NCBI RefSeq assembly: GCF_003725695.1
Contig: NZ_RJSE01000007.1
Span: 1 to 64,000, forward strand
DNA: 64,000 nucleotides
Reading direction: 5' to 3'
Source: Nocardioides marmoriginsengisoli
GTDB taxonomy: Bacteria > Actinomycetota > Actinomycetes > Propionibacteriales > Nocardioidaceae
In this document: positions 1-64,000 of the stretch, piece after piece
Position numbering within the stretch: the first letter of the stretch is position 1
Layout of the letters: each line of letters begins with the position of its first letter
Made by a program: the position numbers and the translations under genes
The notes under the pieces: generated by a model
Databases searched by the model: none
What the model saw: the letters and a program-made list of their open reading frames with translations, nothing else
What the model was told of the DNA's origin: nothing

Positions 1-21
1 CCTACGGGCACCCCACCCCCC

Positions 22-118
22 GCTGAACAGGCCCAACAGGCACGTTGAATAGGCCGTCACTGTCGGTTGAACAGGCCCTTCTTGGGCCTATTCAACGGGC
101 TTTTCGGGCCCATTCGAC
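22..118. repeat. 22-bp-period dyad array of a GTTGAAYAGGCCC element
   Basis: Five copies of a 13-bp element lie between the window edge and the aminotransferase stop. Three are direct (22-34, 44-55, 66-78) and two inverted (84-96, 106-118). Starts are spaced exactly 22 bp (22, 44, 66 and 84, 106) and the array is symmetric about position 81. The inner pair forms a hairpin with 12 of 13 stem pairs and the 5-nt loop TTCTT, close enough to the aminotransferase stop at 122 to act as its terminator. The left end may continue beyond the window. Confidence 0.75.
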
Positions 119-121
119 GAA

Positions 122-1333
122 TCAGGCGAAGAGCTTCTGGAGGCGGGTGATTCCCTCGACGAGGTCGTCGTCGCCGAGGGCGTAGGAGAGGCGGAGGTAG
201 CCCGGGGAGCCGAACGCCTCGCCGGGGACGAGCGCGACCTCGACGGTGTCGAGGATGTACTCGGCGAGCTCCGCCGAGGTCTCGATCACGCGGCCGTCGT
301 ACTCCTTGCCGAGCATCCCCTTGACCGACGGGTAGGCGTAGAACGCACCCTTCGGTTCCGGGCAGACCAGCCCGTCGATCTCGTTGAGCATCGCGACGAT
401 CGTCTTGCGGCGGCGGTCGAACGCCACCTTCATCTCGGCGACCGCCTGGAGGTCGCCGCCGACCGCCGCGACCGCTGCCCACTGGGAGACGTTGGCGACG
501 TTCGAGGTGGCGTGCGACTGGAGGTTGGTCGCGGCCTTCACCAGGTCCGGCGGGCCGATGATCCAGCCGACCCGCCAGCCGGTCATCGCGTAGGTCTTCG
601 CGACCCCGTTGACGATCACGCACTGGTCGGCGAGCTCGGGGCAGAGCACCGGCAGCGAGCCGGTCTCGAAGTCGTCGTACACGAGGTGCTCGTAGATCTC
701 GTCGGTCAGCACCCAGAGCCCGGAGGCCTCGACCCAGGCGCCGATCGCGCGGATCTCGTCGGCCGAGTAGACCGCGCCGGTCGGGTTCGACGGGGAGTTG
801 AAGAGGAGCACCTTGGTGCGCTCGGTGCGGGCGGCCTCGAGCTGCTCCACGGTGACCTTGTAGTCGGTGGTCTCGTCGGCGCTGACCTCCACCGGGACGC
901 CGCCGGCGAGCTTGATGACCTCGGGGTACGTCGTCCAGTACGGCGCGGGCACGATGACCTCGTCGCCGGGATCGAGCAGTGCGGCGAAGGCCTGGTAGAT
1001 CGCCTGCTTGCCGCCGTTGGTGACGACCACCTGGGCCGGGTCGACGACGTACCCGCTGTCGCGCAGGGTCTTCTCGGCGATCGCCTTCTTGAGCTCCGGG
1101 ATGCCGCCGGCCGGGGTGTAGCGGTGGCTCTTCGGGTCGCGGCACGCCTCGACCGCGGCGTCGACGATGTACGCCGGCGTCGGGAAGTCCGGCTCGCCCG
1201 CGCCGAAGCCGATCACGGGCCGCCCCTGGGCCTTGAGACCCTTCGCCTTCGCGTCGACCTTGAGGGTCGCGGACTCGCCGATGGAGCCGATTCGGTGGGA
1301 GATGCGACGGGGGGCCGGGGCGCTGGAACTCAT
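122..1333 (-). CDS. Pyridoxal-phosphate aminotransferase, aspartate aminotransferase type
   Basis: This 403-aa class I/II aminotransferase probably moves an amino group between aspartate (or a related amino acid) and 2-oxoglutarate in the cytoplasm. Visible family marks are [10 protein letters not shown] near residue 44, NSPSNPTG (179-186), DEIYEHLVY (211-219) and the Schiff-base lysine in [15 protein letters not shown] (Lys246). Length fits bacterial subgroup 1b enzymes. The ATG is at 1333; the gene stands alone on its strand, divergent from the LuxR gene, and is followed by the dyad repeat. Exact substrate preference cannot be read from sequence. Confidence 0.9.
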
Positions 1334-1590
1334 GCACCAATCCTAGGTGCGGCACGCGTCGGCTCAGTGAGCGGACCGCTGGTCGGACGCTCGTTCCGGC
1401 ACCCCTCGCATCCCCGTATCGCGGGATGGTCCGAGCAGGAGCGTGCTGGTCGTGATGAACCGGCGAACCCGATGAGCGCCCGCAACGTAGACACCGTCCA
1501 GGTCGTGCTCAGCGAGCCGGCCGGAACGTGCTGAGGTGATCGTCGGCGGAGGGGTGGGCGACGACCGGGGCTTTCCGTCACAATCGGCAG

Positions 1591-4020
1591 ATGCCTCTCG
1601 GGACGACCGGCCGCGACGACACCCTCCAGGTGGTCCGCGTCGCCCTGGACGACCCGGGTACCTCGGTGATCCTGATCGCCGGCGAGGCGGGTGTCGGCAA
1701 GTCGCACCTGCTCGGCCTGGTCGGTGCGGAGCCGGGTCTCGTGGTCGTCGACGACCTGCACCGGTACGACGACCACGCCCGCGCCGCTGCACTGACGGCC
1801 GCCCGCGAGCCGGGTCAGACCCTGGTCGCCACCGTGCGCACCGAGGCCGGTCGGTTCCCCGAGGAGATCGCCGCGTTCGGCTACGACCCGGGGGTCGTCG
1901 TGGTCGTGGTCGAGCCGTTCACAGGTGCCGAGATGGAGGCCTTCGTCGGCGAGCTGCTCGGCGGCGCGGTGGACGCACGGCTCTCCGCGGAAGTGTGCCG
2001 GCGAAGCGGCGGAATCGCGCTCTTCGCCGCGCAGCTGGTCAACGAGGCCCGCAGCCGCGGAGTCATCGAGCGGTCCGCCTCCGGGTGGTTCCTGACCGCG
2101 CCGCTGATGGTGCCGGTCGGCCTGCGCCAGCAGCTGGCCGTCCGGCTGGACGGCCTGTCCGCGGCGGGAGTCGCGGCGGCCGAGCTGCTCGCCGGCTCGG
2201 ACGCGCTGACGGTCGAGGCCGCCGAACGCTCCGGACACGCCCCCGGGCTCGACGCGCTGAGCGCGGCCGGCGTCGCGCGGTGGGACCAGGACGTCCTCCG
2301 TTTCGTGCACCCGCTCTACGCCGAGGTCGTCTGGGAACCGCTCTCGCCGTTGCGCCGCCGCGCGGTGCTGCGCGAGCAGCTCGCCCTGGAAGCCGGCAGC
2401 GCAGCACCGGATCCGGTACGGCTGGCGGTGCTGGGTCTCGGCGCCGGTGAGCCGGCCGACCCCGGCTCGCTGCTGGTGGCGGCCCGGCTGGCCAACGCGG
2501 CCGGCAACGCCGAGTCCGCCTGCCGGCTGGCCGAGGCGGCGCTGGCCGCGGGCACCGGGGACCAGGTGGCTGCGGCTGCCGGGCTGCTCGCGGGAGCCCA
2601 GGCCGAGCTCGGCCTGCTGGACGCGGCGACCGACACCCTGCTCGGCGCGCTGGCCCGGACCGAACCCGGCCCCGCGGCGATCGTGCTCGCGGTGACGCTG
2701 CACGAGGTCCGGCTCTGGGGCCGCTTCGACCAGCCCGGCGCGGCCGCGGCACTGCACGCCGAAGCCCGCCGGTACCCGGACGGAGCGCCGTTCGTCACCG
2801 AGGCATTCGCGATCGCCGAGGCGGACGGACTCGCCTACGCGGGCCGGGCCGGGGACGCCGTCCGGCTGCTCGACTCGGTCCCCGCCGCCGAGCTGCCGCC
2901 GCCGCTCGCGTCGATGCTGGCCACCAGCCGGGCGCACGCGACCACGCTGCTGGGCCGGACCGCGGAGGCGATCACCATCGCCACCGGCGCCCACGAGCAG
3001 CTGGTCGAGCTGCTCGAGTCCAGCGTCCCCGGCTCCCGCAGCAAGCACCTGGTGATCGCGAGCCACGCGCTCCGCGAGCACGGCCGGATCCCCGAGGCGA
3101 TCGAGTACGCCGAACGGGCGCACGCGCTGGCGCTCGCCGACGGCATCGTGGTCGGCCGGGCCTGGGCGGCGCTCAACGTCGCGGCCGGGTTGCTGCAGGC
3201 CGGCGACCTGGAGGCCGCCGCCACCTGGGCGCAACGGAGCTTGGTCGCGGCGACCTCGGCCGGGATGGTCGACTGCGAACGGCTGGCGCTGGGGGCACTC
3301 TGCGTCTGCGACGGCAGCCGCGGTCGCGAGCCGGACGCCGACCTGGTGGAACGGTTGCGGACCCTCCCGGACGGGGTCGGGTTCCTGCTGCACCAGCTCC
3401 CGATCGGGCTGGCCTGGGCCGCCTACGCACGCGGTGCCCGGGCGACGGCGTTGGACTTGCTGCGCGCCGGGCAGGACCGCGCCGCCGCGGACGACGCGGT
3501 CAGCAGCGAGTCCTGGATCATCCACGAGCGGTTGCGGATGGGGGATCCCACCCGACTGGACGACCGGCTCGGGGAGCTGGCCACCGGAGCGCCGCTGGCG
3601 CGCGCCCGGCACCTGCTGGCCGCTGGTCTTGCCGATGCGGACGCGGAGCTGCTGCGCTCCGCCGGGGATGCCTTCGCGGCGCTCGGCGCCCGGCTGTTCG
3701 CGGCCGAGGCCTACGCCACCGCTGCCCGGGCGGCGGCCGGCCGCCCGGCCGCGGCACTACGCCGGCGGGCGGCGGCGGAGGCCGCCCGGGTCGGCTCCCC
3801 GGTGACGCCGCTGCTCCGCGGGATCGCCGCGGACCCGCTCAGCCCGCGCGAGCGGTTGATCGCCGAGGCCGCCGCGGCCGGCGAGTCCAACGCCCAGATC
3901 GCCACCCGGCTGACGCTCTCGCTGCGCACGGTCGAGAACCACCTGGCGCGGGCGTACGCCAAGCTCGGCATCGAGTCCCGGGCCCAGCTCGACGGCTCGC
4001 TCGACGTCCGCTCCGACTAG
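1591..4020 (+). CDS. LuxR-family regulator with N-terminal ATPase (LAL-like)
   Basis: The 809-aa protein has a Walker A motif GEAGVGKS (31-38), a Walker B-like VVVDDLH (51-57), a long alanine/leucine-rich helical middle resembling the repeat domain of large ATP-binding LuxR (LAL/MalT-like) regulators, and a C-terminal LuxR helix-turn-helix (about 745-800, PLSPRERLI...NAQIATRLTLSLRTVENHL). It probably activates transcription after sensing a ligand. Walker A and B lie only about 15 residues apart, far closer than in MalT-type proteins. The ATG at 1591 has no clear ribosome site. Its stop shares CTAG (4017-4020) with the converging secreted-protein gene. Confidence 0.85.
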   Translation: MPLGTTGRDDTLQVVRVALDDPGTSVILIAGEAGVGKSHLLGLVGAEPGLVVVDDLHRYDDHARAAALTAAREPGQTLVATVRTEAGRFPEEIAAFGYDPGVVVVVVEPFTGAEMEAFVGELLGGAVDARLSAEVCRRSGGIALFAAQLVNEARSRGVIERSASGWFLTAPLMVPVGLRQQLAVRLDGLSAAGVAAAELLAGSDALTVEAAERSGHAPGLDALSAAGVARWDQDVLRFVHPLYAEVVWEPLSPLRRRAVLREQLALEAGSAAPDPVRLAVLGLGAGEPADPGSLLVAARLANAAGNAESACRLAEAALAAGTGDQVAAAAGLLAGAQAELGLLDAATDTLLGALARTEPGPAAIVLAVTLHEVRLWGRFDQPGAAAALHAEARRYPDGAPFVTEAFAIAEADGLAYAGRAGDAVRLLDSVPAAELPPPLASMLATSRAHATTLLGRTAEAITIATGAHEQLVELLESSVPGSRSKHLVIASHALREHGRIPEAIEYAERAHALALADGIVVGRAWAALNVAAGLLQAGDLEAAATWAQRSLVAATSAGMVDCERLALGALCVCDGSRGREPDADLVERLRTLPDGVGFLLHQLPIGLAWAAYARGARATALDLLRAGQDRAAADDAVSSESWIIHERLRMGDPTRLDDRLGELATGAPLARARHLLAAGLADADAELLRSAGDAFAALGARLFAAEAYATAARAAAGRPAAALRRRAAAEAARVGSPVTPLLRGIAADPLSPRERLIAEAAAAGESNAQIATRLTLSLRTVENHLARAYAKLGIESRAQLDGSLDVRSD

Positions 4021-6524
4021 CGCACCTTCCGGACCGCGCTGGTCGCCGGCACCCGGCCGGCGTCCGCCGGGATCAGCACCCGGTAGGAGGCACCTTTCCT
4101 GGTGGCCTTCACCACGAACCGGTACGACGCCCCGGCGGCGACCGTGAGGGCCAGCGTCGCGGTCCGGGTCCGGGTCCGGGCCACGGTCCTCCAGGCCCCG
4201 GTGCCGATCCGGCGCTGCAGCAGCACCGGCGTACCGGCGCGGGCCGGGGTGGTCCGGCCGGTGACTACCACCTTCCTGGCGCTCTTGCGCGCCGCCATCG
4301 ACACCAGCGGCCGGACGTCGATCGCCACGGTCGCCGAGCCGCGCGCGTACGCCGGCACCCACCAGCGGTAGAACGCCCGCGCCGACGGCCGCGGCAGCAC
4401 CCGGCTGACGGCGCCCGCGGTGGTCGGGACGAGCCCGCCGGCCAGCACCGGGACGGGCGGGTTCGTCGGGCCGCGGCGCAGCTCGGTGAGGGCGGTGGTC
4501 AGGTCGACGTCGGTGCCGGTCAGGGTGCCCTTGACGGTCGGGACCGCGGGCCACACGACGGTTCGCGGCGCGGTGATGCCGACCGCGGTGACGACGCTCG
4601 GGGTCGCGACGACCGTCCGGACCAAGGACGCCGAGCCGCGACTGAAGGTGACCTCGAACGGGCCGCACGTCCCCGGCGTGAAGACCACGGTGGCGACACC
4701 GGCCGCGGAGAACTCGCCGGTGCTGAAGACCGTGTTCGTGGTGGGGTCGGGTAGCCAGGATGCCTCCAGCGCCACCTGCCCGGTGGTGACCGGGGCCCCG
4801 GACTGGCGCTTCGCGCGCACCTGGTACGACGCCGACCCGTCGCAGCGCACGAACTGCGGACCCTCGACGGTCACCGACGCCACCGGGTCCGGGTCGTAGC
4901 TGACCGACCCGAGCGGCACCAGCACGTCCGGGTTGCTGACGCTGCGCAGGCTGACCAGGAAGGTACCGGCCTGGGTGGGCGTGTGGGAGAGCTGGACCAG
5001 CCCGGCTGCGTCGCTGGTGTCGGTGTCCACCACCACCTGGGTGGCCTCCGTCGGGCCGACCAGGAGCTGGATCTGCTCGCCCACCGCGAGGTCGCCGGAG
5101 AGCCGGGTCACGACCGCTGACACCGAGGTGCTGGTCATGCCGGTCGGGTCGATCCCGGCGACCGGGTTCGCGACCACCTCGATCTCAGCCGTGGCGGTGT
5201 CGTAGCCGCCGCGGCCGTCGGTCATCCGGTAGGTCAGCGTGTCCGGGCCGGTGTACCCGGGCGCCGGCGTGTAGCGGCAGCTGCCGTGGGCGCAGGTGGC
5301 CGTGCCGTGCTCGGGCGCGACGGTGATCGCGACGGCTTGCAGGCTGTTGCCGTCCGGGTCGGTGTCGTTCGCGGTGAGCGCCAGCGGGTTGCTGGTGTCC
5401 ACGTAGGCCAGCAGCGAGTCGTTGACCGCGGTCGGCAGCGCGTTGATCCGGGAGGCGCAGCCGTGCTCGTCCGCGTGCAGCCGGAGGTTGTCGAGGAACA
5501 CTCCCGTGTCGACCTCGGCGTCGGCGTTGGCGGAGAGCGGGCCGTCGAAGACCGAGAGGTAGAGGTGGTGCACTCCGGGGGTGACGCCGACGGTGGCGGT
5601 GCGCAGCCCGGTCAGCCCGGCGTACCCGGTGCCGTTGGGGTCACCGGTCCACTGCGCCGGCGCGAGCAGCGGGCTGCCGGTGCCGAGGGAGTCGACCACG
5701 AAGGCGTCCTGTCCGCCGAGGCCGTCGGCGCCCGACCCGCTCTGCGACCAGTCGTCGGAGTCCAGCTGTGCCACGAAGCCGTCGGCCGCCGGCGAGAAAC
5801 CCGGTTCCGGCACGAACTCGTCGGAGCCGATCACGTAGTCGAAGGAGAGGCAGTTCTTGTCGTCCGGGACGTCCACGGTGAGCTTGTACGTCGAGACGTC
5901 CCGAGCCAGTCCGTGTCCCTCGGTGACGCCGACGCTCCCCCAGACCTCACCGGTGTCCGGGCCGCCGGGGGTGGCTGCCGAGGCCGCCAGCCCGGTGGTC
6001 ATCAGCGCCACCGAGCCGTTGATCTCGGGGAGCGCGGTCGGGATCAGGCTCTGCTCGGCGTGCGCGTCGAGCGTGGACGAGTCGTCGGCGCACCGCGGCC
6101 AGGAACCCGAGACGATGGCGGCGCCGTCGAGAGCACCGGTCAGGTGTCCGCAGTCGGGCGCGTCGGCGATGTCGATCTGCACCAGTCCGAGCTCGGTGAC
6201 GTCGCCGTCGCTGACGAGGTACTGGAACTGGGCGGCGCCGTGGAAGTCGAGCGTCGGACGGAAGATGACCCGCCCGGTCTCGAAGGTGAGCTGGCCGTTC
6301 ACGGCTCCCTGCACGCCGGTCACCGACAAGGTGTCGTCGTCGAGGTCGTAGTCGTTCTGGAGCAGCTGGTCGAAGGGGATCAGGAGCGTCTCGTTCTCCA
6401 GGATGCTGAACTGGTCACTCTCCGCGACCGGGCTCGCCGCGACGGCCGGCGTGGTCGGGGCGACGGTGACCGCCCCGATCACCAGGACCCCGGCGAGGGC
6501 GGAGACGAGACGGCGGACGGGCAT
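4017..6524 (-). CDS. Secreted choice-of-anchor L protein with cadherin-like repeats
   Basis: An 835-aa exported protein. The ATG at 6524 follows GGGAGG and starts a signal peptide (about 1-30, ending TTPAVAA). Then come a cadherin-like/Ig-like repeat (about 35-120), a choice-of-anchor L region with LSFDYVIGSDEF and FLDNLRL (about 145-370), a second cadherin-like repeat with NDTDPDGNSL and YTPAPGYTGPDTLTY (about 375-470), and further beta-rich Ig-like modules to the end. No LPXTG signal or C-terminal membrane helix is visible, so attachment is unclear. A role in surface adhesion or matrix binding is inferred from domains only. A perfect palindrome lies 68 bp upstream of the start. Confidence 0.8.
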   Translation of the reverse strand: MPVRRLVSALAGVLVIGAVTVAPTTPAVAASPVAESDQFSILENETLLIPFDQLLQNDYDLDDDTLSVTGVQGAVNGQLTFETGRVIFRPTLDFHGAAQFQYLVSDGDVTELGLVQIDIADAPDCGHLTGALDGAAIVSGSWPRCADDSSTLDAHAEQSLIPTALPEINGSVALMTTGLAASAATPGGPDTGEVWGSVGVTEGHGLARDVSTYKLTVDVPDDKNCLSFDYVIGSDEFVPEPGFSPAADGFVAQLDSDDWSQSGSGADGLGGQDAFVVDSLGTGSPLLAPAQWTGDPNGTGYAGLTGLRTATVGVTPGVHHLYLSVFDGPLSANADAEVDTGVFLDNLRLHADEHGCASRINALPTAVNDSLLAYVDTSNPLALTANDTDPDGNSLQAVAITVAPEHGTATCAHGSCRYTPAPGYTGPDTLTYRMTDGRGGYDTATAEIEVVANPVAGIDPTGMTSTSVSAVVTRLSGDLAVGEQIQLLVGPTEATQVVVDTDTSDAAGLVQLSHTPTQAGTFLVSLRSVSNPDVLVPLGSVSYDPDPVASVTVEGPQFVRCDGSASYQVRAKRQSGAPVTTGQVALEASWLPDPTTNTVFSTGEFSAAGVATVVFTPGTCGPFEVTFSRGSASLVRTVVATPSVVTAVGITAPRTVVWPAVPTVKGTLTGTDVDLTTALTELRRGPTNPPVPVLAGGLVPTTAGAVSRVLPRPSARAFYRWWVPAYARGSATVAIDVRPLVSMAARKSARKVVVTGRTTPARAGTPVLLQRRIGTGAWRTVARTRTRTATLALTVAAGASYRFVVKATRKGASYRVLIPADAGRVPATSAVRKVR

Positions 6525-6591
6525 GGGGCCTCCCAAGATTGGCGGCGGGTCGCAGAGCAGACCGACGCTAGACCTGGAACCCGGGCGGTGG

Positions 6592-6612
6592 CTTGAGTAG
6601 TGACTACTCAAG
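6592..6612. promoter_or_regulatory. Perfect palindrome CTTGAGTAG-N3-CTACTCAAG
   Basis: Arms at 6592-6600 and 6604-6612 are exact inverted repeats with a 3-nt centre. The site lies between the LysR stop (6618) and the start of the secreted protein (6524), both read leftward. It is A+T-richer than its surroundings and lacks a T run, so it looks more like a protein-binding operator for the secreted-protein gene than a terminator. Confidence 0.6.
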
Positions 6613-6617
6613 AGGTC

Positions 6618-7517
6618 TCAACGGTCGAAGGCGGCCTCGGGTCCGTAGGTCCCGATGCAGAACTCGCGCAGCCGTGCGGCGATCGCGCCGAGTGCCGCGC
6701 TGGCGTGGTGGTCCCGCGCCCAGGCGGCGTACAGGCGCACCGAGACGGTGTCGTCCCGGGGGCCGATCGGCACCGGGACCAGGCCGAAGCGCGGGTCGTC
6801 GGAGAGCGCGGTGACGCCGCGGCCGGCGGCAACCATCGCCTGCGCGACCTCGGGGGTGGAGAGCTCGACCGGCTGCTCGCGGTACCCCAGACCCGCAGCC
6901 CGTACGGCGGCGTCCAGCGCCCGTCGCGACTGGTGCTCCTCGGAGAGGACCAGCAGCTCTTCGTCCAGGACGTCGGCGAGCCGGACCCGATCGCGACCGG
7001 CCCACGGGTGGCCGGCCGGCACGAAGGCCCAGACCGGCAGCCGTGCGATCGGGATCCACTCGAGCGCGTCACTGGGGCGCTCGGTGCCGATGGCGAGGTC
7101 GGCGCCGTGGGTCAGCGTCTCGTAGATGTCGGCGGGCAGCTCGTCCTGGAAGGTGGGCATCGGGTCCTCCGGTCCCCAGCCAGCCAGGAACGGGGCGATC
7201 ACGTCGCGCATCGTCGTCCGGGTCGCGGTCAGCCGGACGGAGGTCAGCTTGCCGCTGGCGATGTCGGCGGCGGTCCGCTCGACGAGCTCGAACCGGGCGA
7301 CCAGCTCCTCGGCGGCGCCGCGGAACTGCCGGCCGGCGGAGTTCAGCACCAGGCGCTTGTCGGACCGGTCGAAGAGGTCGAATCCGAGCAGCCGCTCCAG
7401 GGCCCGGATCTGGCGGGACAACGACGGTTGGGTGACGTGCACCAGGTCGGCGGCCGCGGTGACGGAGCCGGCGTCGGCGACCGCCAGGAAGTAGCGCAGC
7501 GAGCGGATCTCGATCAT
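6618..7517 (-). CDS. LysR-family transcriptional regulator
   Basis: A 299-aa LysR protein. The N-terminal winged helix-turn-helix is plain (MIEIRSLRYFLAVADAGSVTAAADLVHVTQPSLSRQIRALERLLG read in parts), followed by the periplasmic-binding-like effector domain from about residue 90. The ATG at 7517 gives the standard start; upstream in-frame codons run into the divergent promoter. It is divergent from gabT with a 70-bp gap, the usual arrangement for a LysR regulator controlling the divergent operon, so it may co-regulate the gab genes together with the TTGGATCCA operator at 7569. Confidence 0.9.
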   Translation of the reverse strand: MIEIRSLRYFLAVADAGSVTAAADLVHVTQPSLSRQIRALERLLGFDLFDRSDKRLVLNSAGRQFRGAAEELVARFELVERTAADIASGKLTSVRLTATRTTMRDVIAPFLAGWGPEDPMPTFQDELPADIYETLTHGADLAIGTERPSDALEWIPIARLPVWAFVPAGHPWAGRDRVRLADVLDEELLVLSEEHQSRRALDAAVRAAGLGYREQPVELSTPEVAQAMVAAGRGVTALSDDPRFGLVPVPIGPRDDTVSVRLYAAWARDHHASAALGAIAARLREFCIGTYGPEAAFDR

Positions 7518-7568
7518 GCCTGTAAAGCATAGAGGTTGATCGAAATGAGCATTGGACAGCATGGATAA

Positions 7569-7577
7569 TTGGATCCA
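7569..7577 (+). promoter_or_regulatory. TTGGATCCA operator before gabT
   Basis: TTGGATCCA is followed directly by GGATTC, giving tandem GGATYC units 7 bp apart (7571 and 7578). It lies 10 bp before the gabT ATG (7588) and just after a GATAAT box (7564-7569). It is the first member of the GGATCC-centred operator family repeated at about ten promoters up to 35.6 kb. Confidence 0.7.
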
Positions 7578-7587
7578 GGATTCTCCT

Positions 7588-8916
7588 ATGACCGATCTTC
7601 CGCAGGAACTCCGCCTGGTCACGGCCATCCCCGGCCCCAAGTCCCAGGCCCTCGCCGCCCGCAAGGCCGCTGCCGTCGCCGACGGCGTCGGCACCACCCT
7701 GTCCGTCTACGCCGCCGCTGCCGGTGGCGGGGTCGTGGTCGACGTCGACGGCAACTCGCTGATCGACCTCGGCTCGGGCATCGCGGTCACGACCGTCGGT
7801 AACAGCGCGCCGCGGGTCGTCGACGCGGTCACCGCCCAGGTCGCCGCGTTCACGCACACCTGCTTCATGGTCACCCCGTACGACGGCTACGTCGAGGTCG
7901 CCGAGGCGCTCAACCGGCTGACGCCGGGCGACCACGAGAAGCGCACCGCGCTCTTCAACTCCGGTGCCGAGGCCGTCGAGAACGCCGTCAAGATCGCCCG
8001 CGCGCACACCAAGCGCCAGGCGGTCGTCGCGTTCGACCACGCCTACCACGGCCGCACCAACCTGACGATGGCGCTGACCGCGAAGTCGATGCCGTACAAG
8101 TCCGGCTTCGGTCCGTTCGCGCCCGAGACCTACCGGGTCCCCGCCTCGTACCCGTACCGGGACGGTGGCGTCAGCGGTCCGGAGGCCGCCCGCACCGCGA
8201 TCGACCTGATCGAGAAGCAGGTCGGCGCCGGCAACCTCGCCGCCGTGATCATCGAACCGATCCAGGGCGAGGGCGGCTTCGTCGAGCCCGCGCCCGGCTT
8301 CCTGCCTGCGCTGGTCGCGTGGTGCCGGGAGAACGGCGTGGTCTTCATCGCGGACGAGGTGCAGACCGGCTTCGCCCGGACCGGCGACCTGTTCGCCTGC
8401 GACCACGAGGGCATCGTCCCCGACCTGATCGTCACCGCGAAGGGCATCGCCGGCGGCCTGCCGCTCTCGGCGGTCACCGGCACCGCCGAGATCATGAACG
8501 CCGCGCACGTCGGCGGCCTCGGCGGCACCTACGGCGGCAACCCGCTCGCCTGCGCCGCGGCCCTGGCTGCGATCGAGACCATCGAGGCCGACGGCCTGGT
8601 CGCCCGCGCGCGCGAGATCGGCGAGCTGGCCCTCGGCCGTCTCCGGAAGGCGCAGGAGTCCGACCCGCGCATCGGTGACGTCCGCGGCCGCGGCGGGATG
8701 GTGGCCGTGGAGCTGGTGAAGGACGCCGCCGGCACCCCCGACCCCGAGCTGACCAAGCAGGTCGCCGCGGCGGCGCACCTGCGCGGCGTGATCGTGCTGA
8801 CCTGCGGCACCTACGGCAACGTGCTCCGGCTGCTGCCGCCGCTCTCGATCAGCGACGAGCTGCTCACCACCGGCCTCGAGGTCCTCGAGTCCGTACTCGC
8901 GGAGACCCGGGCATGA
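7588..8916 (+). CDS. gabT: 4-aminobutyrate / omega-amino acid aminotransferase (GabT type)
   Basis: A 442-aa class III PLP aminotransferase. It shows NSGAEAVENAVKIAR (124-138), FIADEVQTG with the PLP aspartate (Asp256) and the PLP lysine in TAKGIAGG (Lys285). The family turns 4-aminobutyrate, or 5-aminovalerate in close relatives, into the semialdehyde using 2-oxoglutarate. The ATG at 7588 is 8 bp after AGGA. It is the first gene of an operon with gdh, gabD and whiB and overlaps gdh by ATGA. The nearby glutarate genes favour 5-aminovalerate as at least one substrate, which is an inference. Confidence 0.88.
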   Translation: MTDLPQELRLVTAIPGPKSQALAARKAAAVADGVGTTLSVYAAAAGGGVVVDVDGNSLIDLGSGIAVTTVGNSAPRVVDAVTAQVAAFTHTCFMVTPYDGYVEVAEALNRLTPGDHEKRTALFNSGAEAVENAVKIARAHTKRQAVVAFDHAYHGRTNLTMALTAKSMPYKSGFGPFAPETYRVPASYPYRDGGVSGPEAARTAIDLIEKQVGAGNLAAVIIEPIQGEGGFVEPAPGFLPALVAWCRENGVVFIADEVQTGFARTGDLFACDHEGIVPDLIVTAKGIAGGLPLSAVTGTAEIMNAAHVGGLGGTYGGNPLACAAALAAIETIEADGLVARAREIGELALGRLRKAQESDPRIGDVRGRGGMVAVELVKDAAGTPDPELTKQVAAAAHLRGVIVLTCGTYGNVLRLLPPLSISDELLTTGLEVLESVLAETRA

Positions 8917-10184
8917 CCGCGACGGCCGACCTGCTCCAGGTCCCCGCGGGCCCGCTCCACGACGCCCGCACCCAGCTGCGCGACGCGACCGACCTGCTCG
9001 GCTACGAGGAGGGCGTCTTCAAGATGCTCGCGACTCCTCGCCGGGAAGTCACCGTCAGCATCCCGCTGCGACGCGACGACGGCACCATCGACCTCTTCAC
9101 CGGTCACCGGGTGCAGCACAACTTCTCCCGCGGTCCGGCCAAGGGCGGTCTCCGCTACAGCCCGGACGTGGACCTGGACGAGGTCCGCGCGCTGGCGATG
9201 TGGATGACCTGGAAGTGCGCCCTGCTGGACGTTCCGTACGGCGGCGCCAAGGGTGGGGTCCGGATCGATCCGCGGAACTACTCGCAGGCCGAGCTGGAGC
9301 GGGTCACCCGCCGCTACACCAGCGAGATCAGCCCGATCATCGGTCCCGAGCGCGACATCCCGGCTCCCGACATCGGCACCGACGAGCGCACGATGGCGTG
9401 GCTGATGGACACCTACTCCGTCCAGCAGGGTTACACCGTCCTCGGCGTCACCACCGGCAAGCCGCTCAGCCTGGGCGGATCGCTCGGCCGCAGCACGGCC
9501 ACCTCCCGCGGCGTCGTGCACGTGGCCCTCGCCGCGATGGAGTCCCGCGGGATCACCCCGGCCTCGGCGACCGCCGCGGTCCAGGGCTTCGGCAAGGTCG
9601 GCCGGTACGCCGCGCGCTTCCTCGCCGAGGCCGGCACCCGGGTCACCGCGGTCTCCGACCAGTACGGCGCGATCGGCGACCCCGCCGGGCTCGACATCCC
9701 GGCCCTCGAGGACCACGTCGACGCCACCGGCAGCGTGGTCGGCTTCGCCCGCAGTGAGCCGATGGACGCCGAGGAGCTGCTGTTCCTCGAGGTCGACCTG
9801 CTGGTCCCCGCCGCGGTCGAGGGCGTCCTGCGCGCCGACAACGCGGACCGGGTCCGGGCCCGGGTGATCGTCGAGGGCGCCAACGGCCCGACGACCCCGG
9901 AGGCCGACGCGATCCTGCAGGCGGCGGACCGCCTTGTCGTCCCGGACATCCTGGCGAACGCCGGCGGCGTGATCGTCTCCTACTTCGAGTGGGTCCAGGC
10001 CAAGGAGGCGTACTGGTGGTCCGTCGACGAGGTCGAGAGCCGGCTCGCGCAGCGGATGACCTCGGCCTGGGAGCGGGTCAGCGAGCACGCCCTCAAGCTC
10101 GACGTACCGCTCCGCACGGCCGCCACCTGCCTCGCCGTCGAACGAGTCGCCCAAGCGCACCTGCAGCGCGGGCTCTACCCCTAA
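8913..10184 (+). CDS. Glu/Leu/Phe/Val dehydrogenase family protein (glutamate dehydrogenase-like)
   Basis: A 423-aa amino acid dehydrogenase. Substrate-binding GPAKGGLRY (Lys77), the catalytic lysine loop DVPYGGAKGGVR (Lys113) and PAPDIGTD are all present, followed by an NAD(P) Rossmann domain with VQGFGKVG. Length matches catabolic glutamate dehydrogenases. Start ATG overlaps the gabT stop. In this operon it would reoxidise the glutamate made by GabT to 2-oxoglutarate and ammonia, so the transaminase can keep turning over. The alternative is a branched-chain amino acid dehydrogenase. Confidence 0.88.
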   Translation: MTATADLLQVPAGPLHDARTQLRDATDLLGYEEGVFKMLATPRREVTVSIPLRRDDGTIDLFTGHRVQHNFSRGPAKGGLRYSPDVDLDEVRALAMWMTWKCALLDVPYGGAKGGVRIDPRNYSQAELERVTRRYTSEISPIIGPERDIPAPDIGTDERTMAWLMDTYSVQQGYTVLGVTTGKPLSLGGSLGRSTATSRGVVHVALAAMESRGITPASATAAVQGFGKVGRYAARFLAEAGTRVTAVSDQYGAIGDPAGLDIPALEDHVDATGSVVGFARSEPMDAEELLFLEVDLLVPAAVEGVLRADNADRVRARVIVEGANGPTTPEADAILQAADRLVVPDILANAGGVIVSYFEWVQAKEAYWWSVDEVESRLAQRMTSAWERVSEHALKLDVPLRTAATCLAVERVAQAHLQRGLYP

Positions 10185-10193
10185 GGACCATCG

Positions 10194-11672
10194 TTGAACA
10201 CCACCACCCTTGAGCACGCCGTCCCCGCCGACCTGGTGTTGCCGGCCGACCTTCCCACCGGAGTCCTGATCCACGGGGAGTTCGTCGGCACCGCGACGAC
10301 GTTCGCGGTCCACGACCCGGCATCGACGGCTCTGATCGCCGAGGTCGCCGACGGCGGTACCGGCGAGGCCGCCCGTGCGGTCGACGCTGCGGCAGCCGCC
10401 TTCCCGGCCTGGTCGCAGACGCCGCCGCGCGGGCGGTCGGAGGTGCTGCGTCGCGCGTACGAGCTGATGATCGCCGAGCGCGAGGAGCTCGCCGCGCTGA
10501 TCTGCCTGGAGAACGGGAAGTCGCTCGACGACGCCCGGGGCGAGGTCACCTACGCGGCCGAGTTCTTCCGCTGGTTCAGCGAGGAGGCGGTCCGGATCGA
10601 CGGCGACTACGGCGTCGCGCCGGCAGGGGGGACCCGCACCCTGGTCACGCAGAAGCCGGTCGGCGTCGCCGCCCTGGCGACGCCCTGGAACTTCCCGGCC
10701 GCGATGGCGACCCGGAAGATCGCACCGGCGCTGGCGGCCGGCTGCACGGTGGTGCTGAAGCCGGCGGCGGAGACCCCGCTCACCGCCCTGGTGATCGGCG
10801 ACATCCTCACCCGGGCCGGCGCCCCCGCGGGCGTGGTGAACATCGTGGCCACCACCGACCCGGCCGGGGTCGTCTCCACCTGGCTGACCGACGAGCGGGT
10901 CACCAAGCTCTCCTTCACCGGCTCCACCGCGGTCGGGCGCACCCTGCTGCGCCAGACCGCCGACCGGGTCCTCAACACGACCATGGAGCTCGGCGGCAAC
11001 GCGCCGTTCATCGTGACCGGCGACGCCGACGTGGCCGCCGCGGTCCGCGGTGCGATGCTCGCCAAGTTCCGCAACGGCGGCCAGGCCTGTACGGCGGCCA
11101 ACCGGCTCTACATCCACGACGCGGTCGCCGACGAGTTCACCGCCCGCTTCGGTGCCGCCGTCGAGGCGCTGCGGGTCGGTCCCGGCTACGCCCCCGACAC
11201 CCAGGTCGGCCCGCTGGTCTCCGAGCGCGCCGTCGCCGGGGTGGGTCGCCTGGTCGACGAGGCCGTCGCCGACGGTGCCACGATCGCGCACCGGGCGCAC
11301 GTCCCCGAGCACGGCTGGTACTACCCGCCGACGGTGCTCACCGGTGTCCGCCCGGACGCGGCACTGGTCTCCGAGGAGATCTTCGGTCCGGTCGCCCCGA
11401 TCATCACCTGGCGGGACCGGGACGAGCTGATCGAGCAGGCCAACAGCACCGAGCTCGGGCTGGCGTCGTACGTCTTCTCCCGCGACGTCCGGGACGCGCT
11501 CCAGATCGCCGAGCGCCTCGACACCGGCATGGTCGGCATCAACCGGGGCATCGTCTCCGACCCGGCCGCTCCGTTCGGCGGCACCAAGCAGAGCGGTCTC
11601 GGCCGCGAAGGCGCCAGCGAAGGGATCAAGGCCTTCCAGGAGACGCAGTACTACAGCGTCGACTGGGCGTGA
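10194..11672 (+). CDS. gabD: Succinate/glutarate-semialdehyde dehydrogenase (GabD type)
   Basis: A 492-aa NAD(P)-dependent aldehyde dehydrogenase with the general-base Glu265 in LELGGNAPF and nucleophile Cys299 in NGGQACTAANR. Both segments are typical of succinate-semialdehyde dehydrogenases, many of which also oxidise glutarate semialdehyde. The start is a TTG at 10194, 6 bp after AAGGA. The stop overlaps the next gene's GTG. It completes the GabT reaction, giving succinate or glutarate; glutarate would feed the CoA-transferase and glutaryl-CoA dehydrogenase genes encoded just beyond on the other strand. Confidence 0.88.
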   Translation: MNTTTLEHAVPADLVLPADLPTGVLIHGEFVGTATTFAVHDPASTALIAEVADGGTGEAARAVDAAAAAFPAWSQTPPRGRSEVLRRAYELMIAEREELAALICLENGKSLDDARGEVTYAAEFFRWFSEEAVRIDGDYGVAPAGGTRTLVTQKPVGVAALATPWNFPAAMATRKIAPALAAGCTVVLKPAAETPLTALVIGDILTRAGAPAGVVNIVATTDPAGVVSTWLTDERVTKLSFTGSTAVGRTLLRQTADRVLNTTMELGGNAPFIVTGDADVAAAVRGAMLAKFRNGGQACTAANRLYIHDAVADEFTARFGAAVEALRVGPGYAPDTQVGPLVSERAVAGVGRLVDEAVADGATIAHRAHVPEHGWYYPPTVLTGVRPDAALVSEEIFGPVAPIITWRDRDELIEQANSTELGLASYVFSRDVRDALQIAERLDTGMVGINRGIVSDPAAPFGGTKQSGLGREGASEGIKAFQETQYYSVDWA

Positions 11673-11971
11673 CCGCGACCGCAGCACCCGTCGCGTCCCG
11701 GCTCCGGGTCCCCGAGGACTCCGACTGGACGCAGGCCGCAGCCTGCGCGGACGAGGACCCGGAGCTCTTCTTCCCGGTCGGGGAGAAGGGGACCGCTCCG
11801 GCCCAGCTGGAGCTGGCTCGCGCGGTCTGCCTCGGCTGCCCCGTCGTCGAGCCCTGCCTCCAGTTCGCCCTGGACGTCGGCGTCACCGACGGGATGTGGG
11901 GCGCGACCTCGCCGCGGGAGCGCCGCGCGATGACCGGGCGGCGCAACCCGCGGTACTACTACGAGGACTGA
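11669..11971 (+). CDS. WhiB-family iron-sulfur transcriptional regulator
   Basis: A 100-aa WhiB-like protein with four cluster-binding cysteines (26, 54, 57, 63, the last three as CLGCPVVEPC), the turn motif GVTDGMWGATSPRERR and a basic C-terminus. WhiB proteins bind a 4Fe-4S cluster and act with the sigma factor. The GTG start at 11669 overlaps the gabD TGA, so it is probably translationally coupled to gabD. A WhiB gene as the last cistron of a catabolic operon is unusual and suggests feedback or redox control of this cluster. Confidence 0.88.
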   Translation: MTATAAPVASRLRVPEDSDWTQAAACADEDPELFFPVGEKGTAPAQLELARAVCLGCPVVEPCLQFALDVGVTDGMWGATSPRERRAMTGRRNPRYYYED

Positions 11972-11979
11972 CCGGTCAG
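11968..11979. terminator. 12-bp palindrome spanning two convergent stop codons
   Basis: CTGACCGGTCAG is a perfect palindrome that contains the whiB TGA (11969-11971) and, on the other strand, the glutaryl-CoA dehydrogenase TGA (11976-11978). Only 4 bp separate the two convergent reading frames. It could act as a small bidirectional hairpin, but no T run follows, so its role as a terminator is tentative. Confidence 0.4.
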
Positions 11980-13151
11980 CGGAACGCCGACTGCCCGGTC
12001 AGCTTCTCCCCCACGATCAGTGTGTGCATCTCGACGGTGCCCTCGTAGGTCAGCACCGACTCCAGGTTGTTCATGTGCCGGATCACCGGGTACTCCAGCG
12101 AAATCCCGTTCGCGCCGAGGATCGTGCGGGCGGTCCGGCAGATCTCCAGGGCGGCCCGGACGTTGTTGAGCTTGCCCAGGGAGACCTGCTCGGGACGGCT
12201 CAGGTGGGCGTCCTTCAGTCGGCCGAGGTGGGCCGCCAGCAGCACGCCCTTGGTGTACTCCAGCGTCATCTCGACGAGCTTCTGCTGGGTAAGCTGGAAC
12301 CCGTCGATCGACCGGCCGAACTGCACCCGGTCGGCGGCGTACGCGCGTGCGGCCTCGATCGAGGAACGGGCGGCGCCGAGGGCGCCCCAGACGATGCCGT
12401 AGCGGGCCTCGTTCAGGCAGCCGAGCGGGCCGCGGAGTCCGGTGACCTCGGGCAGCACCGCGTCCGCCGGAAGGCGTACCCCGTCGAGGACCAGCTCGCT
12501 GGTGACCGAGGCCCGCAGCGACAGCTTGTGCTTGATCAGCGGAGCGGAGAACCCAGGAGTGTCGGTCGGTACGACGAACCCGCGGACTCCCTCCTCGGTG
12601 CCGGCCCAGACGATGGCGACGTCGGCGACGCTGCCGTTGGTGATCCACATCTTCCGGCCGTCGAGCACCCAGTCGGCGCCGTCGCGGCGGGCCCGGGTGC
12701 GCATGCTGCCCGGGTCGGACCCGACGTCCGGCTCGGTCAGGCCGAAGCAGCCGATCAGCTCGCCAGCCGCCATCCCGGGGAGCCACTGCTGCTTCTGCTC
12801 CTCGCTGCCCCACTTCCAGATCGCCGTCATCGCCAACGATCCCTGCACCGAGACCAGCGACCGGATCCCGGAGTCGGACGCCTCGAGCTCCAGGCACGCC
12901 AGCCCGTACTCGGTCGCCGACATGCCGGCGCACCCGTAGCCGGTCAGGTGCATCCCGAGCAGCCCGAGCTTGCCGAACTCCTTGGTCAGACCGCGGACGT
13001 CGTCGAGCTGGCCGGTCTCGAACCAGGTCGCCACGTACGGGTCGACCTTGTCGGCGCAGACCTGGCGCACCGTCGCGCGGACCGCCAGCTCGTCGGCGGA
13101 GAACAGGTGGTCGAGGTTCGCGAGCTCGTCGATCCTGGAAAGCGCGTTCAC
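11976..13151 (-). CDS. gcdH: Glutaryl-CoA dehydrogenase-like acyl-CoA dehydrogenase
   Basis: A 391-aa flavin acyl-CoA dehydrogenase. LGCLNEARYGIVWGALGAA and the C-terminal YEGTVEMHTLIVGEKLTG (catalytic Glu region) are characteristic of glutaryl-CoA dehydrogenases, which oxidise and decarboxylate glutaryl-CoA to crotonyl-CoA. The GTG start at 13151 overlaps the stop of the upstream CoA-transferase (GTGA), so the pair is translationally coupled. With that CoA-transferase it forms a complete glutarate-to-crotonyl-CoA module. A general short-chain acyl-CoA dehydrogenase is the less likely alternative. Confidence 0.85.
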   Translation of the reverse strand: MNALSRIDELANLDHLFSADELAVRATVRQVCADKVDPYVATWFETGQLDDVRGLTKEFGKLGLLGMHLTGYGCAGMSATEYGLACLELEASDSGIRSLVSVQGSLAMTAIWKWGSEEQKQQWLPGMAAGELIGCFGLTEPDVGSDPGSMRTRARRDGADWVLDGRKMWITNGSVADVAIVWAGTEEGVRGFVVPTDTPGFSAPLIKHKLSLRASVTSELVLDGVRLPADAVLPEVTGLRGPLGCLNEARYGIVWGALGAARSSIEAARAYAADRVQFGRSIDGFQLTQQKLVEMTLEYTKGVLLAAHLGRLKDAHLSRPEQVSLGKLNNVRAALEICRTARTILGANGISLEYPVIRHMNNLESVLTYEGTVEMHTLIVGEKLTGQSAFR

Positions 13152-14314
13152 GGGTGCATCTCCTTGCTGTCGTCGTCCGCCAACCACTGGCGGACCTGGG
13201 TGTTGTGCTCGCCGAGGCGCGGCGGGGCGTCGTACCGGGTGATCGGGGTGGCCGAGAACCGCAACGGGCTGCGCACCTGAGGGGTGCCGCGACCGACGTC
13301 GACGGTGGGGTCGAGCCCGAGCTGCTCGGCCAGGGCGAAGGCGTCGGCCAGGTCGCCGACCCGGCCGGCCGGGACGCCGACCCGTTGGAGCCGGTCGCTC
13401 CACTCGGCGGCGTCAGCGGTGGCGAGCCGTTCCTCGAGCGCAGCGATCAGCAGCGAGCGGTGCTCGACCCGGGCGGCGTTGGTGGCGAAGCGGGGATCGG
13501 TGCCCAGGCCGGGTGCGCCGACCTCGGCGGCGAGCGCCCGGAACTGCGCGTCGTTCCCGCAGCAGATCGCGACCGGTCCGTCGGCGCACGCCAAGGTCTC
13601 GTACGGCGCGATCGACGGATGCCGGTTGCCCATCCGGGTCGGCACCGCGCCGGTGCTCAGGTGGCCCGAAGCCTGGTTGACCAGCGAGCCCAGCAGCGAG
13701 GAGAGCAGGTTCACCTCGACGCGCTGCCCGACCCCGTCGACGTCCCGGGACCGCAGCGCGGCCAGCACGCCGACGACCGCGTCCTTCGAGGTCAGCACGT
13801 CGACCAGGGCGACCCCGGCCTTGACCGGCTGGCCGTCGGCCTCCCCGGTGATGCTCATCAGTCCGCCGACCGCCTGCACCAGGAAGTCGTACCCGGCCAG
13901 TGCGGCGCCGCCGGCACTGCCGAAGCCGGTGATCGAGCAGTACACGACAGCGGGGTTGGCGGCTCGTACGGCGTCGTAGTCGAGACCGTGGCGCGCGAGC
14001 GCCCCGTCCCGGAAGTTCTCGATGACCACGTCGGCACGGGCAGCCAGCTCGGCGGCCAGCGCCCGGTCGCCGGGATCGGCGAGGTCGAGCTCGACGGAGT
14101 GCTTCGACCGGTTCGCGGACTCGAAGTAGCTCGACGAGCTCTCCGTCCACGGCGGGCCCCAGTGCCGGGTGTCGTCGCCCTGCCCGGGTCGCTCCACCTT
14201 CACCACGGTCGCGCCGAGGTCGGCGAGGGTCGCGGTCGCCAGCGGTCCGGCGAGCACGCGGCTGAAGTCGGCGACCAGGATGCCGTCCAGCGGCATCGCG
14301 ACCTCGGTGCTCAT
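13148..14314 (-). CDS. CaiB/BaiF family CoA-transferase (probable succinyl-CoA:glutarate CoA-transferase)
   Basis: A 388-aa class III CoA-transferase, with the family N-terminus LDGILVADFSRVLAGPLATATLADLGA and VVKVERPGQGDDTRHWGPP. Family members move CoA between carboxylic acids. The adjoining glutaryl-CoA dehydrogenase points to activation of glutarate with succinyl-CoA, as in human SUGCT-type enzymes. The ATG at 14314 is 9 bp after GGAG; an ATG at 14329 is possible but poorly placed. The gene follows the FAD oxidase by less than 20 bp. Confidence 0.8.
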   Translation of the reverse strand: MSTEVAMPLDGILVADFSRVLAGPLATATLADLGATVVKVERPGQGDDTRHWGPPWTESSSSYFESANRSKHSVELDLADPGDRALAAELAARADVVIENFRDGALARHGLDYDAVRAANPAVVYCSITGFGSAGGAALAGYDFLVQAVGGLMSITGEADGQPVKAGVALVDVLTSKDAVVGVLAALRSRDVDGVGQRVEVNLLSSLLGSLVNQASGHLSTGAVPTRMGNRHPSIAPYETLACADGPVAICCGNDAQFRALAAEVGAPGLGTDPRFATNAARVEHRSLLIAALEERLATADAAEWSDRLQRVGVPAGRVGDLADAFALAEQLGLDPTVDVGRGTPQVRSPLRFSATPITRYDAPPRLGEHNTQVRQWLADDDSKEMHP

Positions 14315-14331
14315 CGACCCGCTCTCCATGC

Positions 14332-15462
14332 CTAGTGGTGGCTCCCCGAACGCATCCACTCGACCGTCGTCGGCGTCCGCCAGGGGTCGTACGTCGCGGC
14401 GTCGACGACCGGGTCCGCGTGGCCGGCCATCAACCGGGCCAGGAACTCGGCGAAGGACGGGCCCATCATCGTGCCGTGCGCGTCGAAGCCGGCGAGCACC
14501 CAGAGGCCGTCCTCGACCTGCCCGGCGAACGGCTGGCCGTCGCCGCCGGTCTCGTCGGCGTACGAGGTGATCGTGGTCTGGATGCCGGCCTCGGCGAACA
14601 CCGGCGCCCGGACCATCGCCGCCTCGCCGAACTCCTCGAGCATGTCGGTCGCCGAGTAGTTCTCCGGGGACCGGCCGGAGACGATCGTGAAGCAGGCGCC
14701 GTCGGTCTCGCGCTCGACCTCGAACCCTTTGTCCAGGTCGATGGTCAGCGGCAGCGGCTGGTCGCCGAGCATCGGGGTGGTGAAGCCGGTGTGCACGGTC
14801 ATCGGGGTGATCGGCAGGTCGAGGCCGAAGGCGCGGGCGAGGGCCGGCGTGCCGAGGCCGGCCGCGATCACCACCCGGTCCGCGACCACGGGCGCCGGTG
14901 CGTCCACGAGCCAGCCGGCCGGGGTCCTGATGATGCTGTTGACCGGCTGCCCCTGGCGGAAGGTGACGCCGAGCCGTCGCGCCGCGCGCACGATGCCCTG
15001 CAGGCCGTCGGTCGGGTTCACCCGGCCGTCGCCCGGCGACCAGCTGCCGCCGATCAGGCCCTCGGTGCCGAGCCACGGCACCACCGTGGTCAGCTCGGCG
15101 GCGGGCACCAGGTGGACGTCGGGGGCACCGGCTGCGCGCTGCACCTCGGCCGCGCGGGTCAGGGCGTCCCACTTCGCCGGGTTGCCGGTCACCATCAGGT
15201 AGCCGTCCTCGTGGAACGGGCAGGCCCAGTCGAAGGTCTCCTCGAAGGTCTTCCAGAAGCGCAGGCCGCGGAGGCCGAACTCGACGGCGGCCGGCGTACT
15301 GAACTGCTGGCGCACGCCGCCGAACGACCCGGCCGTGCACCCGGAGCCGAGCTGCTTGGACTCGAGCACCACGATGCCGGTCTCGCCCTGGGCGGCCAGG
15401 TAGTAGCCGAGTGCGACGCCGGCGATCCCGCCGCCGACGATCACGGTGCCCGCGTTGCTCAT
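14332..15462 (-). CDS. FAD-dependent oxidoreductase, DAO family
   Basis: A 376-aa D-amino-acid-oxidase/sarcosine-oxidase-like flavoprotein. The FAD-binding dinucleotide fold VIVGGGIAGVALGYYLA is at the N-terminus, followed by VLESKQLGSGCTAGSFGGVRQQF, the segment that often carries the flavin environment in this family. It would oxidise a C-N bond of an amine or amino acid (inference). The ATG at 15462 follows AAGGAG. It is the first gene of a leftward operon with the CoA-transferase and gcdH, and it has an operator at 15498. Confidence 0.85.
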   Translation of the reverse strand: MSNAGTVIVGGGIAGVALGYYLAAQGETGIVVLESKQLGSGCTAGSFGGVRQQFSTPAAVEFGLRGLRFWKTFEETFDWACPFHEDGYLMVTGNPAKWDALTRAAEVQRAAGAPDVHLVPAAELTTVVPWLGTEGLIGGSWSPGDGRVNPTDGLQGIVRAARRLGVTFRQGQPVNSIIRTPAGWLVDAPAPVVADRVVIAAGLGTPALARAFGLDLPITPMTVHTGFTTPMLGDQPLPLTIDLDKGFEVERETDGACFTIVSGRSPENYSATDMLEEFGEAAMVRAPVFAEAGIQTTITSYADETGGDGQPFAGQVEDGLWVLAGFDAHGTMMGPSFAEFLARLMAGHADPVVDAATYDPWRTPTTVEWMRSGSHH

Positions 15463-15497
15463 CGTTCTCCTTGGATCAGATCGACCTGATTGGATTA

Positions 15498-15506
15498 TGG
15501 ATCCAA
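15498..15506 (-). promoter_or_regulatory. TTGGATCCA operator of the FAD oxidase-CoA transferase-gcdH operon
   Basis: Read leftward, TTGGATCCA overlaps the front of a possible -10 box CATAAT (15499-15494). A TGGACG hexamer sits 17 bp upstream of that box, so the operator fills the end of the spacer. The next gene starts at 15462. Confidence 0.65.
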
Positions 15507-15533
15507 TCCTAGGATACGTCCAGTCCGGCCCGA

Positions 15534-16478
15534 TCAGGAGTGCGGGCCGAGCGCCGGCTCCTCCGCCGCGACGACCGGCTCGACCAGCTTGATCAGGATG
15601 ATCCCCGCGAGGATCAGCGTGCAGCCCGCCCACTGCGGGGTGGTCGGTCCCTGGCTGGAGAGGACGGTGACCCACGCCAGCGACGAGACGACCTCGAGCA
15701 GGGCGACGAAGGACGCCGTCCGGGCTCCGAGGCGGCGCGCTGCGACGACCCCGGTCACGTAGGCGAAGCCCGAGGCCAGGATGCCCAGGGTCACCAGCGG
15801 TACCCAGTACGCGACCTCGGTGCCGAGGTAGGTGACCGAGCTCGTGCTCGCCTCCAGGGGAACGGCGCCGACCAGCCCGGCTCCGCCGAGTACGACGAAC
15901 GAGAGCACCAGCCCGAAGGAGACCAGTGCCAGAGGTGGCAACGAGGTCCTCGTGTTGCTCGACTCCAGGAAGTAGATGGCCGTGCCCACCATCCCCAGGC
16001 TCGCCCAGATCACTCCGACCCGGTCGAGCTGCACGCCGGAGAAGAGCCCGAGCACCATCGCGAGACCGGCGAACGCGACCAGGCAGCCGCCCAAGGCGAG
16101 CGGCGGCGGGCGGTGCCCGTGCCGGAACCAGAGCCACGCCAGGATCGCGATCGGCGCCGAGTACTGGATCAGCAGCGCGGGCGCGACCTCCATCCGCGCC
16201 ACCGCCGAGTAGGAGCAGAACTGGGTGCCGGCGATCGCGACGGCGCCGTAGACGAGGATCGCGCGCACCTCCTGCCAGGTCCAGGTGCGCAGCGGCGGTG
16301 CGATCCGGAGCGCGAACGGCAGCGTGATCGTCGTGCCGAGCACGATCCGGGCCAGGACGACGGCCGCCGGGGACCACCCCGACAGCAGCAACGGCTGGGC
16401 GACCGGGCCGGAGAGACCGAAGGTCACCGCGGAGCTGACCGCCGCCAGGTATCCGGTCGCCGGATGCCGTGACAACAC
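15534..16478 (-). CDS. EamA-family (DMT) transporter
   Basis: A 314-aa membrane protein with about ten hydrophobic segments and two EamA-type halves, typical of drug/metabolite transporters that export or import small metabolites and amino acids. The reading frame stays open back to an ATG at 16547, but that stretch contains the operator at 16531; a GTG at 16478, 5 bp after GGAG, gives the normal family start and is preferred. It is divergent from the ferredoxin gene. The substrate is unknown; a pathway intermediate or end product is a reasonable guess. Confidence 0.8.
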   Translation of the reverse strand: MLSRHPATGYLAAVSSAVTFGLSGPVAQPLLLSGWSPAAVVLARIVLGTTITLPFALRIAPPLRTWTWQEVRAILVYGAVAIAGTQFCSYSAVARMEVAPALLIQYSAPIAILAWLWFRHGHRPPPLALGGCLVAFAGLAMVLGLFSGVQLDRVGVIWASLGMVGTAIYFLESSNTRTSLPPLALVSFGLVLSFVVLGGAGLVGAVPLEASTSSVTYLGTEVAYWVPLVTLGILASGFAYVTGVVAARRLGARTASFVALLEVVSSLAWVTVLSSQGPTTPQWAGCTLILAGIILIKLVEPVVAAEEPALGPHS

Positions 16479-16504
16479 CGCTGCTCCGATCGCGAGGACT
16501 CCGG

Positions 16505-16540
16505 TTGACAACCCTTGCGGGCAGTGTATCTTGGATCCAA
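16505..16540 (+). promoter_or_regulatory. Promoter with TTGGATCCAA operator before the ferredoxin operon
   Basis: TTGACA (16505-16510), a 16-bp spacer, then TATCTT (16527-16532) whose last two T bases are the first two of the operator TTGGATCCAA (16531-16540). A repressor bound here would cover the -10 and start region. The same site lies in the upstream region of the divergent EamA gene. Confidence 0.75.
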
Positions 16541-16583
16541 TCTCCATGCTACAGCGATTCAGGTACGCCCGGAAAGGCCCGCG

Positions 16584-16928
<345 letters not shown>

Positions 16929-16958
16929 CAGCACCCACACGAACAAGGGAGTGACCTG

Positions 16959-18194
16959 GTGAACCCAGTCGGAATCGCGCTCGTCGGATGCGGTGGCATG
17001 GGCCTCCGCCACCTCCGCGGCTTCGCGGCGCTCCGCAACCGGGGGGTGCCGGGCCCGTTCCTGGCGGCGATCTGCGACAGCGACCTGGTCCGTCGTACCG
17101 AGGCCGTCGCGCTGTACCGCGAGCTCACCGGCGACACCGTCCCGGCAGTCGCGTCGATGAGCGAGCTGGAGTCCGTCCCGGGCGTCGCCGGCGTCGACGT
17201 CGCCGTCCCGACCGCGCTGCACCTGCCGCTCGCGCTCGAGGCCTTCGACCGCGGCCTGCACGTGCTGGTGGAGAAGCCGATCGCGCTCACCGTCCGGTCC
17301 GCGACGCTGATGACCGAGGCGGCGAAGGGGGCCGGCCTGGTCCTGGCCGTCGCCGAGAACTTCCGCCGGGTGCCGGGCAACCGCGCCTTCCGGTCGCTGA
17401 TCCGCGACGGCGAGATCGGCACGCCGTACTTCACGCTGAGCACGCTCTCGATCCCCTCCGCGATGCTGCACCCGACCGGCGGCGGCGCCTGGTACCGCGA
17501 CCAGAGCATGGCCGGTTCGCTGGTCGCGCTCGAGATGGGCGTGCACGAGATGGACCTGCTGCAGTACTGGTTCGGGCCGGCCCGCACCGTCGATGCGACC
17601 GTCCGGACCTACGAGCCGGAGATCGTCGGCGACGACGGCAGCGTCACCCACGTCACCAGCGAGGACACCTGCCTGGCCCGGGTCGACTTCGACGACAAGC
17701 TGAGCGCGCAGGTGACGCTGACGATGGCCGGGCACGGCGAACCCGTCGGCAGCCGGTTCGTGGTCGGCTCCCGGGGCAGCGTCTCGTCGGCCTGCTGGGA
17801 AGGCTGGCAGGACGGCTGGTTCACCCCCGACGACGGCGAGCGGGTCCCGGTCGAGGCGACGATCGCCGCCTGGGTCGACGGGTTGTCCGCCCAGGAGCGC
17901 GAGCTCTGGCTGCCCGAGGGCACCTGGGACCCGGCTGCGCTCACCCTCGACATCACCGACCCGGTCCGGTACGGCGTCGCCTACGAGATCTTCGACTTCG
18001 CCCGCGCCGTCGACAGCGGCACCAGCCCCGAGGTCGGCGGACCCGAGGGTACGGCGGACCTCGCCGCCGCGATCGCGCTGCTGGAGTCCTCCCTCGCCGG
18101 GGGGCCGGTCTCGGTGGCCGACGTCGCCGACGGCACCGTGACCGCGTGGCAGGACCCGCTCGACGAACGGCTGCACGACGCCCACCTGATCTGA
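16959..18194 (+). CDS. Gfo/Idh/MocA-family oxidoreductase
   Basis: A 411-aa NAD(P)-dependent oxidoreductase. It shows the Rossmann motif GCGGMG near residue 11 and the family signature VEKPIAL (about residue 105), followed by the alpha/beta C-terminal domain. Members act on sugars, cyclitols, biliverdin or amino-acid-like substrates. The GTG at 16959 is 8 bp after AAGGGA. It lies between the ferredoxin and an isoaspartyl-dipeptidase-like gene, so a sugar substrate is not implied. The exact reaction is unknown. Confidence 0.85.
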   Translation: MNPVGIALVGCGGMGLRHLRGFAALRNRGVPGPFLAAICDSDLVRRTEAVALYRELTGDTVPAVASMSELESVPGVAGVDVAVPTALHLPLALEAFDRGLHVLVEKPIALTVRSATLMTEAAKGAGLVLAVAENFRRVPGNRAFRSLIRDGEIGTPYFTLSTLSIPSAMLHPTGGGAWYRDQSMAGSLVALEMGVHEMDLLQYWFGPARTVDATVRTYEPEIVGDDGSVTHVTSEDTCLARVDFDDKLSAQVTLTMAGHGEPVGSRFVVGSRGSVSSACWEGWQDGWFTPDDGERVPVEATIAAWVDGLSAQERELWLPEGTWDPAALTLDITDPVRYGVAYEIFDFARAVDSGTSPEVGGPEGTADLAAAIALLESSLAGGPVSVADVADGTVTAWQDPLDERLHDAHLI

Positions 18195-18219
18195 CCCCGA
18201 CGCACCCGGAGAGGCCGCC

Positions 18220-19416
18220 ATGCCGAACGCCACCCCCGACACCGCACCGATGACGTTGCTCCGCGGGGCCGAGCTGGTCCTTCCTCACGGCATCACCGAC
18301 CAGGGCGACGTCCTCCTGGTCGGTGACCGGATCGCGGCGGTCGGCGGCGACCTGGGCGCCGCCGTCGCGCTCGGGCCCGTGGAGGTCGATGCCTCGGGCC
18401 ACCGCGCGATCCCGGCCTTCGTCGACCAGCACTGCCACCCGATCGGCGGCGGCGGTGGCGGCGGACCGGAGACCCAGGGCTTCCCGATCCCGGTCGAGCG
18501 CTTCGTCGAGGCCGGCGTCGGCACTGTCGTCGGCTGCCTCGGCAACGACTCGGTGGTACGCCGACCCGAAGCGCTCCTCGCCCGGGTCAAGGGGCTCCGC
18601 CGGCACGGGTTCGGCGCGCACCTGTACACCGGCGAGATCGGCTACCCGCCGGAGACCGTCACCGGCAGCATCCGCCGCGACCTGGCTCTGCTCGACGAGG
18701 TCCGCGGCGTCAAGGCCGCGGTCGGCGGCATCGGCAGCATCACCACCCGGCACCAGCTGGCCGCACTCGCCGGCGAGGCCGCCCGCGGAGCCCGGACCGC
18801 CGGCCGCGCTCCGGTCCTGCACCTGCACGTCGAGCCCGCGCTGACCAGCATCGCCCTCGTCGGCCGCGCGATCAGCCGCGGCGACGTCGACCCGACCACG
18901 GTGACGGTCACGCACGTGAACTGGAACGAGGCGGTGCTGGCCGAGGGCATCCACCTCGCCGGCCTGGGGGTGAACCTCGATGTCACGGCCTGCATCCGGC
19001 CGGACTACTTCCCCGGGGCGATCGCCCCCGAGCAGGCGATCCGCCGGCTCCTCGACGAGGTCGATCCGGACCGGGTGACGATCTCCTCCGATGCCGGCGG
19101 CAACCACGGGATCGGCGACGGCACCCTGCTCACCCACCAGCCGGGCCTCCTGCTGGACACCTTCGTCCGCGCCCTGGAGACCGACCTGGTCCCGGTCGAG
19201 CAGCTGGTCCGGGTGTTCAGCGCGAACCCGGCCGCCCGGCTCGGGCTGGCCGACGCCGGTGCGCTGACCGCGGGCGCGCGCGCCGACGTCCTGCTGATGG
19301 ACCGGTCCTCGCACCGTCTCGAGCAGTTCTACCTGGCCGGTCGCCGCGTCCTCGACGCTGGGACCGCGCTGGTCAGCGACCAGGCCGCCAACGAGCGCCC
19401 CGACCGGAACCGCTGA
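18220..19416 (+). CDS. Amidohydrolase, isoaspartyl dipeptidase (IadA)-like
   Basis: A 398-aa metal-dependent amidohydrolase. The ligand motif QHCHPIGGGGGGG resembles the HxHxxGGGGE of isoaspartyl dipeptidases; RGVKAAVGG supplies the probable carbamylated lysine, HLHVEP and THVNW the other histidines, and ISSDAGGN the aspartate. IadA cleaves beta-aspartyl peptides; here a related amide of an omega-carboxyl group is possible. The ATG at 18220 lies 26 bp after the MocA stop. It is followed within 2 bp by an M20 hydrolase, so the two amide hydrolases probably act in series. Confidence 0.8.
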   Translation: MPNATPDTAPMTLLRGAELVLPHGITDQGDVLLVGDRIAAVGGDLGAAVALGPVEVDASGHRAIPAFVDQHCHPIGGGGGGGPETQGFPIPVERFVEAGVGTVVGCLGNDSVVRRPEALLARVKGLRRHGFGAHLYTGEIGYPPETVTGSIRRDLALLDEVRGVKAAVGGIGSITTRHQLAALAGEAARGARTAGRAPVLHLHVEPALTSIALVGRAISRGDVDPTTVTVTHVNWNEAVLAEGIHLAGLGVNLDVTACIRPDYFPGAIAPEQAIRRLLDEVDPDRVTISSDAGGNHGIGDGTLLTHQPGLLLDTFVRALETDLVPVEQLVRVFSANPAARLGLADAGALTAGARADVLLMDRSSHRLEQFYLAGRRVLDAGTALVSDQAANERPDRNR

Positions 19417-19418
19417 GC

Positions 19419-20684
19419 ATGGACGTCATCGCCTGGCGGCGGCAGCTGCACCAACGGCCCGAGCTCGGCTTCCTGGAGTACCGCACCGCCTCGGTCGTGG
19501 CCGAGCACCTCGAGGGCCTCGGCTTCGACGTCCGGGTCGGCGAGCGGGTGCTCGACCGCGAGGCCCGGCTAGGAGTCCCCGAGGACACCGAGTCGGAGTG
19601 GCGGGCGGCCGTCGAAGAGGGCTACTCGCGGGCCGCGCTCGACCACATGCGCGGCGGCATGACCGGCGTGGTGGCCCGCCTCGACGGCAACCGGCCGGGT
19701 CCCACGACCGCGATCAGGGCCGACCTGGATGCGCTGCCGATCAGGGAGGCCGCCACCGACCACCTGCCCAGTGCGGCCGGCTTCGTCTCGGAGCGGCCGG
19801 GGGTGATGCACGCCTGCGGCCACGACGGCCACGTCGCCATCGGGCTGGAGCTGGCACACCGGCTGGCGTCGCGGGACTTCCCGGGGTCGGTCCGGCTGAT
19901 CTTCCAGCCCGCCGAGGAGGGACTCCGGGGCGCCCGGGCGATGGCGATTCCCGAGAACCTCGACGGGGTCGACGACCTCTACACCTTCCACCTCGGGATG
20001 GGGGCGCCGAGCGGTGCCGTCTTCGGGGGCGTGCACGGCTCGCTGGCGTCCACCAAGCTGAGGGCGACCTTCCGAGGCCGGGCCGCGCACGCCGGACTCG
20101 CGCCGGAGACGGGTCGCAACGCGCTGCTGGCCGCGGCGCACGCCACCCTCGCCGTGCACGCGCTGGTCCAGCACGGCACCGCCGACACCCGGGTCAACGT
20201 CGGCTCCTTCGTGGCGCCCGGCACCACCAACGTGATCGCTCCGCTGGCCGAGCTCCGCCTGGAGGTCCGTGCCAGCGAGACCGCGGCGTGCGAGGACCTG
20301 GAGGCCCGCACCCGGGCAGCCCTGGACGCCGCGGCGGCGATGTTCGGTGTGAGCTGCGAGGTCGAGACCACCGGCAAGGCGCCGTCCGTGGTCTGCGACC
20401 CGGAGCTGGTCAGGCACGTCGCCGAGGTCGCGACCGGCGTACCGGGCGTGGACCGGGCCGATGCGCTCCTGCACGACGGCGGCAGCGACGACGCGTCCTG
20501 GCTGATCGACGCGGTCCGCGACGCCGGCGGTCGTGGCACCTACCTGGTCGTCGGGTCGGACCTGCCGTCCGGGCACCACAGCGACCGGTTCGACCTCGAC
20601 GAGCGCTCGCTGACGATCGCCGTCGACCTCCTCGAACGACTGGTGCGCGACCCGGCTAGCAGGGGCCGTTCGCCGCTGAGGTGA
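19419..20684 (+). CDS. M20-family amidohydrolase, AbgA-like
   Basis: A 421-aa M20 metallohydrolase. RRQLHQRPELGFLEYRT opens the family; metal ligands are visible in HACGHDGHVAIG and PAEEGLRGARAM, with an insertion after the first 50 residues typical of p-aminobenzoyl-glutamate hydrolase A-like proteins. Such enzymes split N-acyl or N-aryl amino acids. It starts 2 bp after the dipeptidase-like gene. Its end overlaps the converging GntR gene by 29 bp. Confidence 0.85.
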   Translation: MDVIAWRRQLHQRPELGFLEYRTASVVAEHLEGLGFDVRVGERVLDREARLGVPEDTESEWRAAVEEGYSRAALDHMRGGMTGVVARLDGNRPGPTTAIRADLDALPIREAATDHLPSAAGFVSERPGVMHACGHDGHVAIGLELAHRLASRDFPGSVRLIFQPAEEGLRGARAMAIPENLDGVDDLYTFHLGMGAPSGAVFGGVHGSLASTKLRATFRGRAAHAGLAPETGRNALLAAAHATLAVHALVQHGTADTRVNVGSFVAPGTTNVIAPLAELRLEVRASETAACEDLEARTRAALDAAAAMFGVSCEVETTGKAPSVVCDPELVRHVAEVATGVPGVDRADALLHDGGSDDASWLIDAVRDAGGRGTYLVVGSDLPSGHHSDRFDLDERSLTIAVDLLERLVRDPASRGRSPLR

Positions 20685-21381
20685 CCGCCCGCCAGGGCAT
20701 CTCCTCGCCGGCCGGCCGGCCGAGGCTGTCGCCGACCACCCGGAGCAGCGACTTGAGCTCGCCGTCGCGGTGCGCGTTCTGCAGCTCGACCACCCGGGCG
20801 ACGTCACCGGCGACAGCGGCGTCCGCGATCGCGAAGTGCTCCGCCGCGCTGGCGGTGGCGCTCTCCACGTCCTGGAGGTAGAGCGACCGGTACGCGTCGG
20901 CGTTCCAGGTCTGCCGGATCGTGTCCACCAGCTGCTCGTGACCCGGCGCGGTGAAGAGCTCGAAGTGGAAGGCGCGGTTCGCGTACGTCGCCGCGACCCG
21001 GTCGTGGGCGGCGAGCGCCTGCGCGGTCTCCTCGGCGGCGCGCCGGATCACGTCGAGCTGGGCCGGGGTCAGCCGCGGCACCGCGATCGCCACCGCCTCG
21101 GTCTCGAGGAGCTCCCGGATCCGGTAGAGGTCGCTGAGGTCGTCCAGGTTCATCGCGGCGATCTCGTAGCCGCGGTGCGGCTCGTAGACGACCTGCTGCT
21201 CGCCCTCGAGGATCCGCAGCGCGTCCCGGACCGGCGCGCGACTGACCCCGAGCTCCTTGGAGATCGCGTCGACGTTGAGCCGGGAGCCGACGACGTACTC
21301 GCCCTCCAGCAGTGCTCGTCGCAGCTCCAGCAGCACCGCCTCGACCTGGGTCGGGGGTTTCTGGAAGACGCCGGGGTTCAT
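20656..21381 (-). CDS. GntR-family regulator, FCD type (paralogue 1)
   Basis: A 241-aa regulator. The N-terminal winged helix (VDAISKELGVSRAPVRDAL, then RILEGEQQVVYEPHRGYEI) is of the GntR type, and the all-helical FCD ligand domain follows (YANRAFHFELF, GHEQLV, metal-binding-type histidines). Its DNA-reading helix is almost identical to that of paralogue 2 (31865). The ATG at 21381 is 6 bp after AGGAG, and an operator-like site lies just upstream at 21396, so it probably represses itself and shares targets with paralogue 2. Confidence 0.9.
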   Translation of the reverse strand: MNPGVFQKPPTQVEAVLLELRRALLEGEYVVGSRLNVDAISKELGVSRAPVRDALRILEGEQQVVYEPHRGYEIAAMNLDDLSDLYRIRELLETEAVAIAVPRLTPAQLDVIRRAAEETAQALAAHDRVAATYANRAFHFELFTAPGHEQLVDTIRQTWNADAYRSLYLQDVESATASAAEHFAIADAAVAGDVARVVELQNAHRDGELKSLLRVVGDSLGRPAGEEMPWRAVTSAANGPC

Positions 21382-21395
21382 CGAACTCCTCTGAG

Positions 21396-21414
21396 ATTGA
21401 ATCCAGGATCCGAA
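21396..21414 (-). promoter_or_regulatory. Operator-like site before GntR paralogue 1
   Basis: Read leftward the site is TTCGGATCCTGGATTCAAT: GGATCC and GGATTC repeated with 7-bp spacing, the second unit being a one-base variant of TTGGATCCAA on the other strand. The spacing matches the gabT site. It lies 15 bp before the regulator start. Confidence 0.6.
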
Positions 21415-21479
21415 GCGGAGCCTAGCACCGCGGAACTGTTTCAGGGACGTAAAGCCTGTGACCAGTCTCACCGAAACCG

Positions 21480-21516
21480 TTGACAGATGAGCCGACATCC
21501 TGCATTTTGGATCCAA
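21480..21516 (+). promoter_or_regulatory. Promoter with TTGGATCCAA operator before the liv-type operon
   Basis: TTGACA (21480-21485), a 17-bp spacer, a weak -10 CATTTT (21503-21508), and TTGGATCCAA (21507-21516) beginning within the -10. This is the same geometry as at the ferredoxin and fprA promoters. Confidence 0.75.
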
Positions 21517-21599
21517 TCGCCAATCTGAAGCCTTGGTTTTCGGGACCAGAGCACCTGCAAAGCCTGGCGAGATCGATCAACCAAGAGGAGAGCCTTTCA

Positions 21600-22799
21600 A
21601 TGAACAGCAACCGTGCCGTACGACTCGGCGCCCTCGGTCTCGCGGTGTCCACGTCGCTCCTCGGCCTCGCGGCCTGCGGTAGCGACGACGCCGGCGGCGG
21701 ATCCGGGGCCATCAAGGTCGGCGTGCTCGCTCCGATGAGCGGGAGCGTCTCCGCGGACGGCGAGGACATGGTCCGCGCCTCCAAGCTCGTGGTCGAGAAG
21801 GTGAACGCCGACGGCGGCATCGACGGCCGCAAGATCGAGCTCGTCGTCGCCGACGACGCCTGCGAGGCCCAGCAGGGCACCCAGGCCGCGCAGAAGCTCG
21901 TGACCGACAAGGTCGTCGCCGTGGTCGGCGGGTTCTGCTCCTCGGCCGCGCTGCCGGCGAGCGAGGTCTTCCACCGCAACGGCGACCTGCCGTTCGTCGC
22001 CTCGGTGTCGAGCAACCCCAAGCTGACCGACGCCAAGTACCCGGGCATCACCCGCTACATCGGTCGTGACGACCAGGAGGCCCCGGTCACCGCGGACTAC
22101 GTCGCCGACCTGCTCGCGTCGAAGAAGGTCGCGATCATGAACGACAACACCGAGTACTCGCGGGCGGTGGCGAAGTCGCTCAAGGAGAACATCGAGAAGA
22201 AGGGCACCGTCGAGATCGTCTACGACGACGCCATCCAGCCCGGTCAGAACGACTACCGCGCCGCGCTCGGCCGCGTCGCCCGCGACGGCGCCGACACCCT
22301 GGTGTACACCGGCTTCTACCCCGAGTTCGGCATCCTGGCGAAGCAGTGGGCTCAGCTGAAGCCGGGCTACCGGCTGGTCGGCGGGGCGTCCTCGATCGAC
22401 GCCACCGTGCTCACCGCCGCCCCGGACGCGGTCACGCTGCCGGACCTCAGCATCATCTCGTACCCGACGGCGTCGCTGATCCAGAACCCGCAGGCCGACG
22501 AGTTCCGTACCGAGTACAAGGCGAAGTACGACGCCGACCCGGGCCAGTTCGGCATCTTCCAGCACGACGCCATGCAGGGCCTGGTCGCGGCGCTGAAGGC
22601 CGACCCGAAGAAGCTCGACGCTAAGGACCTGATCAAGCGGCTCCGCGACGTCTCGTTCGAGGGCATCACCGGGGACATCTCCTTCGACGACCAGGGCGAC
22701 CGGAACGCGTTCCCGTTCCTCGCCGTCCGCAGCGTCGACGGCAAGTTCGCGCCGGCGTACTCGTACTCGCCGGACTCCGGCTGGGCCGCGACCAACTAA
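21600..22799 (+). CDS. ABC transporter substrate-binding lipoprotein, branched-chain amino acid type (LivK-like)
   Basis: A 399-aa binding lipoprotein. The ATG at 21600 follows AAGAGGAG; the signal peptide ends in a lipobox with Cys26 (LGLAACGSDD). The mature part starts IKVGVLAPMSGSVSADGEDM, the standard LivK/type I periplasmic-binding fold. It captures the substrate outside the membrane for the permeases and ATPases that follow. Related proteins bind branched-chain amino acids, but also amides, aromatic acids and other small ligands, so a catabolic substrate is likely here. Confidence 0.9.
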   Translation: MNSNRAVRLGALGLAVSTSLLGLAACGSDDAGGGSGAIKVGVLAPMSGSVSADGEDMVRASKLVVEKVNADGGIDGRKIELVVADDACEAQQGTQAAQKLVTDKVVAVVGGFCSSAALPASEVFHRNGDLPFVASVSSNPKLTDAKYPGITRYIGRDDQEAPVTADYVADLLASKKVAIMNDNTEYSRAVAKSLKENIEKKGTVEIVYDDAIQPGQNDYRAALGRVARDGADTLVYTGFYPEFGILAKQWAQLKPGYRLVGGASSIDATVLTAAPDAVTLPDLSIISYPTASLIQNPQADEFRTEYKAKYDADPGQFGIFQHDAMQGLVAALKADPKKLDAKDLIKRLRDVSFEGITGDISFDDQGDRNAFPFLAVRSVDGKFAPAYSYSPDSGWAATN

Positions 22800-22833
22800 C
22801 GCGACACCGGAAGACAGAGGGGCTCGCGCAGGT

Positions 22834-23736
22834 ATGGACACCTTCATCCAGGTCGTGCTGACCGGATTCACCATCGGCTCGTTCTACGCGCTCGTCGCGC
22901 TGGGCTACACGATGGTGTACGGCATCGTCCGACTGATCAACTTCGCCCACGGCGATCTCGTGATGGTCGGCGCCTTCTTCGGGTGGGCGCTCCTCCAGCT
23001 CGACTGGATCGAGGGCATGCCCATGCTTCCGCGACTCATCGTGGCAGGGGCCGGCGCGGTAGTGGGAACCTCACTACTCGCGCTGGTCCTGCTGCGGACC
23101 CTGTACACCCGGCTGATCGGCCGGTCCACGCTCGGCTTCATGCTGGTCACCCTCAGCGTGGCCTTCGCGCTCGAGGAGATCGTCAAGCTGATCTTCGGAG
23201 CCCAGCAGAAGTACTACCCGCCCAACGACCTCAGCAGCGAGACCATCGACATCGGCGGGGTCGCGGTCAACGGCATGGACCTGGTCGTGATCGGCCTGGC
23301 CGGGACGCTGATGGTCGGGATGATCTGGTTCGCGCACCGCACCATCACCGGTACGGCGATGCGGGCCCTCGCGGTCGACCACGACGCGGCCCGCCTGATG
23401 GGCATCAACGTCTCCTTCCTGATCGCGGCGGCGTTCGTGATCGGGGCGTCGCTGGCCGCGATCACCGGCATCCTCAGCGGCACCTACTACGGCCGGGTCT
23501 CGTTCGACATGGGCTTCGCCCTCGGGCTGAAGGCCTTCACCGCCGCGGTGATCGGCGGCATCGGCAACATCGGCGGCGCGGTCCTCGGCGGTCTGACGAT
23601 CGGGCTCCTGGAGGCGTTCGTCCAGGGCTACCTGGCGGGTGCCTGGTCCGACGCGGTGATCTTCGGCGCCCTGATCCTGGTGCTGTACATCCGGCCGAGC
23701 GGAATCCTCGGCGAGCGAGTGGCGGAGCGTGCCTGA
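22834..23736 (+). CDS. Branched-chain-type ABC transporter permease (LivH-like)
   Basis: A 300-aa inner-membrane permease with eight or so hydrophobic segments. The start (FIQVVLTGFTIGSFYALVALGYTMVYGIVRLINFAHGD read in parts) and the late GLKAFTAAVIGGIGNIGGAVLGG loop are typical of LivH. It is the second gene of the liv-type operon, and its stop overlaps the next ATG (TGATG). Confidence 0.92.
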   Translation: MDTFIQVVLTGFTIGSFYALVALGYTMVYGIVRLINFAHGDLVMVGAFFGWALLQLDWIEGMPMLPRLIVAGAGAVVGTSLLALVLLRTLYTRLIGRSTLGFMLVTLSVAFALEEIVKLIFGAQQKYYPPNDLSSETIDIGGVAVNGMDLVVIGLAGTLMVGMIWFAHRTITGTAMRALAVDHDAARLMGINVSFLIAAAFVIGASLAAITGILSGTYYGRVSFDMGFALGLKAFTAAVIGGIGNIGGAVLGGLTIGLLEAFVQGYLAGAWSDAVIFGALILVLYIRPSGILGERVAERA

Positions 23737-25607
23737 TGACGAACCGGATCAAGAGCGCCTTCACGGACTCCCCGCTGCGCGACCTCGGTGACCGGGCGTC
23801 GACCTCGCTGCTCGCGATGCTCGGCGTCAGCCTGCTGATCGTCGGGGCACTGGACCTCTACGGCTCCGACTACGTCACCACCATCGCCATCGGCATCACC
23901 ACGTACGCCGCCCTGGGGCTCGGCCTCAACATCGTGATGGGGTACGCCGGCCTGCTGGACATGGGCTACGCCGCCTTCTTCGCGATCGGGGCGTACGCCT
24001 CGGCGATCTGCGGGATCCACTTCCAGCTGAACTTCTTCCTCTCCATCCCGATCGCGGTGGTGGTCACCGGCATCGCCGGCATCATCATCGGCTACCCGAC
24101 GCTGCGGCTGCGGCCCGACTACCTGGCCATCGTGACCATCGGGTTCGGCGAGCTCATCCGCACGGTCGCCAACAACTGGGACTACGTCGGCGCCTCGCGC
24201 GGGCTGTACCCGCTGCCGATCCCGAGCATCGGCGGCTACCAGTTCATGACGCCGATCCAGCAGGCGCTGCTGGCGTTCCTGCTGCTCGGGGTCGCGGTGG
24301 TCTTCTGCAACCGGCTCGGCCGCTCGCACATCGGCCGCGCCTGGCGGGCGATCCGCTCCGACGACATCGTGCCGGAGTCCCTCGGCCTGCCGACGCTGCG
24401 CCTGAAGATCGGCGCCTACATCGCCGGGGGTGCGATGGGGGCGCTGGCCGGGGCGATCTTCGCGGCGAGGTCGGTCGCCGTCGACCCGACCAACTTCACC
24501 CTGCTGCTCTCGGTCCAGATCATCATGGTGGTCGTCCTCGGCGGACTGGGCAGCACCAGCGGCGTGCTGATCGCGGCGGTGATCTTCGTCGGGCTGCCCG
24601 AGTGGCTCCGCGAGTTCCAGGACTACCGGCTGCTGCTCTTCTCGGTGGCCGTCATCGCCCTGGTCGAGTTCCGGCCGCAGGGGATGATCCCGGAACGGGT
24701 CGCGACCAGGATCCCGAAGGCCGGCGCCCGCGCCGCTCGGGACACCGAGAAGGTGGACGTGGGTCGGCTGACCGTCAAGGAGCCGGCGGCCGCCGCCGTG
24801 GACGGCGCACCGCTGCTCGAGGTCCGCGGCGTCACCAAGAAGTTCTCCGGGCTGACCGCGCTCGAGGACGTCTCGATGACCCTCACCGCGGGCCGGATCG
24901 TCGGGATCATCGGTCCGAACGGCGCCGGCAAGACCACCCTGGTCAACGCGATCACCGGCGTGCACCACGCCACCAGCGGCACGGTCCTCCTCGACGGGGT
25001 CGACGTCACCGCGATGATCGCCCACCGGGTGGCGCGGCGCGGGGTGAGCCGGAGCTTCCAGACCGCCCGGCTGATCGACCAGCTGACCGTGCTCGACAAC
25101 GTCCTGGTCGCCGACTACGCCCGGTCGAACCTGGGCCTGCGGCACGCACTCCTCTCCCCCCGCGCGATCCGCCGGTACGACGCCGCTGCCGCGGCCCGGG
25201 CGCTGACCGTGCTCGAACGCGTCGGCATCGACCAGCTGGCCGAGATCTGTCCGCCCGAGCTCTCCTACGCCGACCGGCGCCGGGTGGAGGTGGCCCGCGC
25301 GCTGATGATGAGTCCGCGGCTGCTGATCCTCGACGAGCCGGCCGCCGGCATGAACCCGGCCGAGAAGAAGGAGCTGGTCGTGCTGCTGCGCGCGATCGCC
25401 GCCGAAGGGGTCGCGATCGCGCTGATCGAGCACGACATGCCGCTGGTCACCTCGGTCGCCGAGGACGTGGTCGTCCTCGACCAGGGCCGGGTGATCGCCA
25501 CTGGTGACCCGCACGAGGTGCTGGCCCTGCCGCAGGTGATCGAGGCCTACCTCGGCGCCCCCACCGCACTCGAAGGAGGTACTCGTCATGGCGCTGCTCA
25601 GCGTTGA
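23736..25607 (+). CDS. Fused LivM permease-LivG ATPase
   Basis: A 623-aa single polypeptide. Residues about 1-330 are a LivM-type permease (LGLNIVMGYAGLLDMGYAAFFAIGAY; VVLGGLGSTSG). After a charged linker, about 365-623 are a LivG-type ATPase with Walker A GPNGAGKT (393-400), a signature-like ELSYADRRRVEVAR and Walker B LLILDEPAAGMNP. These are usually two genes; the frame is continuous here with no stop or start between them. The start overlaps the livH stop by one base; the end overlaps livF by 20 bp. Confidence 0.92.
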   Translation: MTNRIKSAFTDSPLRDLGDRASTSLLAMLGVSLLIVGALDLYGSDYVTTIAIGITTYAALGLGLNIVMGYAGLLDMGYAAFFAIGAYASAICGIHFQLNFFLSIPIAVVVTGIAGIIIGYPTLRLRPDYLAIVTIGFGELIRTVANNWDYVGASRGLYPLPIPSIGGYQFMTPIQQALLAFLLLGVAVVFCNRLGRSHIGRAWRAIRSDDIVPESLGLPTLRLKIGAYIAGGAMGALAGAIFAARSVAVDPTNFTLLLSVQIIMVVVLGGLGSTSGVLIAAVIFVGLPEWLREFQDYRLLLFSVAVIALVEFRPQGMIPERVATRIPKAGARAARDTEKVDVGRLTVKEPAAAAVDGAPLLEVRGVTKKFSGLTALEDVSMTLTAGRIVGIIGPNGAGKTTLVNAITGVHHATSGTVLLDGVDVTAMIAHRVARRGVSRSFQTARLIDQLTVLDNVLVADYARSNLGLRHALLSPRAIRRYDAAAAARALTVLERVGIDQLAEICPPELSYADRRRVEVARALMMSPRLLILDEPAAGMNPAEKKELVVLLRAIAAEGVAIALIEHDMPLVTSVAEDVVVLDQGRVIATGDPHEVLALPQVIEAYLGAPTALEGGTRHGAAQR

Positions 25608-26337
25608 GGACGTCGATCTCGGCTACGGCGAGCTGACCGTCGTCCACGGACTCACCTTCGAGGTGAACGCGGGCGAGGTGGTCGCGCTGCTCGGACCGAA
25701 CGGTGCCGGCAAGACCACCACGATGAACGGCATCTCCGGCGTGCTGAAGCCGAAGCGCGGCCGGATCGTCCTGGACGGCAAGAACCTGGCCGGCCGGGCG
25801 GCGCACCACGTCGTCGCCGAGGGCTTCCGGCACGTCCCGGAGGGCCGCCGCGTCTTCGGCACCCTCTCGGTCAAGGAGAACCTGCGGCTCGGGGCGTACT
25901 CGCTGCGGAAGAAGCCGTCCCTGATCGCGGAGCGGGTCAAGGAGGTCTACGACCTCTTCCCGGTGCTGGGCGAGCGCCGCGAGCAGCTGGCCGGCACCCT
26001 GTCCGGCGGTGAGCAGCAGATGCTCGCGGTCGGCCGTGCGCTGGTGACCCGGCCGCGCGTTCTCGCTCTCGACGAGCCGTCGCTGGGGCTGTCGCCGCGG
26101 ATGCAGCACGAGATCCTGGGGGTGGCCTCCGACCTGGCCTCGCAGGGGACCGCCGTGCTCCTGGTCGAGCAGAACGTCCGGGAGGCGCTCCGGATCGCCG
26201 ACCGCGCCTACGTGATCGAGCTCGGCCGGGTGGTGCTCACGGGCACCGGCAAGGAACTCGCTGCCGACAAGCGCATCGAGGCGACCTACCTTGGTGGTGG
26301 GTCGGACGAGCTCGAGTCCGAGGCAGCCGAGGCGTAG
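25588..26337 (+). CDS. Branched-chain-type ABC transporter ATP-binding protein (LivF-like)
   Basis: A 249-aa ATPase with Walker A GPNGAGKT, signature LSGGEQQ and Walker B VLALDEPSLGLSP, the LivF form. It pairs with the fused LivM-LivG ATPase domain to power import. The ATG at 25588 follows AAGGAGGT, a near-perfect ribosome site located inside the preceding gene. Confidence 0.93.
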   Translation: MALLSVEDVDLGYGELTVVHGLTFEVNAGEVVALLGPNGAGKTTTMNGISGVLKPKRGRIVLDGKNLAGRAAHHVVAEGFRHVPEGRRVFGTLSVKENLRLGAYSLRKKPSLIAERVKEVYDLFPVLGERREQLAGTLSGGEQQMLAVGRALVTRPRVLALDEPSLGLSPRMQHEILGVASDLASQGTAVLLVEQNVREALRIADRAYVIELGRVVLTGTGKELAADKRIEATYLGGGSDELESEAAEA

Positions 26338-26348
26338 AAAGGTTCACC

Positions 26349-27692
26349 GTGACCATCCGAGACGTGGCGCGCTTCGCGTCCCAGCTCACCTTCGCCGACC
26401 TCCCGGAGAACACCGTGCGCCGCGCGCGCCAGGGTCTCCGGGACACGATCGGGACGGCGCTGGCCGGCTCGGCGACCCGTGCCGCCGCGACCGCCGCGGC
26501 GGCGTTCGCCGAGGACGCCGGGCCGTTCCGGACGCTCGCTCCCGGGGCGCCGGCGCAGACCGCGACCGCGGCCGGTTTCCGCAGCGCGTTGGCGGCGAGC
26601 GCCCTGGACTTCGACGACGGGCACTACCAGGGCGGCGCGATCCATCCGTCCTCGGTGATCGTGCCGACGATCCTGGTGGCGGCCTCGAACCGCCCGGCGA
26701 GCACCGAGGAGCTGCTGGTCGCCCAGGTGGCGGCGTACGAGGTGGCGGTGCGGCTGGCGCACCTGCTCTGGCCGGCGGACGAGGCGACCGACCGCTGGTA
26801 CTGCACCGGCACCGCCGCCTGCGTCGGCGCGGCGGCGGGTGCCGCCAAGGTGCGCGGTGCCGATGAGGACGGCATCCGCCGGGCGATGCAGACCGCCTGG
26901 GCGCACGCCCCGATGGCGGCGCTGCAGTGGCCGATGGTCAAGGAGGCGATCGGCTGGTCGAGCGCCACCGCCCTCAATGCCGTCGTCCTCGGCGAGGCCG
27001 GGTTCATGGCGGCGGCGGTGCCGGGGCAGTCCCCGGACGCTCCGGCGATCTTCCCGCCGACCCCGTTCGACGAGCCCCGGGCGGCCGGCGACCCGTTCGT
27101 CACCTCGCTCGGGTCGGTCTTCGAGATCGAGCGGTCCTACCTCAAGCCGTACCCCGCCTGCCGCTACACGCACACCGCGGTCGACGTGCTCACCGAGCTG
27201 CTGGCCGGTGACGTCGCCGTCGACCAGGTCGAGGCGATCACGGTCCGCACCCACCGGTGGGCGACCTTCCTGGACTACCGGCGCCCGCCGAGCCTGGAGC
27301 ACGCGCAGTACAGCTACCCGTTCGCGCTCGGCACCCTGCTCGCCAAGGGCCGGATCACGCCGGCCGAGATGACCGAGGCGGCCTTGGCCGACGAGGCCGT
27401 GCTCGGCTTCGCCGACCGGATCGAGGTGGTGCACGACCCTGCCCTCGACGCCCACCTCCCCGACCACTACGCGACCCGGCTGGAGGTGCGCCTGGTCGAC
27501 GGCACCGTGATCGACGGCGGACCCCGCCTGGACGCGCGCGGCGACGTCACCCGCCCGCTGACCGACGACGAGCTCCGGGCGAAGTTCCTGCTCTGCGCCG
27601 AGCCGGTGCTGGGCGGCTCCGCCGCGGCGCTGGCCGACGAGCTCGACCGGGACGGGGGTACGGCGGCGCTCTGGGCGCTGATCGCCGGCTGA
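26349..27692 (+). CDS. MmgE/PrpD family protein
   Basis: A 447-aa protein of the MmgE/PrpD fold (VARFASQLTFADLPE..., ALDFDDGHYQGGAIHPSSVIVPT). Characterised members include 2-methylcitrate dehydratase, cis-aconitate decarboxylase and iminodisuccinate epimerase, so the family does not fix the reaction. The GTG at 26349 follows AAAGG, 11 bp after livF. As last gene of the importer operon it may act on the imported compound early in its breakdown. No citrate-synthase or isocitrate-lyase-like partner is nearby, which argues against the methylcitrate cycle. Confidence 0.85.
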   Translation: MTIRDVARFASQLTFADLPENTVRRARQGLRDTIGTALAGSATRAAATAAAAFAEDAGPFRTLAPGAPAQTATAAGFRSALAASALDFDDGHYQGGAIHPSSVIVPTILVAASNRPASTEELLVAQVAAYEVAVRLAHLLWPADEATDRWYCTGTAACVGAAAGAAKVRGADEDGIRRAMQTAWAHAPMAALQWPMVKEAIGWSSATALNAVVLGEAGFMAAAVPGQSPDAPAIFPPTPFDEPRAAGDPFVTSLGSVFEIERSYLKPYPACRYTHTAVDVLTELLAGDVAVDQVEAITVRTHRWATFLDYRRPPSLEHAQYSYPFALGTLLAKGRITPAEMTEAALADEAVLGFADRIEVVHDPALDAHLPDHYATRLEVRLVDGTVIDGGPRLDARGDVTRPLTDDELRAKFLLCAEPVLGGSAAALADELDRDGGTAALWALIAG

Positions 27693-27724
27693 CCCCGGGC
27701 GGGTGCGGGCATCCCGACAGGCTC

Positions 27725-27738
27725 GATGTCCGGACATC
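27725..27738. promoter_or_regulatory. 14-bp palindrome abutting the fprA -35 box
   Basis: GATGTCCGGACATC is a perfect palindrome that ends at the base before the -35 hexamer TTGACG (27739). The position is typical of an activator site. It is unrelated in sequence to the TTGGATCCAA operator 26 bp further on. Confidence 0.5.
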
Positions 27739-27774
27739 TTGACGCGGATCCTGAATCCTGTACATTGGATCCAA
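27739..27774 (+). promoter_or_regulatory. Promoter with TTGGATCCAA operator before fprA
   Basis: TTGACG (27739-27744), a 16-bp spacer that itself contains GGATCC and GAATCC, then TACATT (27761-27766) merging with TTGGATCCAA (27765-27774). The geometry matches the ferredoxin promoter exactly. Confidence 0.78.
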
Positions 27775-27799
27775 TCTTGAACCGTGAGCAAGGAACGTC

Positions 27800-29092
27800 A
27801 TGACTTCACTGCGCGTCGCGATCGTCGGTGCCGGCCCTGCCGGGGCGTACACCGCCGAGGCCCTCCTCAAGGCCGGCCTGGAGCACCCGGTCGCCGTCGA
27901 CCTGATCGACCGGCTGCCGACCCCGTGGGGCCTGGTCCGCTCCGGCGTCGCGCCGGACCATCCGCAGATCAAGAGCGTCACCCGCGTCTTCGAGCGGATC
28001 GCCGACCGCCCCGGAGTCCGTTTCCTCGGCGGCGTCGAGGTCGGGGTCACCGTGACCCATGCCGACCTGCTCGCCGCCTACGACGCGGTCGTCTACGCCC
28101 TCGGCGCCGAGGCACCCCGGATGCTGGGCATCCCCGGCGAGACGCTGGAGGGCGTCGTACCGGCCCTCGACCTGGTGCGCTGGTACAACGGGCACCCGGA
28201 CGCCGAGGACGCCGCACCGCTGCCGCCGGGCCGTACCCGGGCCGTGGTTGTCGGCAACGGGAACGTGGCCCTCGACTGCGCCCGGATGCTGATCCAGGAC
28301 GTCGACCGGCTGCGCCGCACCGACGCGGCGGACCGGGCGGTCGACGCGCTCGCCGCGAGCCGGATCGACGAGGTGGTGCTGCTCGGGCGCCGCGGTCCCG
28401 CCGAGGCGTCGTTCTCGCTGGTCGAGCTCCGCGAGCTCGGTGAGCTGGACGACGTGCGGATCGTCGCCGACCCCGGCGACCTGGTCGGTGACGAGCCCGG
28501 GGTCGAGCTGCTCCGCGAGTACGTCGCTCGCCCGGCCGAGGGCCGCCGGAAGCGGCTGGTCTTCCGGTTCCGCGCGGTGCCCGTCTCCGTCGTCGGCGAC
28601 GACCGCGTCACGGGCCTCGAGATCGCGTCGCACCATCAGCGGGACGGCACCTGGGTCCGTGGCGAGGACCGCCAGGTGCTCGACTGCGCCCTGGTCGTCC
28701 CGGGGGTCGGGTTCGCGGTCCGCGGCCCCGACGGCCTGCCGGTCGACGGCCGCGGGGTGGTGTCGCACGAGGACGGCCGGGTCGAGGACCGGGTCTACGT
28801 CGCCGGCTGGGCCAAGCGCGGGCCGTCGGGGGTGATCGGCACCAACCGCAAGGACGCGATCGAGACGGTCGAGACCCTGCTCGGCGACCTCGCCGCGGGC
28901 CGGCTGGTCCCCGGCTCGGCGGCCGGCGAGATCGACGACCTGCTCGCCGAACGGGACGTCTCCGTGGTCACCCTCGCCGGGTGGCGGGCCATCGACGCGG
29001 CCGAGGTCGCCGCCGCCGAGGACACCGACCGTCCCCGGGTGAAGCTCACCCGGCTGCCCGAGCTGCGCGCCGTCGCGGCCGGCAACGCCTGA
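27800..29092 (+). CDS. fprA: Ferredoxin-NADP reductase, FprA/adrenodoxin reductase type
   Basis: A 430-aa FAD protein. FAD-binding GAGPAG (10-15), PTPWGLVRSGVAPDHPQIKSV, the NADPH-binding GNGNVALDCAR and the C-terminal GWAKRGPSGVIGTNRKDA are all hallmark segments of actinobacterial FprA. It moves electrons from NADPH to a ferredoxin. The ATG at 27800 follows AAGGAA. It stands alone with its own operator-bearing promoter, and probably feeds the FdxA-type ferredoxin (16584) and through it the Rieske oxygenase (32756). Confidence 0.92.
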   Translation: MTSLRVAIVGAGPAGAYTAEALLKAGLEHPVAVDLIDRLPTPWGLVRSGVAPDHPQIKSVTRVFERIADRPGVRFLGGVEVGVTVTHADLLAAYDAVVYALGAEAPRMLGIPGETLEGVVPALDLVRWYNGHPDAEDAAPLPPGRTRAVVVGNGNVALDCARMLIQDVDRLRRTDAADRAVDALAASRIDEVVLLGRRGPAEASFSLVELRELGELDDVRIVADPGDLVGDEPGVELLREYVARPAEGRRKRLVFRFRAVPVSVVGDDRVTGLEIASHHQRDGTWVRGEDRQVLDCALVVPGVGFAVRGPDGLPVDGRGVVSHEDGRVEDRVYVAGWAKRGPSGVIGTNRKDAIETVETLLGDLAAGRLVPGSAAGEIDDLLAERDVSVVTLAGWRAIDAAEVAAAEDTDRPRVKLTRLPELRAVAAGNA

Positions 29093-29097
29093 TTCCG

Positions 29098-29128
29098 CCG
29101 CGGATTTCGGTACTCCGCGGCCCGAAAT
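29098..29128 (+). terminator. Interleaved inverted repeats after fprA
   Basis: CCGCGGA (29098-29104) pairs with TCCGCGG (29114-29120), and ATTTCGG (29104-29110) pairs with CCGAAAT (29122-29128). Both pairs are perfect 7-mers and the arms alternate, so the RNA can form either hairpin or a pseudoknot. It starts 5 bases after the fprA stop. An 11-bp direct repeat TCCGGCCCGCG follows at 29142 and 29189. Confidence 0.45.
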
Positions 29129-29222
29129 GGCCCAGCTGGGTTCCGGCCCGCGCAAGTAGGACAATCAGGACCAGGGGGCAACCCGGGCTCCGGCCCGCGT
29201 GATCAGAATCCACGCTTGCATC

Positions 29223-29232
29223 TTGGATCCAA
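29223..29232 (+). promoter_or_regulatory. TTGGATCCAA operator before the polar amino acid ABC operon
   Basis: A perfect TTGGATCCAA lies 56 bp before the binding-protein start. CATCTT (29219-29224) merges with it as at other sites, but no good -35 box is present at the matching distance; TATGAT (29235-29240) just downstream is an alternative -10. Confidence 0.68.
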
Positions 29233-29288
29233 TCTATGATTGTGTGATCGAACTCTCGGACATATCCATGACTAAGGAGTTGTTTTGC

Positions 29289-30182
29289 ATGCGAGGTTCA
29301 CGACTTCGTCGTTCAGTCGCCGTTGCGGCCGCCCTGGTGAGCGCAGCCGCGTTCCTCAGTGCCTGCGGGAGCAACGACTCTGACTCGAAGGACGACGGCG
29401 CCAAGGCGGCCGGCGAGTTCGGCCTGCCCGCGAAGTACGTCGGTGGTGAGGTCCGGATCGCGACGTCCGTCGGCCTGGCGCCGTACGAGGTGTTCGGCTC
29501 CGACGGCAAGACCATCGAGGGCTACGAGCCCGACATCCTCGCGGAGATCGCCAAGCGCCTCGGCGTGAAGCTCGAGTGGACGGCCGCCAAGTTCGAGACG
29601 ATCCTCCCGGGCGTCAACGCGGGTCGCTACGACATCGCCATCAACGGCATCTTCTACAACGAGGAGCGCGCCGCGCAGTTCAGCCTGCTGAACTACTTCG
29701 GCGACTCCTCCACGATGCTGGTCTCGAAGGGCAACCCGGAGGGCATCACCTCGATCGCTGACCTGTGCGGGAAGAACGTGGCCGTGCAGACCGGCACCAT
29801 CTACCCGGACGCCGTCGAGAAGCTCTCGAAGGAGAACTGCACCGACAAGGGTCAGCCGGCGATGAAGCTGGTGAACTACAACGACGCCGCCGGCCACGTG
29901 CTGCTGATGAAGCAGGGTCGCGCCGACGCCACCGGTACCGCGCGCCTGGTCGCCGACTACGCCACCCACATCGGCGACAGCGACTTCGAGACGGTGCCCG
30001 GCATCGACTACGACAAGGCCACCTACGCGATGGTGTTCAAGAAGAACTCCGACCTGGTCGAGCCCTTCCAGAAGGCGCTGCAGTCGATGATCGACGACGG
30101 CGCGTACGCGAAGATTGCGACCGAGTGGGGTCTGAGCCAGAGCCAGATCACCAACGCGACCACTGAGGCACCGACTCCGTGA
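29289..30182 (+). CDS. ABC transporter substrate-binding lipoprotein, polar amino acid type (SBP family 3)
   Basis: A 297-aa lipoprotein with lipobox Cys26 (AFLSACGSND). The mature part has the family 3 layout: SVGLAPYEVFGSDGKTIEGYEPDILAEIAKRLGV and RYDIAINGIFYNEERA. It would bind an amino acid or similar zwitterion. The ATG at 29289 is about 9 bp after AAGGAG; an upstream ATG at 29268 adds seven residues but has no ribosome site. It is the first gene of an importer operon with the permease and ATPase. Confidence 0.9.
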   Translation: MRGSRLRRSVAVAAALVSAAAFLSACGSNDSDSKDDGAKAAGEFGLPAKYVGGEVRIATSVGLAPYEVFGSDGKTIEGYEPDILAEIAKRLGVKLEWTAAKFETILPGVNAGRYDIAINGIFYNEERAAQFSLLNYFGDSSTMLVSKGNPEGITSIADLCGKNVAVQTGTIYPDAVEKLSKENCTDKGQPAMKLVNYNDAAGHVLLMKQGRADATGTARLVADYATHIGDSDFETVPGIDYDKATYAMVFKKNSDLVEPFQKALQSMIDDGAYAKIATEWGLSQSQITNATTEAPTP

Positions 30183-30217
30183 TGACGACCGAGGCGAGGG
30201 TTGAAGAGGTGAACGCC

Positions 30218-31098
30218 ATGAACGAACCGTCCCCCTCCGGGGAGAAGGTCATCGCACGCAAGCACTACGGGCGATGGATCACTGCCGTTCTCATCTTCGC
30301 CCTCGCCGCGGTCATCGTCCGGCAGTTCGCCACCGCGGACATCGACTGGGGGATCATCCCCGACTACCTGACCTCCGAGGCCATCCTCAAGGGCCTCTGG
30401 GGGACGATCTGGCTGACCGTCCTGGCGATGGTCGTCGGCATCGTCGTCGGTACGGCGGTCGCGGTGATGGGCCTGTCGGACAACATCGTGCTGCGCAGCG
30501 CTGCCTCCTTCTACCTGTGGTTCTTCCGCGGGATCCCGGCGCTGGTGCAGCTGCTGATCTGGTTCAACATCGCGCTGGTCATCAAGGACGTGAACCTGCC
30601 GCCGCTCTACGAGGGCACCACCAACGACCTGGTGACGCCGCTGATCGCCGCCGTCCTGGGCCTCGGTCTCTCCGAGGGCGCCAGCATGGGTGAGATCGTG
30701 CGCAGCGGCATCCTCTCGGTCGACCCGGGCCAGGCGCAGGCCGCCAAGGCCCTCGGGTTCACCCAGGGCCAGACCATGCGCCGGGTGATCCTGCCGCAGG
30801 CGATGCGCGTGATCGTGCCGCCGACCGGCAACGAGATCATCAACATGACGAAGTACACCTCGCTGGCGTTCGCGGTGTCCTACTCCGAGCTGCTCAGCAG
30901 CGCGACCGGGATCTACTCGATGAACTTCAAGGTCGTCGAGCTGCTCTTCACGATCACCATCTGGTACCTCGCGCTGACCACCGTGCTGATGTTCGTCCAG
31001 AGCCGCATCGAGCGGCGGCTGGCGCGGAGCAGGGGCACCGAGAAGAAGTCCCGGAACCGGTCGCTGAGTCGCGGCCGTCGTACGAAGGGAGTGCCCGC

Positions 31099-31102
<4 letters not shown>
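30218..31102 (+). CDS. Polar amino acid-type ABC transporter permease
   Basis: A 294-aa inner-membrane permease of the HisM/GlnP family, with five or six hydrophobic segments and the ATPase-docking loop [29 protein letters not shown]. The ATG at 30218 follows AGAGG at 8 bp. Starts at 30179 (GTG overlapping the previous stop) or 30182 would add about 12 residues and cannot be excluded. It carries a basic C-terminal tail. It works with the binding protein before it and the ATPase after it. Confidence 0.9.
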
Positions 31103-31860
<758 letters not shown>

Positions 31861-31864
31861 GAGG

Positions 31865-32596
31865 TCAGCGCGCCCGCGGCCGGTACTTCAGGCGGGAGTG
31901 CCAGGGCTTCGCCTTCAGGTGGGCGTCGACGTCGAACTTGTCGCGCAGCAGCTGGAGCAGGTTGGCCAGCTCGCCGTCGCGGTGCTTGTTCTGCAGGTCG
32001 ATGACCGCGGCGACGTCCTTGGCGGCGGCCGCCTCGGCGATGCCGGCGTGGTCCTTGGCCAGCTCGGCGGCGGCGCCCAGGTCGCGCAGGTAGAAGGACC
32101 GGTAGGCGTCGGCGTTCCAGGTGCCGGTGATCGAGCTGACCAGCTGCTCGTGGCCCGGGGACTTGAACAGCGCGAAGTGGAAGTCGCGGTTGGCGTAGGT
32201 GGCGGTGATCCGGTCGCCGGCGGCGAGCGCCTTGTCGATCGTGGTGACCGCGGTCCGCAGGCCGGCGATGGTCTCGTCGCTGAGCTGGGGCACGGTGATC
32301 GCGGCGGCCTCGGCCTCCAGCAGCTCACGGGTGCGGTAGAGGTCGAACAGGTCCTCCAGTGCCATCTCCGGGATGATGTAGCCGCGGTGCGGTGCGTACA
32401 CCACCTGCTGCTCGCCCTCGAGGATCCGGAGCGCGTCGCGCACCGGTGCCCGGCTGGTGCCGAGCTGCTTCGAGATGGCGTCGACGTTCATCCGTGCGCC
32501 GGCTGGGTACTCGCCTTCCAGGAGGGCGCGCCGCAGCTCGATGAGGACCGCTTCGACGGTCGTCAGGGGCTTCTGGAACGAACCGGCGTCGGTCAC
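31865..32596 (-). CDS. GntR-family regulator, FCD type (paralogue 2)
   Basis: A 243-aa GntR/FCD protein very like paralogue 1 across the whole length (VDAISKQLGTSRAPVRDAL, RILEGEQQVVYAPHRGY, YANRDFHFALFKSPGHEQLV, WNADAYRSFYL). The GTG start at 32596 is 6 bp after AGGAG. An operator copy (32616) lies 20 bp upstream, and the divergent Rieske operon carries another at 32725. The near-identical DNA-reading segments suggest the two paralogues bind the same operator but may respond to different ligands. Confidence 0.9.
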   Translation of the reverse strand: MTDAGSFQKPLTTVEAVLIELRRALLEGEYPAGARMNVDAISKQLGTSRAPVRDALRILEGEQQVVYAPHRGYIIPEMALEDLFDLYRTRELLEAEAAAITVPQLSDETIAGLRTAVTTIDKALAAGDRITATYANRDFHFALFKSPGHEQLVSSITGTWNADAYRSFYLRDLGAAAELAKDHAGIAEAAAAKDVAAVIDLQNKHRDGELANLLQLLRDKFDVDAHLKAKPWHSRLKYRPRAR

Positions 32597-32615
32597 TCGT
32601 CACTCCTCTTCATCC

Positions 32616-32624
32616 TGGATCCAA
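32616..32624 (-). promoter_or_regulatory. TTGGATCCA operator before GntR paralogue 2
   Basis: Read leftward, TTGGATCCAGGATGA: the GGATCC core is followed by GGAT at 7-bp spacing, as before gabT and paralogue 1. It lies directly upstream of the ribosome site of the regulator, which suggests autoregulation. Confidence 0.65.
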
Positions 32625-32697
32625 GCCACACTACCGGCGCGCGCCCCTCGGGGAACACCTTGCGGTAAGCGTGGTTGCCGATTTGTCGGTGTGCGCC

Positions 32698-32734
32698 TTG
32701 ACACTTTCGATTGGTTATTGCATCGTGGATCCAA
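32698..32734 (+). promoter_or_regulatory. Promoter with GTGGATCCAA operator before the Rieske operon
   Basis: TTGACA (32698-32703) is followed after 17 bp by CATCGT (32721-32726), which merges with GTGGATCCAA (32725-32734). A further GGATTC lies at 32739. The first operator base pair differs from the consensus, the rest matches. Confidence 0.7.
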
Positions 32735-32755
32735 TACTGGATTCTGGAGGAACGA

Positions 32756-33817
32756 ATGACGCAGCCCGACCCTGAGGCAATCGAGCGGTACCGCATCGCG
32801 ATGGAGCGCTTCTGGCACCCGGTGATCCGATCGGTGGATCTGCTCGACCAGCCGGTGAAGGTCGTGCTCCTCGACCAGAACGTGACCGTCGTCCGCCTCG
32901 GCGACGAGGTCGCCGCGTTCCCGGACGTGTGCCGGCACCTCGGCGCGGCGCTCTCCCTCGGCGACGTCGTCCAGGGCGGTCAGGCACTGCGCTGCCGCTA
33001 CCACGGCTGGTCCTACGACAAGTCCGGCCAGTGCGTGGACATCCCGCTGCGGGCCAGCGAGAAGATCCCGGCGCAGGCGCGGGTCCAGCGCTACCAGACC
33101 CAGGAGCGCTACGGGCTGGTCTGGGTGTGCCTCTCGGAGGAGCCGGCCGCCGACCTGCCGCCGTACCCGGAGTTCGACGACGAGGACTACTACAAGAACG
33201 AGCTCCTGGTGCACGAGGAGTGGGCGGCCAGCGCACCGCGCCTGGTGATGGCCGCGCTCGACGACACGCACTTCTCGTGGGTGCACCCGGGCACCCTCGG
33301 CGTCGCCGGCCAGCCGACGATGCCCGAGCGCGTCGGCGACATCCCGGTCAGGGTCGACGGGGCCGAGCTGCACTCGCGCTACAGGACGGTGCTCCCGGCC
33401 GGCCCGCTCGCCGGGATCATGGCCGACGAGACCGAGGGCGACCAGGCGGTCGCGACCGAGGTCGAGGTCGCCGCGGTGGAGTTCGTGAACACCGCCACCG
33501 TGAACTCGATGAAGAACGTGCTGATCTCCGAGCACGGCACCTCGGTCACCTGGAACGTCTACCTGCCGATCTCCTACAACCGCACGCTGACCTTCACCCA
33601 GCTCTCCCGGACCTACGACAAGGACCCGCGGTTCGACGCCGAGATCGAGGCGTTCAACCTCGGCGTGAAGAACGAGGACAAGGCCATCGTCGAGAGCCAG
33701 CAGCCGTGGCTGCTGCCGCCGCTCAAGGCGCAGATGATCCTTTACGTCCGCCCGGAGGACGTCCCGCTGATCGAGTTCCAGAAGATGGCCGAGCGCTTCG
33801 GCGTTCCGCAGATCTGA
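32756..33817 (+). CDS. Rieske non-heme iron oxygenase, VanA/demethylase-like
   Basis: A 353-aa oxygenase. Rieske ligands are Cys59/His61 (VCRHLGAALSLGD) and Cys80/His83 (LRCRYHGWSYD); the mononuclear iron site is in ALDDTHFSWVHPG (Asp169 or 170, His172, His177). The length and the layout resemble vanillate, dicamba and caffeine demethylases, which oxidise O-methyl, N-methyl or ring carbons. It needs an electron supply that is not in its own operon; the FdxA-type ferredoxin and FprA reductase with the same operator are the best candidates. The ATG at 32756 follows GGAGG. Confidence 0.9.
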   Translation: MTQPDPEAIERYRIAMERFWHPVIRSVDLLDQPVKVVLLDQNVTVVRLGDEVAAFPDVCRHLGAALSLGDVVQGGQALRCRYHGWSYDKSGQCVDIPLRASEKIPAQARVQRYQTQERYGLVWVCLSEEPAADLPPYPEFDDEDYYKNELLVHEEWAASAPRLVMAALDDTHFSWVHPGTLGVAGQPTMPERVGDIPVRVDGAELHSRYRTVLPAGPLAGIMADETEGDQAVATEVEVAAVEFVNTATVNSMKNVLISEHGTSVTWNVYLPISYNRTLTFTQLSRTYDKDPRFDAEIEAFNLGVKNEDKAIVESQQPWLLPPLKAQMILYVRPEDVPLIEFQKMAERFGVPQI

Positions 33818-33824
33818 GGGCGGC

Positions 33825-34868
33825 ATGTCGATCCACGGAATCCGGACCCGGCCCGAGCTCTCGGCCCGGGCCCAGCTGACTTCCATCCTGCAGGCGGGTG
33901 CGCGGATCTACATGCACATCGCCGACGCCACCCTGGAGACCGGCGTGCCGACCGCGGAGGCCGCCGTACGGGCGCACCTGCGCGGGTACGGCTCCTGGCG
34001 CGGCGAGGAGATGCGTCAGGCGCACGCGGCGCTGGGCGGCGACATCGACATGCAGACGCTGATGCAGCGGTGGGACAGCGCGAGCACCTACGTGGTGAAG
34101 GACGAGCTGGAGGCCGACGGCGTCTACTCCCCCGGCGACGTCCAGTTCGAAGTGCACTACTGCCCGGCCTCGCTGGCCTGGAAGGAAGCCGGCTTCCACC
34201 GGTGGGGGCACGTGTACTGCGACGAGGTGCACCAGTCGATCGCGTCCAGCTACCACCCCGACGGCGTGGTCGTGATCCCGCTGAACCTGATGAAGGGCGA
34301 CAGCCACTGCCAGTTCCGCTGGGTGCTGCCGCCGACGGCCGCGAAGGTCGACCAGCCGGTGACCGACCTCGGCCGGCAGCTGGCCGAGCTCTACCCGGCG
34401 GCGGACACCGACGAGGAGACCGGGATGCGGCTGGCGCAGACCCGGACCAGTCGGCTGATCGCCGGAAGGTTCCTCACCTGGGCGCGGGCTGCCGAGGAGC
34501 ACGGGGTGCCGGAGAGCGCCCTGGTCGAAGGCCTCCGCCGGTGGGCGACCCAGCGCGGCGAGCTGCTCGCGAAGGACCTGGTCGGCCGCTCGGCGGCGAG
34601 CTTCCTGACCAACCTCGACCTGGCCCCGCTGGCGGTGTGGCGGTACGGCGTCGCGGTCGAGAACGACGACTGCACCGCGCTGATCGTGCACGGGACGCCG
34701 ATGGACGACCTGTTCCGGCACTACGACGCGGGCAAGTACGCGGCGATGTTCTGGGACGCCTTCCCGATCCTGGTGAAGGCGTTCGACCCGACCCTGGAGT
34801 GCCGCGTCACGGTCACCGAGACCGCGACCCCCGCACTACGGGAAGTGGTCCTCCGCCGCGCCTCCTGA
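33825..34868 (+). CDS. L-2-amino-thiazoline-4-carboxylate hydrolase-like protein
   Basis: A 347-aa protein without export signal. The stretch YCPASLAWKEAGFHRWGHVYC...DEVHQS and later LMKGDSHCQFRWVLPP resemble the ATC hydrolase family, in which conserved Cys, Asp and Cys residues lie in C-x(n)-D and GD-x-C-x-F patterns. The named enzyme opens a thiazoline ring during cysteine formation in Pseudomonas, but most relatives are untested. It starts 8 bp after the Rieske gene, so it probably acts on the oxygenase product or substrate. Its end overlaps the converging GntR gene by 56 bp. Confidence 0.65.
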   Translation: MSIHGIRTRPELSARAQLTSILQAGARIYMHIADATLETGVPTAEAAVRAHLRGYGSWRGEEMRQAHAALGGDIDMQTLMQRWDSASTYVVKDELEADGVYSPGDVQFEVHYCPASLAWKEAGFHRWGHVYCDEVHQSIASSYHPDGVVVIPLNLMKGDSHCQFRWVLPPTAAKVDQPVTDLGRQLAELYPAADTDEETGMRLAQTRTSRLIAGRFLTWARAAEEHGVPESALVEGLRRWATQRGELLAKDLVGRSAASFLTNLDLAPLAVWRYGVAVENDDCTALIVHGTPMDDLFRHYDAGKYAAMFWDAFPILVKAFDPTLECRVTVTETATPALREVVLRRAS

Positions 34869-35511
34869 TCGCCATCATCACCAGCGCCAGCTCCTTGGCC
34901 CGGTGCCGGTCCTGGAGCCGGACGACCTCGTCGGCGTCGCCGGCCGAGGCGGCCTCGAGGATCGCGTCGTGGTCGGCGGTGACCCGGAGCGCAGCGGTCA
35001 GGTCCGCGAAGTACAGCGACCGGTAGCCGTCGGTGTTCCACGACCGGACGATCGCGTCGAGCAGGTGGTACTTGCCCGATGCCTCGAACAGCGCGAAGTG
35101 AAACCGGCGGTTCGCGTGCGCGGCGGTGATCCGGTCGCCCGCGACCAGGGCCTCACGGTTCTCCCGGGCGGCGGCCCGCATCACGTCGAGGTCCGAGGCG
35201 CGCAGCACCGGCACCGCGCTGCGCGCCGCCTCGGCCTCGAGCAGGGTGCGGATCCGGTCGAGCTCGTAGAGCTCCGAGGTGGTCATGCCGGGGATCACGA
35301 ACCCGCGCCGCGCCACGTGCCCGACCTGGCCCTCGCCCTCGAGCTGGTTGAGCGCCTCCCGCAGCGGGCCGCGGCTCACCCCGAAGCGGCGCGACAGCTC
35401 CTCGATGTTCACCTGGGTGCCGTTCTCCAGGTCCCCCGCCAGCAGCGCGTCCCGCAGCGCAGCGAGCACGGCCTCGGTTCTGGTGGGGACCGGTTCGAGC
35501 CTGCGCACCAT
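34813..35511 (-). CDS. GntR-family regulator, FCD type (paralogue 3)
   Basis: A 232-aa GntR/FCD protein, more distant from the other two: VNIEELSRRFGVSRGPLREAL as helix-turn-helix, then LNQLEGEGQVGHVARRGFVI and an FCD domain with AHANRRFHFALFEASGKYHLL. The ATG at 35511 is 6 bp after AAGGA. It has its own operator copy at 35565. Being last in the order amidase then regulator (both leftward), it may also be transcribed from the amidase side. Confidence 0.88.
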   Translation of the reverse strand: MVRRLEPVPTRTEAVLAALRDALLAGDLENGTQVNIEELSRRFGVSRGPLREALNQLEGEGQVGHVARRGFVIPGMTTSELYELDRIRTLLEAEAARSAVPVLRASDLDVMRAAARENREALVAGDRITAAHANRRFHFALFEASGKYHLLDAIVRSWNTDGYRSLYFADLTAALRVTADHDAILEAASAGDADEVVRLQDRHRAKELALVMMAIRRRGGGPLPVVRGSRSR

Positions 35512-35564
35512 GGCGGATCCTTCGGCGGGTAGGTGGGTGCGACCAGTCTCCCGGAAAGTGGCTA

Positions 35565-35574
35565 TTGGATCCAA
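35565..35574 (-). promoter_or_regulatory. TTGGATCCAA operator before GntR paralogue 3
   Basis: A perfect TTGGATCCAA lies between the amidase stop (35603) and the regulator start (35511), both genes reading leftward. It is the last copy of this operator seen in the window; no clear -35/-10 pair was found around it. Confidence 0.65.
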
Positions 35575-35602
35575 CAACATTCCCGAGGCAAATGAGACGG
35601 CC

Positions 35603-36976
35603 CTACCCCAGCGCCGGCCGGAGCCGGTGGAACCCCGTCTCCCGCTGGTACGCCGCCGCGGCCGCGAGCACGCCGGCATCCTGTCCCGGAGGCCCGGCGA
35701 TCTGCAGCGACAGCGGCATCCCGGCGCTGGTCAGCCCGATCGGGACCGCGGCCGTCGGGCAGCCCACGGTCGCCCAGTACGGCGTGTGCAGCGACCCGAA
35801 GACGAGTGACTGGTCGCCCTCGAGCAGGTCGTGCAGGGTCGGTGCGCCGACGGTGGCCATCGGACTGACGTGCAGGTCCACCTCGGTGAACAGGGCCCGG
35901 GCCCGCTGCCACGACCGCGCCCGCACCCGCTGCGCCTGGACGTAGTCGGCTCCGGTGTAGGCCAGCCCGCCGGAGAGCAGCGTGCGCGTGGAGCGGCCGT
36001 ACTCCTGCCACCTCGAGCGCAGTGCCGGCAGGTGGTAGGCGTAGCCCTCGCTCAGCATGATCACGTAGTTCGCCGCGGTCACCTCGACGTAGTCGGGCAG
36101 TGGCAGCTCGACGATCTCGGCGCCGGCATCGCGCAGCACGGCCAGCGCGGCCGCGAAGGCGTCGGGCTGGCCGTCGTCGGTCGCGGCGGTCATCGTGTCG
36201 AGCCGGTCGACGCCGATCCGGAGGCCGCGGAGATCGATGGTCGCCGGGGCGGTCGCGTCGTCGGCGATCGCGGCGAGCACCAGCGCGCAGTCCTCGGCGC
36301 TCCGGGCGATCGGGCCGATGCTGTCGAACGACCACGCCAGCGGCAGGCAGCCGTCGGTGCTGATCGCTCCCCAGGTGGTCTTCAGGCCGGTGACGCCGCA
36401 GAAGCCGGCCGGGATCCGGACGCTGCCGCCGGTGTCGGTGCCGATCGCGCCGAGGACCAGGCCGGCCGCGACCGCGCTGGCGCTGCCGCCGCTGGACCCG
36501 CCCGCCCAGCGGTTCAGGTCCCACGGGTTGCGCGGCACCGGGAACGGCTTGTCGGGGTCCGGGAAGCCGCACGCGAACTCGCTCAGGCTGGTCTTGCCCG
36601 TGATCACCGCACCGGCCCGGCGCAGCCGGGAGACGACGGCCGCGTCCTGGCGGTCGCCCCACTCGGGATCCTGGGCCGAGCTCTGCGCCGTGGTCGGTCC
36701 CTCGCTCGTGGTCAGCAGGTCCTTCACCGCGATCGGGATGCCGTGCAGCGGTCCCCGGTCCTGGCCGGCGGCGAGCTCCTGGTCGGCGACGGCGGCGGCC
36801 GCGCGGGCCTGGTCGTCGAAGCGCAGGATGTAGGCGCCGAGACGGTCGGGGTTCGACGCGCCGTCGACGGCCTCGGCGCGGGCGATCGACCGTTCGACCA
36901 GCTCGACGGCCGTCGTCGTCCCGGCGCGGAGGGCGGCCGCGGCCTCGGCGATCGAGTCGGGGAGCTGCTCAGTCAT
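35603..36976 (-). CDS. Amidase signature family hydrolase
   Basis: A 457-aa amidase with the Ser-cisSer-Lys triad: Lys85 in GIPIAVKDLL, the cis-serine in GGSSGGS (159-165) and Ser185 in GTDTGGSVRIPA. The C-terminal third ends TSAGMPLSLQIAGPPG. It hydrolyses an amide to acid plus ammonia or amine. The start overlaps the preceding 59-aa gene by 8 bp. That small partner resembles AtzG/GatC-type subunits, so the pair may be an AtzE-AtzG-like heteromer. Confidence 0.9.
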   Translation of the reverse strand: MTEQLPDSIAEAAAALRAGTTTAVELVERSIARAEAVDGASNPDRLGAYILRFDDQARAAAAVADQELAAGQDRGPLHGIPIAVKDLLTTSEGPTTAQSSAQDPEWGDRQDAAVVSRLRRAGAVITGKTSLSEFACGFPDPDKPFPVPRNPWDLNRWAGGSSGGSASAVAAGLVLGAIGTDTGGSVRIPAGFCGVTGLKTTWGAISTDGCLPLAWSFDSIGPIARSAEDCALVLAAIADDATAPATIDLRGLRIGVDRLDTMTAATDDGQPDAFAAALAVLRDAGAEIVELPLPDYVEVTAANYVIMLSEGYAYHLPALRSRWQEYGRSTRTLLSGGLAYTGADYVQAQRVRARSWQRARALFTEVDLHVSPMATVGAPTLHDLLEGDQSLVFGSLHTPYWATVGCPTAAVPIGLTSAGMPLSLQIAGPPGQDAGVLAAAAAYQRETGFHRLRPALG

Positions 36977-37148
36977 CCGAGTCCCCCGTCCACGCGATCC
37001 GGCCGGGTGAGCACGGCGGCGGGAGCTGGGGGTCGGCGTACAGGACCTGGGCCATCGCCCGGGAGCCCTCGATCCAGGCGACGATGCCGTCGAGCTCGTC
37101 CGGCGGTACCTCCAGGCCGGCGGCGGCGAGCTGATCCTGAACAGACAT
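36969..37148 (-). CDS. Small AtzG/GatC-like amidase partner (59 aa)
   Basis: A 59-aa protein with ATG at 37148, 6 bp after AAGGAG. It reads LAAAGLEVPPDELDGIVAWI then MAQVLYADPQLPPP, a short helical protein ending in a proline-rich strand, like the DUF4089/AtzG family in which a small helical subunit wraps an amidase. It directly precedes and overlaps an amidase gene, as atzG-atzE and gatC-gatA do. Its shortness means family assignment is by pattern and context, not by long homology. Confidence 0.65.
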   Translation of the reverse strand: MSVQDQLAAAGLEVPPDELDGIVAWIEGSRAMAQVLYADPQLPPPCSPGRIAWTGDSDD

Positions 37149-37200
37149 GCCGTTCTCCTTCGTTCGCGGTGCCTTGGCGTGCGGCACTCTGCCATGATAG

Positions 37201-37218
37201 ATACCTTCTAGTCGGTAT
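37201..37218. promoter_or_regulatory. 18-bp palindromic operator, TetR-block type, site 1
   Basis: ATACCTTCTAGTCGGTAT is a partly symmetric copy of the consensus ATACCGACTAGTCGGTAT. It lies just before the nitroreductase ribosome site (GAAGGAG) and in the shared upstream region of the divergent AtzG-amidase genes, so it could control both directions. Confidence 0.65.
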
Positions 37219-37230
37219 GAAGGAGAATTC

Positions 37231-37977
37231 GTGACCAGCCAGGCCCGATCGGGGACGACCGTCCTGACCGACCTCACCCAGGTGCTCACCACGACCCGGT
37301 CGGTGCGGCTCCGGCTCGACTACGACCGTCCGGTCCCCCTCGACGTCGTCGGCGAGTGCCTCCAGCTCGCGCTGCAGGCGCCCACCGGAGGCGCGGCCGA
37401 GGACTGGCGCTGGCTGGTCGTCGCCGATCCGGCGCTGAAGGCCGAGCTCGCAGCGCTCTACTTCGCCGGGTACGACGAGTACGTCTACCAACCGCTGCAC
37501 GGCGCCGCCGGGACCGAGGACGAAGCGGTCGCCGGCCGACTCGGCGGGGTCGCGGCCGACGGGTCGGTGAACCCGCGGACCCAGCGGATCCTCGACGGTG
37601 CCGACCACCTGGCCCGCAACATCGGGCGAGCGCCGTACCTGGTGATCCCGTGCGCGACCCGGCCCGACCCGGCCAAGGGCGGCGCCGGGACCACCTCGGC
37701 GTTCTACGGATCGCTCTACCCGGCGATCTGGCAGTTCAACCTGGCGCTGCGGGCGCGCGGTCTCGGCACCTGCATCACCTCGCTGCACCTGCACCACGCC
37801 GAGCAGGCGGCGGCACTCCTCGGGATCCCGGACGACGCCGTCCAGATCACGATGCTGCCGATCGCCTACACGCTCGGCACCGACTTCAAGGTGGCCGCGC
37901 GCAAGCCGGTCGCCGACGTCGCCTACCTGGACGGCTGGGGAACACCGCTCCCCTACGACGAGCGGCCGTTCGGATGA
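37231..37977 (+). CDS. Nitroreductase-family FMN oxidoreductase
   Basis: A 248-aa protein of the nitroreductase fold (TTTRSVRLRLDYDRPV, ALQAPTGGAAEDWRW, and late LGIPDDAVQITMLPIAYTLG). The family reduces nitro groups, quinones, enones or flavins using NAD(P)H and FMN. The GTG start at 37231 is 5 bp after AAGGAGAA. It is first in a tight operon with an MDR oxidoreductase and an enoyl-CoA hydratase, so a reductive step on a CoA-pathway intermediate is possible. Confidence 0.85.
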   Translation: MTSQARSGTTVLTDLTQVLTTTRSVRLRLDYDRPVPLDVVGECLQLALQAPTGGAAEDWRWLVVADPALKAELAALYFAGYDEYVYQPLHGAAGTEDEAVAGRLGGVAADGSVNPRTQRILDGADHLARNIGRAPYLVIPCATRPDPAKGGAGTTSAFYGSLYPAIWQFNLALRARGLGTCITSLHLHHAEQAAALLGIPDDAVQITMLPIAYTLGTDFKVAARKPVADVAYLDGWGTPLPYDERPFG

Positions 37978-38930
37978 GGGCGGCGTACGTCGAGCAGCCC
38001 TCGGCCACCGACCCGGCCGCCGCGGTCGTCGTCGGCGAGCTCGACGCACCGGCCGGACCGGACGGGTGGGCCCAGGTCGACCTGTACGCCGGCGCCCTGA
38101 ACATGCACGACGTCTGGATGCTCCGCGGCGTCGCCCAGCAGCCGGGAGTCGACCGGTACGTGCTGGGCAGCGACGGCGCCGGCCGGTACGACGGCACCGA
38201 CGTCGTGATCTACCCGGTGCTGCCCGCCACCGAGTCCGGCAGGACCGTCGGCCACGCCACCCTGCTCAGCGACCAGGGCCACGGGCTGCTCGCCGAGCAG
38301 GCGGTCGTGCCGCGCGAGAACCTGGTCGCCAAGCCGGCGCACCTCTCCTGGGCCGAAGCCGCGAGCCTGCCGACCGCGTGGCTGACGGCGTACCGGATGT
38401 TGTTCACCAAGGGCGACCTGCGGGCCGGCGGGAGCGTGCTGATCCAAGGCGCCGGCGGTGGTGTCGCCACGGCGGCGCTGCTGCTCGCCCGTGCCGCTGG
38501 TGCGAACGTCCTGGTCACCTCGCGCTCCGCGGAGAAGCGCGACCGGGCCCGGGAGCTCGGTGCGGACCTGGCGCTGGAGCCCGGTGCGCGGGTCCCCGAC
38601 CTGGTCGACGTCGTGGTCGACACCGTCGGGCCGGCGACCTTCGAGCACTCGATGATGTCGACCCGCGCCGGGGGCGCGATCGTCACCTGCGGCGCCTCCA
38701 CCGGCTTCGTGGTCGAGGTGAACCTGGCGCGCCTCTTCGCGCGCGAGATCAGCATCCACGGATCGACGACCGGCACCCTCGAGGAGTTCCGGGCGCTGCT
38801 CGGCTTCGTCGGGAAGCACCAGGTCCGCCCGGTCGTGGACAGCGTCGTCGACCTGGACGACGTCCGCCGTCAGGTCGAGCGGATGGTCGCCGGGGACGGG
38901 TTCGGCAAGCTCTGCGTGCAGCTCCGATGA
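37974..38930 (+). CDS. MDR/quinone oxidoreductase-like protein
   Basis: A 318-aa medium-chain dehydrogenase/reductase. The GroES-like N-terminal domain has LYAGALNMHDVWMLRG and GSDGAG, and the Rossmann part has GAGGGVATAALLLARAAGA. The usual catalytic zinc cysteine after the first strand is absent, which fits quinone- or enoyl-reductase-type members. The ATG overlaps the previous stop (ATGA). It probably reduces or oxidises a C=C or C=O bond using NADPH. Confidence 0.85.
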   Translation: MRAAYVEQPSATDPAAAVVVGELDAPAGPDGWAQVDLYAGALNMHDVWMLRGVAQQPGVDRYVLGSDGAGRYDGTDVVIYPVLPATESGRTVGHATLLSDQGHGLLAEQAVVPRENLVAKPAHLSWAEAASLPTAWLTAYRMLFTKGDLRAGGSVLIQGAGGGVATAALLLARAAGANVLVTSRSAEKRDRARELGADLALEPGARVPDLVDVVVDTVGPATFEHSMMSTRAGGAIVTCGASTGFVVEVNLARLFAREISIHGSTTGTLEEFRALLGFVGKHQVRPVVDSVVDLDDVRRQVERMVAGDGFGKLCVQLR

Positions 38931-39685
38931 GCGGCGCGCCGGTCGTCCTCACCCGAGTCGGGCCCGCGCTCCAGGCGCGGATCAACCGGCCCGAGGCCGG
39001 CAACGCCTGCAGCTCCGAGGTGATGGCGGGACTCGAGGAATGGCTCGCCGGGGCGGCCGATCCGGAGGTGCGGGCGCTGGTGCTGACCGGCACCGGGCGC
39101 AGCTTCTGCGCCGGCGCGGACCTCGCCGAGGCGACCGCGCTGCTGGGTGACCAGCCCGCCCTGCGCGCCTTCCTGGACCGTGGTCGCGCCCTGGTGCGCC
39201 GGGTCCGCGACGCCGGCGTGCCGACGATCGCCGCGGTCAACGGGGCTGCCTTCGGCGGCGGTCTGGAGCTGCTGCTGGCCTGCGACGTCGCGGTCGCGGC
39301 CGGCTCGGCCCGGATCGGCGACCGGCACATCTCCGTCGGCCAGGTGCCCGGCTGGGGCTCCAGCGTGATGCTCCCCCGCGCCGTCGGACCGGTGCTCGCC
39401 CGCCGGCTGCTGCTCACCGGCGAGACCTGGACCGGGGCCGAGGCCGAGCGCCACGGCCTGGTCAGCGAGGTGGTCGCGGACGAGGAGCTCGACGGTGCGG
39501 TCGCCGCGCTGGTCGAGCGGATCGCCGCCCACGACCCCGACGCCGTCCGGCGGATGCTGCGGGTCGCGCGCCCCGACGACGACGAAGCCGCCTGGAACCG
39601 GGAGGCCGCGACGCTCGCCGAGCACCTCGCCGGCCAGCCGGATCCCGGCGCGAACCCGCTTCCCGCCGCGTTGCGCGGCCGCTGA
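38927..39685 (+). CDS. Enoyl-CoA hydratase/isomerase family protein (1)
   Basis: A 252-aa crotonase-fold protein. RSFCAGADLAEA and the oxyanion-hole loop NGAAFGGGLELLLACDVAVA are conserved; GDRHISVGQVPGWGSS holds the second active-site region. It adds water to, or isomerises, an enoyl-CoA. The start overlaps the MDR stop (ATGA). It ends the nitroreductase operon. Confidence 0.88.
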   Translation: MSGAPVVLTRVGPALQARINRPEAGNACSSEVMAGLEEWLAGAADPEVRALVLTGTGRSFCAGADLAEATALLGDQPALRAFLDRGRALVRRVRDAGVPTIAAVNGAAFGGGLELLLACDVAVAAGSARIGDRHISVGQVPGWGSSVMLPRAVGPVLARRLLLTGETWTGAEAERHGLVSEVVADEELDGAVAALVERIAAHDPDAVRRMLRVARPDDDEAAWNREAATLAEHLAGQPDPGANPLPAALRGR

Positions 39686-39697
39686 CCCCTAAAGTGC

Positions 39698-39715
39698 ATA
39701 GCGACTAGTCGGAAT
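39698..39715. promoter_or_regulatory. 18-bp palindromic operator, TetR-block type, site 2
   Basis: ATAGCGACTAGTCGGAAT matches the consensus ATACCGACTAGTCGGTAT at 16 of 18 positions. It lies 15 bp before the maoC GTG, and since the tetR gene follows maoC it would give autoregulation. Confidence 0.7.
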
Positions 39716-39729
39716 GGAGCACCACGACC

Positions 39730-40218
39730 GTGCGAACGATCAAGCGAACCACCGTGACCACGCCCCGGGACCTGCTGGACCTGGTCGGGCAGGACCTCGG
39801 CGCCAGTGAGCCGCGCGTCGTCACCCAGGAGGACGTCGACTCGTTCGCGGACGTCACCAAGGACCACCAGTGGATCCACGTCGACGTCGAGCGCGCGAAG
39901 ACCGGCCCGTTCGGGACCACGATCGTGCACGGGTTCCTGACCCTGGCGATGGTGCCGCGGCTGCTCGAGGACATCCTCGAGGTCTCCGAGTTCTCGATGG
40001 GCGTCAACTACGGCCTGGACCGGGTCCGCTTCATCCGCCCGCTGCCGCCGGGCACCGAGATCCAGGGCACCGCGACCCTGGTGTCGGCCGAGCCGATCGT
40101 CGCCACCGAGAAGGACCCGCGCGAGGGCGTGCAGGCCAAGGCATCGGTGGTCGTAGAGTTCGCGGACGAGTCACAGACCTGCTGCGTCGCCGAGATCCTG
40201 TTCCGCTACTACGCCTGA
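39730..40218 (+). CDS. MaoC-family dehydratase
   Basis: A 162-aa hotdog-fold hydratase. TQEDVDSFADVTKDHQWIHVDVERAKTGPFGTTIVHGFLTLA, read in parts, contains the catalytic Asp-x4-His of R-specific enoyl-CoA hydratases. It would hydrate an enoyl-CoA with R stereochemistry, or dehydrate a hydroxyacyl-CoA. The GTG at 39730 is about 10 bp after TGGAG. It is followed by the tetR gene on the same strand. Confidence 0.88.
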   Translation: MRTIKRTTVTTPRDLLDLVGQDLGASEPRVVTQEDVDSFADVTKDHQWIHVDVERAKTGPFGTTIVHGFLTLAMVPRLLEDILEVSEFSMGVNYGLDRVRFIRPLPPGTEIQGTATLVSAEPIVATEKDPREGVQAKASVVVEFADESQTCCVAEILFRYYA

Positions 40219-40259
40219 ACGTGACCCGCAGTGCCAGAGATGCGAGACCGAGGAGCACC

Positions 40260-40889
40260 ATGACTGAGCCCGCCGACACGACACCGTCCGGACGGCGCCG
40301 CTGGCCCGACGGCTACGACCCGCCGCGGACCCGTCGTGAGCTGGTCGACAGCGCCCTGCACCTGTTCGAGAAGGACGGTTTCGACCGGACCACGCTCCAG
40401 CAGATCGTCAGCCGCGCCAACCTCACCAAGGGTGCGTTCTACCACCACTTCGAGAGCAAGGAAGACCTGCTCTCGCAGATCCAGAACGAGTACCTGGACA
40501 CCCAGATCGAGGCCGCCAACGCGATCGTCGCCACCCAGACCGACACCGTCGAGCAGCTCCGCGAGCTGATCCGGCTCAGCCTCAGCGGGGTGGCGACCTA
40601 CCGCGCGCACGTGGCGATCTTCTACCAGGAGCGCCGCCACCTCACCGGTGACCGGCTGGCCGCGGTCACCGAGAAGCGCAACGAGCTCGAGGCCGTGTTC
40701 CGCGGTTCCGTCGAGCGCGGCATCGGCGCCGGCACCTTCCGCGCCGACATGTCCGGAAGGGTGGTCAGCTTCGGCATCCTCGGGATGTGCGCCTGGGCGT
40801 TCCAGTGGTTCAACCCGGACGGGACCCTGACCATCGACGAGGTGGCAGAGCAGTTCTGCGCGTTGGTGCTCGACGGGTTGCTGGCTTAG
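40260..40889 (+). CDS. TetR/AcrR-family transcriptional regulator
   Basis: A 209-aa regulator. The TetR helix-turn-helix is clear (TRRELVDSALHLFEKDGFDRTTLQQIVS, then NLTKGAFYHHFESKEDLL), followed by a helical ligand domain. The ATG at 40260 is 4 bp after AGGAG. It is the only specific regulator inside the 37-57 kb block, so it is the best candidate reader of the 18-bp palindromes at 37201, 39698, 42978, 44646 and 44734. Acyl-CoA is a common ligand for TetR proteins in such clusters (inference). Confidence 0.9.
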   Translation: MTEPADTTPSGRRRWPDGYDPPRTRRELVDSALHLFEKDGFDRTTLQQIVSRANLTKGAFYHHFESKEDLLSQIQNEYLDTQIEAANAIVATQTDTVEQLRELIRLSLSGVATYRAHVAIFYQERRHLTGDRLAAVTEKRNELEAVFRGSVERGIGAGTFRADMSGRVVSFGILGMCAWAFQWFNPDGTLTIDEVAEQFCALVLDGLLA

Positions 40890-40903
40890 TCCCTGCGGAC
40901 GCC

Positions 40904-40919
40904 CGCCGCCCGCGCGGCG
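40904..40919. terminator. Hairpin between convergent tetR and flavin reductase genes
   Basis: CGCCGC (40904-40909), loop CCGC, then GCGGCG (40914-40919) form a perfect 6-bp stem in the 37-bp gap between the two convergent stops. There is no T run, as is common in high-G+C actinobacteria. It could serve both strands. Confidence 0.5.
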
Positions 40920-40926
40920 ACCCGCC

Positions 40927-41442
40927 CTACTCCGCCAGGTCGGCGACCGGGGCGGAGAAGCGGCCCCGGTAGAAGGAGAGCGCCGGCGTCGAGGACTCCT
41001 TGAGCCCGACGTGGTCCACGTCGACCAGGAAGATGATGTGGTCGCCGCTGCTGATCGCCTGGTCGGTGCGGCCGGCGAGGACGGCCGGCGTACCCGGGAT
41101 CAGCGGCACCCCGTCCGGTCCCGGGGTCCAGCCGATGCCGTCGAGCTTGTCGGTGCCGGAGAGCCCCGAGGTCGCGAACCGGCGGGCGATGTCCTCCTGG
41201 TCGGCGCCGAGGATGTGGATCGCGATCCGCTCGGCCTCGGCGAGCACCGGGTAGCTGGACGAGGTGGTCGCCAGGCAGAACAGCACCTTCGCCGGTTCCA
41301 GCGAGACCGAGGTGAACGAGTTCACCGTCAGCGCCGCGACCCGGCCGTCGGCGGTGCGTGCGGTGACGGCGGTGACGCCGGTCGGGAAGTGCCCGCAGAC
41401 CTTGCGGAAGTCACCGGAGTCGAAGAGGGGCTCGGTCGTCAT
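40927..41442 (-). CDS. Flavin reductase family protein
   Basis: A 171-aa flavin reductase-like protein (FRKVCGHFPTGVTAVTARTADGRVAALTVNSFTSVSLEPAKVLFCLA, read in parts). Such proteins hand reduced FMN or FAD to a partner monooxygenase. The ATG overlaps the preceding VOC stop. No flavin-dependent monooxygenase is encoded beside it in this window, so its partner may be elsewhere or the nitroreductase-like protein may use the reduced flavin. Confidence 0.87.
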   Translation of the reverse strand: MTTEPLFDSGDFRKVCGHFPTGVTAVTARTADGRVAALTVNSFTSVSLEPAKVLFCLATTSSSYPVLAEAERIAIHILGADQEDIARRFATSGLSGTDKLDGIGWTPGPDGVPLIPGTPAVLAGRTDQAISSGDHIIFLVDVDHVGLKESSTPALSFYRGRFSAPVADLAE

Positions 41443-42239
41443 GCGGTCACCGCCGAGGAGAAGTTGTCGGGACGGAGGCGGCTCTGCAGCTCGACCAGGC
41501 ACACGGTGTGGCCCTCGGGGTCGCGGATCAGCTGCAGCTTGCCGTGCGGGCTCTCGAACGGGCCGACGCTCGGCGTGCCGCCGAGCTCGGTGACCCGGCT
41601 GATCGCGTCGTCCAGGGAGGCGACGCTGAAGTACGTGATCCAGGTGGACGGCACCAGGTTCGGCCAGTCGTTGTCGAGCCGAAGCACGCCGGCGACGGCG
41701 ACCTCGCCGAGCTTCAGCACGGTGTACGGCTGGGAGGTCGGCGAGCTCTGCACCTCGGTGTCGAACCCGAACAGCGCCTGGTAGTACGCGATCGACTGCT
41801 CCGGCTCACCGGTGTCGAGCTCGTTCCAGCAGAGCGCGCCGGACTCGTTCAGCGCCTCGACGCCCGCGCGCAGCTCGCCCTGGTAGAGGCCGAAGACGGC
41901 ACCGAACGGGTCGACCACGGTCGCGCCGGAGCCGGCGGCCGGCAGGTGGCGCGGCGCGGTGACGAGCTCGCCGCCCGCGGTCACGGCCTGCTCGGCGGCG
42001 GCGTCGATGTCGTCGACCGCGAAGTAGGTGATCCAGCCGCGCGGTCCTCCGTGCAGACCGTCCGAGATGCCGGCGACGTCGCGTCCGGCGAGGCTGCACA
42101 TCCGGTAGACGGAGCTGCCGATCCGCTCGTGGCGCACCGTCCAGCCGAGGAGTGCCGAGTAGAACTCCTCGGAGGCGGCCGGGTCGGACGAGCAGAGCTC
42201 GACCCACACCGCCTCGCCGGCTTGGAAGGGTCGGTTCAT
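41439..42239 (-). CDS. VOC-family protein with two glyoxalase-like domains
   Basis: A 266-aa protein with two vicinal-oxygen-chelate modules (about 1-120 and 135-255). Each has the beta-alpha-beta pattern with FYSALLGW and YYQALFGF segments. The family includes lyases, epimerases, dioxygenases and binding proteins; the specific role is not evident. The ATG at 42239 overlaps the previous gene's stop (ATGA), and its own stop overlaps the flavin reductase start, so the three genes form one coupled operon. Confidence 0.85.
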   Translation of the reverse strand: MNRPFQAGEAVWVELCSSDPAASEEFYSALLGWTVRHERIGSSVYRMCSLAGRDVAGISDGLHGGPRGWITYFAVDDIDAAAEQAVTAGGELVTAPRHLPAAGSGATVVDPFGAVFGLYQGELRAGVEALNESGALCWNELDTGEPEQSIAYYQALFGFDTEVQSSPTSQPYTVLKLGEVAVAGVLRLDNDWPNLVPSTWITYFSVASLDDAISRVTELGGTPSVGPFESPHGKLQLIRDPEGHTVCLVELQSRLRPDNFSSAVTA

Positions 42240-42967
42240 CGGTCTGCTCCTTCGGCAGGCGGCCGCACGATCGTGCGGGCCGAGATCTCGTAGGCGGCCG
42301 CCGGTGACCCGGTGGCGATGCTGCTCTCGACGACCTCGACCACGGCGCGCAGGGCATCGCCGGGGACGGCCGCGAGGCTCTCGACGAGCTCGTCGACCTC
42401 GGCGTCGAGGGTGGTTTCGGTGACGACCCTGGCGACCAGGCCCCAGGCCAGCAGCTGGGCCGCGGTGGCCGTCGTACCGGTGAGGAGGGCGTAGGCCTGC
42501 GCCCGCGGCAGGGCCTGCGCGACGGTGTGCCCGACGCCGGCCGGCGCGAAGCCGTACCGGACCTCGGGCAGCGAGAGCCGGACGTCGCTCGCCGCCACCG
42601 GCAGGTGCACCGCGGCGAGCAGGCCGGCACCGAAGCCGATCACCTGACCCCGTACGGCGGCCACCACCGGGACCGGCAGCCGACGGATCCGGCCCAGGCT
42701 CTCGTCGCTGGTCCGGAGGTCCGCCGCGACGGCGTCGGTACCGGCGGCCGCCAGCGCCTCGAACGACGAGGTGTCCCAGCCGCCGCAGAAGTTCCGGCCG
42801 GCCAGCTCCAGCCGGATCACCGCGCATGCGGGGTCGGCGGCGGCCTCCTCGAGGACGTCGGCCAGCTCGGTGAGCAGGGCCTGGTCGAAGCAGTTCCCCC
42901 GCCGGCTGTTGTCGTAGGTCACGCGCGCGACACGACCGCCGCGTTCGCGCTCCAGGGTGGTGGACAT
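42236..42967 (-). CDS. Enoyl-CoA hydratase/isomerase family protein (2)
   Basis: A 243-aa crotonase-fold protein (RNFCGGWDTSSFEAL; oxyanion-hole AVRGQVIGFGAGLLAAVHLPVAA). The ATG at 42967 lies 7 bp after a strong -10 box, with no ribosome site, so the mRNA is probably leaderless. It heads a three-gene leftward operon with the VOC and flavin reductase genes. An in-frame ATG at 42979 lies inside the promoter and is rejected. Confidence 0.85.
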   Translation of the reverse strand: MSTTLERERGGRVARVTYDNSRRGNCFDQALLTELADVLEEAAADPACAVIRLELAGRNFCGGWDTSSFEALAAAGTDAVAADLRTSDESLGRIRRLPVPVVAAVRGQVIGFGAGLLAAVHLPVAASDVRLSLPEVRYGFAPAGVGHTVAQALPRAQAYALLTGTTATAAQLLAWGLVARVVTETTLDAEVDELVESLAAVPGDALRAVVEVVESSIATGSPAAAYEISARTIVRPPAEGADR

Positions 42968-42974
42968 GAGTAAG

Positions 42975-43003
42975 ATCATACATACCAGTCGGTATGAAGT
43001 AAA
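42975..43003 (-). promoter_or_regulatory. Promoter whose spacer is filled by TetR-block operator site 3
   Basis: Leftward: TTTACT (43003-42998), a 17-bp spacer holding most of the palindrome (ATACCGACTGGTATGTAT, 42995-42978), then TATGAT (42980-42975), and the hydratase ATG 7 bp later. A repressor on the palindrome would block both promoter boxes. The rightward hydrolase gene at 43061 may share the site. Confidence 0.72.
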
Positions 43004-43060
43004 CTCCCGACAAGGACCAGAGGACGCCGAACGGCGTCCCGGAAGAATAGGTGGATGCGC

Positions 43061-43909
43061 ATGCTTGAGAACGGCTCGCACTTCGTCGACGTCGGCGGAT
43101 ACCAGCTGCACTGCGCGGTGATCGGTTCCGGCCCGCCGTTGCTGGTCGTGCACGGCGGGATGGGCTACGGGCACGGTGGTTTCCGACCGTGGCTCGACGC
43201 GCTCGGCGACAGCCGGACAGTGATCTACGTCGACCTGCCGGGCAACGGCAAGAGCGGCACTCCGGCGGACTACGAGCAGTGGAGCACCGTCGACCGGCTC
43301 TCCGACTCGCTCCACCAGCTGCGCGTCGGGCTCGGCCTGGAGACCTGGAGCGTCTTCGGACACTCCTTCGGCGGCTACGTGGTGCAGTCCTACGCGCTCG
43401 ACCACCCGGACGAGATCGACTCGCTGGTGATCTCCTGCTCGACGTCGATCATGGACCACATGGACGAGTCGCTGCGGTTCGCCCGGATCGCCAGTCACAG
43501 CGACGAGCAGTACGAGGCGATCGCGGGCGCGCTGTTCACTCCGATGACCAGCGACGCCGAGTTCGACCGGGTCACCAGCCAGGTGCGGTCGGCGTACTTC
43601 GCGGACCCCGACTTCCTGGGACGGGACGTGCAGATGCCCAGCGGCGGGAGCGCTGCCGCCTTCAACGCGACCCTCCGGGTCTGGGACAACTCCGACCTCA
43701 GCAACCGGGTCGCTTCGATCACGGTGCCGACGCTGGTCCTCGGCGCCGCTCGCGACTGGACGTTCCCGCTCGACGTCGGCGCCCGCCGTACGCACCGGCT
43801 GATCGAGGGCTCGAGCTACCACGAGTTCGCCGACTCCGGGCACTTCCCGTACGTCGAGGAGCACGACGAGTTCATCGAGGTCGTCGCGGGCTGGTTGCTC
43901 ACCCCGTGA
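43061..43909 (+). CDS. Alpha/beta-fold hydrolase
   Basis: A 282-aa hydrolase. LLVVHGGMGYGHGG provides the oxyanion region, VFGHSFGGYVVQ the nucleophile serine, and ADSGHFPYVEEHDEF the catalytic histidine near the C-terminus. The general layout resembles proline iminopeptidase-like esterases and ring-cleavage (C-C) hydrolases. The ATG at 43061 is 6 bp after AGGTGG; the ATG at 43055 touches that site. It is divergent from the hydratase operon and overlaps the converging exporter gene by 11 bp. Confidence 0.85.
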   Translation: MLENGSHFVDVGGYQLHCAVIGSGPPLLVVHGGMGYGHGGFRPWLDALGDSRTVIYVDLPGNGKSGTPADYEQWSTVDRLSDSLHQLRVGLGLETWSVFGHSFGGYVVQSYALDHPDEIDSLVISCSTSIMDHMDESLRFARIASHSDEQYEAIAGALFTPMTSDAEFDRVTSQVRSAYFADPDFLGRDVQMPSGGSAAAFNATLRVWDNSDLSNRVASITVPTLVLGAARDWTFPLDVGARRTHRLIEGSSYHEFADSGHFPYVEEHDEFIEVVAGWLLTP

Positions 43910-44627
43910 CGAGGACTCCGGCGGCAGCTGCGAGCAGGCCGATCACGATCGCCCACCGCAGCTGCGCCGGAGTCAGCGACGTGAACGTCCGGCTGCCGAT
44001 CCGCCAGCCGAGCGGGATCGCGGCCAGGCCGGCCACGGCCATCAGCAGCCCGGTCGTCGACGCGTGCCCGATCAGCACCAGCGCCACCACCACGACCAGG
44101 TCCTGCAGCAGGAAGGTCGCCTGCAGGGTCGCCCGGTAGGCGGTCGGCGCCAGGCCGCGGAGCGCCGCCACCAGCGGTGGTCCGTTGATGCCGGTGGACG
44201 CGAGCAGCGCGCCGGCGCCGAACCCGCAGGCATCGATCCCGCGGCCCGTCGGGTGCAGCCGCTCGCCGAGGATCTCGGCCGCTGCCGCGGTCAGCACGAC
44301 GAGGACGATAATGAGCTGGAGAGCGCGGTCCGGGAGGACCGTGATCAGCACCAGGCCGACGGGGATGCCGGCCAGGGCCCAGCCGCTGAGCCGGGCGACG
44401 AGGGGGCGAGATACATGGTGGCGATCCACGCAGGACGCCCAACCCGAGATGAAGACGCCTGCCAGCGTGCTGGCGAAGACGGCAGTCGCCGGGTCGGTGA
44501 AGAACAGCAGCAGCGGCACCGCCACCAGGGCCGCCCCGAAGCCGGTGACGGCCTGCACGTAGGACGCCGCGAAGAAGACGCACAGGCCCACGAGGAGCGG
44601 TGCCAGGGCGGCGTTGTCGACGGTCAT
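43899..44627 (-). CDS. TSUP (TauE/SafE) family membrane transporter
   Basis: A 242-aa membrane protein with about seven or eight hydrophobic segments and the internal duplication of the sulfite/organosulfonate exporter family (AASYVQAVTGFGAALVAVPLLLF; later GINGPPLVAALRG). Substrates are typically sulfonates, sulfite or small carboxylates. The ATG at 44627 lies downstream of operator site 4 (44646). It could export an organic acid of the pathway; this is inference. Confidence 0.85.
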   Translation of the reverse strand: MTVDNAALAPLLVGLCVFFAASYVQAVTGFGAALVAVPLLLFFTDPATAVFASTLAGVFISGWASCVDRHHVSRPLVARLSGWALAGIPVGLVLITVLPDRALQLIIVLVVLTAAAAEILGERLHPTGRGIDACGFGAGALLASTGINGPPLVAALRGLAPTAYRATLQATFLLQDLVVVVALVLIGHASTTGLLMAVAGLAAIPLGWRIGSRTFTSLTPAQLRWAIVIGLLAAAAGVLVTG

Positions 44628-44645
44628 GCGGCGGAGTGTAGGCCC

Positions 44646-44663
44646 AATCCGACCAGTGGGTAT
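44646..44663. promoter_or_regulatory. 18-bp palindromic operator, TetR-block type, site 4
   Basis: AATCCGACCAGTGGGTAT matches the consensus ATACCGACTAGTCGGTAT at 14 of 18 positions. It lies 19 bp before the exporter start in the divergent region shared with the peptide-type ABC operon. Confidence 0.6.
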
Positions 44664-44725
44664 GTTTGTGAGCGTCAGACAGACTCTAGGAAAACAGGGC
44701 TTGAAAAGACCATCTATGCAAGTCA

Positions 44726-44754
44726 TTGACTTGATACCGGCTGGTCGGTACGTT
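44726..44754 (+). promoter_or_regulatory. Promoter whose spacer is filled by TetR-block operator site 5
   Basis: TTGACT (44726-44731), a 17-bp spacer, and TACGTT (44749-44754); the palindrome ATACCGGCTGGTCGGTAC (44734-44751) fills the spacer. This is the most symmetric copy. It precedes the long operon that starts at 44817. Confidence 0.75.
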
Positions 44755-44816
44755 GTGTTGAGCGTCACGGAACCACGTCGCGCGTCATCACATCTCACTG
44801 CGTGAAGGAAGACCTC

Positions 44817-46337
44817 ATGATCAAGAACCGCTTGGGAGCACGGCGGCTGGTTGCCGTTGCCGCCGCGCTCACGATGGCAGGACTCGGCCTCACTGCTTGT
44901 GGAAGCGACTCGGAGAAGTCCGGCGCTTCGAGCAACGCCCCGATCCGCGCGCTGCTGAACGCGCAGCCGACCACCCTGGACCCGATCGTGGGACCGCGCT
45001 CCGGCCAGCCGGTGTGGGGGACGATGCTCGAGCCGCTGATCAACACCGACGCGAAGTTCGACCCGGAGAACACCGGCGTCATCACGGACTGGAAGCGCGA
45101 CGACCCGACCACCTGGACGTTCACCGTCCGGGAAGGCATCAGCTTCAGCAACGGCGAGAAGGCCGACGCTGCCGCGGTCGCCAACTCGATCCTGCTCAAC
45201 CGCGACACCGAGGCCGGCATCCTGAAGTCGTACTTCGGCAACGTCGCCTCGGTCGAGGCGCCCGACGCCACCACCGTGGTGCTGAAGACGAAGACCCCGC
45301 AGTACAACATCCCGAACCTGCTGACCAACGTCTTCCTGCTGCCGCCGGCCTACTACAAGGAGAAGGGCTCCGAGGGCTTCGCCGCCGCTCCGGTCGGCAC
45401 GGGACCCTACGTGCTCGACAAGGTCCAGGCCGGTCGCAGCATCTCGGTCAAGCTCAACCCCGACTACTGGGGCGAGAAGCCGAAGAACACCGGCGTCGAC
45501 TTCAGCTGGTCCAACGAGCCGTCCCAGCGGCTGGCGCTGCTGCAGTCCAAGAGCGTCGACGTCGCCTTCGACCTGAGCTACACCCAGGCCGCGGACGCCA
45601 AGAAGGCCGGCCTCGAGGTCACCAGCACCGAGACCGCGGTCAAGCTGGTCGCGTTCCTGTACGCCCCGACGGCTCCGTTCAACGACCCGAAGCTGCGTGA
45701 GGCGGCCGCCCTGGCGATCGACCGGAACGCCATCGTCGACGGCATCTTCGACGGCCACGCCAAGGCTGACGCCGGACTGCTCAACATCGTCCCCGGCTCC
45801 GAGCCCGGCGAGTCCGTCACGGCTGACCCGGCGAAGGCCAAGGAGCTGGTCGGCGGTACCAGCGTGACCGTGCCGATCTCCTACCCGGCCGGGCAGTACA
45901 CCAACATCGAAGAGGTCGCCCAGGCCATCGGCGGCAGCCTCGAGAAGGCCGGCTTCAAGGTCAAGTACAACCCGCTCGACTACGGAACCCTGGTCAAGCA
46001 GGTCGTCGGCCGCCAGCTGAACGGCATCTACATGTTCGCCGGCGTCCCGAACGTCGCTGTCCCGGACTTCTTCGCCAGCGGCTTCATGAAGACCGTCTCG
46101 ATCACCGGCAACTGCCCGGACCCGAAGGCGGACGCGCTGGTCCAGAAGGCCCTGGAGCAGGACGACGCGGCTGCTGCCGCGCCGGTCTACGACGAGCTCA
46201 ACACGCTCGGCGTCGTGGACAACCACTGCTTCGTGCCGCTGTACCGCCAGATCTTCAACTACGGCACCCAGAAGAACGTCAGCGGTGTGCAGTACGACGC
46301 ACTCGGCGCCTACGACTTCACGAAGGCGACGCGCTGA
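44817..46337 (+). CDS. ABC transporter substrate-binding lipoprotein, peptide/nickel type (SBP family 5)
   Basis: A 506-aa lipoprotein with lipobox Cys28 (GLGLTACGSD). The family 5 layout is clear: APIRALLNAQPTTLDPI, TTWTFTVREGISFSNGEK and YLGAYDF-like C-terminus. The ATG at 44817 follows AAGGAAG. It binds the import substrate, which need not be a peptide. It is the first gene of an operon that encodes the whole importer and then CoA-pathway enzymes, so the ligand is probably the pathway's acid or conjugate. Confidence 0.9.
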   Translation: MIKNRLGARRLVAVAAALTMAGLGLTACGSDSEKSGASSNAPIRALLNAQPTTLDPIVGPRSGQPVWGTMLEPLINTDAKFDPENTGVITDWKRDDPTTWTFTVREGISFSNGEKADAAAVANSILLNRDTEAGILKSYFGNVASVEAPDATTVVLKTKTPQYNIPNLLTNVFLLPPAYYKEKGSEGFAAAPVGTGPYVLDKVQAGRSISVKLNPDYWGEKPKNTGVDFSWSNEPSQRLALLQSKSVDVAFDLSYTQAADAKKAGLEVTSTETAVKLVAFLYAPTAPFNDPKLREAAALAIDRNAIVDGIFDGHAKADAGLLNIVPGSEPGESVTADPAKAKELVGGTSVTVPISYPAGQYTNIEEVAQAIGGSLEKAGFKVKYNPLDYGTLVKQVVGRQLNGIYMFAGVPNVAVPDFFASGFMKTVSITGNCPDPKADALVQKALEQDDAAAAAPVYDELNTLGVVDNHCFVPLYRQIFNYGTQKNVSGVQYDALGAYDFTKATR

Positions 46338-46339
46338 CG

Positions 46340-47185
46340 ATGTCCGAGATCCTGGAGACGGAGGTGTCGGCCGACCACGGCCGGCGCCTCCGTGCCCCGG
46401 AGGAATCCACCCCGGTGCTCGACGTCGACGACCTCGTCGTCGAGCACCGGAACCGGACCACGGGGGAAGTGTTCCGAGCCGTCGACGGCGTCTCGTTGCG
46501 GATCGACGCCGGCGAGAGCGTCGCGGTCGTGGGGGAGTCCGGCTCCGGCAAGACCACCCTGGCGATGGCGGCGACCGGGCTCGGGGTCCGGGGCAGCGGC
46601 GACATCCAGCTGCTCGGGCACTCGCTCGCCTCGATCGGACGGCGGCAGCTGCGTGAGCTCCGTCCCGAGGTGCAGGTCGTCTTCCAGGACCCGCACGGCT
46701 CCCTCGACCCGCGGCAGTCGGTCCGGTCCGGCCTGCGCGAGCTGCGCGGGTTGCAGCGCGAGCGCACCTCGTGGATCGACGACGACGGCCTGCTCGACCG
46801 GGTCCGGCTCACCCCCGACATGCTCGACCGGTACCCCCACCAGCTCAGCGGCGGCCAGGCCCAGCGGGTCTGCATCGCCCGGGCCCTGCTGATGCGCCCG
46901 CGGCTGATCGTCGCCGACGAGCCCACCTCGGGCCTCGACGTCTCGGTCCAGGCCGACGTCCTCAAGCTCCTCCAGGAGACGCAGGCCAGCACCGGCGCCG
47001 CGCTCCTGATGATCAGCCACGACCTGGCCGTGGTCCGCTCGGTCTGCGACTCCGTGCACGTGATGTTCCGCGGCAAGGTCGTCGAGTCCGGGCCCTGCGA
47101 GACCGTGTTCAAGAATCCGACGAACGAGTACACCCGCGAGCTGCTGGACGCGATGCCCGGCGCCCGCTGGAGGGCACGCCGATGA
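46340..47185 (+). CDS. Peptide-type ABC transporter ATP-binding protein (DppF/OppF-like)
   Basis: A 281-aa ATPase with Walker A GESGSGKT, Q-loop VVFQDPHGSLDPR, signature LSGGQAQR and Walker B LIVADEPTSGLDVS; the C-terminal NPTNEYTRELLDAMPG segment is typical of Opp/Dpp ATPases. It starts 2 bp after the binding-protein stop and overlaps the next gene (ATGA). Confidence 0.92.
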   Translation: MSEILETEVSADHGRRLRAPEESTPVLDVDDLVVEHRNRTTGEVFRAVDGVSLRIDAGESVAVVGESGSGKTTLAMAATGLGVRGSGDIQLLGHSLASIGRRQLRELRPEVQVVFQDPHGSLDPRQSVRSGLRELRGLQRERTSWIDDDGLLDRVRLTPDMLDRYPHQLSGGQAQRVCIARALLMRPRLIVADEPTSGLDVSVQADVLKLLQETQASTGAALLMISHDLAVVRSVCDSVHVMFRGKVVESGPCETVFKNPTNEYTRELLDAMPGARWRARR

Positions 47186-48105
47186 AAGCGACCACCCTGA
47201 GAAGGATCGGTGCCCGGGTGGCGACCCTGCTGGCGTCGTTGCTGATCGCGCTGACGATGGCGTTCGCGCTCGGCCGCCTCTCCGGCGACCCGACCGCGAC
47301 CATCCTCGGCCCGATGGCGCTGCCCGAGCAGCGGGAGGCGCTGCGCCACCAGCTGGGCCTCGACCAGCCCTTGCTGGTGCAGTACTTCGACTACCTCAAG
47401 GGCGTCTTCACCGGCGACCTCGGCGACTCGCTGCAGTTCTACCAGTCCAACACCACGATGATCCTCGACCGGCTGCCGTTCACCCTGCAGCTGGTGGCGG
47501 CCGGGATGAGCCTGGCGATCCTGATCGGGATCCCGCTCGGCGTCCTGGCGGCCACCCGCGAGGGCACCTGGTGGGACCGCGGCGCCTCGACGCTGGCGCT
47601 GCTCGGCCAGTCGGTGCCGGTCTTCTGGCTCGGGATGATGCTGGTGGTCCTGTTCGCGGTGAAGCTCGGCTGGTTGCCGGCCGGTCAGTCCGGGTCGCTC
47701 AAGCACCTGATCCTGCCCGCGGTCACGATGGCGCTCTACCCGATGGCGCACATCGCCCGGCTGACTCGCGCCTCGATGAGCGACGCGCTCCGCGAGCCGT
47801 TCATCGACTCGGCGCGCGCCCGCGGGATCAGCACCACCCGGGTCGTCTGGCGGCACGGGTTCAAGAACGCGATGATGCCGATCCTCACGATCATCGTGCT
47901 GCAGACCGGTGTGCTGATGTCCGGCGCCGTCGCGATCGAGTACGTCTACTCCTGGCCCGGCCTCGGCCAGCTGGCGCTGCAGTCGATCCAGTTCCGCGAC
48001 TTCCCGCTGGTCCAGGCGATCGTCGTCTTCGCCGCGGTGATCTTCGTGCTCCTCAATCTCGTCGTGGACCTGCTCCACTCCGTCGTCGACCCCCGGGTGA
48101 GGTGA
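47182..48105 (+). CDS. Peptide-type ABC transporter permease (DppB-like)
   Basis: A 307-aa permease with about six membrane segments. LGLDQPLLVQYFDYLKGVFTGDLGDS and the EAA-like loop LREPFIDSARARGISTTRVVWRHGFKNAMMP are standard DppB features. The start overlaps the ATPase stop. It forms the membrane channel with the next gene. Confidence 0.93.
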   Translation: MKATTLRRIGARVATLLASLLIALTMAFALGRLSGDPTATILGPMALPEQREALRHQLGLDQPLLVQYFDYLKGVFTGDLGDSLQFYQSNTTMILDRLPFTLQLVAAGMSLAILIGIPLGVLAATREGTWWDRGASTLALLGQSVPVFWLGMMLVVLFAVKLGWLPAGQSGSLKHLILPAVTMALYPMAHIARLTRASMSDALREPFIDSARARGISTTRVVWRHGFKNAMMPILTIIVLQTGVLMSGAVAIEYVYSWPGLGQLALQSIQFRDFPLVQAIVVFAAVIFVLLNLVVDLLHSVVDPRVR

Positions 48106-48111
48106 TCCGCC

Positions 48112-49014
48112 ATGAGTGAGCTCGAGATCGAGCTGGCCCCGCACGCCGGCGAGCCGCTGAAGCCGGCCAAGGACCGGCGCCGCCGTACGAGCCGGACGTC
48201 GGTGTTCTGGCTGGGCCTGCCGCTCGGCGTGATCACCTTCCTGGTCTTCGTGCTGCCGCTGACCGGGCTGCTGCCCGACGGCGGCCAGGACCTCACCGCC
48301 ACCCGGCTGCCGCCCGCGTTCCTGGACGGCGGCACCTGGGCGCACCCGCTGGGCACCAACAAGCTCGGCCAGGACGGACTGACCCAGCTGGTCGAGAGCG
48401 GCCGGCTGACGATCATGATCGGCCTGGTCGGCGCGCTGGTGGCGATCGGACCGGGCACGCTGCTGGGCCTGCTGGCCGGCTACTGCCGGGGCTGGGTCGA
48501 CAAGACCATCTCGATCCTGATCGACGCCCAGCTCGCGCTGCCGTTCATCCTGATCGCGCTGGCCATCATCGCGAACCGCGGTAGCTCGCTGCCGGTGCTG
48601 TTCCTGGTCCTCGCCCTCACCGGCTGGGCCAGCTGCGCCCGGGTCACCCGGTCCGCGACGCTGAGCATCCGGGAGCGCCAGTTCGTGCTCGGCCTGCGCG
48701 CGGCCGGAGCCTCCGAGGCCCGGATCGTCTTCCGGCACGTGCTGCCGAACCTGGCCGGCACCGTGGTCGCGCTGGCGACACTCCAGGTGGGCACCGCGAT
48801 CCTGGTCGAGAGCGCGCTCAGCTTCCTCGGCCTCGGTGTCGTGCCGCCGCACTCGAGCTGGGGCTCGATGCTCGCGGCCGGCCAGGACGAGCTCAGTCAC
48901 TCCTGGTGGATCGCCTTCTTCCCCGGTCTCGCGATCACCGTGCTGGTGCTGCTGGTCAACCTGATCGGCGACGCCCTGCTCACCCACAACGACCCGAGGA
49001 AGAGGCGCCGATGA
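48112..49014 (+). CDS. Peptide-type ABC transporter permease (DppC-like)
   Basis: A 300-aa permease with a basic N-terminal tail, about six membrane segments, HPLGTNKLGQDGLTQLVESGR and the docking loop RERQFVLGLRAAGASEARIVFRHVLPN. It is the DppC partner of the preceding gene, and its stop overlaps the next ATG. Confidence 0.93.
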   Translation: MSELEIELAPHAGEPLKPAKDRRRRTSRTSVFWLGLPLGVITFLVFVLPLTGLLPDGGQDLTATRLPPAFLDGGTWAHPLGTNKLGQDGLTQLVESGRLTIMIGLVGALVAIGPGTLLGLLAGYCRGWVDKTISILIDAQLALPFILIALAIIANRGSSLPVLFLVLALTGWASCARVTRSATLSIRERQFVLGLRAAGASEARIVFRHVLPNLAGTVVALATLQVGTAILVESALSFLGLGVVPPHSSWGSMLAAGQDELSHSWWIAFFPGLAITVLVLLVNLIGDALLTHNDPRKRRR

Positions 49015-49802
49015 CCGAGCTGCTCACCATCTCCGGGCTCTCCATCTCGGCCCGGCTCGCGGACTGCGACCTGCGGCTGCTCGACGACGTCGACCTCGCC
49101 GTACGACGCGGCCAGATCGTCGGCGTGGTCGGGGAGTCCGGCAGCGGCAAGACCACCCTGGCGCGCTCGGTGGTCGGCCTGCTGGAAAAGAACGTGCGCG
49201 TGGACGGCGGGTCGATCTCGCTGGCCGGCGAGCAGGTCGTCGCGCCCGGGGTCGACCTGACCGCCGGGGTCCGTGGCGGCCAGGTCGGGATGGTCTTCCA
49301 GGACGCGTCCCGGTCGCTGAACCCGCTGATGAAGGTGCGGGCGCACCTCGCCGAGGTGCTGCACCGGCACGTCCCCGGCATCGACAAGGACGAGGTGCGC
49401 CGGCGCTCGGTCGAGGTGCTCGAGCAGATGCGGATCACCGACACCGCCCGGGTCCTCGACAGCTACCCGCACCAGCTCTCCGGCGGCCTGCGGCAGCGGG
49501 TCGCGATCGGCCTCGCCGTGGTCACCCGACCCTCGCTGGTGATCGCCGACGAGTGCACCACCGCGCTCGACGTGACCACCCAGACCAAGGTGGTCGAGCT
49601 GTTCCGGACGCTCGTCGACGAGCTCGGCATCGGCCTGCTCTTCGTCACCCACGACCTGATGCTGGCCAGCGACCTCTGCGACGAGATCGCGGTGATGAGC
49701 AGCGGCCGCGTCGTCGAGCAGGGGACCGCCCTGCACGTCCTGGAGAGCCCCGAGCAGGACTACACGCGGCGCCTGCTCGCCGCGATCCCCGCCTGGAACT
49801 AG
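49011..49802 (+). CDS. Peptide-type ABC transporter ATP-binding protein (DppD-like)
   Basis: A 263-aa ATPase with Walker A GESGSGKT, Q-loop VFQDASRSLNPLMKV, signature LSGGLRQR, and Walker B LVIADECTTALDV, where the usual Glu-Pro after Asp is Glu-Cys. The ATG at 49011 overlaps the permease stop. With the DppF-like ATPase it completes the importer. Confidence 0.92.
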   Translation: MTELLTISGLSISARLADCDLRLLDDVDLAVRRGQIVGVVGESGSGKTTLARSVVGLLEKNVRVDGGSISLAGEQVVAPGVDLTAGVRGGQVGMVFQDASRSLNPLMKVRAHLAEVLHRHVPGIDKDEVRRRSVEVLEQMRITDTARVLDSYPHQLSGGLRQRVAIGLAVVTRPSLVIADECTTALDVTTQTKVVELFRTLVDELGIGLLFVTHDLMLASDLCDEIAVMSSGRVVEQGTALHVLESPEQDYTRRLLAAIPAWN

Positions 49803-49819
49803 AAGGAGAGATCCGACCG

Positions 49820-51235
49820 ATGCCCGATCAGCCCGGGATCGACGCGTACGCGGCGTACCTGCCTGCCTACGTGCTCGCCGACAACCGCCTCGACGCCACC
49901 ACGGCGCCCCGTTCCGGCGGACCGACCAGAAGCGTCGCGGCGTACGACGAGGACTCGGTGACGATGGCCGTCGAGGCCCTCCGCCACCTGGCCGAGCCGA
50001 CCGGCTGGGGTCGCCAGCTGCTGCTCGCCACCACCAGCGCGCCGTACGACGCCAAGACGTCGGCCGGCATCGTCCACGAGGCGCTCGGCCTCGACCCGGG
50101 CGTCTCCGCGGTCGACCTGCGCGGCCACCGCTCGGGTGCCGCGGCGCTCGACCTGGTCACCCGCGCCGGCGCCTGCGCCGCGCTCGCCGATGTCCGGACG
50201 ACCCGGCCGGGCGCTCCGGACGAGCTCGCCCAGGGTGACGCGGCGGCGGCCTTCATCGGCGGCAGCGGAACGTCTCCTCGGGCCGCGACCCTGGTCGCCC
50301 GGGCCGCGCACACGACCGAGGTGCTCGAGCGCTGGCGGCTTCCCGGTGAGCAGCACGACCGGGTCTGGGACGAGCGCTTCACCGCCGAGGTGCTGGTCGA
50401 GGCCGGCAAGGCCGCCGCCACCCGGGCGCTCGCCGACGCCGGGCTCTCCGGCGTGCACCACGTGGTGGTCTCCTCCTCCAACGCTCGCGCGGCCGCGACG
50501 CTGCGTCGGGCGCTCGGCGGCGACGGCCAGGACGCGATGATCGAGCGGGCGACCGGCTTCACCGGCGCGGCCCACCCGGGCCTGCTGCTGGCGGCCTGCC
50601 TCGACCTAGCCGAACCCGGCCAGACCGTCCTGCTGCTCTCCGCGACCGAGGGGGCCGACGCGTTCGTCTTCCGGGTCGGTGACGACATCCGGACGGCCCG
50701 CACCGGGCCGACCGTGCGCGACCAGCTCGCCGCGCAGCAGCAGCTCGGGTACGGCAGGTTCCTGCGCTGGCGCGGCCTGCTCGACGTCCAGGGTCCCGCC
50801 CGCCCGGCCGCTCCGGCCCCGGCGGCACCGCCGATGAACCGGCGCGCCGGCTGGAAGTTCCGCCTCGAGGGCAGCCGCTGCGACGCCTGCGGCAGCGTCA
50901 CCACCCCGCCGCGACGGATCTGCGTCTCCTGCGGGATCCCGACCTCGACGGACTCGCCGAGCAAGGTCTCGCTGCGCGACCGGGTCGCCACGGTGGTCTC
51001 GGTGACCACCGACCACCTGACCACGATGCCGGAGGCCTCGGTGGCGATCGTGATCGCCGACGTCGAGGGCGGCGGCCGGCTGTCGGCGTACGCGGCCGAC
51101 GTCCCCGCCGAGGACGTCGCCGTCGGGATGGAGATGACGCCGACGTTCCGGCGGCTCTGGACCACCGACGCGATCCACAACTACTTCTGGAAGCTCCGTC
51201 CCACGACGGCCGTGCTCGACAAGGACACCCCCTGA
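49820..51235 (+). CDS. HMG-CoA-synthase-like thiolase-fold protein fused to a DUF35 OB-fold domain
   Basis: A 471-aa protein. Residues about 1-325 have the HMG-CoA synthase/KAS III fold pattern (IDAYAAYLPAYVL start, ATGFTGAAHPGLLLAACLDLA late). Residues about 340-471 are a DUF35 module with a zinc ribbon (Cys354, 357, 368, 371) and an OB fold. At the usual nucleophile cysteine position the sequence reads LRGHRSGAAAL, and the usual His before Asn reads SSSN, so both catalytic residues seem lost. It starts after GAAGGAGAG and overlaps the thiolase start by one base, suggesting a complex with that thiolase. Confidence 0.8.
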   Translation: MPDQPGIDAYAAYLPAYVLADNRLDATTAPRSGGPTRSVAAYDEDSVTMAVEALRHLAEPTGWGRQLLLATTSAPYDAKTSAGIVHEALGLDPGVSAVDLRGHRSGAAALDLVTRAGACAALADVRTTRPGAPDELAQGDAAAAFIGGSGTSPRAATLVARAAHTTEVLERWRLPGEQHDRVWDERFTAEVLVEAGKAAATRALADAGLSGVHHVVVSSSNARAAATLRRALGGDGQDAMIERATGFTGAAHPGLLLAACLDLAEPGQTVLLLSATEGADAFVFRVGDDIRTARTGPTVRDQLAAQQQLGYGRFLRWRGLLDVQGPARPAAPAPAAPPMNRRAGWKFRLEGSRCDACGSVTTPPRRICVSCGIPTSTDSPSKVSLRDRVATVVSVTTDHLTTMPEASVAIVIADVEGGGRLSAYAADVPAEDVAVGMEMTPTFRRLWTTDAIHNYFWKLRPTTAVLDKDTP

Positions 51236-52419
51236 TGGCGAATCACCGGATGGCCCACGACGTCGCAATCGTCGCGATGGGCTGCACCCCGTTCCGCGAC
51301 CACTGGAACTCCTCGGCCGACGACCTGCTGGTCGATGCCGTCGGCGAGTGCCTCGAGCAGCTGCCGGACGTCGCGATCACCGACGTCGACGCGTTCTGGG
51401 TCGGCACCCAGGGATCCGGGATGTCCGGCCAGACGCTGGCCCGGCCGCTGCGGCTGGTCGGCAAGCCGGTGACCCGGGTCGAGAACTACTGCGCCACCGG
51501 CTCGGAGGCGTTCCGCAACGCCGCCTTCGCGGTGGCCTCCGGTGCCTACGACATGGTGATGGCGACCGGTGTCGAGAAGCTCAAGGACAGCTCGCAGTCC
51601 GGGCTCTCCGCGGTCTACCCGCCGTCCGACGGGACCGACGTCGACTGGACGGCTCCGGCCGGCTTCTCGCTGCTGGCTCCGGCGTACCAGGGTGCGTACG
51701 GCGTCGGCGACCGGGACATGCGCAGCACGCTGACGCACGTCGCGGTGAAGAACCACGCCAACGGCGCCCTGAACAAGCGCGCCCAGTTCCAGAAGGCGAT
51801 CTCGGCCGAGGTCGTCGAGTCGTCGCCGAAGATCGCCGGGCCGCTCGGGGTGATGGACTGCTCGGGCGTCTCCGACGGCGCCGCCGCGGCGATCCTGGTC
51901 CGGGCCGAGGACGCCTACAAGTACACCGACAAGCCGATCTTCCTGAAGGGGATGGGTTTCGTCGCCGGTGCCGGTGAGGGGCTCGCCTCGGACGGCTACG
52001 ACTTCACCACCTTCCCCGAGGTGGTCACCGCCGCCGCGCAGGCCTACGAGCAGGCGGGCGTCACCGACCCGGCGAACCAGATCTCGCTGGCCGAGGTGCA
52101 CGACTGCTTCACGCCCACCGAGCTGGTGCTGATGGAGGACCTGGGCTTCTCGGAGCGCGGCAAGGGCTGGCGCGACGTCCTCGACGGGCGCTACGACCTC
52201 GACGGCGCGCTGCCGGTCAACAGCGACGGCGGACTGAAGTCGTTCGGGCACCCGATCGGTGCCACCGGCCTGCGGATGATGTTCGAGTGCTTCACCCAGC
52301 TGCGCGGTGAGGCCGGTGACCGCCAGGTCGCCGACGCCAGGCTCGCGGTGGCGCAGAACCTCGGCGGACAGCCGGGCTCCTGCGTCGCGTTCGTCGCGGT
52401 GCTGGGGAACGAGCGATGA
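51235..52419 (+). CDS. Thiolase / SCP2-type acyl-CoA acetyltransferase
   Basis: A 394-aa thiolase. The nucleophile is Cys86 (ENYCATGSEAFRNA); EVHDCFTPTELVLMEDLG and SFGHPIGATGLRM provide the active-site histidines. The C-terminal NLGGQPGSCVAF lacks the normal CxG cysteine, as in SCP2/lipid-transfer-type thiolases and Ltp aldolases. It would cleave a beta-ketoacyl-CoA, or act as a retro-aldolase with the DUF35 partner. The ATG overlaps the previous stop (TGATG). Confidence 0.87.
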   Translation: MANHRMAHDVAIVAMGCTPFRDHWNSSADDLLVDAVGECLEQLPDVAITDVDAFWVGTQGSGMSGQTLARPLRLVGKPVTRVENYCATGSEAFRNAAFAVASGAYDMVMATGVEKLKDSSQSGLSAVYPPSDGTDVDWTAPAGFSLLAPAYQGAYGVGDRDMRSTLTHVAVKNHANGALNKRAQFQKAISAEVVESSPKIAGPLGVMDCSGVSDGAAAAILVRAEDAYKYTDKPIFLKGMGFVAGAGEGLASDGYDFTTFPEVVTAAAQAYEQAGVTDPANQISLAEVHDCFTPTELVLMEDLGFSERGKGWRDVLDGRYDLDGALPVNSDGGLKSFGHPIGATGLRMMFECFTQLRGEAGDRQVADARLAVAQNLGGQPGSCVAFVAVLGNER

Positions 52420-53330
52420 GCGCCGGGCAGGTCGCCTTCGACGGCCGGGTCGCGATCGTCACCGGCGCCGGCAACGGCATCGGCCGGGCGCACGCGCTGA
52501 CCCTGGCCGCGCACGGCGCCCGCGTCGTCGTCAACGACCTCGGCGGATCGGTCGACGGGACCGGCTCGTCCGGTGCCGCGGCGGCGGTCGTCGCCGAGAT
52601 CGAGGCGGCCGGCGGTACGGCGGTGGCGTCGACCGACTCGGTCGCGACCGTCGAGGGCGGCGCCGCGCTGGTGCGGACCGCGATCGACGCCTTCGGGCAG
52701 GTCGACGCGATCATCCACAACGCCGGCATCCTCCGGGACCGGAGCTTCGCGAAGATGACCGACGACGACGTCACCGCGGTCTTCGACGTCCACCTCGGCG
52801 GCGCGTTCAACGTGCTCCGGCCGGCCTGGCCGCACCTGGTCGCGCAGGGCTTCGGCCGGATCGTGCTGACCAGCTCGTCCTCCGGGCTGCTCGGCAACTT
52901 CGGCCAGTCCAGCTACGGCGCGGCGAAGGCCGGCCTGATCGGGCTGATGAACGTGCTCTCCCTGGAGGGCGCCCGGCACGGGATCCTGGTCAACGCGCTC
53001 TCGCCGACGGCGGCAACCCGGATGACCGAGGGTCTGCTCGGCGACCTCGCCGACCGGTTCGAGCCCGAGCACGTGGCCGCGGTGGCGACGTACCTGGCCT
53101 CGGAGCAGTGCGAGCTGAGCCGGCAGATCCTCACCGTCGGCGGCGGTCGGGTGGGCCGGATCTTCCTCGGCGTCACCCCGGGCTGGTACTCCGGCCCGGA
53201 CCCGGCCTCGCCGACTGACGTCCTCGGCGCGATCGACGAGATCTGCTCGCTGGACGACTACATCGTCCCGGAGGGCGGCGCCGACGAGATCGCCCTGATC
53301 CAGAAGGTCCTGGCCGGTCCCTCGGCCTGA
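52416..53330 (+). CDS. SDR-family 3-hydroxyacyl-CoA dehydrogenase-like protein
   Basis: A 304-aa short-chain dehydrogenase with TGAGNGIG at the cofactor site, HNAGILRDRSFAKM and the catalytic SSYGAAKAG. The extended C-terminus and the GILRDRSF motif resemble the dehydrogenase part of peroxisomal multifunctional enzyme 2, which oxidises R-3-hydroxyacyl-CoA. That would match the MaoC hydratase (39730). The ATG overlaps the thiolase stop (ATGA). Confidence 0.88.
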   Translation: MSAGQVAFDGRVAIVTGAGNGIGRAHALTLAAHGARVVVNDLGGSVDGTGSSGAAAAVVAEIEAAGGTAVASTDSVATVEGGAALVRTAIDAFGQVDAIIHNAGILRDRSFAKMTDDDVTAVFDVHLGGAFNVLRPAWPHLVAQGFGRIVLTSSSSGLLGNFGQSSYGAAKAGLIGLMNVLSLEGARHGILVNALSPTAATRMTEGLLGDLADRFEPEHVAAVATYLASEQCELSRQILTVGGGRVGRIFLGVTPGWYSGPDPASPTDVLGAIDEICSLDDYIVPEGGADEIALIQKVLAGPSA

Positions 53331-53355
53331 CCGTTTCGAAGAGAGAGAATCAACC

Positions 53356-53865
53356 ATGGCTGTCAGCGAGGTTCACCACGTCGCGATCTCGGTCTCCGAC
53401 GTGGAGCGGGCCGCGGACTTCTACGAGAAGGCCCTCGGCTACACCAAGACGCTGCGCTCGGACGTCGGCGGGCCCGGCATCGAGGAGTCGCTCGGACTCC
53501 CGGCCGGCACCACCGGCAAGGTCCAGTACCTGCAGGGCCCGTCCCAGATCGGCCAGCTCGAGCTGATCGAGTGGAACGGCACCAAGACCCGTACGGCGAC
53601 CGCCGGGCACCTCGAGCTCGGCACCTTCCTGCTCAGCTTCCAGGTGCCGCTCGACGAGATCGAGGAGCTGCACCAGCGGATGACCGACCTCGGCGCCGAG
53701 TGCCTCTCGCCGCCGAACCGGGTGCTGCTCCAGAACTACGGCTACATCACCGCGTTCGCGGCCCGGGATCTCGACGGGAACCTGCTCGAGTTCGTCTCGC
53801 TGCCGTCGCGCGAGGAGATCCGGGCGTTCAGGAGCGGTGAGTCCCAGAACGGGGCGACCAGCTGA
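53356..53865 (+). CDS. VOC-family protein (single-chain, glyoxalase-like)
   Basis: A 169-aa vicinal-oxygen-chelate protein (VHHVAISVSDVERAADFYEKALGY, late LDGNLLEFVSLP). Relatives include methylmalonyl-CoA epimerase and extradiol-type enzymes; metal ligands look like His in the first strand and Glu in LLEF. Its role in the CoA pathway is unknown. The ATG at 53356 lies 25 bp after the SDR stop, and the stop overlaps the next start. Confidence 0.82.
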   Translation: MAVSEVHHVAISVSDVERAADFYEKALGYTKTLRSDVGGPGIEESLGLPAGTTGKVQYLQGPSQIGQLELIEWNGTKTRTATAGHLELGTFLLSFQVPLDEIEELHQRMTDLGAECLSPPNRVLLQNYGYITAFAARDLDGNLLEFVSLPSREEIRAFRSGESQNGATS

Positions 53866-55388
53866 TGGCCACCAGCAACTTCTCCGAGACGCTCCGCCGC
53901 CAGGCGCTCCGGCGCGCCGATCGCGAGGCGCTGGTCGACGGCGACCGGCGCTGGACCTACGCCGAGCTGGACGCCGCGGTGGACCGGCACGCGGCGGCGC
54001 TGCTGGCGGCCGGGATCGGCGGCAACGACCTGGTCGGGGTCCTCGGCGGCAACTCGGCGACGTACGTGCTGGAGCTGCTGGCGCTGAGCCGGATCGGTGC
54101 GATCTCGGTGCCGCTGAACTGGCGGCTGCACACCAACGAGCAGACCTACGTGATCGAGCAGGCCGGGATCAGCTGCCTGCTGTACGACGACCAGTTCAGC
54201 GAGCAGGCGGGCCAGCTGATGGCCGGCACCGGACTGAGGATCGCGGTCGCGAACGGCGACGACGTCATCGCCGGCGCCGAGCGGCTGGCCGACCTGCTGG
54301 ACCGGCAGCCCGCCGGTGTCCGCGTCCCGGATGCGGAGAAGGACGCGGACGACATCCACCGGCTGCTCTACACCTCGGGCACGACCGCGCACCCGAAGGG
54401 CGTCATCCACACCTGCGGCAACCTGACCGCGAACCACCGCGCCCAGGTGCTCGAGCTCGAGCTGACCCAGGAGGACAGGATCCTGGTCTCGGCGCCGCTC
54501 TTCCACGTCAGCGGGCTGGAGGCGCCCGGTCTGGCGGTGTTCGTCGCCGGCGCGACGATGGTGCTGACCCCGACCTTCAAGGCCGAGGACATCGCCCGGA
54601 TCGCGACCGAGGAGCGGATCACCGGGATGGTGCTCGCCGCCCAGATCCTGTTCGCGATGATGGAGCTCGACCCCGCCCCGGACCTGAGCACGCTGCGGTA
54701 CCTGCTCTTCGCCGGGGTCGCACCGAGCGTGCGCCGCCAGGTCAAGGCGCTGCTGCCGCACGTGCGGCTGGTCGACACCTTCGGGATGACCGAGCTGTGC
54801 AACGGGGTCTGCTACATGGACGCCGCGCACGAGGAGTCGAAGATGGGCGCGCTCGGCGCGCCGTTCCCCGGGGTGCACCTGCGCATCGTCGACGAGGACT
54901 TCCGCGAGGTCCGGCCCGGCGCCGAGGGCGAGCTGATCGTCCGCGGCGAGAAGATCTCGCCGGGGTACTGGAACGACGACGAGGCCAACAAGCGCACCCG
55001 GCGGGACGGCTGGTTCCTCACCGGCGACGTCGCCCGGATCGACGAGGACGGCTACCTCTGGTTCGTGGACCGTCGTACCGACCTGATCAAGTCGGGTGGC
55101 GAGAACATCGCCAGCGCCGAGGTCGAGCGGGTGATCGCCCAGCACCCGCAGGTCGCCGAGGTGGCCGTGATCGGCGTACCGGACGCGCAGTGGGACGAGG
55201 TGCCGAAGGCTTTCGTGATCCTGCGCGACCCCGGTGCCGCGACCGCCGAGGACCTCCGCGAGCACTGCATCGCGAACCTCGCCAAGTACAAGGTGCCCAA
55301 GCACATCGACGTGGTCGAGGCGCTGCCGCGCAACGACTCCGGCAAGGTGCTCAAGAAGCGGCTGCGGGAGCAGGAGGTCACCGCGTGA
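53865..55388 (+). CDS. AMP-dependent acyl-CoA ligase (1)
   Basis: A 507-aa adenylate-forming ligase. The P-loop is LLYTSGTTAHPKG, with FGMTELCNG, the hinge region DRRTDLIKSGGENIAS and the catalytic lysine in NDSGKVLKKRLRE. It activates a carboxylic acid to an acyl-CoA with ATP. The ATG at 53865 overlaps the VOC stop. It is followed at once by a second ligase of the same family. Confidence 0.9.
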   Translation: MATSNFSETLRRQALRRADREALVDGDRRWTYAELDAAVDRHAAALLAAGIGGNDLVGVLGGNSATYVLELLALSRIGAISVPLNWRLHTNEQTYVIEQAGISCLLYDDQFSEQAGQLMAGTGLRIAVANGDDVIAGAERLADLLDRQPAGVRVPDAEKDADDIHRLLYTSGTTAHPKGVIHTCGNLTANHRAQVLELELTQEDRILVSAPLFHVSGLEAPGLAVFVAGATMVLTPTFKAEDIARIATEERITGMVLAAQILFAMMELDPAPDLSTLRYLLFAGVAPSVRRQVKALLPHVRLVDTFGMTELCNGVCYMDAAHEESKMGALGAPFPGVHLRIVDEDFREVRPGAEGELIVRGEKISPGYWNDDEANKRTRRDGWFLTGDVARIDEDGYLWFVDRRTDLIKSGGENIASAEVERVIAQHPQVAEVAVIGVPDAQWDEVPKAFVILRDPGAATAEDLREHCIANLAKYKVPKHIDVVEALPRNDSGKVLKKRLREQEVTA

Positions 55389-56932
55389 GTGCGCCGACCG
55401 CGAACCTGGCCCGGATGATCACCCTGAACGCGGTGCGGTTCGCCGACGCCGACGCCCTGGTCTTCGAGGGCCGGCGATGGACCTACGCCGAGCTCGACGC
55501 CGACGTCAGCGCGCTGGCCGCCGGTCTGGCCGAGCAGGGCGTCGCACGCGACTCCCGGATCGCGATCGTGGCGAACAACGTGCCGGAGTTCCTGATCCTG
55601 TCGCTGGCGCTGACCCGGCTCGGAGCGGTCTTCGTGCCGCTGAACTACCGGCTCACCGCCGGCGAGCTGGCGCACCTGATCGGGCACGCGCAGGTGGAGG
55701 CGGTCGCGACCGTGCCCGAGTTCGCGGAGCTGACCGCGGACGCGCTCACCGGCCTTCCCGCCGTACGACGGATCGCGCTGGAGCCGATCGACGAGACCTG
55801 GCAGGACGTTGCCGCGATCGCCGAGCCGCACCGCGGCGTCCGGGTCGCCGACGTCGAGCTGGACGACCACGCGCTGCAGCGGATCATCTACACCTCGGGC
55901 ACCACCAGCCTGCCCAAGGGCGTGATGATCACGCACGGCAACGTGAACGCCAACATGCACGCCCAGATCGTCGAGCTGGGGCTGACGACCGCGGACCGGA
56001 TCCTGAACGTCGCCCCGCTGTACCACGTGGGCGGTCTCGACCTCCCCGGCTACGCGATCTGGCACGTGGGCGGCTGCATGGTGCTCCAGCGCCGCTTCGA
56101 GCCGGACGACATCCTGCGCGGGATCGACTCCGAGTCGATCACCGGGATGGTGGCGGCAGCCGCGATGCTCGACATGATCCGCCGCAACGCCGAGGAGGTC
56201 GGCGCCGACCTGACCTCGATGCGCTGGCTGATCTTCTCCCAGGTGACGACGGCGCTCTTCAAGGTGGCGCGCGGGCTCTTCCCGAACGCCAGGCTCATCG
56301 AGGGCTACGGCCTCACCGAGACCTGCAGCGGGCTCACCTATCTCGACGAAGCCCACATGGAGAGCAAGCAGGGCTCCGTCGGCATCCCGGTCCCGTGGGT
56401 CGACGTCCGCGTCGTCGACGAGAACGACGAGGATGTCCCGGTCGGCGAGAACGGCGAGGTGATCGCCCGCGGTCCGAAGGTCAGCCCCGGCTACCTCGAC
56501 GACGGCGACGCCACCGCCAGCGCGTTCCGCAACGGCTGGTTCCACACCGGCGACGTCGGCTGCTTCGACGCCGACGGCTACCTCTACATCCGCGACCGGC
56601 TCAAGGACATGATCCGCAGCGGCGGCGAGAACATGTCCAGCGCCGAGATCGAGAACGTCCTCGCCGACCACCCGCTGGTGCTCTCCGCCTCCGTGGTGGC
56701 CGCCCCGCACCCGAAGTGGCAGGAGGTGCCGGTGGCGTTCGTGATCGGCAAGCCCGGCCTGACCGCCGACGACCTGGTCGAGCACGCGCGTGCGCGCCTG
56801 GGCAAGTTCAAGGTGCCCAAGGAGATCTACCTCGTCGAGGAGTTCCCGACCAACCCGTCCGGGAAGGTGCTGAAGCGGAGCCTGCGCGAGCAGCGCCCGG
56901 AGATGGTGCCGGACTGGGCCTACTCGGAGTAG
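55385..56932 (+). CDS. AMP-dependent acyl-CoA ligase (2)
   Basis: A 515-aa adenylate-forming ligase, related to but clearly different from the one before it (IIYTSGTTSLPKGVM, GYGLTETCSG, DRLKDMIRSGGENMSS, NPSGKVLKRSLRE). The GTG at 55385 overlaps the previous stop (GTGA). It is the last gene of the operon that begins at 44817. Two ligases may activate two acids, for example substrate and a side-chain or late intermediate. Confidence 0.9.
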   Translation: MSAPTANLARMITLNAVRFADADALVFEGRRWTYAELDADVSALAAGLAEQGVARDSRIAIVANNVPEFLILSLALTRLGAVFVPLNYRLTAGELAHLIGHAQVEAVATVPEFAELTADALTGLPAVRRIALEPIDETWQDVAAIAEPHRGVRVADVELDDHALQRIIYTSGTTSLPKGVMITHGNVNANMHAQIVELGLTTADRILNVAPLYHVGGLDLPGYAIWHVGGCMVLQRRFEPDDILRGIDSESITGMVAAAAMLDMIRRNAEEVGADLTSMRWLIFSQVTTALFKVARGLFPNARLIEGYGLTETCSGLTYLDEAHMESKQGSVGIPVPWVDVRVVDENDEDVPVGENGEVIARGPKVSPGYLDDGDATASAFRNGWFHTGDVGCFDADGYLYIRDRLKDMIRSGGENMSSAEIENVLADHPLVLSASVVAAPHPKWQEVPVAFVIGKPGLTADDLVEHARARLGKFKVPKEIYLVEEFPTNPSGKVLKRSLREQRPEMVPDWAYSE

Positions 56933-56954
56933 GCCGCCGGCACGCACCCCGGGG

Positions 56955-57737
56955 TCAGCTCGCGCTGCGGGTGCTCCCGTCGGCGAGGTGCACGGTGTAG
57001 GACCACGTCTCAGCCGGATGGTCCGAGCTCTGCTTGCGCGACGGCCACCAGGCAGCGAACCGGTTGCCGGAGACCGAGGCCTCGATGTCGCGACCCGAGG
57101 ACGTGTGCACGGTGACGCCGGTGACGTCGCTGCCCACGTAGCCCTCGGCCCAGGTGAACCAGCCCTCCTCGGTGCTGCCTTCCATGCTGCTGGTCTCCTG
57201 GATGCGGTCGGGGGCGAGGGTCGGCGGCGCGGCTGCGTCGGTGTCGTAGCTGCCGAAGAAGCCGTCCGCGGTCGTCGCCTCCCGGGCGGTGAGGCCGTCG
57301 GGCATCAGGCAGACGGCCTCGGTCCCGGCACCCGTGAGCAGGACGTAGGTCCACGCGCCGCGTCGCTCGGCCACCGCGATGCGCTCGCCGTTCGCCGGGA
57401 GCTCGAGGGCGCTGCGACAGGTGGTGGCGGCCGCGGCCGCCGCTTCGCTCGTGAGCGGTTCGGGCTTCGGCGTCCACGATCCGTACGCGCTGCCGTTGAG
57501 CAGGAGTCCGGGGACGGCGATGCCGGCGGCACCTGCCAGGCCCGCGATCACCAGCAGTCGTCGCCGCCGCGGCCGAACCTGCTCCGCCGCGGCGGCTCCG
57601 TCGCCGGGCGTCGCCACGATGCGGGCGAAGGTCGCGTCGGCACGAGCGCGTTCCTCGGCGGTCAGATCGGTCGACGGTGCCGGGTCGAGCTGGCGCAGGG
57701 CAGCGGTGATCACGGTGTCGTCGGTGCGGGTTCTCAT
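56955..57737 (-). CDS. Single-pass membrane protein paired with ECF sigma factor
   Basis: A 260-aa protein. About 60 N-terminal residues are cytoplasmic (TDDTVITAALRQLDPAPS), then a basic RPRRRR stretch and one membrane helix (LLVIAGLAGAAGIAVPGLLL), then an exported domain. The layout resembles CU044_5270-type partners of ECF sigma factors, which probably restrain the sigma factor. The ATG at 57737 follows GAAGGAG, and it overlaps the sigma gene stop (ATGA). Confidence 0.75.
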   Translation of the reverse strand: MRTRTDDTVITAALRQLDPAPSTDLTAEERARADATFARIVATPGDGAAAAEQVRPRRRRLLVIAGLAGAAGIAVPGLLLNGSAYGSWTPKPEPLTSEAAAAAATTCRSALELPANGERIAVAERRGAWTYVLLTGAGTEAVCLMPDGLTAREATTADGFFGSYDTDAAAPPTLAPDRIQETSSMEGSTEEGWFTWAEGYVGSDVTGVTVHTSSGRDIEASVSGNRFAAWWPSRKQSSDHPAETWSYTVHLADGSTRSAS

Positions 57738-58297
57738 CGGGGGCTCCTTCCGGGGGCCGGGTTGCCGAGCAGGGATTCGTCGGTGGTGGCGTCGACCAGG
57801 CGACGCAGGGTGCGCCGGGCCCGGGACAGCCGCAGGCGGAAGGCGGTAGCGGAGATGCCCAGCACGGTCGCCGCCTCGGGCGCGCTGAGCCCGTCCAGGA
57901 CGGAGAGCGCGATCGCTTCCTGGTCGGTCGCGCTCAGCTGCGGCCACGCCGTGGCGAGGTCGACGCGACCTGCGACCAGATCGGGGTGGTGGCCGGGATC
58001 CGCGGGTCGGACCTCGGCTAGCCTGACCGCGACGGCCTCGTGCCGGTCCTCGCGGCGCCGGGCGTTCTGGAGGGTCTTGCGCGCCACGCCGAAGAGCCAG
58101 GCACGCGCGGCCGACAGGTCCGTCGGTACGTCGTCGAGGCGGCGCCAGGCGACCAGCATCACCTCGCCGACAACGTCCTCGGCGTGGGAGGGGTGCACCC
58201 GTCTCCGTACGAAACGGAGCAGGTCGGCGTAGGCCGCGTCGTAGACGTCCCGGAAGCGTTGATCACGCTCCGGCAACGACGATGTCATGGGTTCCAT
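57734..58297 (-). CDS. ECF-subfamily RNA polymerase sigma factor
   Basis: A 187-aa sigma factor: region 2 with FRDVYDAAYADLLRFVRRRVHPSHAEDVVGEVMLVAWRRLDDV (in parts) and region 4 with LSATDQEAIALSVLDGLSAPEAATVLGISATAFRLRLSRARRTL. It directs RNA polymerase to a stress- or surface-related promoter set, held in check by the membrane protein encoded next to it. Starts at 58288 or 58297 are both plausible; 58297 has an ACAGGG ahead. Confidence 0.88.
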   Translation of the reverse strand: MEPMTSSLPERDQRFRDVYDAAYADLLRFVRRRVHPSHAEDVVGEVMLVAWRRLDDVPTDLSAARAWLFGVARKTLQNARRREDRHEAVAVRLAEVRPADPGHHPDLVAGRVDLATAWPQLSATDQEAIALSVLDGLSAPEAATVLGISATAFRLRLSRARRTLRRLVDATTDESLLGNPAPGRSPR

Positions 58298-58456
58298 GCC
58301 CTGTACCTGTCGGGGATGGTGCAAGTGTGTCATCCGAATTTCGGGCCGAGGCGCGATCGAGGAGTCGCGCGACGGGTGTCGTTTCGAGACCCTGCTGTTC
58401 GTCGTACCGGTGAGAGGCTGCCCGGAGGGGCGCCGTCACGACAGGAGACCACCACG

Positions 58457-59284
58457 ATGCAGCAACCCGTCGCACGCCGTCTGTACGAGCTCGTCGAGCC
58501 GATCCCGATGGTGAACTTCGCCGCGGACGAGCCCAACGAGGAAATGGCGGCGCTCGGCTTCACCAACTACTGGGACGGCTACTTCGCGGGCCGGTCCGCT
58601 CCGCTCGGACGGGTGCCGGCCGAGGTGGTGCACGCCGCGTTCTACAACTTCGCCGACGGGGAGGCGGCTCGCCACGTCCCCAAGGTCTGGGAGACGACCA
58701 CACCCGAGGCGGCGCACGCCGCGCGCCAGCAGGGCTGCGTCGCGGCGCTCCGCCGGATCCTCGGCGACCTCGTCGGGACATCGGGACTGGCCGCCGCGGC
58801 GGACCTGCTCGCCCAGGCTTCGATCAGCGCGCCGACGGAGGGACGCGTCATGTACGCCGCCCTCCGCGCCCTCCCGATGCCCGACGAGCCGGTGGCCCGC
58901 CTGTGGCACGCGGGCAACATGCTCCGCGAGCACCGCGGTGACGGCCACATCGTCGCGCTGGTCTCCGAGGGGATCGGCGGGCTCGAAGCGCACGTGCTGA
59001 GCGCGCTGGACCTGGGCATCCACCCGGCGGAGTCGTTCGGCCGGATCCACCACCTGCCCGCCGCCGACCTGGCCGCGCTGATGAGCGGGCTGCGGGACCG
59101 TGGCCTGGTCGACGCCGGCGGGCGGTTCACCGACGCCGGCCGGGCGGCGAAGGACCGGGTCGAGACGCTGACCGACGCCCTCGCCGAGGCGCCGTACGCC
59201 AGCCTTGCCGAGAACGAGCTCGAGCGGCTGATCGAGCTGCTGGGGCCGATCTCGAGGCGGCTCCAGGAGACCGGGTCGGCCTAG
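58457..59284 (+). CDS. SCO6745-family protein (helix-turn-helix-like)
   Basis: A 275-aa cytoplasmic protein of the actinobacterial SCO6745 family, with FTNYWDGYFAGRSAPLGRVPAEVVHAAFYNF near the N-terminus (read in parts) and a MarR-like winged-helix look near the C-terminus (LMSGLRDRGLVDAGGRFTDAGRAAKDRVE). A regulatory role is inferred. The ATG at 58457 follows AGGAG. It is divergent from the sigma gene, with 159 bp between them. Confidence 0.8.
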   Translation: MQQPVARRLYELVEPIPMVNFAADEPNEEMAALGFTNYWDGYFAGRSAPLGRVPAEVVHAAFYNFADGEAARHVPKVWETTTPEAAHAARQQGCVAALRRILGDLVGTSGLAAAADLLAQASISAPTEGRVMYAALRALPMPDEPVARLWHAGNMLREHRGDGHIVALVSEGIGGLEAHVLSALDLGIHPAESFGRIHHLPAADLAALMSGLRDRGLVDAGGRFTDAGRAAKDRVETLTDALAEAPYASLAENELERLIELLGPISRRLQETGSA

Positions 59285-59318
59285 CGCACATCACCGACTT
59301 CACCGGCGCGGGCCGGCG

Positions 59319-59471
59319 GACGGGTCGGCCACCGAGGACGGCGAGGCCGTGCTGCCGTCGTGGCTCACCTTCGCCGCAGGCATCCGCGCCTTCACCCCGG
59401 CGAAGGCCGTCGCCGGCACCTACACGATCGCGATCGGTGACCTCGACCTGGCCGTCATCGGCAACGGGTAG
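59319..59471 (+). pseudogene. Fragment of a secreted cadherin-like (CADG/He_PIG) repeat gene
   Basis: One frame reads EAVLPSWLTFAAGIRAFTPA then KAVAGTYTIAIGDLDLAV and stops at 59469. This matches the pattern of dystroglycan-type cadherin repeats (LPSWLTFD...RTFSGTP...GTYTITV), but there is no start, signal or N-terminal part and the frame is not joined to the gene before it. It looks like the decayed C-terminal piece of a surface-protein gene. Confidence 0.45.
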
Positions 59472-59512
59472 GAAGCAAGGATCCGTTCTGCCGGCGCGAG
59501 TACGCTCAGCGG

Positions 59513-60757
59513 ATGCCGTCGGGTGTCGAGTCCCTCTCGAAATCGGAGAACCTCCAGGAGCTCATCGATTCGTTTGCTGAGCGCCTGCAGCGGTCGGTGG
59601 CGCTGGACGACCCGTCGCTGAGCCTGATCGCGGCGAGCCGTCACTTCGGCGACGAGGACACGGTGCGCGTGCAGTCGGTGCTCGGCCGCGGGGTTGCCCC
59701 GGATCTCCAGGCGACGGTCCTGTCCCTGGGCATCGCGGACCTCGACGGTCCTGGTCGCATCGCGCCGCCGGCGGACCTGGGAGCCAAACCCCGGATCTGC
59801 GCGCCGGTGCGTTGCGCCGGCGTACTGCTGGGGTACCTCTGGCTCATCGACGACGGCCTCGTCGGCGACGACGAACTGCGGGACACCGCGATCGTCGCCG
59901 ACCAGGCCGGCATGATGCTGTACCGCCGCGAGCTGTTCCTGCAGCGCAAGCAGACTCGGTGCAGCTCCCTGGTGCGCGACCTGATCTCTGCTGACGAGCC
60001 GACCCGGGGCGCTGCCGAGCTCGAGGCACTCGACGAGGAGCTCGTTCCGCCGCACGCGAAGGTCAGCGTGGGTGTCGTTCGTCCTGCGGCGCCGTCCGAG
60101 CAGAGTGGCGACTCCGCGTTCCTGACCGTCGCGCAGCGCGCCACCAGCATGAGCACTGACCCCGCGGTCCTGTGCCTGCCCCGACCGCAGGAGCTCGTCG
60201 TGCTGGTCGCCCACACGCACGAGGACCCGGACCATCCGATCGCGGTGACACGTCGACTGTCGGCCGCCGTGGCAGATCGACTGGGCGTGGGCACGATCAC
60301 CGGCATCGGACGGCAGTGGGCCCACTTGAAGGATGCCCATCGCGCCTACCAGGAGGCTTTGGTCGCGGTGCGCGCGGCGCGGTTCCTGCCGGCCATGGGA
60401 GACCTGGTGACCTGGGACTCGCTGGGGGTCTACGCGCTGTTAGCGAAGCTCGACCCGGAGGAGATCGCGCCCGGCGCGGAGTCGTCTCCTCTCGGGCGGT
60501 TGGCGGCGAGCAAGAACGGTGACGTGCTCGCGTCGACCGCTGAGACGTACCTGGACCTCGCCGGGAGCATCCAGCGATCCGCCGAGGCGCTGCACGTCCA
60601 CCGAGCAACGCTGTACCAGCGACTCGCCCGGATAGAAGCGGTCACCGGTCTCGACCTCGACGACGGTGGCGACCGGCTCACGCTTCATCTGGCACTCAAG
60701 CTCGCCAGGCTGACCGGGGCAGGAGTCCCGCTCGCCTCAGACGGTCGACAAATGTAG
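59513..60757 (+). CDS. PucR/CdaR-type helix-turn-helix regulator
   Basis: A 414-aa regulator with the PucR C-terminal helix-turn-helix (TYLDLAGSIQRSAEALHVHRATLYQRLARIE, then GLDLDDGGDRLTLHLALKLAR, in parts). The N-terminal part is a GAF-like sensing region. PucR proteins commonly activate purine or amino acid use genes. It sits just upstream of the third amino acid ABC operon on the same strand, so it probably controls it. The ATG at 59513 has only a weak ribosome site. Confidence 0.85.
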   Translation: MPSGVESLSKSENLQELIDSFAERLQRSVALDDPSLSLIAASRHFGDEDTVRVQSVLGRGVAPDLQATVLSLGIADLDGPGRIAPPADLGAKPRICAPVRCAGVLLGYLWLIDDGLVGDDELRDTAIVADQAGMMLYRRELFLQRKQTRCSSLVRDLISADEPTRGAAELEALDEELVPPHAKVSVGVVRPAAPSEQSGDSAFLTVAQRATSMSTDPAVLCLPRPQELVVLVAHTHEDPDHPIAVTRRLSAAVADRLGVGTITGIGRQWAHLKDAHRAYQEALVAVRAARFLPAMGDLVTWDSLGVYALLAKLDPEEIAPGAESSPLGRLAASKNGDVLASTAETYLDLAGSIQRSAEALHVHRATLYQRLARIEAVTGLDLDDGGDRLTLHLALKLARLTGAGVPLASDGRQM

Positions 60758-60926
60758 ATATAGATCGACGGAACAACAGGTATCTGTACATAGCAATGGG
60801 TCCGCGCCCGCTTCCATACTTGGTCACCAGTCAGGCCACGGAAGTAGGGCGAATGAAGTGTCGGAACGACCGCATCGAGGCAACCAACCGGGTGTTGCGC
60901 CGGTGGCACGGGTGAAGAGTGACGAC
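60758..60926 (+). promoter_or_regulatory. A+T-rich region between pucR and the third ABC operon
   Basis: This 169-bp gap is the most A+T-rich stretch nearby. It contains ATGTAGAT (60755-60762) and, about 25 bp on, ATCTGTACAT, an imperfect inverted pair, and several TATA-like runs (GTAGATATAG, GTATCTG). It probably holds the promoter and activator site for the ABC operon. No ORF with a good start is seen in it. Confidence 0.4.
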
Positions 60927-61676
60927 ATGACCCCTGAATCGAAGCCGCTCCTCACTCTCGACGGCGTCTGCGTCGCCTACCGGCACCAGGAAGTCGTTCA
61001 CGACGTGTCCCTGGACGTGGCCGCCGGCGAGGTCGTCGCCCTGATCGGCCCGAGCGGCGCGGGCAAGAGCAGCCTGCTGCGCGCCATCAACTTCCTCGAG
61101 CCGCCGAGCAAGGGACGGATCCTGCTCGAAGGGGTCGAGGTGGGCGGATCCCGCCGCACGCTTGATGCCCTGCGCCGCGACGTGGGCATGGTCTTCCAGT
61201 CGTTCAACCTCTTCCCGCACCTGACCGCGTTGCAGAACGTCATGCTCGCGCCGGAGCACACCCTGGGACTGCCCAGGGAGCAGGCTCGCGAGCGTGCGAT
61301 GAGGCAGCTGACCCACGTCGGACTCGCCGAGCGGGCCGACGCGAAGCCGGGCAAGTGCTCGGGCGGGCAGCAGCAACGGATCGCGATCGCCCGGGCCCTG
61401 GCTATGGAACCCAAGGTGATGCTCTTCGACGAGCCGACGTCGGCCCTTGATCCCGAGCTCGGTGCCGAGGTCCTCGCCACGATGCGCACGCTCGCGGGAG
61501 AGGGAATGACGATGGTCGTCGTCACCCACGAGATGCACTTCGCGGAGGACGTCGCCGATCGCGTGGTGTTCATGGCTGACGGCCACGTCGTCGAGGAGAA
61601 CTCCGCCGGAAAGCTGATGCGTGATCCGCAGCATCCGCGAACCCAGCGCTTTCTCAACGCGGTCAGGGGCCGTTAG
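60927..61676 (+). CDS. Polar amino acid-type ABC transporter ATP-binding protein (GlnQ-like, second system)
   Basis: A 249-aa ATPase with Walker A GPSGAGKSS, Q-loop VFQSFNLFPHL, signature CSGGQQQR (Cys in place of the usual Leu), Walker [15 protein letters not shown] and VTHEMHF. The ATG at 60927 has AAGAG upstream; a GTG at 60912 is possible. It is followed by two permeases and a binding protein on the same strand. Confidence 0.9.
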   Translation: MTPESKPLLTLDGVCVAYRHQEVVHDVSLDVAAGEVVALIGPSGAGKSSLLRAINFLEPPSKGRILLEGVEVGGSRRTLDALRRDVGMVFQSFNLFPHLTALQNVMLAPEHTLGLPREQARERAMRQLTHVGLAERADAKPGKCSGGQQQRIAIARALAMEPKVMLFDEPTSALDPELGAEVLATMRTLAGEGMTMVVVTHEMHFAEDVADRVVFMADGHVVEENSAGKLMRDPQHPRTQRFLNAVRGR

Positions 61677-61678
61677 CG

Positions 61679-62326
61679 GTGGGCACGATTCTCAGCACCC
61701 TCGCGGACGGCGTCGCGCAGACGATCGGGATCACCCTCGCCGCCTTCGCCGTTGCCGCGGTCCTCGGACTCCCGCTGGCGGTCCTGCGTCGATCCGGCCA
61801 CTGGTTGGTGCGCCTGCCGGCCGTGGTCGTCGTCGAGGTGCTGCGCGCGGTTCCGCCCATCGTGTGGCTCTTCCTCATCTACTTCTCGCTGGGGAGCACC
61901 GACAACCTCCAGCTGACGACCTTCCAAGCGGCCGTCATCGGCTTGGGGCTCATCTACGCGGCGCACCTGTCCGAGGCCTACCGAGCGGGCCTGGACGCCG
62001 TGCCTGCCGGGCAGTGGGAAGCGACGCGAGCGCTTGCGCTTCCGCGTACCCAGGCCTACGTCCGCGTGATCCTCCCGCAGGCGCTGATCGTGGTGATCCC
62101 GCCGATGGCGACCTTCGCGATCGCGCTGCTCAAGGACAGCGCCATCGCCTCCGTGATCGGTGCCACGGACATCACCTTCCAGGCCGTCCAGCTGACGCAG
62201 CAGGACCTGAACGGCCTGGGGAACTTCACCGTCGCAGGCTTGCTCTACATCGCGCTCGGCATCCCGTTCGCCGTCGTGGCCCGTGGGGCTGACCGGGTGC
62301 TGTCGCGTCGCCTGGTGGGGGCCTGA
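61679..62326 (+). CDS. Polar amino acid-type ABC transporter permease (first of pair)
   Basis: A 215-aa HisM/GlnP-type permease with five membrane segments; LSEAYRAGLDAVPAGQWEATRALAL is the ATPase-docking loop. The GTG at 61679 is 2 bp after the ATPase stop. It ends one base before the next ATG. Confidence 0.9.
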   Translation: MGTILSTLADGVAQTIGITLAAFAVAAVLGLPLAVLRRSGHWLVRLPAVVVVEVLRAVPPIVWLFLIYFSLGSTDNLQLTTFQAAVIGLGLIYAAHLSEAYRAGLDAVPAGQWEATRALALPRTQAYVRVILPQALIVVIPPMATFAIALLKDSAIASVIGATDITFQAVQLTQQDLNGLGNFTVAGLLYIALGIPFAVVARGADRVLSRRLVGA

Positions 62327-62327
62327 C

Positions 62328-63041
62328 ATGTCGACGTTGAACGAGTGGCAGGACTACCTACCGGACTACCTCGACGGGTTGAAGGTCACCCTGCGGCTGA
62401 CCGGGGTGAGCCTTGCCGGGGGTCTGCCGCTGGGCCTGCTCCTGGCGCTGGCGATGACGGCGCGCCGGCGTACTGTCCGCTGGCCGGCGATCCTGCTCGT
62501 GGAGATCGGGCGCGGGGCGCCTGCGCTGGTCGTCCTCTACTTCGTCTACTACGGACTACCGCAGCTGGATCTCACCTGGAGCAGCTTCGTGTGCGCGGCG
62601 ATAGCCCTGGGGTTCACCACCGCCGCCTACACCGCGGACATCTTCCGGGCCGGGATCAACTCGATCCCGGTCGGGCACCGTGAGGCCTGCCAGGCCCTGG
62701 GGCTCAGCCACGGCCAGGAACTGCGCCTGGTGGTGCTTCCGCAGGCGATTCGCGTCGTGATCCCGCCGCTGATCGGCTTCTGCATCCTCCTGTACCAGGG
62801 CACCTCACTCGCCTTCGCCGTCTCGGTGCCTGAGCTGCTGAGCCGTGCCTACAGCCAGGCGTCGATCACGTACCAGTTCACCTCGACGCTGGTGCTCGCC
62901 GGCCTGGTGTACGCCGCGATCTCGCTGTCCGCCGTCGCGCTGATGCGCGCTCGATGGCCAGGTCGTACCGCTTCCGTCACCGACGTCGAGCCACCCGGAG
63001 AAGGACTGGCCCGGACCACCGAAGTCACGCACGCCCCTTGA
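62328..63041 (+). CDS. Polar amino acid-type ABC transporter permease (second of pair)
   Basis: A 237-aa permease of the same family (DYLDGLKVTLRLTGVSLAGG; docking loop AGINSIPVGHREACQALGL), with five or six membrane segments and a short charged C-terminal tail. It forms a heterodimeric channel with the preceding permease. Confidence 0.9.
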   Translation: MSTLNEWQDYLPDYLDGLKVTLRLTGVSLAGGLPLGLLLALAMTARRRTVRWPAILLVEIGRGAPALVVLYFVYYGLPQLDLTWSSFVCAAIALGFTTAAYTADIFRAGINSIPVGHREACQALGLSHGQELRLVVLPQAIRVVIPPLIGFCILLYQGTSLAFAVSVPELLSRAYSQASITYQFTSTLVLAGLVYAAISLSAVALMRARWPGRTASVTDVEPPGEGLARTTEVTHAP

Positions 63042-63055
63042 GAACGGAGAGAACG

Positions 63056-63910
63056 ATGAAGTTGAGTCGCACCCTTGTCACTGCCGTGGTCGGCACGCTC
63101 GCCGCAGCATCGCTCAGCAGCTGCGGTAGCTCCGACGACGACCCCAGCAGCTCGTCCCCGCCCGCAGGCTGCACGCCCGCTCACCCGGACGTCCAGACCC
63201 TCGAGAAGGGCGAGCTGAACGTGCTCGTGTACGTCACGCCGCCGTACACGACCAAGGAGGGCTCGACCTACGGCGGAGTCGAGGGAACCCTGGTGAAGGA
63301 GATCGCCAAGCTCGAGTGCCTGGAGATCAAGGAGAAGTCGGTCGCCGCGGCGGCAGGACTCGCGAGCATCCAGGCCGGACGCGCCGACATCGTGATCGGC
63401 GGGATCTACTACACCGAGGACCGCGCCCAGACCTTGGGTCTGAGCGCGCCGGTGTACCGCGACGGGATGGCGTTGCTGTCGAAGGACAGCCTCGGCGGGA
63501 CCCTGGACGAGCTCCGTGGGAAGACGATAGGCGTGATCCAGGGCTACCTGTGGAACGAGGACTTCCAGAAGGCGCTGGGGTCCGGCAACGTCAAGCTCTA
63601 CCAGGACTCCGCGAGCCTGCTCACGGACGTCAAGAACGGCCGGGTCGACGCAGCGGTGCTCACCAGCGCCGAGGCCGGCTATCGAGCCGCGCAGGATTCC
63701 AGCCTGAAGGTGACCGGCTTCCAGGCCTCGCCGGAAATCGCTGCCTCGGCGAGCCAGAACAACGTGGTGATGGCTCTTCCGAAGGACAAGACCGCGTTGA
63801 TCTCCGTCGTCAACGACGACATCAAGACGCTGGTCGACAACGGAGCCGTCGCCAAGGCGCTGGAGGACAACGGAATGGATCCGGCGCTGGCGGGGCCTGT
63901 CACCCCGTAG
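63056..63910 (+). CDS. ABC transporter substrate-binding lipoprotein (SBP family 3, second system)
   Basis: A 284-aa lipoprotein with lipobox Cys23 (ASLSSCGSSDD) and an Asp/Ser-rich linker. The mature part has LNVLVYVTPPYTTKEGSTYGGVEGTLVKEIAKL and GRADIVIGGIYYTEDRA, the polar amino acid binding fold. The ATG at 63056 follows CGGAGAG. Unusually, it is the last gene of its importer operon. Confidence 0.9.
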   Translation: MKLSRTLVTAVVGTLAAASLSSCGSSDDDPSSSSPPAGCTPAHPDVQTLEKGELNVLVYVTPPYTTKEGSTYGGVEGTLVKEIAKLECLEIKEKSVAAAAGLASIQAGRADIVIGGIYYTEDRAQTLGLSAPVYRDGMALLSKDSLGGTLDELRGKTIGVIQGYLWNEDFQKALGSGNVKLYQDSASLLTDVKNGRVDAAVLTSAEAGYRAAQDSSLKVTGFQASPEIAASASQNNVVMALPKDKTALISVVNDDIKTLVDNGAVAKALEDNGMDPALAGPVTP

Positions 63911-63920
63911 TCGATCCGAC

Positions 63921-63964
63921 CGGAGCCTCGCGCTCCGCTCATCACCTACTCGGCTCCTGAGCCG
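63921..63964 (+). terminator. Tandem hairpins after the third ABC operon
   Basis: CGGAGC (63921-63926) pairs with GCTCCG (63932-63937) across a 5-nt loop, and TCGGCTC (63950-63956) pairs with GAGCCGA (63959-63965). Both stems are perfect. They lie directly after the binding-protein stop and before the next start. No T run follows. Confidence 0.5.
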
Positions 63965-63993
63965 ATCCGAACTCAACGCCCTGAGGAATTGTC

Positions 63994-64000
63994 ATGCAAC
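63994..64000 (+). CDS. Start of a gene cut by the window edge
   Basis: An ATG at 63994 is preceded by GAGGAATTGTC, a normal ribosome site at a suitable distance. Only two codons are inside the window, so the product cannot be named. It follows the third ABC operon on the same strand. Confidence 0.35.

What the first reader, a model, noticed from the sequence alone, without database searches (positions are those of the whole stretch)
7569..35574. A TTGGATCCAA operator repeated at about ten promoters defines a dispersed catabolic regulon
Near-identical GGATCC-centred palindromes occur before gabT (7569), the FAD oxidase operon (15498), the EamA/ferredoxin pair (16531), GntR paralogue 1 (21396), the liv-type operon (21507), fprA (27765), the polar amino acid ABC operon (29223), GntR paralogue 2 (32616), the Rieske operon (32725) and GntR paralogue 3 (35565). 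All are in intergenic promoter regions, and all ten lie within 28 kb. Three FCD-type GntR regulators in the same stretch are the natural readers. The sites unify genes that would otherwise look like unrelated neighbours.
Basis: partly seen in the sequence, partly recalled or inferred. Interest (0 to 1): 0.85.

Follow-up and report, generated by a model that had tools for sequence, protein, structure and literature searches.

The report
Shared GntR switch over catabolic genes
Ten near-identical DNA switches sit in front of neighbouring break-down genes of one bacterium and are most likely the binding sites of three sister repressor proteins encoded among them, a local control circuit whose relatives in other bacteria sit beside genes for breaking down the five-carbon acid glutarate.

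Summary
TTGGATCCAA occurs exactly 5 times in the 4.46 Mb genome, all within 19 kb of this window; 9 of the genome's 17 places with at most one mismatch are among the ten reported sites. All ten are intergenic, though only 4.4% of the stretch is. One (21397) has two mismatches.

The three FCD-GntR proteins are paralogues. A Micromonospora cluster with one such regulator carries the operator before its main operon and between regulator and MmgE gene. Of 36 other genomes' loci with a homologous GntR, 28 have the palindrome (at most one mismatch) upstream of a glutaryl-CoA dehydrogenase or CoA-transferase relative; it ranks first of 1024 palindromes; shuffles average 0.16. The window's 'FAD oxidase operon' contains these two genes.

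Best reading: VanR-group GntR repressors bind a 10-bp palindrome at the -10/start region of catabolic promoters and leave on binding a carboxylate, perhaps glutarate. Caulobacter's vanillate promoter has the same palindrome, so this is a new member of a known kind. Binding, effector and substrate are untested.

The parts
7569..7578 (+). operator TTGGATCCAG, 9 bp before gabT
15497..15506 (-). operator TTGGATCCAT (read on -), 34 bp before the DAO / CoA-transferase / glutaryl-CoA dehydrogenase operon
16531..16540 (+). exact operator, 43 bp before the ferredoxin gene; also between it and the divergent EamA gene
   Evidence: TTGACA 20 bp before it
21397..21406 (-). weak operator (two mismatches, CTGGATTCAA read on -), 15 bp before GntR1
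21507..21516 (+). exact operator before the liv-type transporter operon
   Evidence: TTGACA 21 bp before it
27765..27774 (+). exact operator before the ferredoxin-reductase-like (fprA) gene
   Evidence: TTGACG 20 bp before it
29223..29232 (+). exact operator, 104 bp before the polar amino acid ABC operon
   Evidence: no good -35 seen
32615..32624 (-). operator TTGGATCCAG (read on -), 18 bp before GntR2; weak by matrix score
32725..32734 (+). operator GTGGATCCAA before the Rieske operon
   Evidence: TTGACA 21 bp before it
35565..35574 (-). exact operator, 53 bp before GntR3
20656..21381 (-). GntR1, GntR + FCD domains
   Evidence: 69% to the Micromonospora regulator
31865..32596 (-). GntR2, GntR + FCD domains
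   Evidence: 63% to GntR1
34813..35511 (-). GntR3, GntR + FCD domains
   Evidence: 47% to GntR2
7588..11672 (+). gabT (7588-8916), glutamate dehydrogenase-like (8913-10184), succinate-semialdehyde dehydrogenase-like (10194-11672)
   Evidence: only gabT passes a curated cut-off
11976..15462 (-). DAO-fold FAD oxidoreductase (14332-15462), family III CoA-transferase (13148-14329), glutaryl-CoA dehydrogenase (11976-13151)
16584..20684 (+). ferredoxin, GFO/IDH/MocA oxidoreductase, amidohydrolase (isoaspartyl-dipeptidase-like), M20 amidohydrolase
21600..27692 (+). liv-type binding protein, permeases and ATPases, MmgE/PrpD protein
   Evidence: livF-like 25588-26337 not run alone against Pfam, placed by its tblastn match to L034
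27800..29092 (+). FAD/NAD(P) reductase (fprA-like)
   Evidence: Pyr_redox_2; 53% to the gene in L034
29337..31860 (+). polar amino acid type ABC transporter: binding protein, permease, ATPase
32756..34868 (+). Rieske oxygenase (NdmA/SxtT-like) and ATC_hydrolase-family protein

Best explanation
The ten palindromes are operators of a local regulon read by the FCD-GntR paralogues encoded in it. Without effector, a VanR-group GntR dimer sits on the 10-bp palindrome TTGGATCCAA at the -10/start region and blocks RNA polymerase at the transporter, oxygenase, electron-transfer, amidohydrolase, gabT and glutaryl-CoA dehydrogenase operons and, by autoregulation, at the regulator genes. A carboxylate made by the pathway binds the metal-containing FCD pocket and releases the repressor. 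The regulator branch probably controlled glutarate use first (CoA-transferase plus glutaryl-CoA dehydrogenase); here its operator also covers a Rieske-oxygenase pathway that feeds C5 units into that route. Shown: the sites, their clustering, their promoter positions, and conservation of the regulator-operator pairing in other genomes. Inferred: binding, repression, the effector (glutarate or a close C5 relative) and the substrate (an N-containing, possibly heterocyclic, compound).
For: All 5 exact copies and 9 of 17 near copies of the genome lie in these promoters; all ten intergenic; TTGACA/TTGACG 20-21 bp before four operators. Three paralogous GntR-FCD proteins, the genome's only matches to GntR2 at E <= 1e-25. 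Micromonospora L034: co-linear genes, one GntR, exact operator with the same TTGACA spacing before the main operon, one-mismatch copy between GntR and MmgE. 28 of 36 other-genome loci have the palindrome upstream of the glutaryl-CoA dehydrogenase or CoA-transferase relative beside the GntR; first of 1024 palindromes; shuffles mean 0.16, maximum 2. The window operon at 15497 encodes the same two proteins. Metal-site residues invariant. A VanR-group protein is known to bind a 10-bp palindrome overlapping -10 boxes (PMC7797058 passages).
Against: No binding data. Two self-sites are weak. 8 of 36 loci lack the site. The 29223 promoter has no good -35. The palindrome also occurs beside other GntR-like genes in sister genomes, so another of the ten FCD proteins of this genome could read it. 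GntR homologues at 29-37% identity in the order sample have no site within about 1.5 kb (0 of 15). Substrate and effector rest on domain names and neighbours only.
Confidence: 0.72

Rival explanations
1. One paralogue (GntR1 or GntR2) reads all operators; GntR3 has diverged and serves a neighbouring set, such as the amidase genes, or competes for the same sites with another effector.
For: GntR3 is 47% identical and has a different recognition-helix sequence (SRGPLREAL against SRAPVRDAL); the Micromonospora cluster manages with one regulator.
Against: An exact operator lies 53 bp before GntR3, and other-genome regulators with SRVPLREAL- or SRVPVREAL-type helices also have the operator nearby.
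Confidence: 0.2
2. The operator is real, but the effector is the primary substrate or an early intermediate, and the glutarate link is only shared ancestry of a regulator that changed its ligand.
For: GntR1, GntR2 and the Micromonospora protein form a clade apart from the glutaryl-CoA-dehydrogenase-associated regulators; the main targets here are transporters and the Rieske system.
Against: The window's glutaryl-CoA dehydrogenase operon carries the operator, while 20 of 20 family loci of that gene lack it, suggesting that it was put under this control.
Confidence: 0.4
3. The palindromes are chance, BamHI-type (GGATCC) sites, or sites of an unrelated regulator such as the LysR protein beside gabT.
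For: GGATCC alone is common: 45 in the window, 32 of them inside genes; a LysR gene lies beside gabT here and in L034.
Against: The exact 10-mer is confined to these promoters genome-wide; flanks differ beyond the core, so it is not a copied repeat; it tracks GntR neighbours in 28 of 36 other-genome loci; the scan found no site at the L034 LysR-gabT pair.
Confidence: 0.04

Closest known systems
Caulobacter crescentus VanR and its vanillate operator
   Same: [quoted passage not shown] That VanR is a GntR/FCD repressor of a Rieske-type demethylase operon is recalled.
   Different: Vanillate against an unknown substrate; one operon against about ten promoters; VanR protein not compared here.
Atu1419 of Agrobacterium fabrum (VanR group of FCD-GntR)
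   Same: 10-bp palindrome overlapping -10 boxes, autoregulation, three-His metal site (PMC7797058 passages).
   Different: Palindrome ATGTATACAT, tetramer, methylene-tetrahydrofolate as effector, hydroxycinnamate genes.
CsiR and GcdR of Pseudomonas putida
   Same: CsiR is a GntR repressor released by glutarate; gcdH-gcoT encodes the same two activities as the operon at 15497 (PMC6667623 passages).
   Different: There gcdH-gcoT is controlled by the LysR protein GcdR and CsiR does not bind its promoter; here a GntR-type operator stands before the pair.
GntR1/GntR2 of Corynebacterium glutamicum
   Same: Redundant GntR-type regulators over one catabolic regulon (PMC2230225, title and start of abstract in the listing).
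   Different: Gluconate regulon; two rather than three regulators; not compared by sequence.

Membership tests
FCD-GntR repressors, VanR group | GntR winged helix-turn-helix plus FCD domain | tested here: met
   All three proteins over Pfam cut-offs for PF00392 and PF07729
FCD-GntR repressors, VanR group | three His and Asn/Asp metal site (present in several, not all, VanR-group members) | tested here: met
   H139, H182, H204 and N135 invariant in 4 of 4 proteins; feature from PMC7797058; that these columns are the metal ligands is my reading
FCD-GntR repressors, VanR group | six-helix effector domain (VanR) rather than seven (FadR) | not tested
   No structure predicted; solved relatives of GntR1 include VanR-group entries 3c7j, 4p9f, 3fms, 3sxy, 3ihu
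FCD-GntR repressors, VanR group | sequence-specific binding of the palindrome and release by effector | not testable with these tools
   needs gel shift or footprint
GntR general operator consensus with GT and AC boxes | NyGTNxACNy | tested here: not met
   TTGGATCCAA has GG and CC; consensus from PMC4494728 passages; the other-genome form TTGGATACAA has one AC half
VanR regulon | operator sequence ATTGGATCCAAT | tested here: met
   core TTGGATCCAA identical at 5 of 10 sites
VanR regulon | regulator orthologous to VanR and vanillate as substrate | not tested
   VanR sequence not obtained; no vanB-type reductase was looked for
GntR next to glutaryl-CoA dehydrogenase and CoA-transferase (other genomes) | homologous GntR, the two genes, and TTGGATCCAA upstream of them | tested here: inconclusive
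   Genes and operator present in the window, but its GntR genes lie 5-20 kb away and fall in a separate clade
P. putida-type GcdR control of gcdH | LysR gene beside gcdH | tested here: not met
   nearest LysR gene, 6618-7517, is beside gabT

The most novel reading that the evidence does not exclude
A widespread, apparently undescribed branch of GntR repressors senses glutarate (or a close C5 acid) through a VanR-like operator; in this genome the operator was captured by a rare, probably acquired Rieske-oxygenase pathway for an N-containing compound, and the regulator was triplicated so that three repressors with one operator but different effectors integrate substrate, intermediate and end product.
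Probability: 0.25. Interest if true: 0.7.

Novelty: new member of a known kind. Interest (0 to 1): 0.5.

Why it matters
One operator ties together ten promoters whose genes would otherwise be annotated one by one. Its conservation at 28 of 36 other-genome loci predicts the cognate operator of a family of GntR regulators beside glutaryl-CoA dehydrogenase genes, for which my searches listed no paper. It gives a directly testable effector (glutarate or a C5 intermediate), a likely destination for an uncharacterised Rieske pathway, and a natural case for asking why a regulon keeps three paralogous repressors for one operator.

Tried and rejected
Rejected: chance or a GGATCC effect; a dispersed repeat (flanks differ); the idea that the operator comes with the glutaryl-CoA dehydrogenase gene of the family: 0 of 20 loci with about 5-9 kb on each side have it. 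These 20 were picked from the 29 other-genome loci and skip some ranked lower. The 30 loci themselves show no site either, but they reach only 1.5 kb and miss even the window's own site, so they are no test.

Considered and not adopted: ectoine degradation (the Micromonospora M24 protein and the window's M20 and binding proteins match ectoine models, but below their cut-offs: 148.5 of 575, 160.1 of 550 and 98.4 of 190.9 bits); nicotine or N-methylpyrrolidone routes (recalled, no test).

Led nowhere: plasmid searches for the Rieske protein (11 records, 29.5-33.8% identity) and for GntR1 (no match); the ATC_hydrolase protein has no PDB sequence match at E <= 0.1. Motif-plus-GntR paper searches listed nothing that looked relevant; of 37 papers with ATTGGATCCAAT, 20 were listed and one was opened. 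Searches for a GntR regulator of glutaryl-CoA dehydrogenase (3 papers, 1 paper, 15 of 276 papers seen) showed P. putida work and reviews, none on this family as far as titles and abstract starts tell. No structure was predicted and no fold search was made.

Limits: the matrix was built from matches to TTGGATCCAA with at most one mismatch, so it is independent of the window but not of the motif; the ranking of all 1024 palindromes is the unbiased test. Its shuffles keep base composition only. Gene calls are from a simple script.
Full report
WHAT IS THERE. The window is 71% G+C. TTGGATCCAA is present exactly at 16531, 21507, 27765, 29223 and 35565, with one mismatch at 7569, 15497, 32615 and 32725, and with two at 21397. 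The whole genome, 4,457,833 bases in 16 contigs, has no other exact copy and 17 places with at most one mismatch: 9 here, 8 elsewhere; the reversed control pattern has 12. Base composition predicts about 0.64 exact copies genome-wide. All ten sites fall outside my gene calls, which leave 4.4% of 7500-35600 intergenic. Counting up to two mismatches in the window alone is only weakly enriched (13 against 6.7). The self-sites of GntR1 and GntR2 are weak.

ANATOMY. The sites lie 9 to 104 bp before start codons. At 16531, 21507, 27765 and 32725 a TTGACA or TTGACG stands 20-21 bp before the operator; a 16-17 bp spacer then gives -10 hexamers TATCTT, CATTTT, TACATT and CATCGT whose last two bases are the first two of the operator. 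This is read by eye from the printed sequences. A protein on the operator would cover the -10 region and the start site. The 29223 promoter lacks a good -35. The sites before gabT, GntR2 and the Micromonospora GntR share a second form, TTGGATCCAGGAT, near the start codon.

REGULATORS. The three proteins have GntR and FCD domains. GntR1 and GntR2 are 63% identical, and GntR3 is 47-48% identical to them. They are the only three matches to GntR2 in this genome at E <= 1e-25, although the genome has ten FCD matches. The tree joins GntR1 with the Micromonospora protein (support 100/72), then GntR2 (99/97), then GntR3 (100/100, with a long-branch warning). Solved relatives of GntR1 (10 distinct sequences) include 3c7j, 4p9f, 3fms, 3sxy and 3ihu, which PMC7797058 names as VanR-group members (passages). 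That paper describes a metal site of three histidines and an Asn or Asp in some members; H139, H182, H204 and N135 are invariant in the four proteins aligned here. Its regulator Atu1419 binds a 10-bp palindrome, overlapping -10 boxes (passages).

SYNTENIC RELATIVE. The Rieske protein found four contigs. Micromonospora sp. HNM0581 (L034) holds ferredoxin, liv-type transporter genes, MocA oxidoreductase, Rieske, amidohydrolase, an M24 protein, M20 protein, one GntR, MmgE and the fprA-like gene, with gabT and LysR beside them. It has an exact operator at 3534 before the long operon, with TTGACA 21 bp upstream, and a one-mismatch copy at 15447 between the divergent GntR and MmgE genes. The other three contigs (48%, 48% and 26% identity) have no site with fewer than two mismatches in the scan. 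The Rieske gene is rare: in 24 genomes of the genus sample only the own genome has a full match, plus one partial match of 38% over 180 residues; 6 other genomes of a 396-genome phylum sample have relatives at 48-50%.

PAIRING ELSEWHERE. A profile of GntR1, GntR2 and the Micromonospora protein finds homologues at E <= 1e-40 in 37 of 394 genomes of the class sample, the own one included. All 36 other-genome loci were fetched. In them a glutaryl-CoA dehydrogenase relative is present in 29 of 36 and a CoA-transferase relative in 32 of 36; a copy of TTGGATCCAA with at most one mismatch lies upstream of one or both in 28 of 36. Among all 1024 ten-base palindromes it is first with 28 loci; the next, TTGTATACAA, has 15; in 100 base-composition shuffles the count for TTGGATCCAA has mean 0.16 and maximum 2, and the best of any palindrome is 10. 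Eight loci fail: L094, L096, L098 and L117 have neither gene; L095, L097, L101 and L102 have the genes but no such site; of these, L095, L101 and L102 have a two-mismatch form and L097 nothing within three mismatches. GntR homologues of the order sample at 29-37% identity have no site within about 1.5 kb (0 of 15). A matrix from the other-genome sites ranks the ten window sites first to tenth.

THE GLUTARATE LINK. The operon behind the 15497 site encodes, besides a DAO-fold oxidoreductase, a family III CoA-transferase (best solved match 4ed9, a CaiB/BaiF protein; succinate-hydroxymethylglutarate CoA-transferase entries rank third and fourth) and a glutaryl-CoA dehydrogenase (best matches named so, 581 bits to 3sf6). 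It is this genome's only match to that protein at E <= 1e-150. Of 20 family loci fetched around relatives with 73-83% identity, 15 have the CoA-transferase beside it and 10 a gabT-like gene, but 0 of 20 have the operator. So the operator seems to have been added here to an inherited gene pair; that is inference, no ancestral reconstruction was done.

MECHANISM. Best reading: repression by occupying the -10/start region, relieved by a carboxylate bound in the FCD pocket. Shown: sites, positions, clustering, conserved pairing. Inferred: binding, repression, effector. The pathway is guessed from domains: oxygenase, ferredoxin and reductase attack the substrate; amidohydrolases open or trim it; gabT, semialdehyde dehydrogenase, CoA-transferase and glutaryl-CoA dehydrogenase carry a C5 unit to central metabolism. 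The Rieske protein's nearest solved relatives are the methylxanthine demethylase NdmA and SxtT/SxtDIOX. Relatives at 48-50% lie beside an amidohydrolase and a cytosine/purine permease (L172), an amidohydrolase (L173) or a PnrA-like binding protein (L036). A nitrogen heterocycle is a fair guess, no more.

COMPARISON. [quoted passage not shown] That VanR is a GntR/FCD protein using this palindrome is otherwise recalled; its protein was not compared. The operator departs from the general GntR consensus with GT and AC boxes (PMC4494728 passages). It is not private to these regulators: 4 of 23 sister genomes have exact copies, 6 in all, and 3 of the 6 (G061, G161) lie beside other GntR-like genes, judged by reading translations, not by a Pfam search. 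In Pseudomonas putida, gcdH is controlled by LysR-type GcdR, while the GntR CsiR controls another glutarate route and is released by glutarate (PMC6667623 passages). Redundant GntR paralogues over one regulon have a precedent in Corynebacterium glutamicum (PMC2230225, listing). The searches listed no paper on a GntR beside glutaryl-CoA dehydrogenase of this kind.

VERDICT. Observation confirmed; interpretation supported, with the assignment among the three proteins open. A new member of a known kind, with two uncommon points: three paralogous regulators for one operator, and apparent capture of the glutaryl-CoA dehydrogenase operon by a rare catabolic cluster. Interest 0.5.

Noticed in passing
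L177/L180 (genome G161, contig 7) and L176 (genome G061, contig 2): Exact TTGGATCCAA sites on both sides of a GntR-like gene (G161) and 600 bp before another, with a glyoxalase-like gene between (G061): the same operator used by other GntR proteins in sister genomes.
   Followed up: partly
L172, L173, L035, L036: Rieske relatives at 48-50% lie beside an amidohydrolase and cytosine/purine permease or a PnrA-like transporter, hinting at purine- or pyrimidine-like substrates (L035 read by eye only).
   Followed up: partly
window 33825-34868 and L034 12137-13375: The window has an ATC_hydrolase-family protein after the Rieske gene, while the Micromonospora operon has an M24 (ectoine-hydrolase-like) protein instead; possibly alternative hydrolases for one step.
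   Followed up: no
window 35603-37148 (-): An AtzE-like amidase and a 59-residue ORF before it; the small ORF recalls AtzG (recalled, no Pfam match). No operator stands before them.
   Followed up: no
window 11669-11971 (+): A WhiB-family gene overlaps the end of the semialdehyde dehydrogenase gene behind gabT.
   Followed up: no
window 27746 and 35515: Extra intergenic GGATCC copies near the operators of fprA and GntR3, perhaps second half-sites.
   Followed up: no
L152-L171: In the family sample the glutaryl-CoA dehydrogenase gene lies with CoA-transferase (15 of 20) and gabT-like genes (10 of 20), suggesting an inherited 5-aminovalerate/glutarate module without this operator.
   Followed up: partly
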